Shown piece by piece: positions 1 to 64,000 of a stretch of 64,000 bases of DNA. Numbering within the stretch: the first letter of the stretch is position 1; each line of letters begins with the position of its first letter. The position numbers and the translations under genes were made by a program. The notes under the pieces were generated by a model that did not search any database, had not been told where the DNA came from, and saw nothing but the letters and a program-made list of their open reading frames with translations. Origin of the DNA: Chloromonas sp. AAM2 (Eukaryota; Chlorophyta; Chlorophyceae; Chlamydomonadales; Chlamydomonadaceae). The stretch is from the NCBI GenBank assembly GCA_004335635.1, contig QAXH01006368.1, positions 35,107 through 99,106 on the forward strand. The letters are read 5' to 3'.

Positions 1-1596
1 GTCAGTTTACGTTTGCTGGTGCATCTACGGTGCCAGCACTTGGCTAAGATGAGGCGCGAGTAGAGGAGGCTGTGCCTAACGTAGGAACATTGATCCGGCA
101 CCCTTGTGTACGAGTCAAGGGTACCTGGCCTTATGACCACTGTCAGTGCTTCAGACTGGGCCTGTTTGTATGGTGGGCTGTGGTATTTGTGCTGGTGTTC
201 ACTTGGCTTTGGAAGAAGCAAAGCTTTGACTTCTTCCAAAGCCTGCTTCTATTATCTGCCTCAGCTGTTGTGCCTGGTCTTCACTGTGACCACCGACCCT
301 TGTCACCCTCACCCATACCAGAGCGTACCCGACCCACCTGCTGAAGATTAAGTGTGCGGCATGTTTTCGCTGGTGCCTGCGTTTTTGTTGGTGCCTGAAC
401 AAGTTACAGTATCTGAAGCAAAAGCAAGTAGTAGGCTTGTAGCAATTAGTAGGCTTGTAGCAGGCCCAGGCTAGCAAAATGCGTGGCTTGAAGTTCAGGA
501 ATTGAGCTTAGTAAACGACTGCTACATCTCTCCCCCCTTTAGATCTCGCACGACCTCGTGCGAGAAGTCCAGGGCGAAGCTGTGACTATCCGTTGACACG
601 TAAGGCACGATGCGCTCTGGTGACCACCATGCGCCGCGAGTCAACTCGGAAAGTCGATCCACTTTTGCTGTAAGCCGTCGGGGAACCACCGACCTCAAGA
701 GGTCCAGTCATGCCCCTTAAGCGAAACCAACTGTAGCAGACCCATCAGGCTAGCAAAATGAGTGGCGAAGAGCTTACAGATTGGGGCCAACCGGACACGG
801 CCGTGAAAAGCTCAAGAAGCACCAGAACACTCAGGCACTGAAAGCCTAGCCTAATAGTGCCTACAACAGGCGACAGCAGGACAGGCAAAAACAGCGCACA
901 CGCAGCAAGCAGGCAAGAACCGCGAGCAAGCACTAGAGCCCGGGACGGCACACGAGCCTGATAAGGCGTCCGAAACTCCCTCACACAAACGACACTGACG
1001 CAGCCGCGCACAGGCACAAAAGTAAAAGGGAAACCCACAGGCCAACCAGCAGCCAACCGGCTCGCGACCCGACTTAGTGGCAGTCAACTTGGCCGGGTCT
1101 TGCAAGTCAGCAACAGGCCCCTACACTGGGACCCCCCTGGTTGACCAGGGGTTTTAGCACGGTTTTGCCGTTGTTTAACCTTGGTTTGAGCTATGGTTGA
1201 CCACAGGTTTTACCCTGGTCTTGGTCCTGGTTTAGCCTTGGTAACCAGGCCAAAACCACGACGCTATCAATAGGGCAAAACCAGGCCAATACCACTGGTC
1301 AACCAGGACTAGAAGCCAGTGGTTGACCCGTGGTTAACCAGGACTAGAAGCCAGTGGTTGACCCGTGGTTAACCAGGACTAGAAGCAGTCATTGCTTGCT
1401 GCTGCTGCTGCAGGTGAATCACACCGCAGATCACACCATCTGGTGGCATTGTGTTCAGTTGCACATCTGGTTTAATATAGCTTCACTCACTGTCCAACCG
1501 TGTAATAAACCGTGTAATAAAATCAATAATGCCGCCTTAGTTGAAGCTACACAATCATACCAGCAGTGCATCAATGCACAATCAGCCAAAATGTGC
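1..1596. other. repeat-rich DNA without a recognised gene
   Basis: No credible gene was found. A minus-strand frame ending with a stop at 532-534 reads ...SPERIVPYVSTDSH... and ends LKGGEM, which resembles the tail of a degraded retroelement polyprotein, but I cannot name the family. A near-perfect hairpin (CTCGCACGA, two bases, TCGTGCGAG) lies at about 544-563. The 1125-1390 part is a separate repeat, listed below. Confidence 0.4.
1125..1390. repeat. TGGTTGACC-rich palindromic and tandem repeat tract
   Basis: Many copies of TGGTTGACC, TGGTTAACC and their reverse complements are packed into about 265 bases and can form many small hairpins. At the right end a unit of about 35 bases (starting ACCAGGACTAGAAGCCAGTG) is repeated about 2.5 times at 1311-1385. 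It may be satellite-like or the end of a transposable element. No coding content was seen. Confidence 0.7.
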
Positions 1597-2282
1597 NNNN
1601 NNNNNNNNNNNNNNNNNNNNNNNNNNNNNNNNNNNNNNNNNNNNNNNNNNNNNNNNNNNNNNNNNNNNNNNNNNNNNNNNNNNNNNNNNNNNNNNNNNNN
1701 NNNNNNNNNNNNNNNNNNNNNNNNNNNNNNNNNNNNNNNNNNNNNNNNNNNNNNNNNNNNNNNNNNNNNNNNNNNNNNNNNNNNNNNNNNNNNNNNNNNN
1801 NNNNNNNNNNNNNNNNNNNNNNNNNNNNNNNNNNNNNNNNNNNNNNNNNNNNNNNNNNNNNNNNNNNNNNNNNNNNNNNNNNNNNNNNNNNNNNNNNNNN
1901 NNNNNNNNNNNNNNNNNNNNNNNNNNNNNNNNNNNNNNNNNNNNNNNNNNNNNNNNNNNNNNNNNNNNNNNNNNNNNNNNNNNNNNNNNNNNNNNNNNNN
2001 NNNNNNNNNNNNNNNNNNNNNNNNNNNNNNNNNNNNNNNNNNNNNNNNNNNNNNNNNNNNNNNNNNNNNNNNNNNNNNNNNNNNNNNNNNNNNNNNNNNN
2101 NNNNNNNNNNNNNNNNNNNNNNNNNNNNNNNNNNNNNNNNNNNNNNNNNNNNNNNNNNNNNNNNNNNNNNNNNNNNNNNNNNNNNNNNNNNNNNNNNNNN
2201 NNNNNNNNNNNNNNNNNNNNNNNNNNNNNNNNNNNNNNNNNNNNNNNNNNNNNNNNNNNNNNNNNNNNNNNNNNNNNNNNNN
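1597..2282. other. assembly gap (686 N)
   Basis: All bases are N. Any reading frame through this stretch is meaningless. The gap lies next to the 3' part of a LINE, so it is probably repeat sequence that failed to assemble. Confidence 0.99.
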
Positions 2283-2478
2283 GCAAGTGCCAGCTCAGCT
2301 GCGGCGGTGAGGGGCCCAGGGGCAACACGACCTGCAATACAATCACAGACGGTGCGATACATGAATACCAAGTCAAATCTGATGTAATCAACTACATTGT
2401 TGAGCCTGTCAAACGCACATACCGCCCCGCTGTGAGCCGCCTGCCACCCAGCCAGAAAGCTAAGACCCACCGGCAATG

Positions 2479-2562
2479 CCGCCACCACGCTGCGAGCCTG
2501 CTGCAGCCGCGCCACCACGCTGCGAGCCTGCTGCAGCCGCGCCACCACGCTTCAGGCCGCCT
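2479..2562. repeat. 30-bp tandem repeat, about 2.7 copies
   Basis: The unit begins GCCACCACGCTGCGAGCCTG and recurs every 30 bases. It lies in the tail of the LINE remnant and gives alternating Ala/Gly/Gln/Arg residues in its reading frame. Confidence 0.85.
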
Positions 2563-4403
2563 GCCGGCTCCCCAGCCCGCTGCGAACCAACTGCCACCCG
2601 ACCAGCCCGTGCACGGAAGCTATCACCTTTAGCAGGGGTTTTGATTGCCCGCCCACTGACTCCCGAAACACGACCTTTGCGGACTGCATCCTCAGGGTCT
2701 GACCCCTCCCCATCTGACCCATTACCCAATGACCTAGGCATCGCCGGGCCCGCCCTAGCCGCCGGCATGTCCAGCCGGAATCGGCCAGGCGAGTCCCGAA
2801 CGGCGCAAGTGAACGCATGGTCAGGAGGAATGCCAATCAAATCCTTCCAGGGACGTTCACAGCCAGGCAAGCCAGTCACAAAGTCATCCAGACGAGTCCA
2901 AAAGTTTGCCACGCCACCGTAAACGTCCGGGGCGACAGGGTGAACAACCGGCTCAGCAGCAGGCAGGTCCCAGGCCTCCTGTAAAGTCAGCTGGCGCATG
3001 CCATCACCTGATTGAATCCTGGACCGAGCAAAGTGCTCAGACCACATAGCCGCACAGCCAACGTTCATGGCTGCAACTGCAGCCAGGCAGACAACACGCC
3101 AAACAGCCAAATGCACTGCATGACAGGGCGGGATGTGCAGTCAGACATGCATGCGGTGCAAATGGATGCCCCGGGGCTTACCAGTTCGTTCAGCACAGCG
3201 TCAGCCACCGAGCACAGCCGGAACGTGTGGGCACGCATGAGAGGAGCCCCAACCAAACGTTCATGCTGAACAGAACCACGATCCCGAGGGCCCATATTCC
3301 AGCCGCAGAGGCAGGGCCCAGCCATGCAAATGTCATGGCCGCCAGCACCCGCCACATCATTCACCGACATATGCCAAAAGGCATCCTTATGACGATTCTC
3401 CCAGTGCAGCGCCCGGAGATCTCTCAAAGCGGCGAGCAAGTGTAGCCGCTCCGCCTCCCTGTCTGCCGCGCTCAGCTGCAGCTGAGGCCTCGGCACCTGG
3501 TGCAGTACCAACCCGCCCACGAGAGGTGCATCCGGATCCGCCGCTGCCACTACGTAATCTCTGTGCCATTGCACCCGATCCCGCACCACCGGAGTGACCA
3601 GGATCGAGGTGACGTCCCTAACCCGCAGGCTCCCACCGCACCGGTTGGATCCGGCTCCCCAGCTGGGCTGATCGGCACCCAACCCCAACCCTCTAAGACT
3701 TGACGAGCGCGCAGGCGCCTCCCGTTAAAGCCCCACCCCTGGAATCACTACTGGCTGCGGCCAGGCCCCCTTCCGCCACTCCTGAGGCACAGCCTGCCAC
3801 AAAGTACGGCAGGCGGCAACCAGCGCCCCTGGTTTTAACATCACAGCATTGGATGCCGCAGGAATAAGGCCAGGATGAAGCAGATGTCCCCAGACATGCT
3901 CCACATACCCCTCGTCCTCCCTGGAGCTCCACACCTGGTAGCCGTAAGCAGGGTTCTGCAGCCGTGTCCCCAACGCCCGCAGGTGCCCCAGGGTACGGAG
4001 GCCAGGCACGCCAGCAAGCACCCCCCTAAGCTCACCACACCACGGGCGATGAGGCATGGGCACATCCGCTCAGCAGTCCCTACCTCCAGTTTGGAGCCAG
4101 GGGTTACCCCAAAGCGGGACTTGTTCATACCACGAACCTGGCACCAACCCAAGAGGCCGAACGCGAGTGGGGGCACCCAGAGCAGCCAAAGCCTCAGCCA
4201 TACGATGCAGGGGCCCTCTGGCTGCCGAAGCTGGGCAACGTAGGCCAGCAAAGCCAGCCCAGGCAGGTGTCCAGGACACGAGTAGGACAGGACAGCTGAG
4301 GCAAGCCGTATCCACAGCGGGCCTTTAGTAGCCGCTGGCAGCTGACTGCTGGGGAGGGCCTCAACAGGGAACAGGTGACGGAGGAGGCGAAGGGCCTACT
4401 CCA

Positions 4404-4665
4404 CAGAAAAAAAGTTTGCCAGTTCTGGGACAATTGATAGGTTCATATGGTGACTGTTCGTGTGTCCTGTTGTATTGACTGATGGAAGTCTTTTGTGTTG
4501 AGTCCTCGCTGCGCTTCTGGCTGGTTATGCTGCGTATGCGTGTGTGTGTTCAAAGTGTCTGTGTTGGTCCACAACAAAATGAACAGGTCGTGTTGGTGCA
4601 TGGTGTGGTGCCACGTCTGGGACAGGCTGATGTTTTGCATGTTTTGCAGTGATGTGTTATGCATA
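4404..4665 (-). repeat. repeat inserted in the LINE (TIR-element family)
   Basis: LINE similarity stops near 4665 and resumes below 4400. The inserted DNA starts with AAAAAAAGTTTGCCAGTTCT and continues GGGACAATT...GGTTCATATGGTGACTG. This is the reverse complement of the right end of the element in the GST intron at 31085-31168. A matching inverted end near 4665 was not seen, so the copy may be truncated. Confidence 0.6.
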
Positions 4666-5590
4666 AGGCAGCCACCGTGCCGCGGGTGGCCAGCGAGCAG
4701 AGCCGAGTGGACACCGGGCAGGCGCCGACCAGGTTGGTTTTGAAACACAGCTGGAGCAGGCACAGCAGGAACGTGCACCGTCGGTGGCGCCACGCCTTTG
4801 TCCACCAGCCTTGCGGCGAGCTGCGAAACTTTGGCCAGGGGCTGGGCGGGCACACCAGCAAACTCCGCGTGGTACAGCATCTTGCTCAGCCCATAGGCTG
4901 AAGCGGCGAACGCACGCCCGAAGACTGACAAGCCCAGCCGTGCAACACGAATGAAAGCCCCACTCACGCCCAGCAGCAGCTTGGGCCAGTCTGCAGACGA
5001 TGGCTGAGGCCGAGGCTGAAGCTGTTTCGGTCTCCACACTGGCCCAGCCCCTGGGCCCCCATCGGCCCCTTCACCCCCACCAGCCCCCAACCTCCGAGCC
5101 GGCTCACCAGCATCCCCAGTCCCCGCACCCAACCCTGCCCCTGGCCGGGCAAACACCAGCCCCAAGCTGGCAGCCACCAGCATTCCGCAAGCCACGCTGC
5201 CCCGCGCCCCCCCGGTGCCCGGCAACGGCGGAGGACCCAGCGGCAGCAGCTCACATTGAGACCAAGTGACATGCTGACCCGATGCGTCGGCATAGACACC
5301 CATGGCTGTAATGAGAGGCTGAACGACCCCAGGCAGGCGCAGGCCCAGGCCGGGGCTGTCTTTCAGGAGACAGGACAAATCCCAGGCGGCTAAGTTGTAG
5401 AGAAGCGGCGACAGGGAACAGCCTTGCCGGACGCCAGCCATCCAGACCCTGGGCTGCGAGACCGCGTTGTTACCCACCACCACCGCCCGTGTGTCTGTGA
5501 GCAGAATGCGTACCCAGGGGATGAAAGCACAAGCACAGCCATAAATGACACCAGAACTACCAGAAAATCAGTTGCCCACATTCCTCCCAC

Positions 5591-6366
5591 GTGACTCCCA
5601 GGTTCCTCCCAGGTGTACTCACGGTTGAGGCCTGTAGAACTAGAGTCTACACCTGTGCACTTACCTGTGAAAGACGAGGCTGAATGAGCTCATGTTGATT
5701 GAGCCAAGCAAGATCAGATGCGGCCCACCAGCATGAACTCTCTGTACGGGACTACGGGTGTGCACTCAGTGTTGAGTATGGGAGTGGCAGCCAGGAGTAT
5801 GGGGTTTGGCATGTTGGAGGTGCCGGAGATGCCAGATGGCATGCGGAATGATACATGACATGGACTGATACAGCCTGGAAAAAAAAGAAGTTTGCCAGTT
5901 CTAGGACAATTCCTTGGACTGGCACCGAGATGAGGCTGTCAGTTGCCTGTGGGACTAGTATTTTCATGAGTGTGTCCATACAAAGTTTTCATGTTGGTGA
6001 AAGTGTGCACAGTGTGGTGTTGGGTCAGTATCATCTGCCACTGGCATGTGTTGCTGATGCTGGAGTTGGTAGGCGCTGGTGACTGCCAATACTGGGACAG
6101 GGACAGCGAGAAGTGGTGGTAGATTGCCAGAGATTCAGAACGCAATGTCACACAATGACGTTCCAATTCCAGTGTAACACGATGCCATTCCAATCCCATG
6201 TAAACATATCAACTTCATCAGCCAAAAAAATAATCCATAACAATGTCAAAAGTATAGCGAGTTTTCTGCACCAGTCTTGGCACACATGCCTTGAAAAAGA
6301 CTGTGACTTGAAACTGCTTCGCAGTCCTGTGTTCTCAGTCCAGCATAACCTGTCCTTGCTGCGTGA
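5591..6366. other. intergenic DNA with one TIR-type repeat end
   Basis: No gene was seen. At 5878-5915 there is a single copy of the sequence AAGAAGTTTGCCAGTTCTAG, the terminal motif shared with the elements at 4404, 17322-17575 and 30834-31168. Otherwise I see nothing. Confidence 0.5.
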
Positions 6367-9300
6367 CTAAGCCTGAAGCCTTTTGTTGCACAGCTTCTCT
6401 CTCACTTCTGTTGGCAGATCTTCGAACGCCTCGGGCTCACTGCTGCTAGCCGCAAGGGCCATGGCGTACTCCCGGGCACGCTTCACACGCTGTGTGGGAT
6501 TCTGGGTCATGCCCATGTAAATCGGTGACTGGCCCGGGAAGACACGCGCAAAATGGCAAAATGACATTCAGCAAATGGAGGTGTGCATACAACTACTTTA
6601 TGTGAAATAAGACGGCCTCAGGCTTGTGCGATCATGGTACTTGAAAGTAAAGTGCACCACGCGATAACGACGACTGATGTGTCCAGTTGCCAGTGACGTT
6701 GATGGAAACTCACTCCCTGTGTGGTACATCCTTCAAAATCCCTCTTCTGGGGCAACAGCTGGCCATGCCAAAGTAGCATGAAGCATATTCCAACAGATTC
6801 TGCTGCTTTCATTTTTAATTGCTTTGCACAGTTTGCTGTTGTGCCGTTGGCCATACTAGGCATGGAGTGTCATCGAACAAACCTTGTGTTGGGCTGAATG
6901 ATTATGAGACGAGTGCATTTTCATGAGATGGTAATGGTTTCCACTGCTTCCACTCTTGCTGTAATGCGTGGCTGGCTGACCAGTCAGCGGTCAAGCCAAG
7001 GCTGTGGCGACGTACCAAATTGACCAGCTTCGTCGCATTACGTTGCACAGCAAGCAAAACAGCACGGCAGTATGGCCATCAAGTTGCAAGTCCAAGGTAG
7101 TGGTGGCATCAGGCATGAGGCAAAACCATGCCAACCGCGCAGATCAGGGCACCATCTGCACTGAGGCCACGCGCATGGTTGGCAGGGCAGGGTAGCTCAG
7201 CAGCCCGGAAAAGCCACGGGGCAGGCCCACCTTCCCCGTGTCATGTGCCACAGGACGGCAGGAACAGCACAGGTGCGCCGCACACAGCCTTGCGACAGTA
7301 CGCTACGCCAGCAGCCATTCACTGCCATGGCATCACCATGGGGCACAGAGGCGGTGGCAAGTAGGAGGCAGGGCCAGGGCTATATGTGCCACAAGAATGT
7401 GTCCATGAATCAAGAATAATCGAGCAACAACTTGATAAACAGGATGCGAGCCGTGAGTGAAAGATTGTAGGGTCCGGCTGTAGTGCGCAGGAGGGGAGGC
7501 GAGTGATCACTCAGGCCATGCAACTAGCCAAGTGTCAAGGAGGCACAGCTCTCAAGCGATGGTGAAAAGTGGAACACAGGAGAGCCTTGGAACCTTGGGC
7601 CCAAAAAAAATGGGCATACTGTGTGTGTCATACTGTCTGTGTGCACTGGCCTGTATGCACTGGTAGTCCTTGACAAGACAAGCCACCAACTTAAGAATGT
7701 GCAAGGAGTTCAGTGTGACTGGGTCTACACAGTGTAAGGTTGTGTGGAGGTGATGTCTTTGTGTCACTGTCAATGTGGGACATCCTGTTCTGGGTCTCTG
7801 GTAATAACAAGCTGAAGCAACATATCGGGCATAGCACATTACAAAGTTGCTGGCCCAAGTAGCTTGTAGACTAATGGGCGAGTGAGGCATGTCTTCAGGA
7901 CCTGTTAGTTAGATACATGATGAACCAACACCGCTTTGCCTTGGGTCAGGGTCAGGCTTGGAGTTCGGGTGTCATGTTCCCTTACGCTCTCCTGCCAGGA
8001 CAAGCCTGGGGCGGTCCGCCTTGCGCACTGCAGCGGGCCGCTCGTGACGCTTGGAGCAATGCTGCCCCAAGGGACAGTACCCAAATTTGTACGCTCTGCG
8101 AGCAATGTTCAAGTGCTCAACATGTGAAATAATTTTATTCACCTTCCGAAATTGAACATGAAGCTGATCAACAAACGTTGTGTGGCACTGGTAGACAGTA
8201 GTTCAAGCGCACATGCTACTGCCGCTCTAAACTGGTTCGATGCTGATTTTTCACTCGCTGGGCCAAATTTGATGTAAACTGGTGCGATGATAGGCTGTCT
8301 ACACGAGCACACAGTCCTACCCGCATGAAGCAAAACACACACTGTTGTATGGCATCCTTAACATGTAAGTCGGACAAGCTTGGTTATATGCTGTGAACTG
8401 AGTTCAGATAATAACATAAAGCCCAACAAGCCGTGTTGTACGGCACTGGTGGTCAGTAGTTGGCCGCACATCCTACCTGCACACGCCTGTGTTGGGTGGG
8501 TACTTGATGTGCAGGTACGGGCAGTCCTCGGCGCTGCACAGACCCTGCACACAGGAAGGCACAGTAGACGCAAGGCAGCCGGCCACAGCCCAGTGCCAGA
8601 GGTGCGGGTCAGCAGCCGCGCCCCGCTCAACCTGTGTTCAGAAACTCCGGACCTGTCAGGAGGTTGATCATGAACGCAGTGAACGGATATGACTACTGGC
8701 GATTAGAACAGGCACAGTTGAACGGTCACAGGGGAAGGCAGTTCAGCAACTTGAGCCTTGCTGCAGTGCTGTTAGCTGCTGCTGCTTACAGCACCGTGTG
8801 AGGAGTGGGTTGCCTTCGCACCTGGAGGAAGAAGGTGCAGACCGGCATCAGGTCCTTGCATTGCTGCACACAGGCGGCAGCCAAACAAGGGGCACAGCAT
8901 AACAAGAACCAGGATGACGCCGGCCACACACATGCAGTCAAACAAGGTTGAGTGTTCATAAACCCTTCATATCATTGACTATTTATGTTTTGACAATGGT
9001 TGACCTTGCGGCTCTAGCAATCCGTTGACCCCCCTGGATTTTCATTTGCTGCAGAAATGACACTACAGTTGCTGCGATGCGCTTGAACTTGTCCGTCACA
9101 TTGCATGCGTATGTGGTTTTGTGAGAAATCCTGGTAAGAAAGGTGGCCCTGCTGGCCCCAGGGAGGACCTCGGCTTCTTAGCCAAACCCGTGGGGCTGTA
9201 GTGTTCATGTTAATAGAGCACGATTCGCATGTCCCAGCAGCCATGCGTTGCATACCTTGTGCTGCAGCTTGCAGTCTGGCCTGTCGCACGTGCCTTGCAG

Positions 9301-11651
9301 CCAGTGCGTGCACACCGTCACCTTGGAGGGGTCGTGGGACAGTCGGCAGCTGCCGTCAGACTGGCCCTTGCACTTGCCAGTCCTGTGAGATAGAGATTGA
9401 GGGCAGGCGATGCCACAGTACAAACGACAGAAGATGCGCGACCACATTGAGCAATTTTGTGTGATTGCTGATGGAACCAAGCCACAACAGAGACTGCATA
9501 GATCTTGAGAACATACCACACTTCATTACGTTTCAGGGACACAAAGAACGTTGACTGAGCAAGCCTTGCTCTGTGCTAAAACATGAGCCAAGTGGTTGAC
9601 CTGCCAAGAAAGCAAGACCAGCACAACAATCTTACAACCACGTCATCATGCAGGTAAAACGTCTGGGTGAACACAACATCATGCATCATCACCCAGCAGT
9701 GCTGCATGCATTGATCGTCCCATGGTGCCTGCGTACCGGCAGTATGAGCTGCATGGGATCTGCACCCAGGCCGTGGCCGAGCGGCCCTTCCTGAGCCGGG
9801 CGAGCTGCAGGCTGCTACTGATCTTCCGGGCTGCGAGGTCGGAGGACCACCGCAGGGAGGCGCGCCTGGTGAGGACCGGGGAAAGGACAGCCTGCATGTA
9901 GATGGGTACATGCAAACACATGTCAGGGCACCACACACGTCATGACTTCATACATGCAATGGTTAAACACCGTCATGGAAGCTGAGTTGGCCTACTCTTC
10001 AGCATAGCAGTACTGGTATCATAATCATCAGCATCATTACATGGCTGTCTGATCACTGTGGTTTTCCGGCTTGCGTGGGTCAGTGGGTCATGTCGTGGCA
10101 TAGAGTTGATGGCCTGGGAGAGTAGCAACACAAGCTGTGGGGGCATGTGAGGACGAGCGGTACAGACGCGTCCTGGCATGGCCGCCACACAAACAACAAG
10201 GTGGGCTAATCCCATGCAACTCAATGGTTAAACACCAGCATGAAGCTAAGCTGTGCCTTGGCTTTCATACCCACAGGCCAAGGACCAGTATTCATAGTTG
10301 TCTTGGAGCCATAAAGAGGGTACAGCGAGTGTCGCTTTGGGGCCCGTACTAACAAGCCTAGAACTGGACAACAGGTTTCTCACTTGCAGGCATACCAAGC
10401 TTGCACACAGCTACACGGGCTTACATTGCGTGGCTGCACACGGGGTGTTGATGCAGCGCTGGCCGCAGGTGCGGGCTTTGTGCCCTGGACCTTGGACGCG
10501 GCCCTGAGCTGCTTTTGACCGCGCGGCCCCCGCACAACGATGTAGTTGGTAGAGCCCAGGCGTACAAGCTACATTGAGTGCGAACAACAGCAAGCGTTGA
10601 GCGTCCGGCAGCAGAAGCATACCTGGTCAAACGGTAACTGATGCACTTAAAGTACAGGTGTTCAATTTGGTTGATCGGGAGTTCTGGTGGGCGGTAAGCC
10701 TCGCTTGGAGCGAGTAAGTACAAATGCCCAGGGTAATAATGCGGCAGGCTGTAAGCTGCGCTGGAGCAGCTCCCGCACTTCAACAGAACTATCAAATCTT
10801 GAGCTGGTCAGCAGGAAACTGCACTCAATCTTCTCATGGGTCGAGTAGCCTCCAGAATTGTTTCCACTTGCCTGTTGTGATGGCTTGTGTTGTGTTGTGT
10901 GTTGTCGGGTCTGAAGTGGCCGCTGTGGCCGCGTGCTGACGCGTGGTGTGACAGGTGCCCAGCCTGCTGTAACCTGCCGCTGTGTGGCTGGAGTGGCTGG
11001 CCTGGAAGCAGGTGCTGCAGCAGTGCTGCGCAGCCACTGAGAGATCTTGCTGCCGCGCAGCGTCTGGGGTGTGCGGGGCGTGACTGGGGCCAACACCAGC
11101 CTGGATCGCCCCAGCGACTTGTAGCGCATGGCGCCCTTGCCCTGAACAACCAAACAGACCCGCAACACGGAGTCCAGTTCACTGTGGTGTGTGATGGTCA
11201 GATCATGATTTCAAATCAACACCAGGCAATTACCAAGAGCCCGTACTTCAGTAGCGCAGCCGGCCAACATATTACCTTGGCTAGAGAGTACAGCCGGTAA
11301 AGTTTGAAATGAAGTCACCAAGAGTCAGAAATAAAATTTTCCTCAGGTTCAAGTCTGATGTCAACACTTATAACTGTAGCCTATAATACCCCGAACTCAA
11401 TACCAGAATCATGAACATGCAAGCAGCTAGTCCGCACAGAGGATTGAGTTTGCAGCGAGCAAACGGATAAAAGCTGGACTCCCACCTTGCTTGCAATGGG
11501 TGCTGGAGGGGAAGACAATCTGCGTCTCTTTGCGCCGGGCTGGTCTGGCTGATTTGTGTGTGGTCGCTTCAACTGTTCTACTGCTGTGACTCTCATCAAC
11601 TGGTGGCGGGCAGGCTTGGCATAACCAGCTGGTGGTTGCTGTTGCCGCGGC

Positions 11652-11684
<33 letters not shown>

Positions 11685-12415
11685 GAACGACGATGGTGTC
11701 CTCCAAGTGTGGGTCTTGACGTGCGGGATTGGGCTGCCTGCTGATTGGGTGCCATGTCATTTGACTGCTCGCATCTGCGCCATACATGAGGCTGAGCGGA
11801 AGCGGCAGGGCATGTGGCTGTGGATGATTTGGCTGGGATGGTTGCACTGAGATTTGGCTGAGCAGGTTGTGCAGGCTGCGTGGGGTGATGTGCTACATGG
11901 GCAGTTGATGGAGCGGGTGTGCTGGTCCCGCCTGGCCGAGTCCATGTCATGGGCTGAGGTTTAATGCTGTGTGTGCATTGGGCCTGTGCAGCAGCAGGAT
12001 GAGCAGCTGCCTGGCCGCGCTGCCACGACCTCTGAAGTTTCCTGTTTGGTACTTGAGCTGTTGTGCCCATGTCGCCAGCTGAGGAAAGCTGTGGGTTACC
12101 GGGTCTGCATGCCGGAGTTGAGTTTACAGGGTTCGCCGGCTGAGTGGGTTGGCTTGGCTGGTGCAATTGCTGAGTTGCATGCACAGGTGGTACTAGAGTT
12201 GCAGGTCGTGTCCAAGTCATGGTCTGCGCCCTGATGTTTGGCGCTACATGCCTGTTGAAGGTTGGAATGAAGACCTGCTGAGAGGCTGAATCAGTGTGTG
12301 CAGAGGCAGGAGCAGCCACAGAAGCTGAAGCCTTCTGAGTGATTCTTGACGTAGATGGGTGATGGAGTTGGAAGCCTGGCTGCACAGCCTCTTCACGTTG
12401 CACACCTGTCATCAT
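6367..12415 (-). CDS. ZC3H3-like CCCH zinc-finger protein (9 exons)
   Basis: A nuclear RNA-binding protein of the ZC3H3 type; relatives act in mRNA 3'-end processing and export. Exons (minus): 12415-11486, 11141-10872, 10568-10425, 9891-9737, 9382-9256, 8863-8822, 8544-8477, 8095-8029, 6528-6367; this gives 654 aa with matching phases. Exon 1 is a low-complexity Pro/Gln/Ala region with a run of ten Gln, two MTWTRP motifs and a basic KRRRLSSP near its end. Exon 3 has LVRLGSTNYIVVRG, the conserved segment before the fingers. Four fingers follow: CSSYCRTGKC..CRLSH, CTHWLQGTCDRPDCKLQH, CTFFLQGLCSAEDCPYLH and CRAYKFGYCPLGQHCSKRH. The usual fifth finger was not found; it may hide in the 1.5-kb intron 8029-6528. 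Intron 2 has a GC donor (GCAAGT). The start is uncertain: an upstream exon is possible because MMTG lies beside an acceptor-like ACAG. It is divergent from COQ4. Confidence 0.82.
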
Positions 12416-12916
12416 GTAAAAGGTTGATCAATTCCAGCGTGTCGAAGCGCCGCTCTCAGTGGCCAAACTGGGGACACCGCAATCAGTGGCCAAACTGCGC
12501 TCGTCGAACACTGATGCCGTGCGGTCTGATAGTTCCAAGGTAACATTTGGCCTTACCTTCTGACACAGTGGCAGAGCCACGACACCATTTATTCTTCAGG
12601 GGCTGACTACCTGCCATATGCTTAATTCAAGTAGGAGGAAAGCGAGTCAGCTGTGCAAGCTTGATTCATGGCCGTGTAACCGGTCTGATGCCTGATGCCT
12701 GGTTGAGTGAGGGAACTGCCTTACAACACTGCCTTGATTTGACTGAGTTGACCTCGCGTTCAACTTTCCTGACTGGGGTTTGCGGACGTTTCGACAAAAG
12801 TGACTTACTCTTCTGGATGGACACGCCGTGGAAGTCTGATGGCCAGCCCGCCTGCCCTGTGCTATGACACAGATATAATTCCTTCCACATAGAACGTGTA
12901 TTCCAAAATAATCGTA
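12416..12916. promoter_or_regulatory. divergent intergenic region, zinc-finger gene / COQ4
   Basis: About 500 bases separate the two start codons, so both promoters should lie here. No TATA box or named motif stands out. A 12-base direct repeat (CAGTGGCCAAAC) occurs at 12458 and 12483. Part of the interval could be 5' UTR or a missed first exon of the zinc-finger gene. Confidence 0.45.
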
Positions 12917-15831
12917 ATGGCAGGTCCCCTGTACCCTACTCACGTCCCACTCAATCTTGTGCAGAAGGGTGCTGTAGCAGTTCTAGCAGCTGCTGGCGCC
13001 TTGGCAAGGTGAAGGGCAAGCATTCTGGAGGGCGGCTCTACTGTGCTACTGTTGGAATGCACGAGGAACCCAGAGATTACTGACACGGCTGCATAACTCC
13101 TGTTCGTGCAGACCTGCACGTGCTGACTTGGTAGCTGCAGTTGGAGAGACCAGTGCTGTGTGGGTCTTAGACAGGCTGAGGCAGCGCATGCGGGAAAACG
13201 ATGAGGGCCGAGAAGTTCTACGAGACCAACCACTCATTACGGCAAGTGACTAGACTGCAGCGCATGTCTAAGACCAGCATACGCAGGCTTGCCGTACGCA
13301 CGTCATTTCACACCACAAATCTGCATTCCAGTACAGTACTGCACACAAACGTACCAGTTAAACTGGCCGACAGCTCGATGATAACCAGTCATGCAGACAG
13401 CTTAGACCGTCAGGATGTACGTACGGTTAAAAGCTACTCATGGCTGTCCAGGGTGTTTTTTTTAATGAACCTCTGGCTTAGACACCCGCAGTTAAACAGG
13501 ACCAACTCCACAATCTACGCGTAGACAATTCACAGTAGATTCTACGTCTACGCCTTGGCACAACTCTAGTAATTGGTGGCCTGAAACTGCCTGCATTCTG
13601 CTCGATGCATTGTCAAGCAGGACGCATCCACGGCTCGCTGCTGGCATCTCCCCCCACATACGTTTGGTGGTGCGTACGCTCGCTTCATGAACGATCGCAA
13701 CTTTCATGCAGATGACCGGCCGCCCGTCAGGTATGCTGCCGGTCCCAAGTCACACTGGTGCACATGCAGCCTGGTTCAAGGTACCTCATCATGGCCAGCA
13801 GCTGGGTGACGAACACAGTGTGAACCATTAGGCAAATGGTGCAGGGACTGCAGCTGTACGTTCAATCACAGTGCTGAGCACAACCTGTCGCCTGCCAGTT
13901 TGTGGCCTGATCTGTGAAAGCCGTCAGGAAAGTGTTCAGCAAGCTTTGACAATCGTACCAGCAATCGTTGAATCACCCTTGCTTATCCTTGGTTAGTTGC
14001 TGTTGCGTAGGTTTGTAGACGAAGCAAGCTGAACGGTTTGATCAGTAGTCATGTGGCCATCCTTTGTTGGTTGCTGTTGTGTAGGTTTGTAGACGATGCC
14101 GAGCTGGCCTATGTCCTGAGGCGCATGAGAGAGGTCCATGACTTCTGGCACGTGCTCTTTGGCTGTCACACCAACGTTTTTGGCGAGATAGCTCTTAAAG
14201 CGTTGGAGTTTGCCCAAGTAAGAATTGTATCGTACAATTGTATGCGCTGCTGCCATTTGGCTCCCTACTCACAGTCTCAAGGGATTGTTGTTGGTGTTGG
14301 TGCTGCTGCTGCTGCTGCTGTTGTCTTTTTACATCCGTGTCGATGCGCACAATGCACATAAGGGATGTGTCCCACAACTCAGGGAAAAAGGGAAATCAGA
14401 GAAAGGACAGTTGCAAAGTTTTGAGACCATTTTTGGATGTTCAAGCACAGTGTGTCCCACCATTCATCAAGGGACTGCGAAGATTCAAAACAACGCAGCA
14501 GCACTTTATCTGTCGGTCTGTCTGAAAAGGCACACACAATTATGCAGCCACATGCATTGTGGCAGCTCCAGAGCCTCTGAGGGTACAGTCATGCAGTGAA
14601 GCCACTCAAGGCCCCCATGCCAGGGGGTTTGTGCTTCATGGCAAACTAGTGGCCGCTGGCATGTCATGACTGACAGCCCTGTGTTGGTCTCTTGGAATGC
14701 TGCAGTGCAATGGTGACACCCAGTGCGGTTTGCTGTGCACCTGTTAATCAACAGCGTACTCGTGTGTTAGTTGCGTGTGGATTGTGCTTTCCCGGACTAT
14801 GCTGTGTGTGTGGATACTCGTGCTGGACGCTTCTGTTGCATGCATTTGCAAAGACATAACCAGTCAGTACCTTGACTCCCAGCCTAACTTGACCACCCAC
14901 GCAAAGTTTGATTGCTTCTTCCCAGACTATATCAGCTGACGCATTTCTTGTTGTATGCATTTCCCTGCAGACTGGTATGCCCATGACGGGGTTGGCCGTG
15001 GCGGGCGCCCAGTGGCGGCTGGGTGCCTCAGACCGCGCCCTGCTGCACTCGCAGTACCTGCCCTGGGCCATGCGAGCGGGAAACCGCTGTCAAGACCTCA
15101 TGAGCGTGTACTACGAACGACATTACGAGGTGAGCACGACGCCTTGCAGGGGCTGCTTAGGAACACAGCTGGGGCTGCATTGGAAGATGCAGTCTTAGCT
15201 AGCAAGTTATCTTGAACTGCTTCTTCCTCACAACTGATATAGCTGCAAACAGACGGCATGCGGCAATGCAGGGTTCACTGATATTGCAGGACGATACAGT
15301 CTCAGGTGGCGAGGAAATATCGACCGCTTCTGCCCCGTGTAGCGGCAAACAGGCAGTATATGTTATCGTGGGGTCGTTGAGGAGCAGAAATTGTCAGAAA
15401 CTGAGTAGCATAGCGGAGGATGGTGGCAATTGTCAACATAGTAAATACAATATATACCACCTTGCAGTGTTGGCTTAGGAACACAGCGGTGTATTGCGCT
15501 GCGGCAGCAAGTGAAGATGCAGCCTCAGGTAGCGAGTTAACCTGAACCGCTGCTGCTCAAGAACTGATGTAGCTGCAAACCGCATGAAAAGCACAGTCAA
15601 GGTAGAGCGTGGCACAGCCTGCAACACTCAATGCGCTTGGGCTGCTTGCCGGACACTGTTATCACTTAACATTGTGATTCCAGCGTTTATGTGTGCTCAC
15701 ATGCGTCCTGCATGTCGGCTGCCTGGCCGCAGGATGATCTGGATGAGCTGCGCAGGAGACTGCGTATCATCCCCGCACCACCGCCACCACCACACTTGGA
15801 TTTGAAGAAAAAAGCCCCTAACGCTCTGTGA
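12917..15831 (+). CDS. COQ4: ubiquinone biosynthesis protein COQ4
   Basis: COQ4 belongs to the mitochondrial inner-membrane coenzyme Q synthome; recent work assigns the family an oxidative decarboxylation at ring C1. Exons: 12917-13008, 13112-13241, 13621-13730, 14085-14217, 14971-15129, 15733-15831; 240 aa, the usual plant-type length, with all phases matching. The start gives [20 protein letters not shown], close to the N-terminus of plant COQ4, so no long presequence is seen. Residues [21 protein letters not shown] and DDRPPVRFVDD are family blocks. The metal-binding signature HDxxHx11E is complete as [17 protein letters not shown], and [10 protein letters not shown] and VYYERHYE follow. 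The C-terminus is [20 protein letters not shown] with a Pro run. Intron 2 uses a GC donor (GCAAGT). Intron 3 carries a duplicated acceptor (see findings). Intron 4 contains a short CTG run near 14302. Confidence 0.94.
13993..14098 (+). repeat. duplicated 3' splice site in COQ4 intron 3
   Basis: TTGCTGTTG(C/T)GTAGGTTTGT occurs twice, ending in the same first codons; the two acceptor AGs are 74 bases apart. The downstream copy is the productive acceptor (exon from 14085). The upstream copy would read RFVDEAS and then a stop. Confidence 0.8.
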
Positions 15832-18800
15832 AGTTGTTGTCGCAGCAGTGTTCCCTTTTTCTGTGGGTAGCTGGGGCCTGCTGGAAGCAAGCCTTGACAT
15901 GTTGGTGCACTGGTGTAGATGGCGTTTACCCAGGCTTCAGGCTTCCGTGTACAAGATCTCCTCTTTTGGTACTTGGCTCACGTCAACACCACTTCACGAG
16001 TCGCTAAGCAAGTCTGGAGAGTTGGTGTGTCCAACATGCATGTCGCATTGCTGGGTGAGCTGTGAACGCGATTGCGCATTACTTCCAGGCAACCCGCCAA
16101 TTCATATAGTTCTGGGAACGAGAACATTCATTAGCCCTTCATGACCTGCTCTCAAATAAAGTGCCGCACTGGTTGTGCAAAGCTGCCACAGTGGTGTTGC
16201 CTGATGTGCTTGCTGGTTTGTTTGTGGTACATCTGTGTGTGTCCGCGTGTGTCCCATTTGTACATCAAGAGCGTTTCCCTGGTCGTGCAGACTTATGCAG
16301 CTTGCACTCTGTAGTAGTTCAAGTAGGCTTACCAGGTAAAAGCAATGGAATTGATAGGTAGAGAATTCCGGTGTCGCTTCCCGCTTTCCTGTTTTGTCAG
16401 GCGTTGGTCCAGCAGGTGCCCAGCCTCCTTTCTTGCGCGGTTTGCTAGTGTTCGTTCTCGGTGCACGTGGCCAGCCAGTCCTGCTGTAATCTTACGAGTT
16501 TGTTTGATTGTGTTGGGAGCTGGACTCCAGTGACATGCCCTATTTCTACTTGTTCTGACATTGGATTGACCTATCTCAAGGCACTTGTCAATTCATGTGT
16601 AAACCAAATCTTACCCGCCAAGCGAAGGCAGACAACGACAAGCGCTATGTGACAGGCCTGCTGCAGTTCACATCAGATCAAGTGCTGTGCAGATCGCATG
16701 TGCACTCACAGGCCGATGCTTGGCTTGCCATACCGCACAAACATCATAGCATTTAGCAGATGTGTACAGTGGCATGCCCTATTCCCGATCGTCCCAGTAT
16801 CCGATGATCCTATAGGGTTGACTGCAAGGTGAATTGCACCCCATGGTGGGTCTGTTAACCACCAAAATTGTGTCCATAGCAATCATGTCCAAGTCATTGC
16901 CCAGCTCAAAGCGGAGTAAATTGTTTGTGGCAAACGCATCAGGTAAAGGGACCGTCACTGTACTTTGCCACGCCAGGCAGGGCAACGGGAGACATGCTTG
17001 TCAGCGGCACCAGGGCACGCAGCAGTGCGTCAGAAGACACATGATGCAGTATGTTACGGAAAATAAGCTTCAGGTACAGAAGGACGCGTGCCAGTACGTG
17101 ACAGAGCCAACCAAAAGTGGTTGTCGCACCGTTGCCCCTCCTGTGCTCTGCGAGCAGCTATGGGCCTGTCAGCTGCAAACCTTTACATGATGAACCGTTG
17201 TAGTTGTCTGTGACTTTCACCCTCGATGCAAGGCAAAGTGCAACCTGGGTAAAAGTCACAGGCACCTACACCAGTGTCAAACCCTTGTCTTGCTATACCC
17301 CACATGGATTTTGAAAACGGAATCGTCCCAGCACTGGCAAACCTATTGTTTTTCAGTCTTTTGAGTCCTCATATAGGCAATTGTGCGGTACAGAGGCCTG
17401 AGAAGTTTTCACATGTGAAGCGCCGGGCATACACGGGTTGCTTGTGCAGAACTTCTTTGTAGATGCAAAAGGAAATTGAGACAAAAAAGAAGTCTGCCAG
17501 TTCTGGGACAATGTCCAATCTCCTTTTTTCAACCCAGGACTTGAGACAAAACAGAAGTCTGCCAGTTCTGGGACAATGTCCAAGTCCTGGGTTGCCATAC
17601 AGGCACTGGCAAATGCCAACAATCCGCTTAGGGCTCAATTTATCACACCGATTCAAAGTGATAAAGTGTGTAACGTACATTACAAGTAACCTGGTGTAAG
17701 GTATAGCACACCTGTAGTGTTACGAAACAAAAGCTGGGTTGTGTGAGTTCGCATTCATATCTCTTATGGGCTTTCGCAGAATTGGGTTTCTTGTGGAGGT
17801 GTGGAACAAAAGGTGGTGAGTGTGAGGGCAGTGCATGCGCTTGGAAGGTGTTTATCTTGTGATGCAAGACGGTACCAGTGCAGGCGATAGGCCATCATGA
17901 CAGTGGAGCACACCAGTAGTGTTACACTTGAGCCATGAATTGACAAGCAACCATTCAGACACGTCTGTGGGAAAGTGATTGGCACGTTAATCAGCACGTG
18001 TCCATAGCATGACATGGCTCAAGTGTTGTGCACCCAAGTGCCGCTGCTTGGCTTGCCACACTGCACGAACATCATGATTCCAGATGTGTGCGATTGCTGT
18101 GTTTAAAAGGCAGGCTTGAGGGAGGCAGGCATTGTCAGCGGCATTGAGGCATAGCAGTGAGCTGAATGCAGTGTTTAGTTTTGAACAATCTACTTCATCT
18201 TCGTCATGTCTTACCATGACTGATAGGTGTGTGATCCATGTGTGTTTTGATCCATGTGTGAGAGTGTATGAGCGTGTCTACAAGTTCCTGAGCCATTCCT
18301 TTGAGAGCTCCTTGTCTGGACAGGGTGTTCTTACAAAAGCGCACCTGCGGTGTTCTTACAAAAGTGACACAGAGGGAAAAACCCTGAAAGAGCAGGAACC
18401 TTGCAAACGATCATGATTACATGGATGCCAAGTTCGACCAAATCAAGAACAGGCAGCCGGACTGAAGGTCAAAGTGTGCAAGTAATGCGCACCAGCTGTG
18501 CTTCCTTCAGCTGATGCGACGCGTACGCGATCAGAACATTCGGTCATACCATCAACCTGTTGTCTGGTCACTTGGTCAAGGACTGAAAAACTCGACAGAC
18601 GTGAATGGCACAGACGGTAGCAGTCACCCTGCATGCCCCGCTCAAGAGAAACAACGGTACATGTCCCGTAATTGCTATTGCACAAAGTTGAGGTCATCAA
18701 CATCCGAATAACTTGGTACAAGCGTAAACTGAGATAACCCGAGCAAGGTGGCTCAGTGCTGGCTGCTGGTCATCACTTCTACCTTGCAGGGTGCAAGCTA

Positions 18801-18911
18801 GAAGTCAAATCACCAGCAGGAGCTGGCTTAGTGGCTTGAGCACTTGCTACAAGCGTACACTGAGAGGATCAGTGCGAGCTGGCTCGCTGGTGCCTGCTGA
18901 GCACTAGGAGC
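15832..18911. other. 3-kb convergent intergenic region
   Basis: This stretch lies between the 3' ends of COQ4 (+) and the cysteine protease (-). It must contain both 3' UTRs. I see no conserved exon, only short random frames. The repeat ends at 17322-17575 are the only recognisable structure. Confidence 0.55.
17322..17575. repeat. TIR-type repeat, one inverted and two direct copies
   Basis: An inverted motif GTCCCAGCACTGGCAAACC (17325-17343) faces AAGAAGTCTGCCAGTTCTGG at 17490. A second direct copy of the latter lies at about 17550, and both direct copies are followed by GGACAATGTCCAA. The arrangement looks like one small element with terminal inverted repeats plus a partial duplication of its end. 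Confidence 0.65.
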
Positions 18912-21900
18912 TCAGTGCTTGAGCATCTGGGCCTTAGTCTTGTCCGCCCAAGGCACCGATGTTGTGCCGTCATCGCTGATGCACATGCCACGCTGCGTGT
19001 CGCAGACCGGGGCGGTGCCTGGGCAGCAGTGCTTGCCGTCATCGCATGACACGCCGTTCTCCAAGGGGCAGCAGTCATGCCTGCGGAACACAAAGGAACA
19101 ACTGTGCTTGGTCAAGCTGAGCGAGTGACTGTTGCACCTGAACTCGTGCTGCCAAACTGTTACAATACAGACCAGTAAAACTGGGGAACATGCAGAAATG
19201 CGGTGATAATTCTACTCGCTCCTCCTGAACCAAGTGCATGCGAGATGACTTGACGCTAACAGCACTTTTGCTGCCAAAACCATGCTATTCCGGGCACTTT
19301 TATGCCATGGCAACGTAGCAACGGTGCTGCTGTCAAACAAGCACCCCATGCACTCCCATAGTGCGCCTGCCAACACACAGCCATACATACGCGTAATTCT
19401 TGGAAAGATACTGTGTCTAGCTGCAAAAAATTACACCATGAGAAGCCATGTCACGGTACATGGATTGATCCACTCACCAGATGCAGAAGAAACCGAACAG
19501 ATTGAAGGAGCATGAGCACGTGGAGGCGGCGGGGCACTCGGTCCAGCCAAAGATGTCGCACATCTGCTCACACCCGCGCAGCACATGCATGCTGAAGCAT
19601 TGTGCATCAAAGCAAGCATGTTGGATGTGATCATCATTACATGGCTTATCATGATTCAAACCCACATGCATGTTGAAGCAGGTTAATATCAACAACAGGT
19701 TCTTTAATGCAGTCCGGGGAAAACTCTTTGATGTCGTGGATGCCCCTGGCTGTCTTGCAGTAAACTCACAGAGCATGCGTGATGTGACGTCTTAGCACAT
19801 TGCGGAATTACTCTACAATCTCAGCACGTGTCAAGAATTGAGTGGTTTCTGGGCATGCAATCGTGGAACTGGTCCCACCTGGGGCACCGGGCGGTTCGTT
19901 GATGTCTTAACGGGGTAGCTGGCCGCAGTGGCGATGCCGCAGAGACCATCCTTGCCCACGCCGCGCTTCAGCTTGAAGAAACCCTGTGCAGTGGACTCAT
20001 ACATCCCTTCTAAGCTCCGTGCGCCAAAGCAGGTGACAAAACACACCACACCTGTGACTGGAATCACACAGGCCACAATCGAGCGGTCTTTCAGGTCTGC
20101 TCGGCGGACTGTCATTGCAGTGGAAGGTGGCGTTGTTGTCATCACACAGGAACGTCTCATGTAACCATGAGCTAGCTGGACCCTTCCTTTCTTCCGCTTC
20201 TATCCTACCGACACCACCTGTGCTGCAACCTTTGTACCACTGGCATTGATCACCCATGCGTCTCACCTCCATGCCCCAAGCAGCACTCCAGGAGTTCTTG
20301 ATCAGCCAGTAGGGCGTGCCATCGGCCTCAGAGCCGTAACCGACAACCAGCACACCGTGGTTGAGGTCGTCACAGCACTGTGCACAGCACGGGAAAGCAT
20401 GCAGCATTAACTTGCTAGCAAGCACACCAGCACTGGTAAGCAGTGATGCAAGCGCGCTACGTTCCCCTCTGCAATGTACGCCTGATGCAGCACGCACTGT
20501 TCGAGGACTGGCCGCTCGAGACAACAACACACCAGGACACTGTTGATCGTTAAAACAAATCGTCCGACTTCGTGCATCACGACTAGAATTCCCCTCAATT
20601 GACCGCCAGCCATTGCCCAACCTGTACCAGCAAGAGCTCCTTTGGAGCTTGCAGTGTGGGGCACCGTTTGATGTGCAACATGCTACCAAGCTAGACCTGC
20701 GTCCAGCGCAACCCAGCAAGGCACGCTGCACGTTCCCTTGCCCCGGTCCCTGCCACCTTGTCGATCACTCCTCCACTGTAGAACATCATGGCTGGGCTTG
20801 CGCAGATGCCCACAGCAATGGGCTGGTTGGTAGCGGCCTTGAGCAGACTGTCCTCATCCTGCAGCCGTGTCAAGACGCACACAGGGGTCATTTGAGTGCC
20901 CGACCCGCATGAACAATCAGAACAGGTCAGCAAGCGTCTAAAGAGACAGATGGCTGGAATTGTTAGCTGGTCCAACCAGCGGCCGGTTTGCAACACGCAG
21001 GTCAGGCCCTCTGATAGTATGGCTGCCCAGAGCAGCATTGCCCTGTAAAACCTTACTCGACATCATCATTCATCATCACTACATAGCTTATCATGGTTCA
21101 ACCCACGGCCCTCCTGAAACCGTCAGCGGACTCACGGTAGGCACGTCCTCGTATCCGTCAATGCTGACCACGGTGCGGTCCTTCTCCTTGCGCCGGTTGC
21201 AGCTCCACAGGGTCATGCCCCACCCCGACCTGTGGGCAAACAACACACGCAGCACACCGCCTGAGACGTGCTCGCAGGCAGTCAATCTCACACTGCCTGA
21301 ACGATCGAAGACCAATAACAGTCATTGATGAACAAGAAACTGACGGACTGTGTGCAAATTGGCTGCATGGAATGCCTGGATAACAATGCGCAGTCTCGAA
21401 GACACCAGCTCCTCACATACCCTTGGTGTTGCTAGACACCAACCTATTGGTGGTCATGAAATTCCCTACTGCTCAAGCAAATTATGTGGAATGCCTTGAA
21501 GTACATAATCTCAAACAGTTGAGTTTCAACAGGCCTCAGGCGTCTCTTCCGAGGTTAGTGCGTGTTGTGCACAGGAACAAACTAGCAGTGCGCAAGGACT
21601 GTCCAGCCAAACAACCAGTGACCAAGACTACAACCAGTGACCATGCAAACACGATTGGGCTCACCAGTAGTTGTAGTCAGCCTCCGTGTCCAAGCCGCCG
21701 TTCTTCATAACGTACTCAAACGCATTGTCCATGAGCCCGCCACCACAGCCCATGTCCTGCAAGCACGCAATTGAAAGTACTTCTTGAAGCAGGACCAGGT
21801 TTGATATAAAGTCTAGGCACAACGGTATGTAGCAACCTGCCTGCTTCTACAAAGCCATGCTCAATAGTATCACTTCGCTGGAGTGTGCAGGAAGCCTGCT

Positions 21901-23938
21901 ATTCAGTCAGGACACAAGCAGTCCAGCAACTGCTTGCACAGGGCACTATCAACGCGACAACTGTATCCAGCACTGTGACTCGTCGGCCTTTCAGCCATTT
22001 TTGCACACAGTGTGATGTACCATGTGCTCGTACATGGCTAGTACGCCGAAAGCAGCCGCTGTCCAATCAAGCTCAGCCGAAAAGCTACGTTGCAACTGGT
22101 GCTTCAGCCAAAATATCCAAGCCAGACGTGTATCCAATTGATGCCTTGTAGCACTTCAAGCTGTCAATACCGTAGTCGACAACACTGTAGTCGGTGGCAT
22201 GACATGCATGACTACCCTGACGCCGTATCCAGCACTGCACGCTGTCCAATGACCGGTCAATGGCCCCTGCCTTGCTAACCTTTTCCGTATCGCAGTCCAC
22301 GAGTTGCTGCTCGCTGAGCACAACCAGTTCCCCCGAGCGGATGGCGTTGATGCCCTCGATGGCGCCCGTGGCGGCAAAGGCCCAGCAGGAACCGCACTGA
22401 ACAGACAAGCAAAGACAACAAAATGACAATACATTAAAGATTGCTACTGCTTCGCCTGGCGTGCATGATGTGAGATTGGGCTGCTTTCCTGGTGCCACAT
22501 GTGAACACTTTGCTCTTGGCAGAACACCAAGAGACTTTGTACTGGTAAAAGCTGCTTAATTAGCTTGCCGGACAAGCTCAGTTGCATGGCCAGCAACTAC
22601 CATACTGCTCCCAATGAGTAATCGACTTTTTCCAAACGCAAACTCTTTACAAGCAGGGAAAATGCCTGAAACGAATTGCAACAAAAAATTGTTGCGTTTT
22701 GGCCACCTCACACACCACCAGTTGGCGCGCAAACACCTGTTGTATATCACCTGGCCCTGATTCTTGACGTTGGTGACGGCTTCCTTGGCCCGCCAGTCGA
22801 CGGCAGCAGCCACCTCAGTTGACGCATAACGGAAAGGGGTTGCAGCATTGCTGGCAGACCTGCACAACATGATGGAGCGCAAGGGATGCAGTGTCCTGCA
22901 AACGTTGCAATGCTGGCAACTACACGGGTCGCCAGGCCTGTCCACAATCTGATTGCGGTTCTGGGCTACCGCCACATAGTAAATGATTGCCAGCACTGCT
23001 TCGTGATTTGGGCAGTGTTACAAAAGAAAAAAAACAGTTCACTGTCATGCCGTACATGATACAATTAATATGTGCTGTGATGTGTTTCTGCATGTGCGGA
23101 TCTGCTATGATACGTGGCAGCGAAATACGATTCAACAAGTGCGCTCACCTGCGAGCGCGGTTTTGCAGCGCCTGCTTGCCGTGAAAGCCCAGCCTTTGCT
23201 TTGAGAATTCCTCCCAGGTCATGTCGGCAAACTCGTTGATTGCCAGCTACAAACAAGAGCAGCGTACATCCGCAAATAAATGCCAACATAGGAAACAGTG
23301 CCCATCCAGGTTTACTGGTTGTCCTGGGTTCTGCAGGCGTGCTCACCCGGCTACGGCGTGTGAAGGGCGCATCTCACCTGCATGGAGGAACCAGACTCCA
23401 TGTGGCGCTTGATGAAGGCCACATTGCTCTGCCACACGCTGAGACGCTCTTGATGCTCCTGCACGCAGCATTTTATGTTCAGCAAAATTCGTTCCAAGTG
23501 CACTTGACATGCGATACTGCTGTGCAGACTTTGATGCAGCAAGAGATCAATATCGATTGCATAGCAGAATGGATGCAACTTAGATCCTGCTGTGCAAGCC
23601 CAGCCATCTGCACCCTCTGCAATCTCTTCGCAAACCCTAGCGCCTCACCGCAGGATTTTCGTACTTGCGGCCGACGCTCTCAGCCCACAAGGAGAAGGCG
23701 TGCTCTGGCTGTGCCTGCGCAGCATCAATATAGAGCGCGCATCGTAAACTTCAAGCGTGCGACGCGAGCGTGCAAATGCCAGGTCATCGTGGCCCTCGCG
23801 CACCTGAGCCAGAACCAGCATATCGCTGGAGTGCAACGGGGCTTTGGCGGCATACACAGCTGCCGTCAACGCAAGGGCGACGGCCGCTAAGAACGTGGGT
23901 GCTCTTGTTAACTGCACCATTTCTACTGCCGATGCCAA
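18912..23938 (-). CDS. papain-type cysteine protease with C-terminal granulin domain (RD21-like)
   Basis: A secreted or vacuolar C1A peptidase. Thirteen exons (minus): 23938-23804, 23714-23649, 23458-23378, 23246-23149, 22859-22751, 22396-22280, 21756-21665, 21229-21136, 20858-20757, 20377-20267, 19983-19912, 19563-19478, 19080-18912; 443 aa, all phases agree. The N-terminus has a signal peptide ([20 protein letters not shown], starting at the first or the seventh codon). The I29 propeptide (ERFNIN-like [19 protein letters not shown], then [10 protein letters not shown]) follows. The mature domain has GQCGSCWAF (catalytic Cys), [26 protein letters not shown] (catalytic His) and [12 protein letters not shown] (Asn). 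The granulin domain, [10 protein letters not shown]... and [20 protein letters not shown], is encoded by the last two exons, and the protein ends at AQMLKH. The protease-granulin fusion is typical of the green lineage. After the Asn-site exon, intron 10 joins GME to GFFKLKRG, the usual 'WGExGYxRxxR' block with one residue short. Confidence 0.93.
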
Positions 23939-25613
23939 GAGGCCGCACCGGTGTCGGTCAGTGCGCAGGGCTTGAACCAGTCAATGCCGGGGCTGAACCA
24001 CAGAAACTAGGCAAACCCCAAGGGTTCATCAGGGTTTTGGTCACGGTCACAGGGTTAGTAATCCTGTCACTCAATAATCCCCGACTAATAACCTGGCAGT
24101 GGCATCATTGACCTGCCTCACTGTTACCATAATGTACTTGAAGTGGCATCACCACCTGTACTAGCGGTCTTGCTGCACTTGCGCTACATTTGTATTGAGT
24201 GAATTCTAGTTTTTGGCAATCAGTGTCCTCGGATGTATGATGCATGATAAATTGTCAACGCAATGTGTTTGCACTTGTCCAGCTGCTTTGCATTAAGCGT
24301 GTGTATGTGTGCAGAGCCCTAGTGCTCTTACAATGTCGCAGATACAACCAGAACTCGCTGAAATCCTGTAAGAAACCCTTATTTTCTACAGCCTGCCAGT
24401 CCTGTATTTGATGTGCAGGGACCGATCCTCGTGCCCTGACTTGGCCTGATTGCATGGAATCGTTTACGTGATCCTCACATGCTTGAACTCTTTGCCTTTC
24501 CTGGCTTGGGCTCATTGCCTGGCCATGTTCGTCCTGGTCAGCTTGGCTTTGGTTGCATCTCTTCTTTCTAACGTTTGTTTCAACTTCGTTGTATGTGCTC
24601 GGTCCACTGAATGTCTTAGTCTCAATACACTGGTTGTTTCTAGCCTGATATCACGTGTTTCAAGCTTGGCCAGTTTGCATGCGCTTAGCACTGTGCGTAT
24701 GCATAGCCAGGTTGCGTGGGGGGCGGGCGGCGGTTGATGGTTATGTGGCTGGGTAGCACAGCGGCATGGCCCCATTCCCTTGACTGACTTGGGCCTAGGG
24801 CTGGGGAACGCAGTTCCTGTCAATCGGAGAGTTCACTACACTCTTACAAGTCAGTGTGCTGCATGCCAGCCCGCCTATCAACCAGCATACACCAAGTCAG
24901 AGACGAGCTGTTTGTGTGCGATGAATTGTCAGAGCTTCCGAATGCGGGGCACTGAGGAGACTGGCTGAACCACACCAAGCTACTCGCAGCCCCTGTATCG
25001 TGTGCTAACGCGCAGACTAACTTAAGCAACCGGAGGCAGACACTTCATACAACACGCAACCCCATTTGAACATAGCCAGCACGCACTGCGTTACATGGAC
25101 CATACCCTGGATCAAATGTCATGTATACACACAACAAGTGTCGTGCAAAACATCAAAATGTCAGTGCAAAGCATTGCATGCCCACCGCTGCTGTTGAGCA
25201 CCCCTGCAACCTGACCAAGCTTGCATCGCATGATGTGACTGGAATCCGCAGTTCGTAAAATCGCTGCTTGCCATGCAGCACGCAATTCATGTTTAGTGTC
25301 AAGCGGTAGCACCATGGATTGCCAAGCTAGCTCAAAGACACTATGTCTGACAAGGGTAAGTATATCAGGTCAGCGTGTCAACATAACACGAGCTATTATT
25401 TATAAAGCTAAAGTCATGCGTGCGTGGGGATCGGTCGAGTCTGGCCATACAGTTTTTGCCAGTGTGCCATGCTTGACCTACTGGCATACTGTTGCTTCCA
25501 CTGCAGCCTCCTATGTGTCCATGCACCCACAGCAAACCAATCACCGTGTGCAGTCTCCAGGCTGCAAGGGCGCTAGCACCCTCATGAGAAACAGTTTCAG
25601 ACCCAAAGCTGAA
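23939..25613. other. intergenic DNA
   Basis: This 1.7-kb stretch lies between the protease start and the UEV stop, both on the minus strand. It should hold the protease promoter and the UEV 3' UTR. No family-like coding segment or repeat was recognised. Confidence 0.5.
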
Positions 25614-26039
25614 CTAGTAGGTCGAGCCTTCTGCTGGCTGTGGCAGCTTCTTGTTGATCGCACTGGCCATGTCGCGGCGCAGCTCGGTCAGCACCGTCTC
25701 CAGCGTGTAGGACCGCTTCCAGTGCCCCAATGACGGGAACTTGACACTGTCAACACGCCCATCCCGCTGATCCACGCACCCAATGTTTACTTTAGACTTG
25801 AACCAGACGTTTGGAGGCTGCTCAGGGTAGTCTGGTCCGCAATAAATTCTGAGAGTGTAGATCCGTCCGTCGTGCACTGTACCAGGCGGCCCAATGATAG
25901 TCCCGGTCCAGTGTGTCATCTGCATGTCGTCGCCGTCCTCCATGCCATAGCTGACCGTGCCATCGCCGAAGCCCTTCTCGCCTCGTTCAAGCTCTTCCAG
26001 TAGCCGAAAATTCCGGGGCACAGTAACTGAGCCAGCCAT
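25614..26039 (-). CDS. UEV1: ubiquitin-conjugating enzyme E2 variant (UEV1/MMS2)
   Basis: A catalytically inactive E2-like protein that pairs with Ubc13 to build Lys63-linked ubiquitin chains, for example in error-free DNA damage tolerance. A single uninterrupted frame of 141 aa matches MMS2/UEV1 from end to end: [20 protein letters not shown] near the N-terminus, [51 protein letters not shown], the [15 protein letters not shown] helix and the C-terminal [11 protein letters not shown]. The E2 active-site Cys context (HPNI..G.ICLD) is absent, as expected of a UEV. It has no introns although every other complete gene here has 6-13 exons. It is divergent from the GST gene, 313 bases away. The start is the only Met that fits the family. 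Confidence 0.96.
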
Positions 26040-26352
26040 GGGTGTTCAAAATGCGGATTGCTCTGCTCTGGTGATCAGGAGCACACGGCCTGAAGGTTGA
26101 GAAGACTTGCCGGGTCAAAAGCTAGGGTTTGCTGCAGAACAACTGCTTCTACGCAAGGCCTGAAGTGTGTGTTGTGCAGCAGTATGACCCGAAAGTGGGA
26201 CACGCCCGATGTCTGGTTGCATTGCGACCACGTGACTTCGGTTGCTGTGCCATGTGCACTCTGAGTGCTAATCTCTCTGACTTTTGTTGCTTGGCAATGG
26301 TTTCATTCATCTGGTATATCAGTAGCCCAATCTTGATAAGCAAGTAGGACCC
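26040..26352. promoter_or_regulatory. divergent promoter region UEV1 / GST
   Basis: 313 bases separate the two start codons, so a shared bidirectional promoter is likely. No TATA box or known operator is visible. The 3' part before the GST start is T-rich. Confidence 0.5.
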
Positions 26353-29300
26353 ATGGACGAGAAGGCCAAGACACTGTTGTACGTGGATATGATGTCGCAG
26401 CCAAGTAGGGCTGTCGTCATATTCTGCAGGTACGATCTCTCTCAAGGATGTGCACTGGGCGGGTGCAGAGGAGCATCGGGTGCTATCTTTCCAGCAGTGC
26501 GTGTTGTTTCCAGGCTACATGATCGCATAACATAGCATGCGTGCAGCACGGGCAACTGAGCATGTTGCTGGCTGCATGCCCGCAGGACTGTTGGACTGCC
26601 AGTTCAGGAGGTGGGCATTCTGTAATACCGGTGCATGGGCTCAGTCTGACATTGATCTGAGTGTGATCTGGAAAAAAGGGACATCCAGGCGCACTAAGGG
26701 ATTGCACCCCAATCAATTTTTGGTCGCACACAACTGACGTCAACCCGATCTTCTGATGACAGAAGATCATCTAGTGTAGGCTCTCCAATGCTGGATCGGC
26801 TCTATCTCTGGGTTGTCTGATAACTGACTGACTGGGACTTTGCCGTGACTCTACCCCTTGTGCTGAAATACATAAATCATCATCATCGCATATCTAGAAG
26901 TCAGACATGTGACGGCGGCAGCAGCAGCACCAGGTTCACTCACAACACATCTAGATCAACACATCCTGTCAGTTTGTTTCAGTCAGAAAAGCTACCTGTG
27001 TCCCATTATTGGCAGTGCACCATCGGCTACCAACACATGTTGATGAACACACCAAACACTATGTCAACATGCAACAGGTGCACGACGATTGACGCATGTG
27101 CATGGCCACTCGACTCCAGTCTTTCAACTCTCAGTATCCTCCATGTGAGTTTGTAAACCACGGACTACAAGCAGCGCACGCAAATGCACACAATGGTCAC
27201 TGAACCAAGGCCTGTAAACGTGTTTCAGTGCCGCTGCTGAGTATCACAGCCGAGACTATCATTATTGGTAAAGCATACCCAAGGACCACAAGCAGCGCGT
27301 GTAATTGAAATGACTATGGTACTGCTCTAAATCAGTTTGCACGCCGATCATGGTCGCTTACTGAAAACGGAGCGTTTTGTAGTCCCCCTGCTGCAAGTCC
27401 CCCATGCAAGTTCCCCATGAGGCATTTTGTTCAAGTTCCCCAGCTGTTGCAGAGAATCATAGCCAAGGCATGTCGAACATGACTCTTCGTCGCAGGTGCC
27501 AGTGCTTATCCACAAGCAGGACCAGAGACAGCCGGAGTACCTGAAGCGCAACCCCCTGGGAAAGATACCGCTGCTGGAGGTGGTGCCGGAGACAGGCGAG
27601 CCATTCAGGTGCGACCTCTGGGACAGCTATGCATGCCGGCAACATCAAGCGAGAGCAAAGCGTGGTGGTGGTGTCATCTACAAGTCATGTGTCTGCCAGG
27701 TAGCAGAACTAGGTGTTTGTCAATTGTTTTCAATTACACTCGTGGCAAGGTTCTAGAACAGTGGTGTCGCTGGCGAATTCTATTCTGCAGGTGGTGGAAT
27801 TCATCATCTTCCATATCATTCATGACTTGTAGATGACACCACCACCACGCCAATGTGTGCAAACAGGTCACACCTGTAGTCAATGCGATGAAGTACCAGA
27901 GCACGAGCTCATGCATCAAGCGTGGCATTCTGACACATCATGCATCATTTGTTTTTGAATTCCAGCAGCCTTGACACCTTGGTTTGCCAGAAACAGCCCA
28001 ATGAACTGTCCCTGCATGCTTGACTCTCTTGTGTGGTACTCGCAACATGACCAAGAATTGTTATGATGAGATTGCAGGCTGCCAGAGAGTGCTGCCATCC
28101 TCGCGTACCTTGCCGATGTGAACCAGGTAAGGCGACTGACATTGCACTAAAATACCTTGCTCATTCGTAGCTCAACCTAGCATGTTCATCAGTTCAATGG
28201 CGTCTGTATGCTTTGTGTCATGATCACCAGCCTTGGCTCGATACAGCAGTCAGCCGTTGTCAGTCATCACTCAACACGAGCTGACGGCATGGCAACAACT
28301 GCTCCAGGTCCACTCCCTCCACGTGCTGCCCTGTGATGCCCTGTTCAATGGCTAATGCATCGCTCAACTAACTAACTGCAATGCCTCTGTCTCACCAATT
28401 TTAGTTGCACTCACTTCCAGGACCACTTGCTTCTGACTTCGTCCCATTGATGCCCTGTTTCATGGGTTTTGTGTTATTGACCTAGTATGCGTCATTATGC
28501 GTCACCTCCTGTAGGTGCCCGAGCAGTGGCTGCCTCGCTCCAACCGCATCGCCAGGGGGCAGGTGGAGGCCGCCATGCACTGGTAAGCCAGGGCAGCAGG
28601 GACATGACCAAGCCTGTGGGTACGCTTGCAGCAGAGTGTCCTTGCGTTAGCGTATGGGTGCGCATGCAGCAAGTGCTTGTGCGTATGCCTATGGGTGGCA
28701 GGCACAGGCCTTCAGCGCAAAGTTACACACGTGCAAAGCTTCTACGTACTTCTACTAATACTACGCACTTCTACGCAATGGCAGCTTCACGTGCTCCGCT
28801 GCAGCCAACTCACCTGCCACACAAAGTTACCTTGTCAGTGTGCAGGAGCCTGATATGCGACACAGCAGACAAAGGCAAGTCTGCTTTCACTCATCAGTGT
28901 GCACGACTCTGCACGCTCACAGGCTCTGCGTGCTTGCAAATGCAGGTATCACAACAGCATCAGGGCCGGTGCCATGCGAATCGCATTCCACAAGGTATGA
29001 TTCTGAACCCTGGCCTGAGCGTATAGCCATGCACTGTTCATCGTCCTGAGGTCAAGTGGTCGGCCTGAATCCGCCTCCACCTTGTCTTGAAGCCTTGGAT
29101 CTGCTCTTGCTCACCACATCAGCAGAAGTGCGCTCTGAGATCAGCAGAAGTGCGCTCAGATATCAGCAGAAGCGCGCTCAGACATCAGCAGAAGTGCGCT
29201 CAGAGATCAGCAGACGCGCCCCTGAGATCAGCAGAAGCGCGCTCAGAGATCAGCAGAAGTGCGCTCAGAGATCAGCAGAAGTGCGCTCAGAGATCAGCAG

Positions 29301-30276
29301 AAGCGCGCTCAGAGATCAGCAGAAGCGCCCTCAAATATCAGCAGAAGCGCGCTCAGATATCAGCAGAAGCGCGCTCAGAGATCAGCAGAAGCGCCCTCAA
29401 ATATCAGCAGAAGTGCGCTCAGAGATCAGCACAAGCGCGCTCAGAGATCAGCACAAGCGCGCTCAGAGATCAGCAGAAGTGCGCTTAGAGATCAACAACA
29501 AGGCGCTTAGAGATCAACAGATCAACAAAAGTGTGCTCAGCGGATGCGCTGTTGAAAGCATAGCAGCGTCAGCTGCTTGGTCGAGATTGCAGCATTTCCT
29601 TGGTTCCGCTCAGCTCGTCATGTTGATCACAGTGCTGGGAGGTGTTCGCGCTCAGGATTGCAGAAGCTGTTGTTGAGCATGCCTTGATCTGATGCACTCT
29701 GCTGACTTGCAGATTATTGCAAAGAGGTTGGGCGTGCCTCCCAATGAGGCGGTGGCTGAAGAAGGCATTACCATCCTCAAGTAAGGGCAGTGATGAATAG
29801 AGAGTTACAGACTAAAGCAGCCAGTCACAGACTGTAATTGTGCAACAAGCACCTGAGGTCAGAATGACTTCAGAACCACCAAGGCAATGGCTCGCCAGTG
29901 GCACTGGCTGTACTGCAGGAACTGCCACTTTGACAGCACATGATGGATTTTTGGTGTCGGTCAGTTGTATTTGCATTTGCTTAGGATGCGTGCCTGCAAG
30001 CTTCCTGGGCGTGTTCAACAGATGTTTCCTGCCTGTGCAAACGCCTGATGTCCAGCACGTTACACAGCTCGTTGGCATGCTGTCATCGTGACTGACTTTT
30101 CTCCACCAGTGCGTCACACTTCCAAGCCTTTCAATTGCACAACATGGTCGCAAAGCGCCCTACTTTTGACTGCTCAATCCTCTCAACACAATTACGCAGC
30201 GCCATACACGCTGCTCTCAACAATTTCCGTTCCCCCTTGCCCCCGCTGAGCAGTTCTCCCCGGACTGAAGGCCATG

Positions 30277-30312
<36 letters not shown>

Positions 30313-31909
30313 GACTGCGCTTACTCGGCTTATTCTGGCTTGCTTTGCAGTCGGTCTCTGCCTGAGCTTGAAAGGGTCTGGCTGGCAGGGGGCCGGCAGC
30401 CCTTTGTGGGCGGTGCACATGTGTGTGTGGCAGACCTGCTCATGTGCTGCGAATTGGAACAGCTGACCATGCTAAACAAGGTAAACTCCGAATAACTCGT
30501 ACTGGATCAGGTTTGTATAAAATTAGCTGGCTCTTGGTTGGCCCCAAGCCACCCTGTGCTTGGCAGTAGTATTGAACTGGACTGCGAGCAAGAGAGAGTT
30601 GAATCTTCAGTTGAGTTGACTGGCCTTTATAACCATTCACACCTGTGCTACCTGTGCATGAAACAGCATGAGCTATTCCGATGCCACAAAGTCAAATGAC
30701 AAGCTGTTACCATGCAGTAGCCGCAGTGCTGCTGGTGGCCCTACAAATCTGTGGTCTGCTGTTGAATTCTTACCCACACCCTTCCCATGGCCTCATGCAT
30801 GGCTTGCCTCTGTCCACAGTCCATGCAGTCCATGCAAAAAAAAAGAAGTCTGCCAGTTCTGGGACGATTTCCCAGAACGCCACTGGAACCAGTGGCACAC
30901 GCACGCGCACGCGCACGCGCACATGCACACGCAGCAAGAAACGTAGCGTATGTTCATCACACAATAGTTCCTATCATTCAAAAGTCAATAGATCAAGGCA
31001 CACGAACAGTCACCACATGTACCCGTCAAATCCAAAAGTCAATAGATCAAGGCACACGAATATTCACAACATAATAGTTCCATCAGTCAATACAGCAGGA
31101 CACACGAACAGTCACCATATGAACCTATCAAATTGTCCCAGAACTGGCAAACTTCTCTTTTTTTATGCAATCTCCCTTTGTGTGCTCGTTTAGGAACTTC
31201 ACGGCACAGACATCAACGAAATTCTTGCCAAGCGAGACGTGGTGAAGAAGTGGATGGCGGCTGTGGCAGCCGCTACCGCACCGCACTACGAAGAGGTGTG
31301 TGAAAAACTTTGTTCCTGCTTCTTTTCGTACGGCACGTCTTCGCCAAACACCAGGGGTGTTTGGAGTCAGTGCGCCAATCGACGGAGACGTGTGAATCGC
31401 CATACACGCAAGAACGGCAAGGATGGTGGCAAGATGTTGTGTGAGGATATGCGTATGGGACATGCATGACCGGGGATGCATCATCACCCGGGATAGGCCA
31501 TCTCCAATGGTTTGTCCAATTGTTTGGAAGCACAAGTGCAGGTTTGGAAGCAACGTTTCCAGCTCGGAGAAGACTGCATGGTGTCCTACAAGTAAACTAA
31601 TACTGTACGATTAGGCCAAATGTATGTGGAACCAGGATATCGTTTGATGACAAAGCCTGCTGGATGACGGCACCTGCACGGGCAAGTTTCAGACGCCATG
31701 TTGCAGCACTCGTGCCCACTCAATGTTCACGTGTACAAACTACAAGGCACGTGTGAATAAAGCGTTGCCAGGCCTACTCAGTGTTCGTCCAAACAAAGTT
31801 TAGTGTGCATGGCTGCCATGTGCAGGTGCACAAGATCTTGCGGCGCGTGGCCATGGCAGGACAGGGGTGTGTTTCCCCGGCGCAGGCCCTGCCGCGTTCC
31901 AACCTGTAG
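26353..31909 (+). CDS. theta-class glutathione S-transferase (10 exons)
   Basis: GSTs conjugate glutathione to electrophiles; theta enzymes often also reduce organic hydroperoxides. Exons: 26353-26429, 26586-26610, 27496-27608, 28078-28126, 28515-28582, 28946-28994, 29713-29780, 30351-30480, 31194-31295, 31826-31909; 254 aa with all phases consistent. Exon 2 is only 25 nt and was placed because it restores TVGLPVQE before VPVLIHKQDQ. The thioredoxin-fold half has SQPSRAV, the theta-class site with the catalytic Ser, then NPLGKIPLLE (cis-Pro) and LPESAAILAYLADVN (glutathione binding). The helical half has WLPRSNRIARGQVEAAMHWY and the N-capping region VGGAHVCVADLLMCCELEQL. The protein ends in PRSNL; SNL is close to the peroxisomal PTS1 tripeptide. 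The introns are loaded with repeats: a 22-bp minisatellite in intron 6, AAC repeats in intron 7 and a TIR element in intron 8. Confidence 0.93.
29118..29540. repeat. 22-bp minisatellite in GST intron 6, about 19 copies
   Basis: The unit GATCAGCAGAAGTGCGCTCA plus two bases repeats about 19 times with small changes (AAGT/AAGC, GCGCTC/GCCCTC). Because 22 is not a multiple of 3, each reading frame passes through all three phases, which gives a long but spurious repetitive open frame (29056-29676). No spacers are present, so it is not a CRISPR array. Confidence 0.95.
30278..30312. repeat. (AAC)n microsatellite
   Basis: About 11 AAC triplets lie in GST intron 7, about 40 bases before the acceptor of exon 8. 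Confidence 0.97.
30834..31168. mobile_element. small non-autonomous TIR element in GST intron 8
   Basis: The left end AAAGAAGTCTGCCAGTTCTG and the right end (inverted) CAGAACTGGCAAACTTCTCT form terminal inverted repeats of about 30 bases. ATGCA flanks both ends and could be a 5-bp target duplication. Inside, a 30-base segment (AAAGTCAATAGATCAAGGCA...) occurs twice, and an ACGCGC run lies at 30899-30920. There is no coding capacity. It is best described as MITE-like; the superfamily is unknown. Confidence 0.65.
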
Positions 31910-34194
31910 TGGACCCCAGCACGCAGACCTGCATCATCACCTTGCTTTGCTACAGTCAGAAGCACCCTGCAGCTGGTATCAGTGTCGTATGTTCCTGAGC
32001 AGCCGCCAATCAGCGTGTCTGCACCACATGACGGCCAGAAACAAGCACTCGTTGCGATGCCATTTTTGATCCCAGAGTTGCAAGCATGGGGCACAGCTAA
32101 GCAATAAGCAGGATCATCACAACAAGTGCATGATCCATGCATTTTCACGAGCGCGTCAACCACCGCTCAATCTCCTGCGGCATTGGCTGTTCAGTGAGCA
32201 TCCTATACCTGAGTATTCATCTATGCCCTACTGTCTGCTGTTTAGTGGGGCTTGCCTGACACTGTCATGTAGCCTTGAGGACAACACCTGATGGTCAGCA
32301 AAATCATAGATATAGCATGCATGTCATGCGACAAGGCAGCATTGCATGGATTAATGCATCAGCTTGACATGTTGATTTCACAGGCTGGTATCTGTACGCT
32401 GGAGCTGCATGGTCACTGATCCTATACTTTGAAGTGGGCACTGGTAACGATCAGTAGTTCATTGCGCGAGTTGAGCATTTGGAGGCAACGGCTTGCAAAC
32501 AGATTGTATTCGCTGGGCTATAACTATTAATCACCTATAAACGTCTGTGGTCTGCCTTGTAGACCGGCTGTAGTATGATTTGACGTAACATTACAACTCC
32601 GCGCGCAGAATACTGTCGACCATACTGTCTTCATTCATACCTTGACGATTTTTCTGCCATCGACAGGGCTTCTTGTCTCTTTCTCCGCTTTGACTTTGCT
32701 TTTCCTCTTCTTGCTCAGGGTTTGTCAGGACGGTATACGAGGGTTTGTCCAACCCTGATCTCTACGTGTGTGCAAAATCCGCGTTTATGTTACTTCCTTT
32801 ATAGCGGAATCATAGGTGTGTTTATACGGTCATGAATTTGTTCAGGTTGACAATCATCGTGGTTGTCATGATCGGCTTGTCTGCCAGGCAGGCGTTCCAC
32901 CTGATCACAAGGAAAGGGTTAATAGGCATGGACTGCCAGGCTCCACTCCAGACGTGGCATCTATAGCAACAGTAACTGAGCAATCCAGCCTACCAAATTG
33001 AGTGACAGCGGAAACCAGTGGCAAGGAACGACAGGCAACCAAGATCAGTGTGCGCAGCAGTGAGATTTGTTTACTACATGTGTTGCATGGTCTGCACCAA
33101 TGACCTTGATCTTGAACACCATGTGATTGCATGCTCTCTTGAACTACTGCTGGACTATTCGCATTCCTAATGCATTCAGGCACAGAAAGGTTGTTCAAGC
33201 AGTGAGAAATTGCAGGGTATTGATGAGCTGGATTTGGTAGGTTTGCACTCACAAGCGTAAGTCAACTAACCACACAATGAGAGCGGACAGTGCGAGGCGA
33301 AGACGAGTGCCAGGAATCAGGAGCCCAGATCATGCATGCGTGACAGACAAGTACAAGTTCATATGCGCCAAGAGGCTCAGCGCAGTGACTCATGCAGGTC
33401 CAAAGGCTTGGACTTGATGAACAATAAGATACCCGAGTACCGTCAACAAAAGCTGGCCTGTGTGTAACGTAAAGTCCATCAAGGTTCAGCCCTACAGGGT
33501 CTTCCATAGCAGCTGGATCCTTATCACGTCCGCAATGGTTGCCACATCACCTCCAGCCATACATGCCCACCAGCCTTACCTGAATGATTAACCGAACTCG
33601 ATGGCAAACCAACTATACACGACAGGTACAATGTCTGAAGTGTTTGGTTTCCATTTTGAGAAGGAAGCGATGCGTCGTCCTTATCAAACATTGGGCCATC
33701 AAAGTGGGCTCAACACGGCCCTACAGGCTGATGCTGACACTGCCACGAGCCTCCACTGCTTGTGTCCTGGACCTGGGCTTGATCAGCCTTCTGAGGGCTT
33801 GATGGCGCTGAAACGGTGCTAAACGATGCCAACAGACTAATCTTAGCAGCTACCGCCTCTGTCTTCAGCTTCCTGGCTGTATGCTCCACAACTGTACATT
33901 GCGGTTTCTCACACAGTTGTCCCATGACATTTTCCCGTTTGCCATTGTTTTCCCATGGCAATTGTGTACAACCTTGCTTCTTGCAAGACAGTTGAGCACC
34001 TTTACCGTATCACCCTTGAAGCCTTAACCTTTTGAGCATCCCTTTACCGTATCACACTGATACAGTTGCACCTTTGAATGTAACTGCCTTGTGAAAAGTG
34101 CCAATCCAAAGGATAATCAATGGATTATCCGTGATTTGGGATATATCCGTAACAGAAAGGGTCTACCCTGATACTGTTACACACCAAGTGTGGA
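31910..34194. other. intergenic DNA between GST and M1
   Basis: This 2.3-kb stretch holds no gene that I recognise. It includes the 3' UTRs of GST (+) and M1 (-), which are convergent, and the partial foldback element at 34070-34182. The short frames at 33262-33507 and 33601-33822 have no support. Confidence 0.5.
34070..34182. mobile_element. partial copy of the foldback element
   Basis: This segment matches one arm of the inverted-repeat element at 62416-62636: GTGAAAAGTGCCAATCC, AAAGGATAAT...ATGGATTATCC, GGGATATATCCGTAACAG and the terminal CCTGATACTGTTACA. The other arm is missing. It stops 12 bases from the M1 stop codon. Confidence 0.75.
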
Positions 34195-37100
34195 TCACGC
34201 TTGCACAGTGGTTAGAGTAGGTTCCACGGTTTCAGTAGGTTGCACGTCTACGTTGACATACTTCCCCGTGGCTGCAATCAGTAGCTCCTTTGCCTGTGCC
34301 AGCTGGGCACGCAGACTGCCCAGGTTGTTCTGCACGTTGCCTGCAAGCACGTGACACACACGCACTTGCCCATGGTAGAACCCAGGTCATGCTGCTGCTC
34401 ATGTCCAAGGTCCACAACGATCAAGGTATGACCACACGGCATCATCAAGCCACGTCGTCACACAGGTCTTAGTGTCCTACCGCTGTTCAGTTCGTTGAGG
34501 CGGTCCGCCAGCGCTGTCAGCGCGTTGGTCCAGGACACCAGCAGCCGGTCATTGGAGGTCTGGCGTGCAGGGGGCGCAAAAAACCAAGTGAAGACTTTGC
34601 ATCCAGTAGGCAACATGGTCAGTGGCCAGCGCCGAGCCAGGGCATTCAGACGAGCAGAGGGCACAAGAGACCATGTTGAAACATTTGCACTGCGTCCAAC
34701 AATTAACATGGGATAGTCCAAAAATCAACATGGGATAGTGCAAACAACTGGCAACGCCGCACAAAGGCACCCATGCACCCACATGCGCATGTGTGTGCTG
34801 GAGTTTTACATATGAATCATGTGAGTGAACCTGCAGTCTCACAGCACTGTTGTGGGCAGCAGAAACGAAGGCTGTGATTTACTTCAATTCTTACCCTGAA
34901 ATCAGTTCTCAGCGTGGTTTCAAACGTGTTTACCGCCAGGCCAAAACCGATCGGACCTGCAGCAAGCCATGTTGCAGATGCAGGCTTGTACGCCCTGAAC
35001 TGGACTCTGGAATTAGAGATACCAAATTGATCACACAGCAACGTACCCGTCCCAACATGTGTCCTTTGACGGCTTCCCTGGTGTAAATACATATATATAC
35101 ATGTGTAGTGCACATGACAAGTGAGGGTTCTAATCTGCAGCTGACATGAGCTGCATCATCATAATCGTTCCCAGGACACACAGTCACATTGTTGGACGTT
35201 GAGCCATTGATTGAGATACTCCTACACCCAAGACTGGGTTCAACCTTGCAAGCAACAGGCTAGGACTACCCCTCCTCATCCTGTACTGTAACCGTATTTG
35301 AGCCTGCCTGATTTGTGTCCTGCCCACTGGCCTTTTCCAACAGACAGCACACTTGTTACAGTCGCAATACCTTTTGTTGTATGTCAAGCCTCAGATCAGG
35401 ATCCGCCCACACCCACCACTATCACGACCAGAGGCATAACATGATGGAAATACCACGTCTTCGTCCTGAAAACACCTTCGGTCCTGCCTAATTTTCTCTC
35501 GATGCCTTCCCCAACGGAGGGCACACCTGTTACAGTGGCAATGCCTGCCGGAAGCAGGGCCAGACTAGCAGCAGTTGTGCCAAGAGCGCCGGAGATGCTG
35601 CACAAATAAGAAGCGTGCAAACACGCACACATGGCATGGATTTACAGGGTGGACAAGCCGCTCAGCACCTAAGCATCACAGCTATGGCGCGGCTGCCTTC
35701 ACACCATTGCAATGCGAAGAAGAATCTGCTTCGGATTACGCAACATACATATCATACTAGTGGTCGGCTCGACTACCGTCGGCTCATCCAACATGAATAT
35801 GCCCATACTGTGTTCATACCAGGACATGCCGCCTTGCACCAATTCACCACTGCCGGGCATGCACAGGACAGCACAGGACAGAGCAGGACAACAGCTGCCC
35901 TCACACCATTGCAATTTGAGGATTGACCTTATTCAATTTGCATGAAAGCCCTTGCTTGATTTGGGCAAAAAGCCACGCAGATTGTGAACGACAGCCAAAC
36001 AACATACATATCACTGGAGTGCCCAGCTGCTGAACGACATGCATGTGCAGGGCTAGCCAGCATCAGTCACTGGTCATGCCTGTGCCGTCGACCCACATTG
36101 TGAGGATTGCGGTGACCAGGGTGAAGGCGGCGGTAATCACAGCAAGGGTGGCCAAGGCCTCCTGCTCGAGCAAGTTGTGAGGGATCATGGATTTACAAGG
36201 AAAGACAGGCTTTGGCAGAAGCATCCGCCTGTTACAGTTATGTTACTCTGTCTTTCATAGCCGGTTGCCTTCTATTCTGCCTTGTTCCTTTCTGCCTTTG
36301 GGCCTGTTTCTGCCATTCTTCCTGCTTTTCTTCTCCTCTCTGGCTCAGGGCAGTATATATGCCATGGCTGATCCCCTGATGTCGAAAGATATCTAGATAA
36401 AACTGCTCTGTACTCATCTTGCAGGAAGTGATCTTGCCTATGAAAGCCTGTATGACATGTGTGCTTCTGTGAGAGCTGGCAGGAAGAAAACAAGAGAATT
36501 GTTTGGACTACTGTTTACTGGGATAGGTGTCCAAGCTGCTGTGTACCAGGCTGCAGAACAAAGCTGCTTCGTCACGCACCTCACTCTTTTCATTGTTAGC
36601 GTTGGCACTGCGTAAGAGCTCCTCCATCTGAGGTGACAGAGGCTCAGGTGTAAGGTACTCGAACAAAGAACCACTGCATGAAACATAGCTTCACAACAAT
36701 TCCGGGTCCCTGAAGCGAACAACGTACAATTGCTTGCGACAAAACACATGAGTGAGGCTCCTAATGCGCACAATACTAGTCAACAAACCCGCCATCTTAG
36801 CACATATCATGTGCAGTGTCGCTGGCCTCACAAGGACTTGTCCTGTTCGGTGTGACATGACGTTGATTTCATCGTTCAACTGTTCATGTTACTGATGCTT
36901 CCTTTGTAAAATGCTGAAGACCCCTTACTTAACTGGGTCAAGTCTGGTCTGGCCGGCCGGCATCAACAATTGGATGCACTAAAGTTGCTGACACTGGATC
37001 GTGGCAATACAGGCGATGTGTAAGAAGATTAGCACACCTGATGGCCTTGAAAGCATCCCGTGTGACCTTCGGAACATCTTCAGCGCTAACGGGGGCTGGT

Positions 37101-37644
37101 TGAGTGCCACGATTTCTGATGTAATTCAGGGGCTGAAGATTGCCCATCAGATTTCCAAGGCCAAGCGGTGCTTTGATGCTGCCGCCTGCACCACCTGGGA
37201 AACAGCAGGGACATGCTGTTGCGTGTACAAGCTGTATGGTTGACGAAGTCAATGCTTGTTCTGATGACCACCGTTCTCAATTGCTATGTACCGTTTACGA
37301 GATCAATAGGTGATTGCATGGCAGAGTTGGTGGCACTGGGTCCAAGCAGCAACAACTTCTGGCTTTGACATCAGCAACGTCAAAGGCATGACATGCTCAC
37401 CCTGGCGTGCCCGCAACATGTTGGCGAGGTCGCTCAGATCCATGCCTGGTGCCTCAGCATTGGGAGGCTGAGCACGTATAACCTGTGGAACAGTTATAGT
37501 AATCAGATATACTGTGGTAGTGAGTTTGGAATCGCCCTGCTGCTGACATGCGCATCCCCTGCTCACCCTAGGCCTGCAGATAAGCAGCGCCAAGACAACC
37601 AAAACAGACGGCAGGGGAGGTCGCCCGTCTCTCAAGGCTGCCAT
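34195..37644 (-). CDS. M1: unknown M-family protein, secreted/membrane, 277 aa
   Basis: I do not recognise this family. Exons (minus): 37644-37567, 37482-37401, 37194-37038, 36673-36580, 36161-36097, 35597-35527, 34956-34895, 34559-34481, 34340-34195; the phases close to one 277-aa frame. Residues 1-26 look like a signal peptide (PSVLVVLALLICR). MDLSDLANMLRARQG, a Gly/Pro-rich stretch, VTRDAFKAI and YLTPEPLSPQMEELLRSANA follow. Residues about 138-184 are hydrophobic (EALATLAVITAAFTLVTAIL, then ISGALGTTAASLALLPAG). Then come GPIGFGLAVNTFETTLRTDF and two helical segments, NDRLLVSWTNALTALADRL and SLRAQLAQAKELLIAATGK. M1 ends with an extra 17-residue Thr/Val-rich tail that M2 and M3 lack. It has no adjacent P partner. 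A copy of the cluster-specific repeat lies in intron 6. Function unknown. Confidence 0.85.
35041..35085 (+). repeat. cluster-specific dispersed repeat, copy 1
   Basis: It contains TGTCCTTTGACGGCTTCCCT followed by GGTGTAAAT and lies in M1 intron 6. The same sequence recurs only at 48.2, 53.6, 56.6 and 57.45 kb. Confidence 0.75.
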
Positions 37645-38852
37645 TCACGTATGTTGTCCAAATCTGGCGTGATGACGAAGGCCGCAAGGCCAAACTCTCC
37701 AAAAAAAGATGGTCTAACGTCGCTAGGGTTGGCGAATGGAGATGCGCTGAACGCCAAGCAGTTGCAGTTTACAATTCTTTAGTCCAGTTGCAGTCCCTGT
37801 GGTATTTGAAAGCGATTTCGGTCGAACAAAGTGACTGCTGATGATTGTCCTCGGCCTGGACGTGATTGTCCTTGGCCTGGGACGATCCAATACTGATCAT
37901 TCCACTGTTAAACAGACGTGAATACTGAAACAACCAAAGTGTATCTATTGGAAGTGCATGTAGACGCAGCGATCTCGGGCACTGAACACACCTGCTACGA
38001 AGCAACTACACATTACACATCTGTCGCTTTTGAATTCGGCTTCGTGTGCAAGGTATCTTCTGCATGAGCGAGGGGGCCAAAGAGCTCCTGAGCGCTGACC
38101 CCTTGTCGTCCATCATGCCGCAGCCATACTCAAGGGCGACTGTGGCCGCCTGCCAACCCATCACTGCGAGTGGCCACGCGTGTCGTAGAACGCCGTTTCA
38201 ACTTTCATGGTCCCATTGGCGCTGCCAAGAGCTGGGTCTCCAAAATACCGTGCCGGGGCGACTCATTGCTTGCAGCAGCGTGTTGGCCATTCACGGGCTT
38301 CGACGGTCAAGTGCAGTGTATTTTCATAATCAATGATACTGAGGCGACACTTGGATTTATCAATTTCATACTATTCGATCGCACGAGGTTGGATGACCAG
38401 GGTGTGGTGAAGCTCCTTTTTACAAGCTGGCCTTACGCACCTATCGCAGTGCTGACCTTTGTGGGCAGCCACATCAAGCAACCTGCCAATCAACTGGCTA
38501 ACTACAACGCATCGTGCAAATGACGCACTGCTTATTCAGTCCTCTCAGACGCATTGGGCTGCTGCCAAAAATAACTCTCGTGCCATGCTGCCAAATCCGC
38601 TCAGATAGCTCAGTTCAAGGGTCAATCCTCCGGTCGCCAGACAACGGCGCGGGTGACACCTAGTTTAAACACTGACAGGATGGTGGATCAGCAGCCAGTG
38701 CACCAGTCAAAACCTAGCAAGTGAAGCAGCTCATGGGGCTGCTATGGCAGGTCTTTATGTTTTCGCCCCATCTTGCTTGACATAAAACTGTCCGTTACGT
38801 GGCTTGTAAGTGATGAGCAAGGGCCTTGCAGCTGTCAGATGCCTTGAACATG
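37645..38852. other. intergenic DNA between M1 and M2
   Basis: This 1.2-kb stretch should hold the M1 promoter and the M2 3' UTR (tandem, same strand). A plus-strand frame at 38170-38523 (117 aa) is open and of fairly even composition, with NDTEATLGFINFILFD. It has no recognised homologue and no visible partner exons, so I do not call it a gene. Confidence 0.45.
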
Positions 38853-41800
38853 TTAAGACGAGGCGGTGGCAAACTTGCCCGCTGCAGACTGCAGCAAGTC
38901 TTTGGCCTCGGCCAGCTGGCCTCGCAAGCTGCTCAGGTTGATCTGAACGTTGCCTGCGGACATGTTGCGTTAAAGGAGAACTTTAGAAGCAGGCCGAACG
39001 TTCGTTGTTCGTAAATTGCAGCAAAGCAAGTGACCTTGCTTGTTTCTGCCTCAGTAGAGCGAGTAGACGCACTGGATTAGACAGCCGTTAGCGCAACACA
39101 ACACGACAATCACACGCGAAAGACCACAAACAATTTGACACTTTTCCGTCTACGGTCATTTGATCAATAACAAGCTTGTGAGTGGGCTAGGTGGTACTGG
39201 TATGATGAGCACATCCGGCGTGTCAGTGAGCTCACTGCAGAGCGAATAAAATAGTCCCGTGATAGCCATCAAAGTGACACACTGACAGTACGAGACTTTT
39301 GTGCAAAGCAGGCCCTTGAGAGCTTGCTGCAATGTAGGAGATCTGGAAAGGTCTAGGGCGGCAACACCCAGTTTCTGCACTGACCTACCATTATTGATCT
39401 CTTCCAGACGGTCAGCCAGCGCAGTCAGAGCATTGGTCCAAGAGGTCAGGAGGCGATCATTAGAGGCCTGGAACGGAGTGTTGAGAGCCAAGACTTCGAG
39501 TGCACGTTCACGTTTATGTTTATTGCATCAAGTTTTGAACTACGGTCTTGTGCTGCAAGTGGCATGATATGACGAGCACGTGGGAGGCGTAACATGGGTA
39601 GGGTGATCATGGTATTGAGCGAGTGACCATGTGATTGCCGGTCTCCTTGATGAAACCTCCCAATATCGACAACCTCCATCCTGAAAACCGCTCACCCGGT
39701 AGTTGGACCTCAGTGTGTCAGCAAATGCATCAGCAGCCAGCGAGAAACCTAAGGGGCCTGCACAGCATGCAGGCCAGGCACCAACTCACTCCCAGGGAGC
39801 AGATGATGCAGATCGTCGACTAACTTGCAAGCAATCCTATGTAGCGCATCTCATACAATTGCCATGCTCATTGGGAGCGCCGCTGGTTGTTGTTTTACTA
39901 GAATGATGGGTTTGCTTGATCAATCACTTCCAAGTTATTCATTATCAAGTTATATATATCAAGTTATGATCAAGTTGATGGAAAACAATCGATGACTAGC
40001 TGTGCCCTTTGAATTTGAAGTATTGAGGCTTCCTGGGATATGACTAACCATGGAAATGAATTCAGGTAACGCACCCGTGACTGTTGCCAGGCTGGCAGGA
40101 ATGATGGCAAGGCTTGCTGCAGTAGTAGCCAGGCCTCCAGAGATCCTGCACAACGGACATGGCTCGCACAGAGCTCATCAAATGCATTGCATTGACTTTG
40201 CATGCTCTGTTCACGGGAAGAGCAGGTGCTACAACCGCTGTATAAGATACATGTTGTTCAAAGCATGCAGCTGCAATCAATTGTCGGCAGAGTCCAGTAG
40301 CCCGCTGGTTCTGGGAAACAGATTGAGTGGGCTGATGCAGGCACGCAAGAGAAAACTCTGTTAGACAGTATACTGTAATGTGAGGATTGACCGTGAAACA
40401 ACAAGCAAGGAAAATATGACACTCCTTCGCTTTGCGAATTTGGAGGATTCATGTGGTGACTGTTCGTGTCTGTGATTGGAAATGGCGATGTTATGGTGTC
40501 ACTGAGTGGTCCACCTCCGGGGTGCAGCGCACTGTTCATGCAATCTCAAGATGCGCAAGGATAGGTGCCTGGCACTGCCTGTGGTGTTTCACAATCTTAA
40601 GAACTATGATGCCCACCACCTCCTGGGCAATGTGTCCGTGTACTGCCGGACAAAGCAGGTCATGGTTATGAACAGATGCCTGATGCTGTATGCACACGTA
40701 CGTGTAGATGATTGACGAAACCAGGTTGAATATGGCGGACAACAGGGCAAGGATGGCAATCGCTTCCTGCAGTTGCAAAGCGCCAAGCGGAAGGCTGGTG
40801 GTCCTACAATAGTGTACCAGGTCAATAGGTGGCATGCTTCACCGAGGACGGATGGCTCGTCACTTGCTACTCGACCACAGACATAACAGACAGACGTTGG
40901 CCACTTTAAGCTCAGGACATAGCAAAATGCGAAAGGTTGCGATGTATGTTATGTGTATATATTGGTAATATTGCCCAACAGCTGAGCTTAAGTTAATTAA
41001 TATGCCACTGAGGCAAGTCAAGTGATGGCAAATCCAAACAACTAGCAAACTCCTACAAATGCAATTGACTACAATCTGGGACTTGCTGGGGCACATGGTC
41101 CGCCTGGAATGCATGTTACAAGTCAGGCACTTGTGGGTCACGTGTCTGCCGCTCACTGCAGAGTCTTCATTGTTGGCGTCGGCATTGCGCAGCAGCGTTT
41201 GCATCTCGGGTGACAACGGTTGAGGGGTGAGGTACTTCATGGCAGGGGCGCTGCAAGAAGAGACAGGGCAAGAAGCACCTGGCTGATGCACACCACTGAT
41301 GAATGGCTGTGCTCCACCCCGCAACGAACCGCAACAACGTCCCGACTGTCATATACTCACATGGCAAGAAAAATGACCACAAGCGTGTTACATATTCTTA
41401 ACACTAGTTCTGACGGCCTGCGCCTGCATTTCTCCATTCTACTGCAACCTTCACGCTTGCCAAAGAGCCTATTCCTACTGTAGATATGTCTTCGAACTGT
41501 GCATGACGGAGAACAGGATGACAAAAGGTTGGCCACCAGCGCAAGAACTTTGCCAAAATACGTTAATACGCAACCCACCTGATGGCTTGGAAGGCGTTCC
41601 GCGTGAACTGTGGAATGTTGCTGATGTCAAAGTTTGGAAGCGATGGAGTCTGTACTCTGAATGGGTTTAGAGGGGACATACTGGCCATGAGGCCACCGAT
41701 GCCTTCCTGGGGAGCCCCAGCACCACCGGTGGCACCTGGGCACCACACATCAGGGTGATGGCAACGCTCATTGATAACAAAACACTGAATCACAATCATG

Positions 41801-42509
41801 GCTTGTGCTGAGACGACATGGCCTGTAACGGATTGATACCGTCCTAACAATCATGTGGGTTGACGCTTGGGAGTGCCGTGTGCGCTGGATGGAAGACTGA
41901 CATGCTCAACAAGACTTCACAAGAAGCTCGCGGAAGAACCAAGAATAACTAACTCAGGAATTCAAGCAAAACTGCGAAAAAATTACATAAATGCAAAAGT
42001 ACAAAGGCAAGAAACACAGCACACGGCATTCTGCACACATTGTGTACGGGCAGGCTTCACAAAAAGCTTGCTGACCCGCAACAGCGGTAGCCGTACTGCT
42101 CTCCCTGTTCCGCCATGCTTCAGGATGCAGCTGCGCCAAGAAGAACCTGTTTTCAAAGAAGGTGTGAGGTCATGTGTGCGTCTGTGTGAATGCGGGTTAA
42201 AGATTTGCAAGGTTTGCTCACCCTGCCGTGCTTGCAGGAGCTTGGTCAGCTGGCTCAAGTCCATTCCTAAGGGGCCTGTTTTTGCTGTCTTCGCCTTTTT
42301 TGATGGTTGGGCATCACAGGGCTACGAGCACAGGACGAGCGTTGGAAAAATGATTGCAATGGCGGAAAACCCTTTGGGAAGCTGCAATCATGTCCAGAGC
42401 AAAGCTGCTCAATCTTTGCGCTGAGTTCGCGCACCATGGGCTTACAGATGAGCAGCGCCAACAACATTAAAGAAAATGCAGACGCTCGCGCATTCCTGAA
42501 CGATGCCAT
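38853..42509 (-). CDS. M2: unknown M-family protein, secreted/membrane, 267 aa
   Basis: Second M copy. Exons (minus): 42509-42435, 42321-42222, 41735-41579, 41250-41157, 40766-40702, 40145-40075, 39757-39696, 39467-39389, 38953-38853; exon number, phases and most exon sizes are the same as in M1 and M3. The signal segment is AFSLMLLALLIC. Exon 2 has a Lys-rich KKAKTAKTGPLG, then MDLSQLTKLLQARQG. YLTPQPLSPEMQTLLRNADA comes before the hydrophobic block at residues about 143-190 (EAIAILALLSAIFNLVSSII, then ISGGLATTAASLAIIPASLA). The C-terminal helices are NDRLLTSWTNALTALADRL and NVQINLSSLRGQLAEAKDLL. It is head-to-head with P1, with 238 bases between the starts, which suggests shared control. 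Function unknown. Confidence 0.87.
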
Positions 42510-42747
42510 GGCGCAGGAGGCTGAACGTTGCAAGGAGGGTTGGTTGCGTATCGCTCGACTAGACACTTGCAGACAGCTGCAAAATTTCCTTCCTTAGCCT
42601 ATGATCAATTGTCAACGCCAAACCTCGGACCCAACCATTCATGGAACAGCCGAAATGAGTCCATCGTTCAAGATCAATTGATGAGTGGGCAGCAGACGAT
42701 TGTAAGCCAATCATTCCTGTTTTGCACAGATGACAAGCGCGAGCGGC
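42510..42747. promoter_or_regulatory. divergent M2-P1 promoter region
   Basis: 238 bases separate the two start codons. Blocks such as GCTGAACGTTGCAAGGA, ACTAGACACTTGCAGAC, AACCTCGGAC and GAGTCCATCGTT reappear in the same order between M3 and psiP (50869-51060), so the spacer was duplicated with the genes. The P-proximal block CCTCGGACCCAACCATTCATGGA is related to sequence at similar distances upstream of P2 and P3. No TATA box was seen in this copy. Confidence 0.7.
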
Positions 42748-45700
42748 ATGGCGCGGCGCGGCCTAGCCCTGCGCATTCTCTGTCTGCTGTTCTCACATTC
42801 CAAGGTAGCGTCCGCTGATCCTGTGGCGCACAGTTCGTCCACGCCGAAAGCTTTTGGAAATGATTTTGTTGGCCTGCATGCAGCTAGTGTTAAGAGCTCA
42901 ACAAGTCGTCGCGCAAGGGATAAACGCCACGGACGACCAGGCAAGTGCCCATCAACTTCTCACGCTGTTGAGATCAACGGCGAGGCTCAGTTGTGCCATA
43001 CCAGAACGCGAACTATTTACCTTCACTTCTTGCTCAACCGCAGCACGCAGCGGGCCTGGCGGAAGCTTTCGCCGACGTGAGTCGCGATACAGGCGTCCAC
43101 AGCAAGAATACGCTCTTCGGAGGCGCGAGGCTTGGGGCCGACGTTACAGGTCCGAAGCCAGACGCGACAGGTCCAGAATCGGAGATCAACATCCCCGACA
43201 TGACCAACTTCGCGAAGCTATTGAACTCCTCATTGCCGCCAGGTGTGATTGTGACTCGGTCAGGGGCTAGCTGTACCTCGTAACGCGGTCATGTCTTTAG
43301 CTGTACCTCCAGAGCTGCTCAAGTGCTACACCTGGTTGCATATGATCCGCCAAACAGCAGCAAGTTCGCATTGCTGACGTAGGATTCTGGCTGTGATAAC
43401 TGGTGTTTGACTAGTGTACAAGTGTTGGTTGACACAGGTGTTTGGTCTACGTTTACGGACACATTGCATGCCTACACTCATACCGACTAGCCTTGCAATG
43501 CTACATGCTGCTATGATGTAGGTATGGACCTGACACAGGCTATTCGAACAGCAATATCTCATCAGCAACAGCAACAAGCCACTGCTGGCGCTATGAATTC
43601 AGCTGGAAGCTCTTCTGGGCAGCCTCTGGAGGTAAGAAGCCGCGGCGGCACACACCTGGAACAGCTTCGTTTATGCAACAGCTTTGTCCAACTTTAGCCA
43701 ACGTCGATGAAGATGTTGGGGGTAACCCAGCGGTTTCCTTCCCTTTCTTTTTTGCTGTTTTTCTTTTCCTTCTCTTCTCTTCTTTTCTCTTGTCTTCTCT
43801 CTTCTCTTGTCTTGTCTTCTCTTCTTTTACTGTCTTTTCTTTTTTTTCTTTTTTCTTTTCTTCTTTTATTTTCATACCTGACATAACAACGCTACCACAA
43901 AGACGTACAACTCCCAAGTGCACACCACTGTTTCGTGTTGCTCATGCAGAAAGCTGCCAAAACGATTGCTGCATTCCTGAACCTGCCCAACACCATTGGA
44001 ACGGGCCAGAATCTGCATTTAGTTGTGCAACGCGTTCAAGAATTCCGAGAGTTGAGGAACGCAGTGGGTGGCAAAACGCATGATTCATGGCCCGCCACTG
44101 CAGCAATTGTTGTCCTGCTTAACAGCCTTTTCCGTCATAGTGATCACAGCTGACCGTAAGAAGTAGCGTTTGCTGTAAGGCTTTCCATGTGGCAATGCAC
44201 AGCCCTGGTGAGCAGCCTGGTTGTGACTGCACAACAGTGCACGACAGTGCCAATGGGCACAGGTGTTCACTTGTCCTCTTGCTTGCGAGGTGACTGACGT
44301 CACATCTCATCTGGCTTCACGCTTACAGGTCCGACAGTGAGTGCAAATTTTAGATAACGTATGGATGATCCAAGCCAACAGTTAGCACCAATCTGCAAAG
44401 TGTGTACCGCCGGCTTCTTGCATGGAATTCTGATCCGGCTCCAGGCTGGCAACAGCATGCTGCTCTCATCAGTTGGAGACATGTAGACACGGTTCATGCA
44501 AAACTGAGAGGGAGCAACCTAGTAATTGTACAACACGCGCATTTTGCCGCTTGTTGCATTGTGCATATCATTACAATTGCTGACATAAATGCTTCTATGT
44601 TTGTTCCAGGTACCTGAACCTTGACCAGGTGCAGCAGATAGATGGCTACCTCAACACTGCCATCAGCTTGGTTCAGTCAGCCTTTGCAGTGAGTGCTCAA
44701 CAATGGCTCTCTGCACACCGCGGTTGTGTAGAGCTCTGGCATTGTACACCATGCATGTTGCTTACCATGCATGTTGCTTACCATGCCTGTTGCTTACCAT
44801 GCCTGGGCGCACATGGGCGCACCAGCTTGCACATACCTCTGCAACAGGGGAGGCTTGCTTCTGTCTGAAGTGGCATTCAGGTGAGCAGGTACTGCAGCAA
44901 CATACACCCAGCTCATGTGCGTGACCGTGGCAGAAACCACATCGGTGTCACGTGTCTTGGTTGCAATTCAATTGCTGCAGGCGTTTCCACTGACTCAGCT
45001 GGCATACCAGATTGCCTTGGTTTCCTTGGCAGCTGGTATCACCACTTTACTAGCGGGTATCTTCTTCCTGGTACAGGGAGCTCTGTATGTGACAAGTGAG
45101 TCTCACTGCTGAAGGACAAGGTCTTATGTGAGGCGTTTTATTGATACAAAAGGTCTGCAAGGGCCAATCGGTCACAAAGCACCCCAGTGGGTGAGATCAT
45201 CAGTGCATGCATTCAGCCGTAGTTCAGTTGGATGACCTGAAGAAGATGCATTAAATATTGTTCACATCAGGGAGGCTATCACACAACATGGAACGGGATG
45301 GGTACCGCTCTGAACTACCTCAATCAAGGAACACCAAACCACAACAAGCGCTGCAAAGAAATCAGGCAGGATAGGACAGCAGAGTTGGCTGGGGCCTTGG
45401 CTTTGTGTTGCGAAGACCTGCAAGTCTTGGAGAATGGCATCTAATGCACCCACCCTGACAGAACAGTCAAGTGACTTGCAAACCGTAGGTACCGTAGCAA
45501 CGCTCGACCAGGTTCAGCAGAAGCAACAAAATCAAGACCGTCGCGGGAATCACAGGCCCGGGGTTGAAAACGATGAGGTGAGTCTACCAAGTCCACCAAT
45601 GATGTCACGTCAAAATTCAAGGGGTTGTGATTATCAAGGGGGTGCAGCAAATTTGCTTGTGTAATGAGTGAGCTGAGAAGGCTGGTTCGGTCTGGCATGT

Positions 45701-46242
45701 GTACGGTTGCATGTGCTCCAGAACTTCACATGCCAACGGCCAGACATACATGTGGTGCACACTTGGCAACGCCAGAAGTGCTTGTGGTAACATTGATCCG
45801 TGCAATCACAGTCCTTGATGGCGACAAATTGATGCTGTCTGCTTGCAGTGGCTCGTGAGCCTCAAGGCAAGGTCCATGGACATCCAAGGGTATGTGCAAT
45901 CCTTGAGCAGTCCGAACTCTTGGCAGGTGCAACAGACAGCTTGTAACTCGGCAATTAGGCCACTGCTCAGCATAACGATTCAAACTGGCAGCAATTTGCT
46001 TATGATATCGGCAGTTGAAAAGCAAGTGGATTGATTCGTTGCCAACTGAACAGGTGAGAGCTCATACTCATGAATCCTCTGTGTCATGCATGTCTATGCT
46101 TCTGTGGCTTTTGTTGTGCAGCCCTGTCCTTAGGTACGCCTTCTCAAAGAAGCCCTGGGATGCGTTGCAAGTGGCTGAGAGCGTCCTGGGCGTTTCACAG
46201 GCCGGGTTTGGCGCATTACAGGACATAGGAGTGCTGGGTTGA
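42748..46242 (+). CDS. P1: unknown P-family protein, secreted/membrane, 338 aa
   Basis: Not recognised. Exons: 42748-42804 (an in-frame Met also lies at 42730), 42884-42940, 43044-43242, 43522-43631, 43950-44063, 44329-44336, 44610-44688, 44981-45095, 45462-45577, 45849-45889, 46122-46242. The frame is continuous at 338 aa. The signal segment is LALRILCLLFSHS. Then come RAQQVVAQG, the FAKLLNSSLPPG box with an NSS glycosylation sequon, MDLTQAIRTAI with a Gln run, IAAFLNLPNTIGTG, and YLNLDQVQQIDGYLNTA. The hydrophobic block is QLAYQIALVSLAAGITTLLA plus GIFFLV. A Gln-rich linker, WLVSLKARS and the C-terminal PVLRYAFSKKPWDALQVAES / SQAGFGALQDIGVLG follow. The sixth exon is only 8 nt (GTCCGACA). 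Intron 2 has a GC donor. It is divergent from M2 and convergent with M3. Confidence 0.87.
43733..43872 (+). repeat. polypyrimidine (CT-rich) tract in P1 intron 4
   Basis: About 140 bases are almost purely C and T on the plus strand, mostly TCTTCT/TCTTT motifs. Such tracts can form triplex DNA. The tract lies 80 bases before the acceptor of the next exon and is absent from the matching introns of P2 and P3. Confidence 0.9.
44748..44803 (+). repeat. 16-bp tandem repeat in P1
   Basis: ACCATGCATGTTGCTT is repeated about 3.5 times in the intron after exon 7. It was not seen in P2 or P3. Confidence 0.9.
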
Positions 46243-47488
46243 GGCCTGCCAGAATGCCAGCCTTCCGACAATCTGATTATTTGAAGGGCTTGCGTCTGTT
46301 ACGATTCGTTGCATAACTGAAAGCATCCTAAATCCAATGCGCAACATCATGAATTCCTCTCATTACCATTCATCAGGTCAACGAGGCGTGTCAGGGCAAT
46401 ATGTTTGCTCGTATTCACCCTGTCAAGAAGAGACTGGGTGGTCATATGCAGTCTTGTCCTGCAAGTCGGAGCCAAGGTGATGATGGCTTCAGGCAAGGTG
46501 ATGCCGAACAAATGCCTATTTATACAACTTAGTCCCGTCTTTGACATGACAATGCAAAGTCATAAGTAACTTCTCGTCTTTTACACTGTCTTGCTGCACT
46601 TGTGCTATCCCCCCACTAATGACTTGATTTGGTGTCTCGCAACACCAATTTTGAACCTTGTGTTTATGAGTATTGCATTAGTTTACGAGCATTGATGCCT
46701 TGGACGTCTAGCCCAGTTGAGTCACCACCATTTCTTGCTTCAATATGTTTTAGCAGACGGGCAGACGTCCGAAGCTTTGGGCGGTAGATGGGCAGGTATG
46801 ATGAGTGAACCATACCCATCTGCTGTTCTTACTCTACCCCGCTATTAGTCTGGTAGAACGGCTCGTTTCGTTCAGGGGTTTTGGTCATTCATTCAGGGGT
46901 TTTGGTCTGCCCAGTGTTTTACAGAGGTAGAAGAACTGTTAGATTACATTGGGTCAAGAATCTTGCACCAGGGTTTCACCACTGGTGTGTGTATCAGCAA
47001 TGTAACACGTTGCAATGTACAAATTACGCACTACAAAGTTGGTCCTCTAACATGCATTGGGCTTGAGAGTCATGCCATGGGGTTCCAGGCAGGCAACACA
47101 TGATGCCGTACACCAGATGTCATACAACAGGTGAAGTACGGTCACATGGCTTGATTCTGCGTTGGGACAGACTGGCACGAGGCGAAAGCAGCCAAAATAC
47201 TGCCAGGGAGCATGAATCAGCAGTCAACCAACCAAAAGCTTGAACCAAGAAGCAGCGTGTGACTGCTATGCGTCCGTTATTTTCTCCAACAGCAGCAACA
47301 CCTCTGTTGGTTTGAAAGTGTTGTAGGACCATAATTGAAACTTTAATCACCTTTGGCACAGCAGCTCTGATAGCAGATATGCGTTTTCACAGCTGAGGCG
47401 AAGCAGTTTACTCAACATGAAGTGGTGGATAAGCGCTGGAGCATATACGTGGCACGGAAGTGGTGGGGAAAATGTCTGTGAAACCTTT
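46243..47488. other. convergent spacer P1-M3
   Basis: 1.25 kb between two stop codons. It contains both 3' UTRs and the possible M exon relic at 46367-46458. Nothing else was recognised. Confidence 0.5.
46367..46458 (-). pseudogene. possible relic of an M-family exon 8
   Basis: On the minus strand, an acceptor-like CTTGCAG is followed by a frame with SLLDRVNTSKHIALTRLVDL and MNG, then a donor GTAATG. This resembles M exon 8 (RLLTSWTNALTALADRLEEI, NNG plus GTAGG) in hydrophobic pattern, NG ending and phase. No flanking M exons were found. The similarity is weak and may be chance. Confidence 0.3.
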
Positions 47489-50400
47489 TCAAACTGAAGC
47501 GATGGCAAACTTGCCCGCTGCAGACTGCAGCAAGTCCTTGGCCTCTGCCAGCTGGCTTCGCAAGCTGCCCAGATTACCCTGGATGTTGCCTGCGGACAGA
47601 TGGATGGTGCCAGATAAGAACTTCAGCCATCGACCGATTCTGTCAACTCGGTCATCCCACAGTGCTTTGAATTCTGTGTTCTTTGCTCGTTGCGCCTCTA
47701 AGTTGCCTTCTGTAGGTCAGGGTTGGTAAGGGCGCTATCCAGCCTCGTCGCTTGCTAGCGTTCACGCTCAATGCATGTGGCCCCCTGATGTAATCATAGT
47801 CATCAGATAGTCATCAAATAGTCATCATTCCACCTTGCGTGCCAGTAAGATCACTGATAGGCCGTAGGGAGTAAATCAGGCCCTGAATAACTAGAAAACT
47901 GACCGAAGTAGGCCATGAGTAAGTATGGGCGAGTTGTGTAATGCAGACACAGAGAGTAGATGTAAGGCAGGGTAAGGTTACATATAATGTAAGAGCTCTC
48001 ACAGATCAGTGGTACTCATATTGCAACCCAATGCCAACTGACGTGCAGTGACCTACCGTTTCTGATATCTCCCAGGCGGTCAGCCAGATTCGTCAGGGCA
48101 TCGTTCCAGTTGGTCAAAACACGGTCATTGGAGCCCTGAAGCACATGGTCAACAATCAACACACGTGCTTGTGTGTGCGCTGCATCAAGTTTCAAACCAC
48201 TAGTGCTTACTACTGCAGGTACACATCCCGTGTCGTGTCCTGTGACGGCTTCCTTGGCTTGCCCGTAAACAACTGTTTGTTTATAATGCATCTCTCAGTG
48301 TACGCAACGATACAGGCTTGGCATGAAGTCATGACGTGATATGGGGGGTGATAGTGATTGAGTGATTGAGTATCCGGTAGCCCTAGTGAAATCTCGCAAC
48401 TTCAACAACCTCCCTCCTGAAACTGCTTACCCGGAAGTCAGTTCTCAGTGCACCAGCGAATGTGTCAGCAGCCAGCGCAAAACCAATGGGACCTGCATAA
48501 CATCGTGGGCCATGTGCATCGAAATAGCAACAATAACGAAATCAATACTTTTTACTAAGCTACACTAACTAACTAATTTTCAAGTGACATGCACGGCTTG
48601 TGGCATGGCTTTCAACACGTCTTGTAAGCGTATCATACATATGTGGCTCAGTGACTTGTCTGGATGTTCTACCAATTGGAGCACCACCCGTCTGACCCGT
48701 TCAGTCCTCTTGACCACTTATCCAATCCTTGGGCCCATGCGCTGCAGAGCTGAGCCCGGATTCCATGAGCTAAAGAGCTACCCATGGCCATAGCAGGCTG
48801 CCTGGGATATGATACCAGAACGCAGTAGCCGCACCTGTGACTGTTGCAAGGCCGGCAGGAATCATTGCAAGGCTCGATGCAGCAGTGCCCAGGGCGCCAG
48901 CCACCCTGCACGACAGACATGCACGTAACAGCGCACTACATGCATGACATACCCGGCTGTGCGGACAATCACAGAGATCAGGCACTACCACCGCCAAAAC
49001 ATGTGAACCACCGCTGAAACACAAGCTGACCAAAACATGTGATAGCAAGTCATTTCTTGGCCAAATCCAGTAGATTGGTCTTTCTGCGAAGAATGTTGGG
49101 TAGGCTTCTTCTTCCCAAAGAATACAAGCAAGCATCATATGCAGACACATGTGCTGCAGACACACTCACGTGAAGAGAATCGCAGAGACCAAGAGGAAGA
49201 TGGGAGACAGCAGGGCGAGGGTGGCAACCGCTTCCTGCAGTTGGTAAGTACCAGGCAAAGGGCTGACAGCCTCACTACATTGACCAGGTCAACACGGTGC
49301 ATGCTCAACAGAGAGGTTCTGCACAAACAGCGACTGTGCTCGGTGTGACAGACAGTCAGTCAGGTGTTGCTGAGCCCAAAGAAATAGCTGACAGCCAAGT
49401 GGTGCATCTAGTTGATATGGTCCTGATTGATTGCCTGCACGCATTGCACCAGACATGCTGACTGACACTTGCACGCCTGACGTGTGTGATTGCACAGGCT
49501 TTGTGAGTCATGTCCCTTCGCCTTTGTCATCTTTCGCTTACCGCACTGTTTTCATTGTTGCCGTTGGCATTGCGCAGGAGCTCTTGCATCTCCGGTGACA
49601 GAGGCTCAGGGGTGATGTAATTGATGGCAGGGGCGCTGCAAGAACCAGTACAAGCACCAGTTGCGTAACATCATGAACAAGTTGCTGGCTGGTGCATACC
49701 ACTGTTATGACGGCAGTTACAAGTCCCAATGGTATTCATCCCCGTGCTGCCCGCGGCTTGCATCATTACAGCATCCCATGACATGTACACATGGCTGCCT
49801 GTCTCTGCTGCTTGGCATAGCATGTCAATGCTAGTTCTGTTTGGCGTACCCTGCGCACATGTGCTGTCCTCACACCGTAAGCTTGCGCTTATGTGTCCTG
49901 GTGCAGAATATCATTTCTTGCAAGACGAGTACGTAATAGCCTCCATAGATGACAGGTGCAGCACGTCGCCGTGATACTGTTTGCCTCAAGATGGCGCCTC
50001 CAGTGTCGCATGACATGCACATGCCATTGCCCACACATTGTCTTTTTAGGACTGGGAAACTCACGTCAGTGCTTGGAATGCATTCTGCGTGAAGTCTGAT
50101 ATGTTGGCAATGTCAAAGGGCGGGAGGGAGCTGGGCTGCACTCCGAAAGGGTTGAAAGGGGACATGCCACCAAGGAGGGCACCAATGCCCGCTGGAGACA
50201 CCCCAGCACCTGAATCGCCACCAACTGGTGCACCTGTGCATGGCACAACAACGCAACGGAAGAACACAATTGCAGTAATCATGCATGCAGTAGTCACGGC
50301 GTTTGCTGAGATGACAAGCCTGTAGCGAAATGGTACTTGACGAACATGTGGGTTGGCACATGAAGATATCTGGTGTGCCCCGGTACTGAACGGAAGCGAA

Positions 50401-50868
50401 CAGGTAAACACGACATGACTGACTAGCGTTGACATGTGCAAAGCTAGGCTTACAAGAAACTTGCCAACACAAACTTGTCATGGTAAGTCATAGGCAGCCA
50501 CACTGGCCTGCCTGGCCCGCCAATTCTTCAGCCAAGCTGTATGTGCGCCTGAGAGCTCCTGCTTTCAGATGCGAGTTGCAGGTTGGCCAAGATTGCTTAC
50601 CTTGCCTTGCTTGCAGGAGCTTGGATAGCTGGCCCAAGTTCACTAAAGGGCCGGCCTGTGCAAGCTGGGCATTGAAGGGCTGCGAACGCAGGCAGAGCGT
50701 TGGAGAAATCATCATTGCAACGGAACCCAAACGATTCAAAAAGCTTGCTTCGCAGTTAAGCTGCTAAACCTTTGCGCTGACTTCTCGCACCATGGGCTTG
50801 CAAATGAGCAGCGCCAGCATGAACATCACAGAAGATGCCGAGGGATGCGCATTCCTGAACGATGCCAT
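47489..50868 (-). CDS. M3: unknown M-family protein, secreted/membrane, 265 aa
   Basis: Third M copy. Exons (minus): 50868-50791, 50679-50601, 50233-50065, 49635-49542, 49234-49170, 48905-48835, 48492-48431, 48135-48057, 47589-47489. The signal segment is SSVMFMLALLICKP. PFNAQLAQAGPL precedes the helical LGQLSKLLQARQG. YITPEPLSPEMQELLRNANG comes before the hydrophobic block (EAVATLALLSPIFLLVSAIL, then VAGALGTAASSLAMIPAGLA). The C-terminus is VLTNWNDALTNLADRLGDI and SLRSQLAEAKDLLQSAAGKF. Exons 1, 4 and 9 and their flanks are very like M2, so the two are recent duplicates. It is convergent with P1 and divergent from psiP. A copy of the cluster repeat lies in intron 7. Function unknown. Confidence 0.87.
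48210..48256 (+). repeat. cluster-specific dispersed repeat, copy 2
   Basis: ACACATCCCGTGTCGTGTCC followed by TGTGACGGCTTCCTTGG, in M3 intron 7. Confidence 0.65.
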
Positions 50869-51116
50869 AGTGCGGGACGCTGAACGTTGCAAGGACGCTG
50901 CACAGGCTTGGCTGCCTACCGTGGACTAGACACTTGCAGACGTTGCGCCCTTGGGCTATAAGTACCAACGTCGAAACTCGGATACGTTGAACATTCATGG
51001 AAGAGCCGACGCGAGTCCATCGTTAGAGAGCATGGGGAATGGGACGCCCACGCTCAACCGCGCGCGCGACAACAAGTCGATCATTCCCATTACGTGCATG
51101 CGGCCGACGAGCAGCA
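50869..51116. promoter_or_regulatory. divergent M3-psiP promoter region (duplicate of M2-P1)
   Basis: It shares ordered blocks with 42510-42747: GCTGAACGTTGCAAGGA, GGACTAGACACTTGCAGAC, CATTCATGGAA and GAGTCCATCGTT. This copy has GGGCTATAAGTA, a TATA-like site, at about 50952. On the P side the gene is broken, so only M3 is likely to be served. Confidence 0.65.
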
Positions 51117-51620
51117 TGGTGAAACAAGAGCCCTGCGCATTCACGGTAATCTGTGCCGGCTGCTGTCGCATGTCCAATGATGCTGTGACGCGCCAAAGCC
51201 TGTTGGAGTGGACAGGCTTGTTGTCCTGCATGCAGCCATTCATAAGTGCTCAACAAGTCGTCGCGCAAGGGGCAAGCGCAGCCGGTGACGGCATATGGGC
51301 GAAGGTAAGCGCCCATCCAATGTCTCGTGGAACTACAGCGAGGCTACTCGATCAGCAGAGTACGAACTACCTGCCATTGACCGTGCTATGCCCAGCACGG
51401 ACGCCACAGCCGGAGATTATCATCAACGACGTGCCTAATGTTGCGAATCAGCTGTACACCTTGTAGCCTCCAGGCCGTTCTCTGGTAGCTGTTCGCTCAG
51501 GTGCTAGCAATACCTCAATGGACCGGTCATACTAGTATCTTCAGCTGTATGGAGTATGGAGATATTCTGCCTTTGGTACTCAAAGACACATTGCATACGT
51601 TCCTACTGACGAGCCTTACG
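51117..51620 (+). pseudogene. psiP: truncated, decayed P-family copy
   Basis: Only the 5' part of a P gene is present, about 250 bases from the M3 start as in the M2-P1 pair. A signal-exon remnant (CCCTGCGCATTC at 51134) no longer reads through. Exon 2 is recognisable, with GCTCAACAAGTCGTCGCGCA identical to P1, but its acceptor context is lost. Further on, CCGGAGATTATCATCAACGA with GTGCCTAAT matches the P PEININDMPN box, interrupted by a stop at about 51466. Intron sequence like that of P1 after exon 3 continues to about 51620. Exons from the MDLT exon to the C-terminus are missing. DNA at 51660-51870 resembles the later P1 intron at 45.70-45.82 kb, so an internal deletion is likely. Confidence 0.75.
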
Positions 51621-52187
51621 AAGCCGTTCCCACAATCACATCAATAAACACCAGCAAAGACAACAACAGGTTGGTTGCAGGTGCTCCAGGACTTCACATG
51701 CAAAAGGGTGCAGAGCCTCATCTCTTGCATGAATTGCCAGCGTTCGCACTCGTTGCAACGAGTCCCCGGCTGTAATCAATGTACATAGAAAAACCAGCGT
51801 ATAAGCGAAGCACACTTGGCGGCGGCAAACGACTTGCTCTGGCGCAATCAAGGACTGTGACTGCAAGTAGTTTTTGCGGCAGAGCGTCTACCAGGACAAC
51901 TTGTTGCCAGTCAGCAGTGTGGTCCAACAGCATGTCCTTGGCACCAGCCCAGGTAGGCCGCTGTATCTCGTGAAAAAACTGAGCCTCTGCGCGGGCCTCA
52001 CATTCCAAACAGGCCATCAACTTCCTGTTGAATCCGATCTCATAGTTGCGAGCGTTGAAACCTCGGGATCAGCCCAACAATTGGAGCAGACGAACATGCC
52101 AGTGGCAAAGATTCGCGTGCGGCACAAATCCTCGCGCACCGCGAGTGAACCGTCCCAAGGTTTCCTATGGTAGTAGCAATGCGCGCA
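51621..52187. other. DNA between psiP and P2
   Basis: The left half resembles P1 intron sequence near 45.70-45.82 kb (GTGCTCCAGGACTTCACATGC, CACACTTGGC), as if it were the tail of the deleted psiP. The right half is the P2 upstream region and carries CCTCGGGATCAGCCCAACAA about 125 bases before the P2 start, a block shared with P3. Confidence 0.55.
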
Positions 52188-55100
52188 ATGGCGGCGCGAA
52201 GAGGCTTGGCAGCACTTCGCCTCCTTGGCACCCTCTTCCTGATTGTATCACATTCCAAGGTGGTTTGACACTGGCTTCATTTCGTCGTCAATTCTCCGCT
52301 CTCGCCCTGCGCTTGATGCTGTGCTCTGAATTTGTTTGCAGTTGATCACCAGGGCTCAGCAAGTCGCCACGCAAGGGTCAAACATAACAAAGGACCAGGC
52401 AGGTGTTGAATGTTCTTGGATTGCGATTGAAAAGCGCTGCCAGAACAGGGAGGCAGTGGTCCATAGACGCCCCATGTGCTGCTGCAGCTCGCAGCGAGCT
52501 TGGCGCGTGCTTTTCAAGATATGAGCCTGAATTTAGGCGCCAACAGCAAGAACACGTCCTTCGCGGATCAAAGGCTTGGTGCTGACTTTCCAGGTCCAAA
52601 GCTAGACGCCACAGGTCCACAGCCGGAGATCAACATCAACGACATGCCCAACTTCGCCAAGTTGTTGAACTCCTCGTTACCGCCAGGTATGCAAAGGTTA
52701 TGGCACAGTTGTGTGATAGCCCTGACTGCATGGAAGGGTGGCTTGCGGTGTCAGAAGATGGCTTGGGACTGTCCCGCTGTGTTGTTTACCTTACATCATA
52801 ACTTGATAGAACGGGCATGCCATGCTTACGACTGAAAACTTGAAAGGCCGAAGTTTTGCCTTGCTACAAAGTCGGCCTTGACAGGGCACTTCTCCCTGAC
52901 AACCGGCTCCCTGAATAAACACAGGCCTGTGCTGCATACGACCAGGTTGGATTGTGTGCACTACTAGCGTGTTCACACTCTAAACAGCCTTTACACCATA
53001 ATGTACGTCCATGCAGGAATGGACTTGACTGAGGCTTTACGAGCAGCAGTAGCGCAACAGCAACAAGCAGGTGCTATGGGAGCAGCTGGCACTTCTACTG
53101 GGCAGCCTCTGGAGGTATGGCGTTACATGGGCCAAGGAAACTGTGTATGGTTGTAATGTCATGCTGTGACACAGACCACCCATGTCAGCCCAGTCAAAAT
53201 TAAAGCTAGTCCAACTCCAGCATCTTGCCCGCACTGCAACACAGCTGACGCTAGAAAGGCGACAAGACTGGATTAGGCTGCCAGAGATATCAGCCAACTT
53301 CTGCTTACAGATAGGTTCTGCACCCTGCCGGTTGACTTGTCAACAGCGCCCGTTAGCACACTACAACCACCACTGAGACACACAACTTCCTCAACTGCAC
53401 AACGTTGTTTGACGTTGCTCATGCAGAAAGCCGCAACAACAATTGCTGCTTTCCTGAATCTGCCCAACACGATTGGGACGGGCGAGAACCTGCGCCTAGT
53501 TGTTCAACGTATTCAAGATTTCCGGGACCTCAGAAACGCAGTGAGTGGCAGACGGGATATCTTGCGATGGACCTGAGCTCTGCTTACTGCAGCTAAGCTC
53601 TTAGCACGCTTATTGTAGACACCGTCCTGTGTCCTTTGACGGCTTCCCTGATGTAACAAATCAGTCAACCAGTGGTCTGTTGATGGCACTGGCCAGTGAG
53701 ACAGGAATCTGAGGTGCCATGTATGGCAAGCAAGATTTGTCTGATCAGATGCGGTTGCATGCAACACCGCTTGCGTTACAAGACTACTGGGCATGAATTG
53801 AACTCAATCACACATGAATAAAAGCAGGGGCCCCACGTATGCCCACTGTGCAGACGCTAGCACAAGCATGCAACAAACGACTGCGCATGGCACTTGCTAA
53901 CACGTTTTCACTGTCTTCGTGCATGCGAGGCGTCTTGGCATCACATCTCATCTGGCCACACGCCCGTAGGTGCGATTGTGAGTGCGGCTTTCGGCAATTT
54001 GCCAAAAATTACAGCTGGTTGTTAGAAGATGGCTTTTGCACATGCTGAATGGGTGTTGATACTGCCATTTCTGTTGGAACCTTGAGGTGATCCAACCGCG
54101 CATTTGCCATTTTAAGGCTGTAGACGTGTTCCTGTCACAGGTTCACATGGCAACATGCCAAGCCTCGCGTCAGTTTGCGCACATGCCATTCTACTCTGTG
54201 TATGCCGATCCTCTCTATGTGCTGCTTGCCTGTTGGTTACAGGTACCTGAACCTTGACCAGTTACAACAGATCGAGGGCTACCTAAACACTGCCACCAGC
54301 CTGGCTCTGTCAGCCCTTGCAGTGAGTGTCCAACAAAGGCTCTGGCAGGCCACGGCTGTGTGCAAGAACAATTCGTCTTACTCCTCAAGCAAATTGGCTG
54401 GCTTCATGACCTGAATCTGAATCAACAACTGCAAACTTGAACTTAAAGGCATACACGCAAGGGTCAGACTAAGTATCCAGAGGACTTGAATCCATGATTG
54501 TAGTCCGGCGATACCGTGCAGACTGAGCATGGCAGGATTCAAAGGTGACACATCAGTGCGTGCTCTTCCTTCATGTAGGTCTCCCTGCTGTAGATTCACT
54601 TTACAAGTGCCAGCCAAGCTAGTTTGCTCCCTCCAATCTCTGCAGGCCTTCCCTCTAGCTCAGCTAGCGTACCAAATTGCCTTAATCGCGCTGGGTGCTG
54701 CCATCACCGCCCTCCTGGCGGGTGTCTTTACCCTGGTGCTCGCAGCCCTGGCGGTGGCAGGTACGTCTAGCCGCTCACTTGAGAGGCTGTGCGGAACAAT
54801 TCAACAGGAGGTGCTATCCTGCTTCACTTGCTGCCTTGCTTCTTCTTGGTCCCATGACACGACACGACTGGGCTGTCAGGTTGCCTGATGCCCACCGTGC
54901 AGACATGCAGACGTTTTTCAGATGAGATTTTCCGCCTGACAAGAGCCACGTATGCCAAGGGTACTTGATCCAACAAAACGACAGCTGCTTACGCCTGTCC
55001 ACTGCCGTTATGCACCCGCAGCTACCCAAGCTCAATTGGACGCGGTTCAACAAAATCAAGCTGGTTTGGTTGTGGAAGATGAAGTCGTGCTGAAATCACG

Positions 55101-56795
55101 GCCATCAGTGCAAAACGACGAGGTACAATTGCGACGAGGTACAATGCATACAATGCATACAATGTCTTGCTAGTATGCATACAAATTGTTGTATTTGCGA
55201 TGGCTTTGCACACGCCACTTGCATGGCTTGCCGTTGCTCTCGGTGAATTTGGCCCCCCTGATGTGATCAATACGTCTCAACGAGTCTGAGGTTTTCAAAT
55301 TGATACAATCCAAATATACTTGTTAACGGGTTCCACGTGATATTTTGAAAGGTTTGACTGCTTGCACACCTCCTCATGCATGCTTGCAGTGGTTCATCAA
55401 CCTCAAAGCAACATCACGAGCGATTTATGAGTAAGTGGCGGTTGGGAAATTCTGGCTGTTGGGGATAGCAATTTCTAGCAAGCTACTGTAAGACTACCAC
55501 CAGTGCACGAATTGGTCACACTTTCCCATGGCCACACTTTCCCATTAGGTTCAGGGCACGACCGGACAGCAATCCTCTCAGTGTTGTTGGCCCGTTGTGC
55601 ATGTGGCACTCACTAGTAGTGAGGTGGTCCATTCTGATGTGGCGTTGCAGTAGTTCAGGATGAGCAGATCAGTACATCAAAGCCAATCGAAAAATTGTAC
55701 GCACTCATGTGAGCAATTGCTATCCCGTTACAAGACACCACAACTTGAGACACCATAACCATGGATCTGCACTTGAATTTACACTAAAACCTCTAGACAG
55801 ACTGGGCCTCAACTGATTAATGTCGAAAGAGCACTGGTCACACCTTGGTCGACCTCTCTTGGTCAACCTTGAAAATTACACCGAACTGTTTAATGATCAA
55901 AAGCTGAAAGATGCATCCGATGCCATGTACTGGGGCAGTGGCATGGCCACACAGTTGGTGCACAGTCCGAACACATGCTTACTTACACGGTGGGTCAACT
56001 GAACAGAACCAACTCACACGCTGAGCTTAGATTCAATCCGCCGATGCTGTGGCGTTGCTACTGGGACAGTTGGTTGAAATTCCAGAGCTCCAAGAGAGCT
56101 GTGCCGTCTGGTGTGGTGAAGTAGCAGAGGGAAAACCGGCGCTTGCACTTGGCGCAACGCTTCACTTTTTTTGGTTGCTCTATCAATCAATCTATCATTC
56201 ATGAAGACCAATTTGTCTCCAACTGTGGCTTGCCCATATTTGCCCAGTAGTTTAGGATTTGCAACCTCCTTGGATGTAGTGGCCCTCTTTGCATGTGGGG
56301 CATGCTATACTTATGTGTTATGTATTGACAGCGCCAGGTTGCTTAGCAAGGTTCAGATTGTCGTCAAATTTAGCCTACTGCATGCCATGAATGCATCAAT
56401 TAACGTCCAGTATTTGCCATCCAGAGTGTGCGATGCTCTGAATTTGTGGCTTAGTGAGGCTTTGGATTACAACTGATTGGCATCTATAGAATCCAGTTGA
56501 TGACAGCGTTTTCTTACCACCAGCAGTCCTTTCCAAATGCACGAGTTTTATCATTCCTTGCTCAGGGTAGGTCAAGGCCGTACACATCCCGATCCGTGTC
56601 TTGTGACAGCTTCCCTGGTGTGAAAAACAAACGTTTGGATGAAGCATGGAATTGCTGTGGCCCTTGTTTTGCAGGCCTGTCCTGCAGTACGCCTTTTCAA
56701 AGAAGCCATGGGATGCGTTGCAAGTGGCTGAGAGCGTGCTGGGCATATCACAGGCCGGCTTTGGCGCATTGCAGGACGTAGGCATTGTCAACTGA
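52188..56795 (+). CDS. P2: unknown P-family protein, secreted/membrane, 334 aa
   Basis: Second intact P copy. Exons: 52188-52259 (an in-frame Met also at 52179), 52342-52398, 52488-52686, 53017-53114, 53427-53540, 53970-53977, 54243-54321, 54646-54760, 55022-55122, 55390-55430, 56675-56795. The signal segment is LAALRLLGTLFLIVSHS. RAQQVATQG, FAKLLNSSLPPG (sequon NSS), MDLTEALRAAVAQQQQ, IAAFLNLPNTIGTG, YLNLDQLQQIEGYLNTA, the hydrophobic QLAYQIALIALGAAITALLA (residues about 199-247), a linker, WFINLKATSRAI and PVLQYAFSKKPWDALQVAES then SQAGFGALQDVGIVN follow. The microexon is GTGCGATT. The donor after exon 9 is duplicated 16 bases downstream. Introns 5 and 10 each carry a cluster repeat. Function unknown. 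Confidence 0.87.
53621..53660 (+). repeat. cluster-specific dispersed repeat, copy 3
   Basis: TGTGTCCTTTGACGGCTTCC followed by CTGATGTAA, in P2 intron 5. Confidence 0.7.
55116..55145 (+). repeat. duplicated 5' splice site at the end of P2 exon 9
   Basis: CGACGAGGTACAAT occurs at 55116 and again at 55132. The first matches the P1/P3 exon end (NDE, then GT). Use of the second would add 16 nt and shift the frame. Confidence 0.8.
56570..56625 (+). repeat. cluster-specific dispersed repeat, copy 4
   Basis: AGGTCAAGGCCGTACACATC, then CCGTGTCTTGTGACAGCTTC and CCTGGTGTGAAA, in the last intron of P2. It is close to copy 5. Confidence 0.7.
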
Positions 56796-57686
56796 GGCCT
56801 GTTTTCACAGCTCCGCCGAGCAGCTGAGGTTACAGGATGGCTGTTCCTTACTTTTGATCGCAAGGTATCGGTATTATGAACATCTGACCTGTCAAACAAA
56901 CTCCTTGCTCTTGTGACGCAAGGTCTTCTGGCCTTTGCACTTTTGATCTTTCTGCTCCAGACAGGCTCAGTGCATGTCCCCGACAACGCCATGTGTGGAT
57001 TGCATATATCCCTGGTACAGCAAAGTGCCGTCGCATCATTCACCGACCTGATCGGTGGTCACTGATGGACATCAAGCACGCAGTATTCCAAATGTTTTGG
57101 GCTAGAGTCCCATGTAAAATAAACCCAAACACTGACAGGTGTTGACAGAGCCCATGAGTGCCATCAACTTGCCACAGTTGCCTCAACAAGGTGCATGCCT
57201 CAGTCACACTCTCTTAAGCAGGCCGATAAGTCTTTCCTGTGTCGACCCAAGGATTGCAGATCCAGGCAGCGGGCACAGATGTTAGGCGTGACCGACTAGG
57301 CCACCTGAACCTTCTTGCGTCCCTTTCTCTAGTCCTTGACCTTCGCTTAGGCGGCTCGATCCTGTTTTGCCTTCAGTTGGACTGCCTTGCCTGCTTTGTT
57401 CCCTGCGTTTTGAGTTCTTGCTCAAGGTAGGCCAGGGCGATGCACATCCCGTTCCATGTCCTCTGACGGCTTCCCTGGTGTAAATATGTACATGTGCATA
57501 TAGATTTGCTTGTCGTTATATTTGGATCTGGGAATTCGTTCAGCCTCGGGACCAGCCCAACAGCAATGGAAGGGCCAATCGCATTGGAATGATGAAAAGT
57601 GTAGGGTCCAGGCATGGTGATGATTGCGAACGCACACACTGAACTCGGCACTCCCAACATTTACACTGCGAACAACACGGGCAAGG
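56796..57686. other. intergenic DNA P2-P3
   Basis: About 0.9 kb holding the P2 3' UTR, dispersed repeat copy 5 and the P3 upstream block CCTCGGGACCAGCCCAACAG about 145 bases before the P3 start. No other gene was seen. Confidence 0.55.
57420..57482 (+). repeat. cluster-specific dispersed repeat, copy 5
   Basis: AGGTAGGCCAGGGCGATGCA, then CATCCCGTTCCATGTCCTCT and GACGGCTTCCCTGGTGTAAA, between P2 and P3. It shares its 5' part with copy 4. Confidence 0.75.
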
Positions 57687-60600
57687 ATGGCCCCGCGTCA
57701 GCGGCTGGCAGCCCTTCGCATCCTCGGCACTTTGCTTTTGCTCATCTCACGTTCCAAGGTGGCCGCCAACGTTGCCTTAGTCCTGGACCCTTCATGTCTC
57801 GCTTGGACGCTAAACGCTGTTCCTCTGCGTGCAGATAATTGCGAGGGCCCAACAAGTGACGGTCGAGCAGGCGGCAGACAGGACTGTGGACCAGGCAGGT
57901 GTTGATGATGTCTATGCCTGCTGCGATCACACCGTAATCATCCTCAACGCGTTTGCTTCAGCGTTGGCGGTACCGTCTGTGCAGGCAAGCAGTATAGATT
58001 CAACCCAAACGGCTGCGGGTGCGGCGAACGCGACATCTGCGACAGAAGATGAGGTGAGTTGGTGGCTTCTGCCACACACCGCTAGTATACAGCTGCCAGC
58101 CATTCCTCCACTAATATATCTAACTCGGACAGCTGGCAGCCACCGTGAATCCACTATATCAATCTGTTTTTTCCTGGCTATTGTTTTTCGTCAATCTGCT
58201 TACTTTTCTGCTTTTTTGCACTTGCAGAAAAATAAATGTTAAACCAGCCTGCCTTCAGATCGAATTGTTTGGCAGTTTTTTCCAATCTGCTCACGCGATC
58301 TCGCCTAGCTCATGTCATGCAAAAAGCAAATGGTAGAGAGGATGGCATGCACTGCGGGCAGCAAAGCAAGGAGAGGAGGGCAATGCGCCTTGATGATATG
58401 TGATACTGGGAGGCAACCATGACCATGTAAAATTTTGATGCAGCTCGCAGCGCCATGTGACGTTTGTGATGCAGCTCGCAGCTCGCTTGGCACAAGTTCT
58501 TGCCGGGATCAGCCTTGACTTGTTTTCTCTCAGCGAGGGCTCCACTGGCAACACAAGCACCCCTGAACCGCCCAAGCCTGACATAAGCGTTGAAGGCATG
58601 CCTAACTTTGCAAGGTTGCTGAATTCTTCGTTACCAGCAGGTGAGCCTCTCATGTCTGGACGATGCAGCCACCTTTGCCTCTCTAACATGCATTCTCCAT
58701 GGTCTCTCCCATCGCCGATCTTATTCACGTCACAGATTGCAAATCATCACCGTTTGTCCACAATGCAGGGGCTAATCTGAATGACTCAATTCGAGCAGCA
58801 GTGACGCAACAGCAGTCGATTGGAGGTCTGTCAGTGAAGCCCTTGGAGGTAAGTGTGCCTTATCGCAATAACTGTGTAGAGAGGGAGCACAGTCCAGGCC
58901 ACCCTGCATTCAGCTCATGTATGAAGAGGGAAACCTCAAAACGTCTTGACATCACCACAATGCGTTTCCAATGTAGAAGACCAGCTGTATGAGCAAAGAG
59001 GAGAAGATTGACAGGCTGTCCATAAGAATGAGAGACCAGGGCATCAAGGTGAAACTCTTGTTTGGTCTGCGCCTGACAGGTTAGCAGGTTTATGCTAGTG
59101 CTTTACGGTGCTTTAAATCACTTGCGGGTCTCACCATTGTTTGTTGTGCTGGCTGCTGGGCTTGCAGAAGGCTGCAGAAACAGTCGTGGCGTTCCTGAAC
59201 CTGCCGAGCACCTTTGGGAGTGGTACTAACATTCGCCTGGTTGTCAAACGTATTCAGCAGTTCAGAGAGCTCAAGAATATGGTGCGTGGCTTAGCATAAA
59301 CAATGGTCATGTCTTTACACTAGTCAGCCCCTGACTCACATGCCTAACCTATAGCTTGTTTACCTTGTTGTGAGCACTGCTTGAGATGATGGATGTGCAG
59401 AACCTAGCGTAGTTCAACTCAGATGTCTCACTCCCAGACAGCCGTGACTACTTTACTGACAAGCCACCATTTCCTCACATACACACTTGCTTCATTGTTG
59501 CCCATATACACACGGGGTTGACTTGCTGCCAGCTGTATGCGATGACATATATATATTGAATACATCAGGGGGGCGCGCATGCATCGAGCGCAAACGCTAG
59601 CAAGCCACGTTACGCTTTGCTTGATCAGCCGCTGGTTTCTGCCTTTCAGCTGACCCTGCCTGAAATGATCCTGCGAGGTGAAAGCTTCTGAGGCCATGCA
59701 GCTTTGTGTATGCAGGTTCGACTGTGAGTGCTGCACGGTGGAGGTAATAGCTTCAAGCTGCGGTTGACTACCAGTGACATATGGCAGTACAATCTGTGTA
59801 GTGTCTGTACACTTGATTGGTAATCTCTGTGTAATGTGCATCATCCATGCATGTAGCAAGAGGTGCACGTGCGTCCTTTACACAAACCAGGTCATACTAC
59901 CCTGGTTTAAAAAGCAAGCAGACAAGCAGGGGAAGGGATGGCTTGGGTCTGTATCTCGCACACAGTCCACTCTTGAGGATGACACCTGCCCCATGCCGGT
60001 TCGTGACACTGGTTTTGCTGCATGTTCCTGCTTGATCCTGCTTGTTGAGTGTACGTGTGACAGCTTTCAAGTTTACACCATGTATCAAATACCGAATCTT
60101 AAGTCTTTGCTGTACGGCAGTGCTCAAACCCTTGCACAACGTCTGTCTGTTGTGCTTGTCCAGGTACCTGAACATCGACCAGATACGACAGATTGAGGGC
60201 TACCTGGATACCGCCGGCGGGCTGGCACTGCAAGCCCTGGCAGTGAGTGCTCAGGCAACACTCGACATGCCGTACAACGGCAGTGGGTGGTGACAAACTA
60301 CACGCAAATCAGTTCAAAAGCTTGCCGCATGCGGTCTTCAAACAAAAGGCTGGAATTTACAGTTCCCCTGGATTTGCTGTGGCTCCAGGTATGGGACACG
60401 AGACAGGCTATCCCATCAGCTGGGAAGATGTTCCGATGGGACACTGTGCTGATTTGAAGCCATGAAACATGAACTGGCCAGACCTCAGAAGCCTGGCAGG
60501 CTGCACTGAGGTCGCAGCTGAAAATGCAACGGAACTCCTCTGCCTGATATTTGGACCAGCAACATACATGGTGCTGCGTTTCACCCATACTTGCATTCAA

Positions 60601-62135
60601 TTGCATTTAACTGCAAAGACATGCGTGTGGTGTGCGCCATTTGCGCTGCTGTGCTTTCAGGCCTTCCCTCTCGCTCAGCTGGCATTCGTGGCGGCAACAG
60701 TTGCATTGGGTGCCGCAGTCACGTCCCTCCTAGCAGGCATATTCTACTTGGTGGCGTCCGCTCTAGCACTTGCAGGTACGAGCCACACAAGCTAACCAAC
60801 CCAGGCAAGGCTTGGAAGGAACAATGTCACTCCGCTATGGCATTGGCAGGTCGAACAAATCACAGTCAGAGCAAGTGACTGCCAGTGGTAATACAACACC
60901 AGTTAAGTGTAGGTTGTAGGTCGCACTTGTCGCACTTGGTTGTTAAACTTTCATGTAGGTGTCATCAAACCTTCTCTGTTCTTGTTGAGCTCAAGTTTTG
61001 CCAAGGTGCCGTTTTGCATTTCCATGCGTGCCTACAGCTTCCATTCCAGCAGTTGCTGTCTTGGGTGAGGAAGGTGGAGGTCTGGAGACCGTGACTGCAG
61101 TTGATGAATCAATAGCAGGCACGCTACGTGACAGCGCCAAACGTAACAGCACAAAACGTTCAGTAAGAAACGATGAGGTGAGGCGCCAGCAACGCGTGCC
61201 TTACAGTGTGCAAATGACAAAACAGTCACAGCTTACAACCCTTTTTCCCTGCAGCAGGCGTTCCGGGCTGCTCATGCACCGATCTGTCAGGACAGGTGCA
61301 CAACGTAGTCAGCAGAAGCATGAGCATCGATGCTTCTTTCCCTGACATATGCCGTGACATATCCAGCTCAACCAAAGCTGCGCACACTCACATACAAAGG
61401 TTCATGCCGTGTTTCATCTGGGCATTCACGCTGGCTGCATAGCAGACGTCGAGGACATGCACACAGATGCCATGCCTGCTGTTCTTACAGTGGTTCGTCA
61501 GCCTCAAAGCAAAGGCGATGACTGTTCAAGAGTGAGTACATCTGCATTACCGTTATACCAATTAACAGAGAGGAAAGAGCATCTTTCCATGAGAGCATTC
61601 CCGGTTTTGAGCCATCTGTCCCTACCACACATCCTCCCAGCACTCTGCGGCTACACACTACGCTACTAGCAATTCAGGAATTCTGCCCACGTCAGTATGC
61701 CCCGGTCAGGTCCGTTGTAGCCTCCTAGTCCTGCCACACAACTGGTACACAAATGCACACACGCCCTCCCAGCGCCGTCTGCAACGATCAATACAAAACC
61801 TTTCAGCACATCTTATACGAGATGTGGTACAGCTTATTACACGTCGCTTGCCTATACAACACATCTCTCAACACGCAAAGACCAATGCGATACCACGCAC
61901 TTGTCGGCATCCAATGCAACAGCGCGCATAGGACTACACATGCCCTGTACTTCTGCCACCTGCCACCTTCCGGCTTGCATGCATCCGACGTCCTGATTGC
62001 CTTCCGCCGTACAGGCCTGTTCTGCGATATGCCTTTTCCAAGGATCCTTTGGATGCTCTGGGCCTGGCTGATGGGATCTTGGGCGTTGCACAGGCTGGCT
62101 TTGGAGCCCTCTCTGATATTGGAGTGTTGAAGTAA
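57687..62135 (+). CDS. P3: unknown P-family protein, secreted/membrane, 354 aa
   Basis: Third and most divergent P copy. Exons: 57687-57758, 57835-57894, 57985-58053, 58475-58640, 58769-58848, 59168-59281, 59716-59723, 60164-60242, 60661-60775, 61038-61177, 61491-61531, 62015-62135; 354 aa in one frame. The signal segment is LGTLLLLISRS. Exon 3 (23 aa, ending SATEDE) has no counterpart in P1 or P2. FARLLNSSLPAG keeps the NSS sequon. VVAFLNLPSTFGSG and YLNIDQIRQIEGYLDTAGG precede the hydrophobic QLAFVAATVALGAAVTSLLA block. The C-terminal part is WFVSLKAKAM and PVLRYAFSKDPLDALGLADG, then AQAGFGALSDIGVLK. The microexon is GTTCGACT. The acceptor of exon 4 is duplicated 31 bases upstream. Function unknown. 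Confidence 0.86.
58436..58484 (+). repeat. duplicated 3' splice site before P3 exon 4
   Basis: TGATGCAGCTCGCAGC occurs twice, 31 bases apart. The second fits the reading frame (LAARLAQVL); the first would shift it. Confidence 0.8.
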
Positions 62136-62415
62136 TGCGAGAAATCTTAGTACTAGTGGTGATGGCAGTGCACGACAAACAAAGTAGACAATATGCACCT
62201 GCATCACCAGCCCACGTGCTTATGGCTGCAACGATTAGAATGGCACTCAAAGGCAAAGCACCTGGACTACTACGTGGGCTATCACAACCTGGCTACTTGA
62301 TGCACAACCTGGCTGCTTCAGTTGGCCACTACCCATTCCACCATCCGGGTGTCGTCAAGCATTGGGTGTTGTTTACCTCTCACTGTAACCTGATCGCTAC
62401 CACTTTCAAGGAGGC

Positions 62416-62636
62416 TTGTAACAGTATCAGGATAGACCCTGTCTGTTACGGATACATCCCAGATTAAAGGATAATCCATCAATCAACCTTCGGGTTGGCG
62501 CTTTTCATGAGGCAGTTGCATCATTCACCGGTGCAACAGTATCATGAAAAGCGCCAACCCGAAGGTTAATTGATGGATTATCCTTTGATCTGGGATATAT
62601 CCGTAACAGACAGGGTCTACCCTGATACTGTTACAA
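62416..62636. mobile_element. foldback (long inverted-repeat) element, full copy
   Basis: Two arms of about 95 bases are near-perfect inverted copies. The left arm starts TGTAACAGTATCAGG and the right arm ends CCTGATACTGTTACA. Both contain GGTTGGCGCTTTTCATG or its complement next to a loop of about 30 bases. GGCT lies just outside both ends and may be a target duplication. There is no coding capacity. It lies 280 bases after the P3 stop, and a half copy lies 12 bases from the M1 stop at the other end of the cluster. Confidence 0.85.
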
Positions 62637-63265
62637 GGCTCCACAGCTGGGAGTTCTGGCAACTCTGGCTCAGGCACCTCTACAAAGCCCAACTCTTGCA
62701 TCGGCACAGGGTACTGTGGAAGTGTGATCATGCCTGATTGGCGGCAGCAGCAGAAGCCGCCACCACGTCACACACGCCCACCTCGTGTTTTACTCACGCA
62801 TGTTTCTCTCGAAAAGACAGCTTGAAAAATCCCTGACTGGTGATTTTCACTGGCCACTGATAAGCCTGAGTTTGACTGAGCTAGGTGGTGACTAAGCCTT
62901 GTCAACAAGATGTAACAAGTTGCAGGAGCTTACAAGGATTTAACGTTGCCTTGTCGGGCGCTTCCGTGGTGTGTGCCACCGGCGCGCCTTGTAAGGTACA
63001 TGGTGTGTGCCACAAGGTCACGGCGACCGCACTACTCGATTACAAGTCAATTGTAACATGCTATTATCTCATACGATTGGCGCAAGGGTATTGCAGACGT
63101 CAGGGCTGCCTAGCGTTCGGCGGCGGCCAGCGACGAGCAGTGAGGTTCCGGAGAGGAACATGCCAGCAGAGTGTACAGTGATAGTCCCTAGTTCCAACCG
63201 GCCCAAGATCCGATCAGTGTTCAGGATTGCGTTTGTAAGGGGAGTCACACCCCATGACGGCCTTC
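62637..63265. other. intergenic DNA
   Basis: Between the foldback element and the Fanzor-like gene. No gene or repeat was recognised. Confidence 0.5.
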
Positions 63266-64000
63266 TTAACCGCCAGCATTGTCCTCTATTGCAGCGTCCA
63301 TTGCCGCACCCTGGGCAATGGCCTCCAGCTCCTCTCGCTCCTCAGCTGCGCCACGCCTGCGCCGTGCCAGCGGTCTGCACAGCGCTGGTGGACGTTGCTG
63401 GCCAGCCGCCTCACACTCCAGCAGGCATCTCATGTTGCGTGCAGCGTTGACGTCGCGATTCCACACGGTGTGGCAGTGGTGGCACACTCTCACCGCATGT
63501 GATCGCTTGCCATTCGCTGTCTGCAATGGCTGCAACAGAGGTGTTGATCTCTGGCAATTAGAGCACACCTGCAGAAATCATAACACGTGCATCTGTTTAC
63601 TTGGCATATGAAACATGATGAGTTGATTTTGTCTTGACAGTTGCTGGCGTGCTCAGCCAATGTGCCTAGCTGGACAATACCGGACGTGGTCGTGCACAAC
63701 ATACCACTTTTATCTCTTATTTTCTATTAGATTTTTCTATTACTAGACCAGTGGCAACTTGTCCAAAACGATGTCCACCCCTTTCACGTGTAAAAGAACT
63801 CTTGGGACGAACTCTTGGGGGGGGATTGGCGCCAGAGAAGGTGGAGCAGCTCCTTGGTTGGGCCCCTGCCCCTCCTAGAAATGCAGCTGCCGTGGCCTGT
63901 GCTGGCGCCGCCCCCCAGCCCATGATCACCTCCTCCTTGGGGCTGCTGCCCACTAGTCGCTTGGCCATCACGTGCATGTAACGCTGCTTCTTGATGTGGC
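63266..64000 (-). CDS. Fanzor/TnpB-like protein, C-terminal part (partial)
   Basis: The last exon (about 63571-63266, minus) begins after an acceptor CTGCAG. It encodes VCSNCQ (first CxxC), a spacer with SHAVRVCHHCHTVWNRDVNA, then ARNM, and ends AIEDNAGG and a stop. This is the OrfB zinc ribbon with the final RuvC motif (NRDVNAARN, catalytic Asp) found in TnpB and in eukaryotic Fanzor RNA-guided nucleases. Upstream, a frame at 63977-63717 with KEEVIMGWGAAPAQ could be the preceding RuvC region, but this is uncertain and the join between the two was not resolved. The N-terminus is outside the window. It may be an active gene, a domesticated copy or a fragment. Confidence 0.7.

Follow-up and report, generated by a model that had tools for sequence, protein, structure and literature searches.

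A duplicating cluster of two gene families, M and P, in the green alga Chloromonas sp. AAM2 and its possible membrane role

Introduction

The SseC-like type III translocators (PF04888) are hydrophobic, helical proteins that belong to the bacterial injection machinery. Likewise bacterial are the ClyA/HlyE-like alpha-pore-forming toxins (PF06109), helical proteins among which are the two-component YaxAB and XaxAB; according to PMC6162564, a hydrophobic element of these toxins rearranges to build the transmembrane portion, and some members have two components. These are the described systems closest to the cluster analysed here, which comprises two gene families, M and P, in a window of 64,000 nucleotides from Chloromonas sp. 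AAM2 (contig QAXH01006368.1; all positions below are those of the window). M and P resemble the ClyA/HlyE-like toxins in a hydrophobic segment that may enter the membrane and in their possible two-part nature; in contrast, the match to the toxin profile is below the cut-off in two of the three M proteins, and is absent in P and in P0001, a relative of M from another source. The likeness of M to the SseC-like translocators is a weak match in two of the three M proteins.

Gene models and their conservation

Six multi-exon genes were rebuilt from the sequence: M1 to M3 on the minus strand, with 9 exons each, and P1 to P3 on the plus strand, with 11 exons each, one of them of merely 8 nt. M1 (34195..37644, 277 residues) is formed by exons 37567-37644, 37401-37482, 37038-37194, 36580-36673, 36097-36161, 35527-35597, 34895-34956, 34481-34559 and 34195-34340, joined by GT-AG introns throughout; M2 (38853..42509, 267 residues) by 42435-42509, 42222-42321, 41579-41735, 41157-41250, 40702-40766, 40075-40145, 39696-39757, 39389-39467 and 38853-38953; and M3 (47489..50868, 265 residues) by 50791-50868, 50601-50679, 50065-50233, 49542-49635, 49170-49234, 48835-48905, 48431-48492, 48057-48135 and 47489-47589. 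P1 (42748..46242, 328 residues) is formed by exons 42748-42804, 42884-42944, 43051-43242, 43522-43631, 43950-44063, 44329-44336 (8 nt), 44610-44688, 44981-45095, 45489-45577, 45849-45889 and 46122-46242; P2 (52188..56795, 333 residues) by 52188-52259, 52342-52402, 52495-52686, 53017-53114, 53427-53540, 53970-53977 (8 nt), 54243-54321, 54646-54760, 55022-55122, 55390-55430 and 56675-56795; and P3 (57687..62135, 309 residues) by 57687-57758, 57835-57898, 58482-58640, 58769-58848, 59168-59281, 59716-59723 (8 nt), 60164-60242, 60661-60775, 61101-61177, 61491-61531 and 62015-62135.

As the initial annotation had proposed, the six genes splice into clean frames, and the outer ends that it gave to the cluster are exact to the base, with M1 ending at 34195 and P3 at 62135. 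Every one of the 54 introns follows the GT-AG rule, and 28 of them end in TGCAG. Members of a family indeed share the same exon phases (M, 0,1,2,0,2,1,0,1; P, 0,1,1,0,0,2,0,1,0,2), an agreement that is partly built in because the splice sites were chosen partly by homology and phase agreement. In the pair aligned for each family, intron identity was 52% versus 76% for the coding sequence (M2/M3), and 46% versus 74% (P1/P2). Each of the six comparisons between members of a family shows the least conservation at the third codon position, and the dN/dS values range from 0.19 to 0.31 (NG86) or from 0.32 to 0.52 (YN00); the coding sequences of M and P are under purifying selection.

The relative of M, P0001, is an unnamed protein of 274 residues from a publicly available assembly (source code lgn), encoded by a continuous coding sequence; it covers 97% of M2 at 40% identity (BLASTP; profile E 5.7e-47), and its collinearity with M extends across every one of the eight exon joins, being weakest near the first two. 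Since this continuous protein matches M2 along nearly its full length, the M gene models have outside support. P0001 resembles the M proteins in its start, the TPEPL motif, a charge-free block (53 residues in P0001) and the C-terminal part; on the other hand, the coding sequence of P0001 is uninterrupted, as it would be in an mRNA or a gene that lacks introns, and no P partner was seen with it.

Arrangement and duplication of the cluster

M2 and P1 are divergent, and their starts are separated by 238 bp (42510..42747) that constitute a candidate shared promoter. M3 is also head to head with a P copy (51130..51517, plus strand), of which the analysis recovered only parts of the first exons: the matches to P cover 51130-51318 and 51395-51517, with 85% identity between 51218-51279 and 42866-42927 of P1, 75% identity between 51404-51474 and 52617-52687 of P2, and an in-frame stop inside the match. 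This copy, reported earlier as a broken seventh P copy, is certainly broken, but it is the seventh gene and, counting P alone, the fourth copy in the window. The spacer that separates M3 from this copy (50869..51129, about 260 bp, its right end being uncertain) is related to that of M2 and P1, and 42513-42676 aligns to 50872-51032 with 69% identity over 176 columns. P2 is the intact P gene nearest to M3, yet the two are not head to head, as the broken copy lies between them.

According to the NG86 estimates, dS is 0.63 for M2/M3 and 0.81 for P1/P2, while M1 is 1.76 from M2 and 1.43 from M3, and P3 is 1.98 from P1 and 1.43 from P2; YN00 gives lower values in the same order across the M and P pairs. 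Because the synonymous distance of M2/M3 corresponds to that of P1/P2, and those of M1 to those of P3, they point to a joint duplication of M and P in the cluster. In the P tree, P1 and P2 form a group (96/93); for M2 and M3 the grouping comes from the distances, since the sole inner branch of the M tree (M1 to M3 and P0001) was left open. The proposed expansion by duplication was thus corroborated, and M and P apparently move together, judging from dS, the spacers and the head-to-head arrangement. Co-amplification, as first described, holds within the cluster but is incomplete: genome searches located at least three further P genes, spread over two other contigs, beside which no M gene was found, and no M gene beyond the three in the window.

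The cluster was also considered as one mobile element. To its right (62410-62642) there is an inverted repeat of 233 bp, and to its left (34058-34181) a related piece; however, at least 82 matches to this repeat occur on at least 38 contigs (40 of 74 candidates scored), and a repeat so scattered over the genome gives no ground for regarding the cluster as a single mobile unit.

Features of the M and P proteins

The signal-like N-termini ascribed to both families were recovered, with a modest core: the peak 19-residue hydropathy of the first 40 residues is 1.39-1.82 in the six window proteins and 1.30 in P0001. Shortly after intron 1, an A-Q step that resembles a signal-peptidase site was read by eye in all six. 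Signs common to M and P, which are suggestive only, are a phase 0 intron 1 shortly before this step and a GMDL motif.

The motifs quoted for each family are present as a consensus, with variants between copies. YLTPEPLSPEM reads YLTPEPLSPQM in M1, YLTPQPLSPEM in M2 and YITPEPLSPEM in M3, and LTALADRL reads LTNLADRL in M3; LLNSSLP occurs in the three window P proteins, and YAFSKKPWDAL reads YAFSKDPLDAL in P3. An N-S-S glycosylation sequon lies inside LLNSSLP in P1 to P3 and in the P4 model, and no conserved sequon was found in M.

The long hydrophobic block is also real. Exons 5-7 of M2 (39696..40766, minus strand) hold a charge-free block of 53 residues (144-196), with similar blocks in M1 (56), M3 (53) and P0001 (53); exons 7-9 of P2 (54243..55122, plus strand) hold one of 59 residues (194-252), and the blocks of P1 and P3 have 59 and 50. 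These runs exceed what composition gives, as shuffling each of eight proteins 5000 times gave equally long ones in 1 to 91 cases. The peak Kyte-Doolittle value of the block is 2.14-2.52 in the six window proteins; peaks as high as observed were reached by 38 to 826 of the 5000 shuffled versions of each protein (eight proteins), and because of the upper figure P3 is not exceptional by this measure. In M1 to M3, P0001 and P1 to P3 (7/7), the nearest charged residue is acidic on both sides of the block.

Searches for relatives

Besides this genome, prokaryote, viral and predicted-protein collections were searched. In agreement with the earlier statement that no family matches, neither M nor P gave a Pfam or NCBIfam family above the cut-off, and among PDB sequences there was no match at E<0.001 for M (best 0.011) and none at E 10 for P. 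M alone was scanned against PHROGs and PADLOC, also with no match at E<0.001 (best, phrog_5218, E 0.022, 2/4, and LeoBC, E 0.0086, 1/4). The families had also been called lineage-specific, which is too strong for M because a full-length, 40% identical relative exists in another public source; for P, no relative outside this genome was found among 7995 candidates at E 0.1 and 5156 at E 10, in a search that scores just proteins with shared exact 5-residue words. A viral or bacterial origin was considered, but no relative came up in viral_contigs or genome_contigs, in scans that depend on short conserved peptides and have little power for genes with introns. In the literature covered, which took in few subscription papers and included PMC6162564, PMC6652019 and PMC11523091, no description of M or P was found, nor any of ClyA-like pore-forming proteins in green algae.

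M and P were also compared as possible distant paralogues. Their profiles align over just 27-28 hydrophobic columns, with an hhalign probability of 5% (three sequences each) or 27% (four and six); because they align in the hydrophobic stretch alone, a common origin is not demonstrated.

Possible function

We tentatively favour, at somewhat less than an even chance, the reading in which M and P together make up a single two-part protein system associated with a membrane; because both look secretory and have a hydrophobic middle, they may act as a membrane pair. Each would enter the secretory pathway by an N-terminal signal peptide, the central segment of 50-59 uncharged residues, whose length would suffice for two helices that cross the membrane, would insert in it, and the helical polar domains flanking it would stay on the lumenal or outer face. 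Transcription outward from the shared short spacer would ensure joint production of M and P, and duplication would have copied the pair as a unit. We infer hairpin insertion, co-expression and a physical partnership of M with P. Consistent with this reading are the divergent M2-P1 pair, with a like arrangement and a related spacer at M3 and the broken P, the dS values matched by pairing, P1 with P2 in the tree, the charge-free blocks of both families with their acidic flanks, the P sequon in LLNSSLP and the A-Q steps. Against it count the outlying P copies (at least three) with no M found beside them, the position of P2 relative to M3, the modest signal-like core, the lack of a conserved sequon in M, the undemonstrated common origin, and the grouping of M2 with M3 by distances alone.

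Several of these points would suit a view of M and P as independent orphans, membrane proteins or secreted ones, that have no joint function and whose proximity reflects only a shared duplicating segment, given that M and P show no demonstrable kinship and that P copies exist with no M found beside them. Nevertheless, the divergent arrangement and the related spacer were kept through duplication, dS is matched within pairs, and both families have the same layout of signal-like start and central block, so that we hold this explanation possible but rather improbable.

A ClyA-like pore-forming role is possible but appears unlikely. The secretory-looking start, the central hydrophobic block, which would correspond to the ClyA-type element, the absence of a visible C-terminal anchor and the two parts encoded side by side agree with it, as does a weak match of M residues 176-258 to positions 195-286 of the Pfam HlyE profile (two of three M proteins, best E 0.052). 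However, PF06109 scores 13.3 bits in M2 versus a cut-off of 25, and no significant match to it was found in M, P0001, P or the genome, the HlyE profile finding nothing in the whole genome even at E 10 in a search that sees single exons only; P0001 matches no Pfam family at all. Equally good weak matches were obtained with SseC (E 0.029 at best in two of three M proteins, none at the 0.001 level) and Claudin_2 (E 0.031, one of three). A fold model of P0001 (AlphaFold2, single sequence, no alignment) was unusable, with pLDDT 42.8 and pTM 0.24. The eukaryotic translocon would probably hold so hydrophobic a block in the membrane. It is quite doubtful, though conceivable, that M-P represents a eukaryotic, probably green-algal, intron-rich two-gene alpha-helical system that attacks membranes, having evolved independently of the two-component toxins of bacteria, and that is expanding in head-to-head M-P units. 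Finally, that the exon models are chance alignments or functionless pseudogenes, as one clearly broken P copy might suggest, is hardly credible and already largely refuted by the 54 GT-AG introns, the purifying selection with third codon positions least conserved, and the collinearity of P0001 through all eight M joins.

Significance

Orphan gene pairs are a common class in genomes, and M and P are in any case a good example of them: two families unmatched in the searched libraries that are under purifying selection and have stayed side by side during duplication. The precision of the exon models suffices for producing both proteins, and the hydrophobic blocks offer a direct test of whether the M-P pair binds or opens membranes. 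The cluster is therefore a well-defined entry point for finding new function.

Gene models and their conservation

The M/P cluster occupies positions 34195-62135 on both strands and is formed by six multi-exon genes and a broken P copy, in the order M1(-), M2(-), P1(+), M3(-), broken P(+), P2(+) and P3(+). The genes of the minus-strand family, M1, M2 and M3, have nine exons each and encode products of 277, 267 and 265 residues, and those of the plus-strand family, P1, P2 and P3, have eleven exons each and encode products of 328, 333 and 309 residues. In each of the three P genes exon 6 measures just 8 nt, and its 8-nt counterpart is also readable in P4, a further copy on contig C446. All 54 introns of the six genes are GT-AG, and 28 of them end in TGCAG, an acceptor that we take to be compatible with a green alga, without being proof of it. 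Intron phases are identical inside each family, an agreement that itself helped to select some of the splice sites.

The coding regions of M2 and M3 are 76% identical and those of P1 and P2 74%, with introns that align at 52% and 46%, respectively. Third codon positions are conserved least whichever of the six within-family pairs is compared, and dN/dS ranges from 0.19 to 0.31 with the NG86 estimator and from 0.32 to 0.52 with YN00. When the M alignment was used to search 5.8 billion predicted proteins, with 7996 candidates scored, one relative was returned, i.e., P0001, a predicted protein of 274 residues from a contig of 1868 bases (E 5.7e-47; in BLASTP, 40% identity over 97% of M2). Once aligned, P0001 is 43, 42 and 34% identical to M2, M3 and M1. 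Since this protein is continuous and its alignment crosses every exon-join position, being weakest near the first two joins, the M models are backed from outside. The P alignment returned no relative among predicted proteins at E 0.1, and a second search with region 138-250 of the P consensus returned none at E 10.

Growth of the cluster and copies elsewhere in the genome

The starts of M2 and P1 lie back to back with 238 bp between them, an arrangement that recurs at M3 and the broken P; the two spacers are 69% identical over 176 columns. The pieces of the broken copy do not point to a single parent: the one near the start of exon 2 is closest to P1 (85% over 62 nt) and the one of exon 3 is closest to P2 (75% over 71 nt). 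NG86 dS values, of which the high ones are only rough, are 0.63 for M2/M3, 0.81 for P1/P2, 1.76 and 1.43 for M1 against M2 and M3, and 1.98 and 1.43 for P3 against P1 and P2; the corresponding YN00 values are 0.44, 0.53, 1.26, 1.05, 1.12 and 0.89. In the P tree, P1 and P2 fall together (96/93); the M tree, with its sole inner branch, favoured no grouping. This is most simply explained by an older split between M1/P3 and the ancestor of the others, followed by the copying that gave rise to M2-P1 and M3-P2, with an extra step to account for the broken copy that lies between M3 and P2.

In the 74.4-Mb assembly (2324 contigs, the window being C2083:35107-99106), exon-by-exon searches with M2 and with M1 each gave 21 matches, all of them inside the window; P0001 gave two weak matches, one of them inside it. 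Queries with P2, P5 and P6 revealed additional P genes on two other contigs: on C446, P4 at about 1.86-5.99 kb and P5 at about 7.80-11.53 kb, and on C1118, P6 at 0.89-3.09 kb, a gene whose start is probably missing behind a stretch of N. The remaining single matches to P queries have E 0.4 or worse. P5 and P6 represent a divergent P branch (100/99, with P6 35% complete), and their C-terminal tails are unlike those of P1-P4. By tblastn no M copy was detected on C446 or in the first 10 kb of C1118, where weak M matches (E 0.02 or worse) fall mostly over the hydrophobic exons of P itself; no M gene was found beside the P copies on these contigs. It is quite possible that M and P are independent neighbours without a joint role, and we lean mildly against it; kinship between the two families was not demonstrable.

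To the right of the cluster there is a fold-back repeat (62410-62642) with two 111-nt arms, 93% complementary and 11 nt apart, and a related piece lies to the left (34058-34181). This repeat belongs to a MITE-like family with at least 82 matches on at least 38 contigs (40 of 74 candidates scored). The window, with a local GC near 51%, also contains papain-family cysteine protease exons on the minus strand (19997-20764 and 22085-22555; PF00112, E 9.2e-12 and 3.1e-15), a tandem array of 18.4 copies of a 22-bp unit (29118-29521) within a 208-codon open frame, and a possible reverse-transcriptase remnant on the minus strand (4443-5567; PF00078, E 0.0066, below cut-off). Near this remnant, 4412-4496 has an inverted copy (94%) at 31069-31154. 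A run of N at about 1597-2282, either an assembly gap or a withheld stretch, gives X in translations and interrupts the self-match.

Protein features and possible roles

By eye, the N-termini of all six proteins begin with a basic stretch, which is followed by a hydrophobic core and, soon after intron 1, by an A-Q step. This core is modest, with a peak 19-residue hydropathy of 1.39-1.82 within the first 40 residues (1.30 in P0001). The strongest feature common to M and P is a central block devoid of K, R, D and E, which spans 53 residues in M2, M3 and P0001, 56 in M1, 59 in P1 and P2, 50 in P3 and 54 in the P4 model, a length perhaps misjudged because this model lacks exon 9. When the part past residue 30 of eight proteins was shuffled, charge-free runs equally long appeared in 1-91 of 5000 shuffles per protein and peaks of hydropathy equally high in 38-826 of 5000, counts by which the peak of P3 is ordinary. 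The nearest charged residue is acidic on either flank of the block in M1-M3, P0001 and P1-P3. Judging from sequence, the block is long enough that it could form two membrane-crossing helices. Upstream of it, P1-P4 carry an N-S-S sequon inside LLNSSLP; the M proteins have no conserved sequon. AlphaFold2 modelled P0001 alone with a pLDDT of 42.8; this low-confidence model places long helices at 144-174, 184-210 and 222-266, with pLDDT below 50 over most of the stretch.

Neither family gave anything above cut-off in Pfam or NCBIfam, or a match in the PDB at E 0.001, and M gave nothing in PHROGs and PADLOC at 0.001. The weak matches of M in Pfam were HlyE, a family of ClyA-like pore-forming toxins (0.052, two of three proteins), SseC (0.029, two of three) and Claudin_2 (0.031, one of three); those of P were Claudin_2 (0.049) and FTO_NTD (0.027), each in one of three. 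Other weak matches were LeoBC (0.0086, one of four M-type proteins), RTX_toxin (0.28, one of four), flagellin (0.0078, one of three P) and, for M in the PDB, a designed protein and ATF-2 (both 0.012). This mixed list fits composition as well as it fits descent. HlyE had no match in this genome at E 10; in the control search it matched one of 14 genomes, that of Escherichia coli. A secreted pore-forming pair is the boldest reading with some support, and we consider it unlikely; its full version, in which the pair is of independent eukaryotic origin, is more doubtful still. Our tentative preference, to which we would give nearly even chances, is that M and P may be two parts of a membrane-associated system that are produced together.
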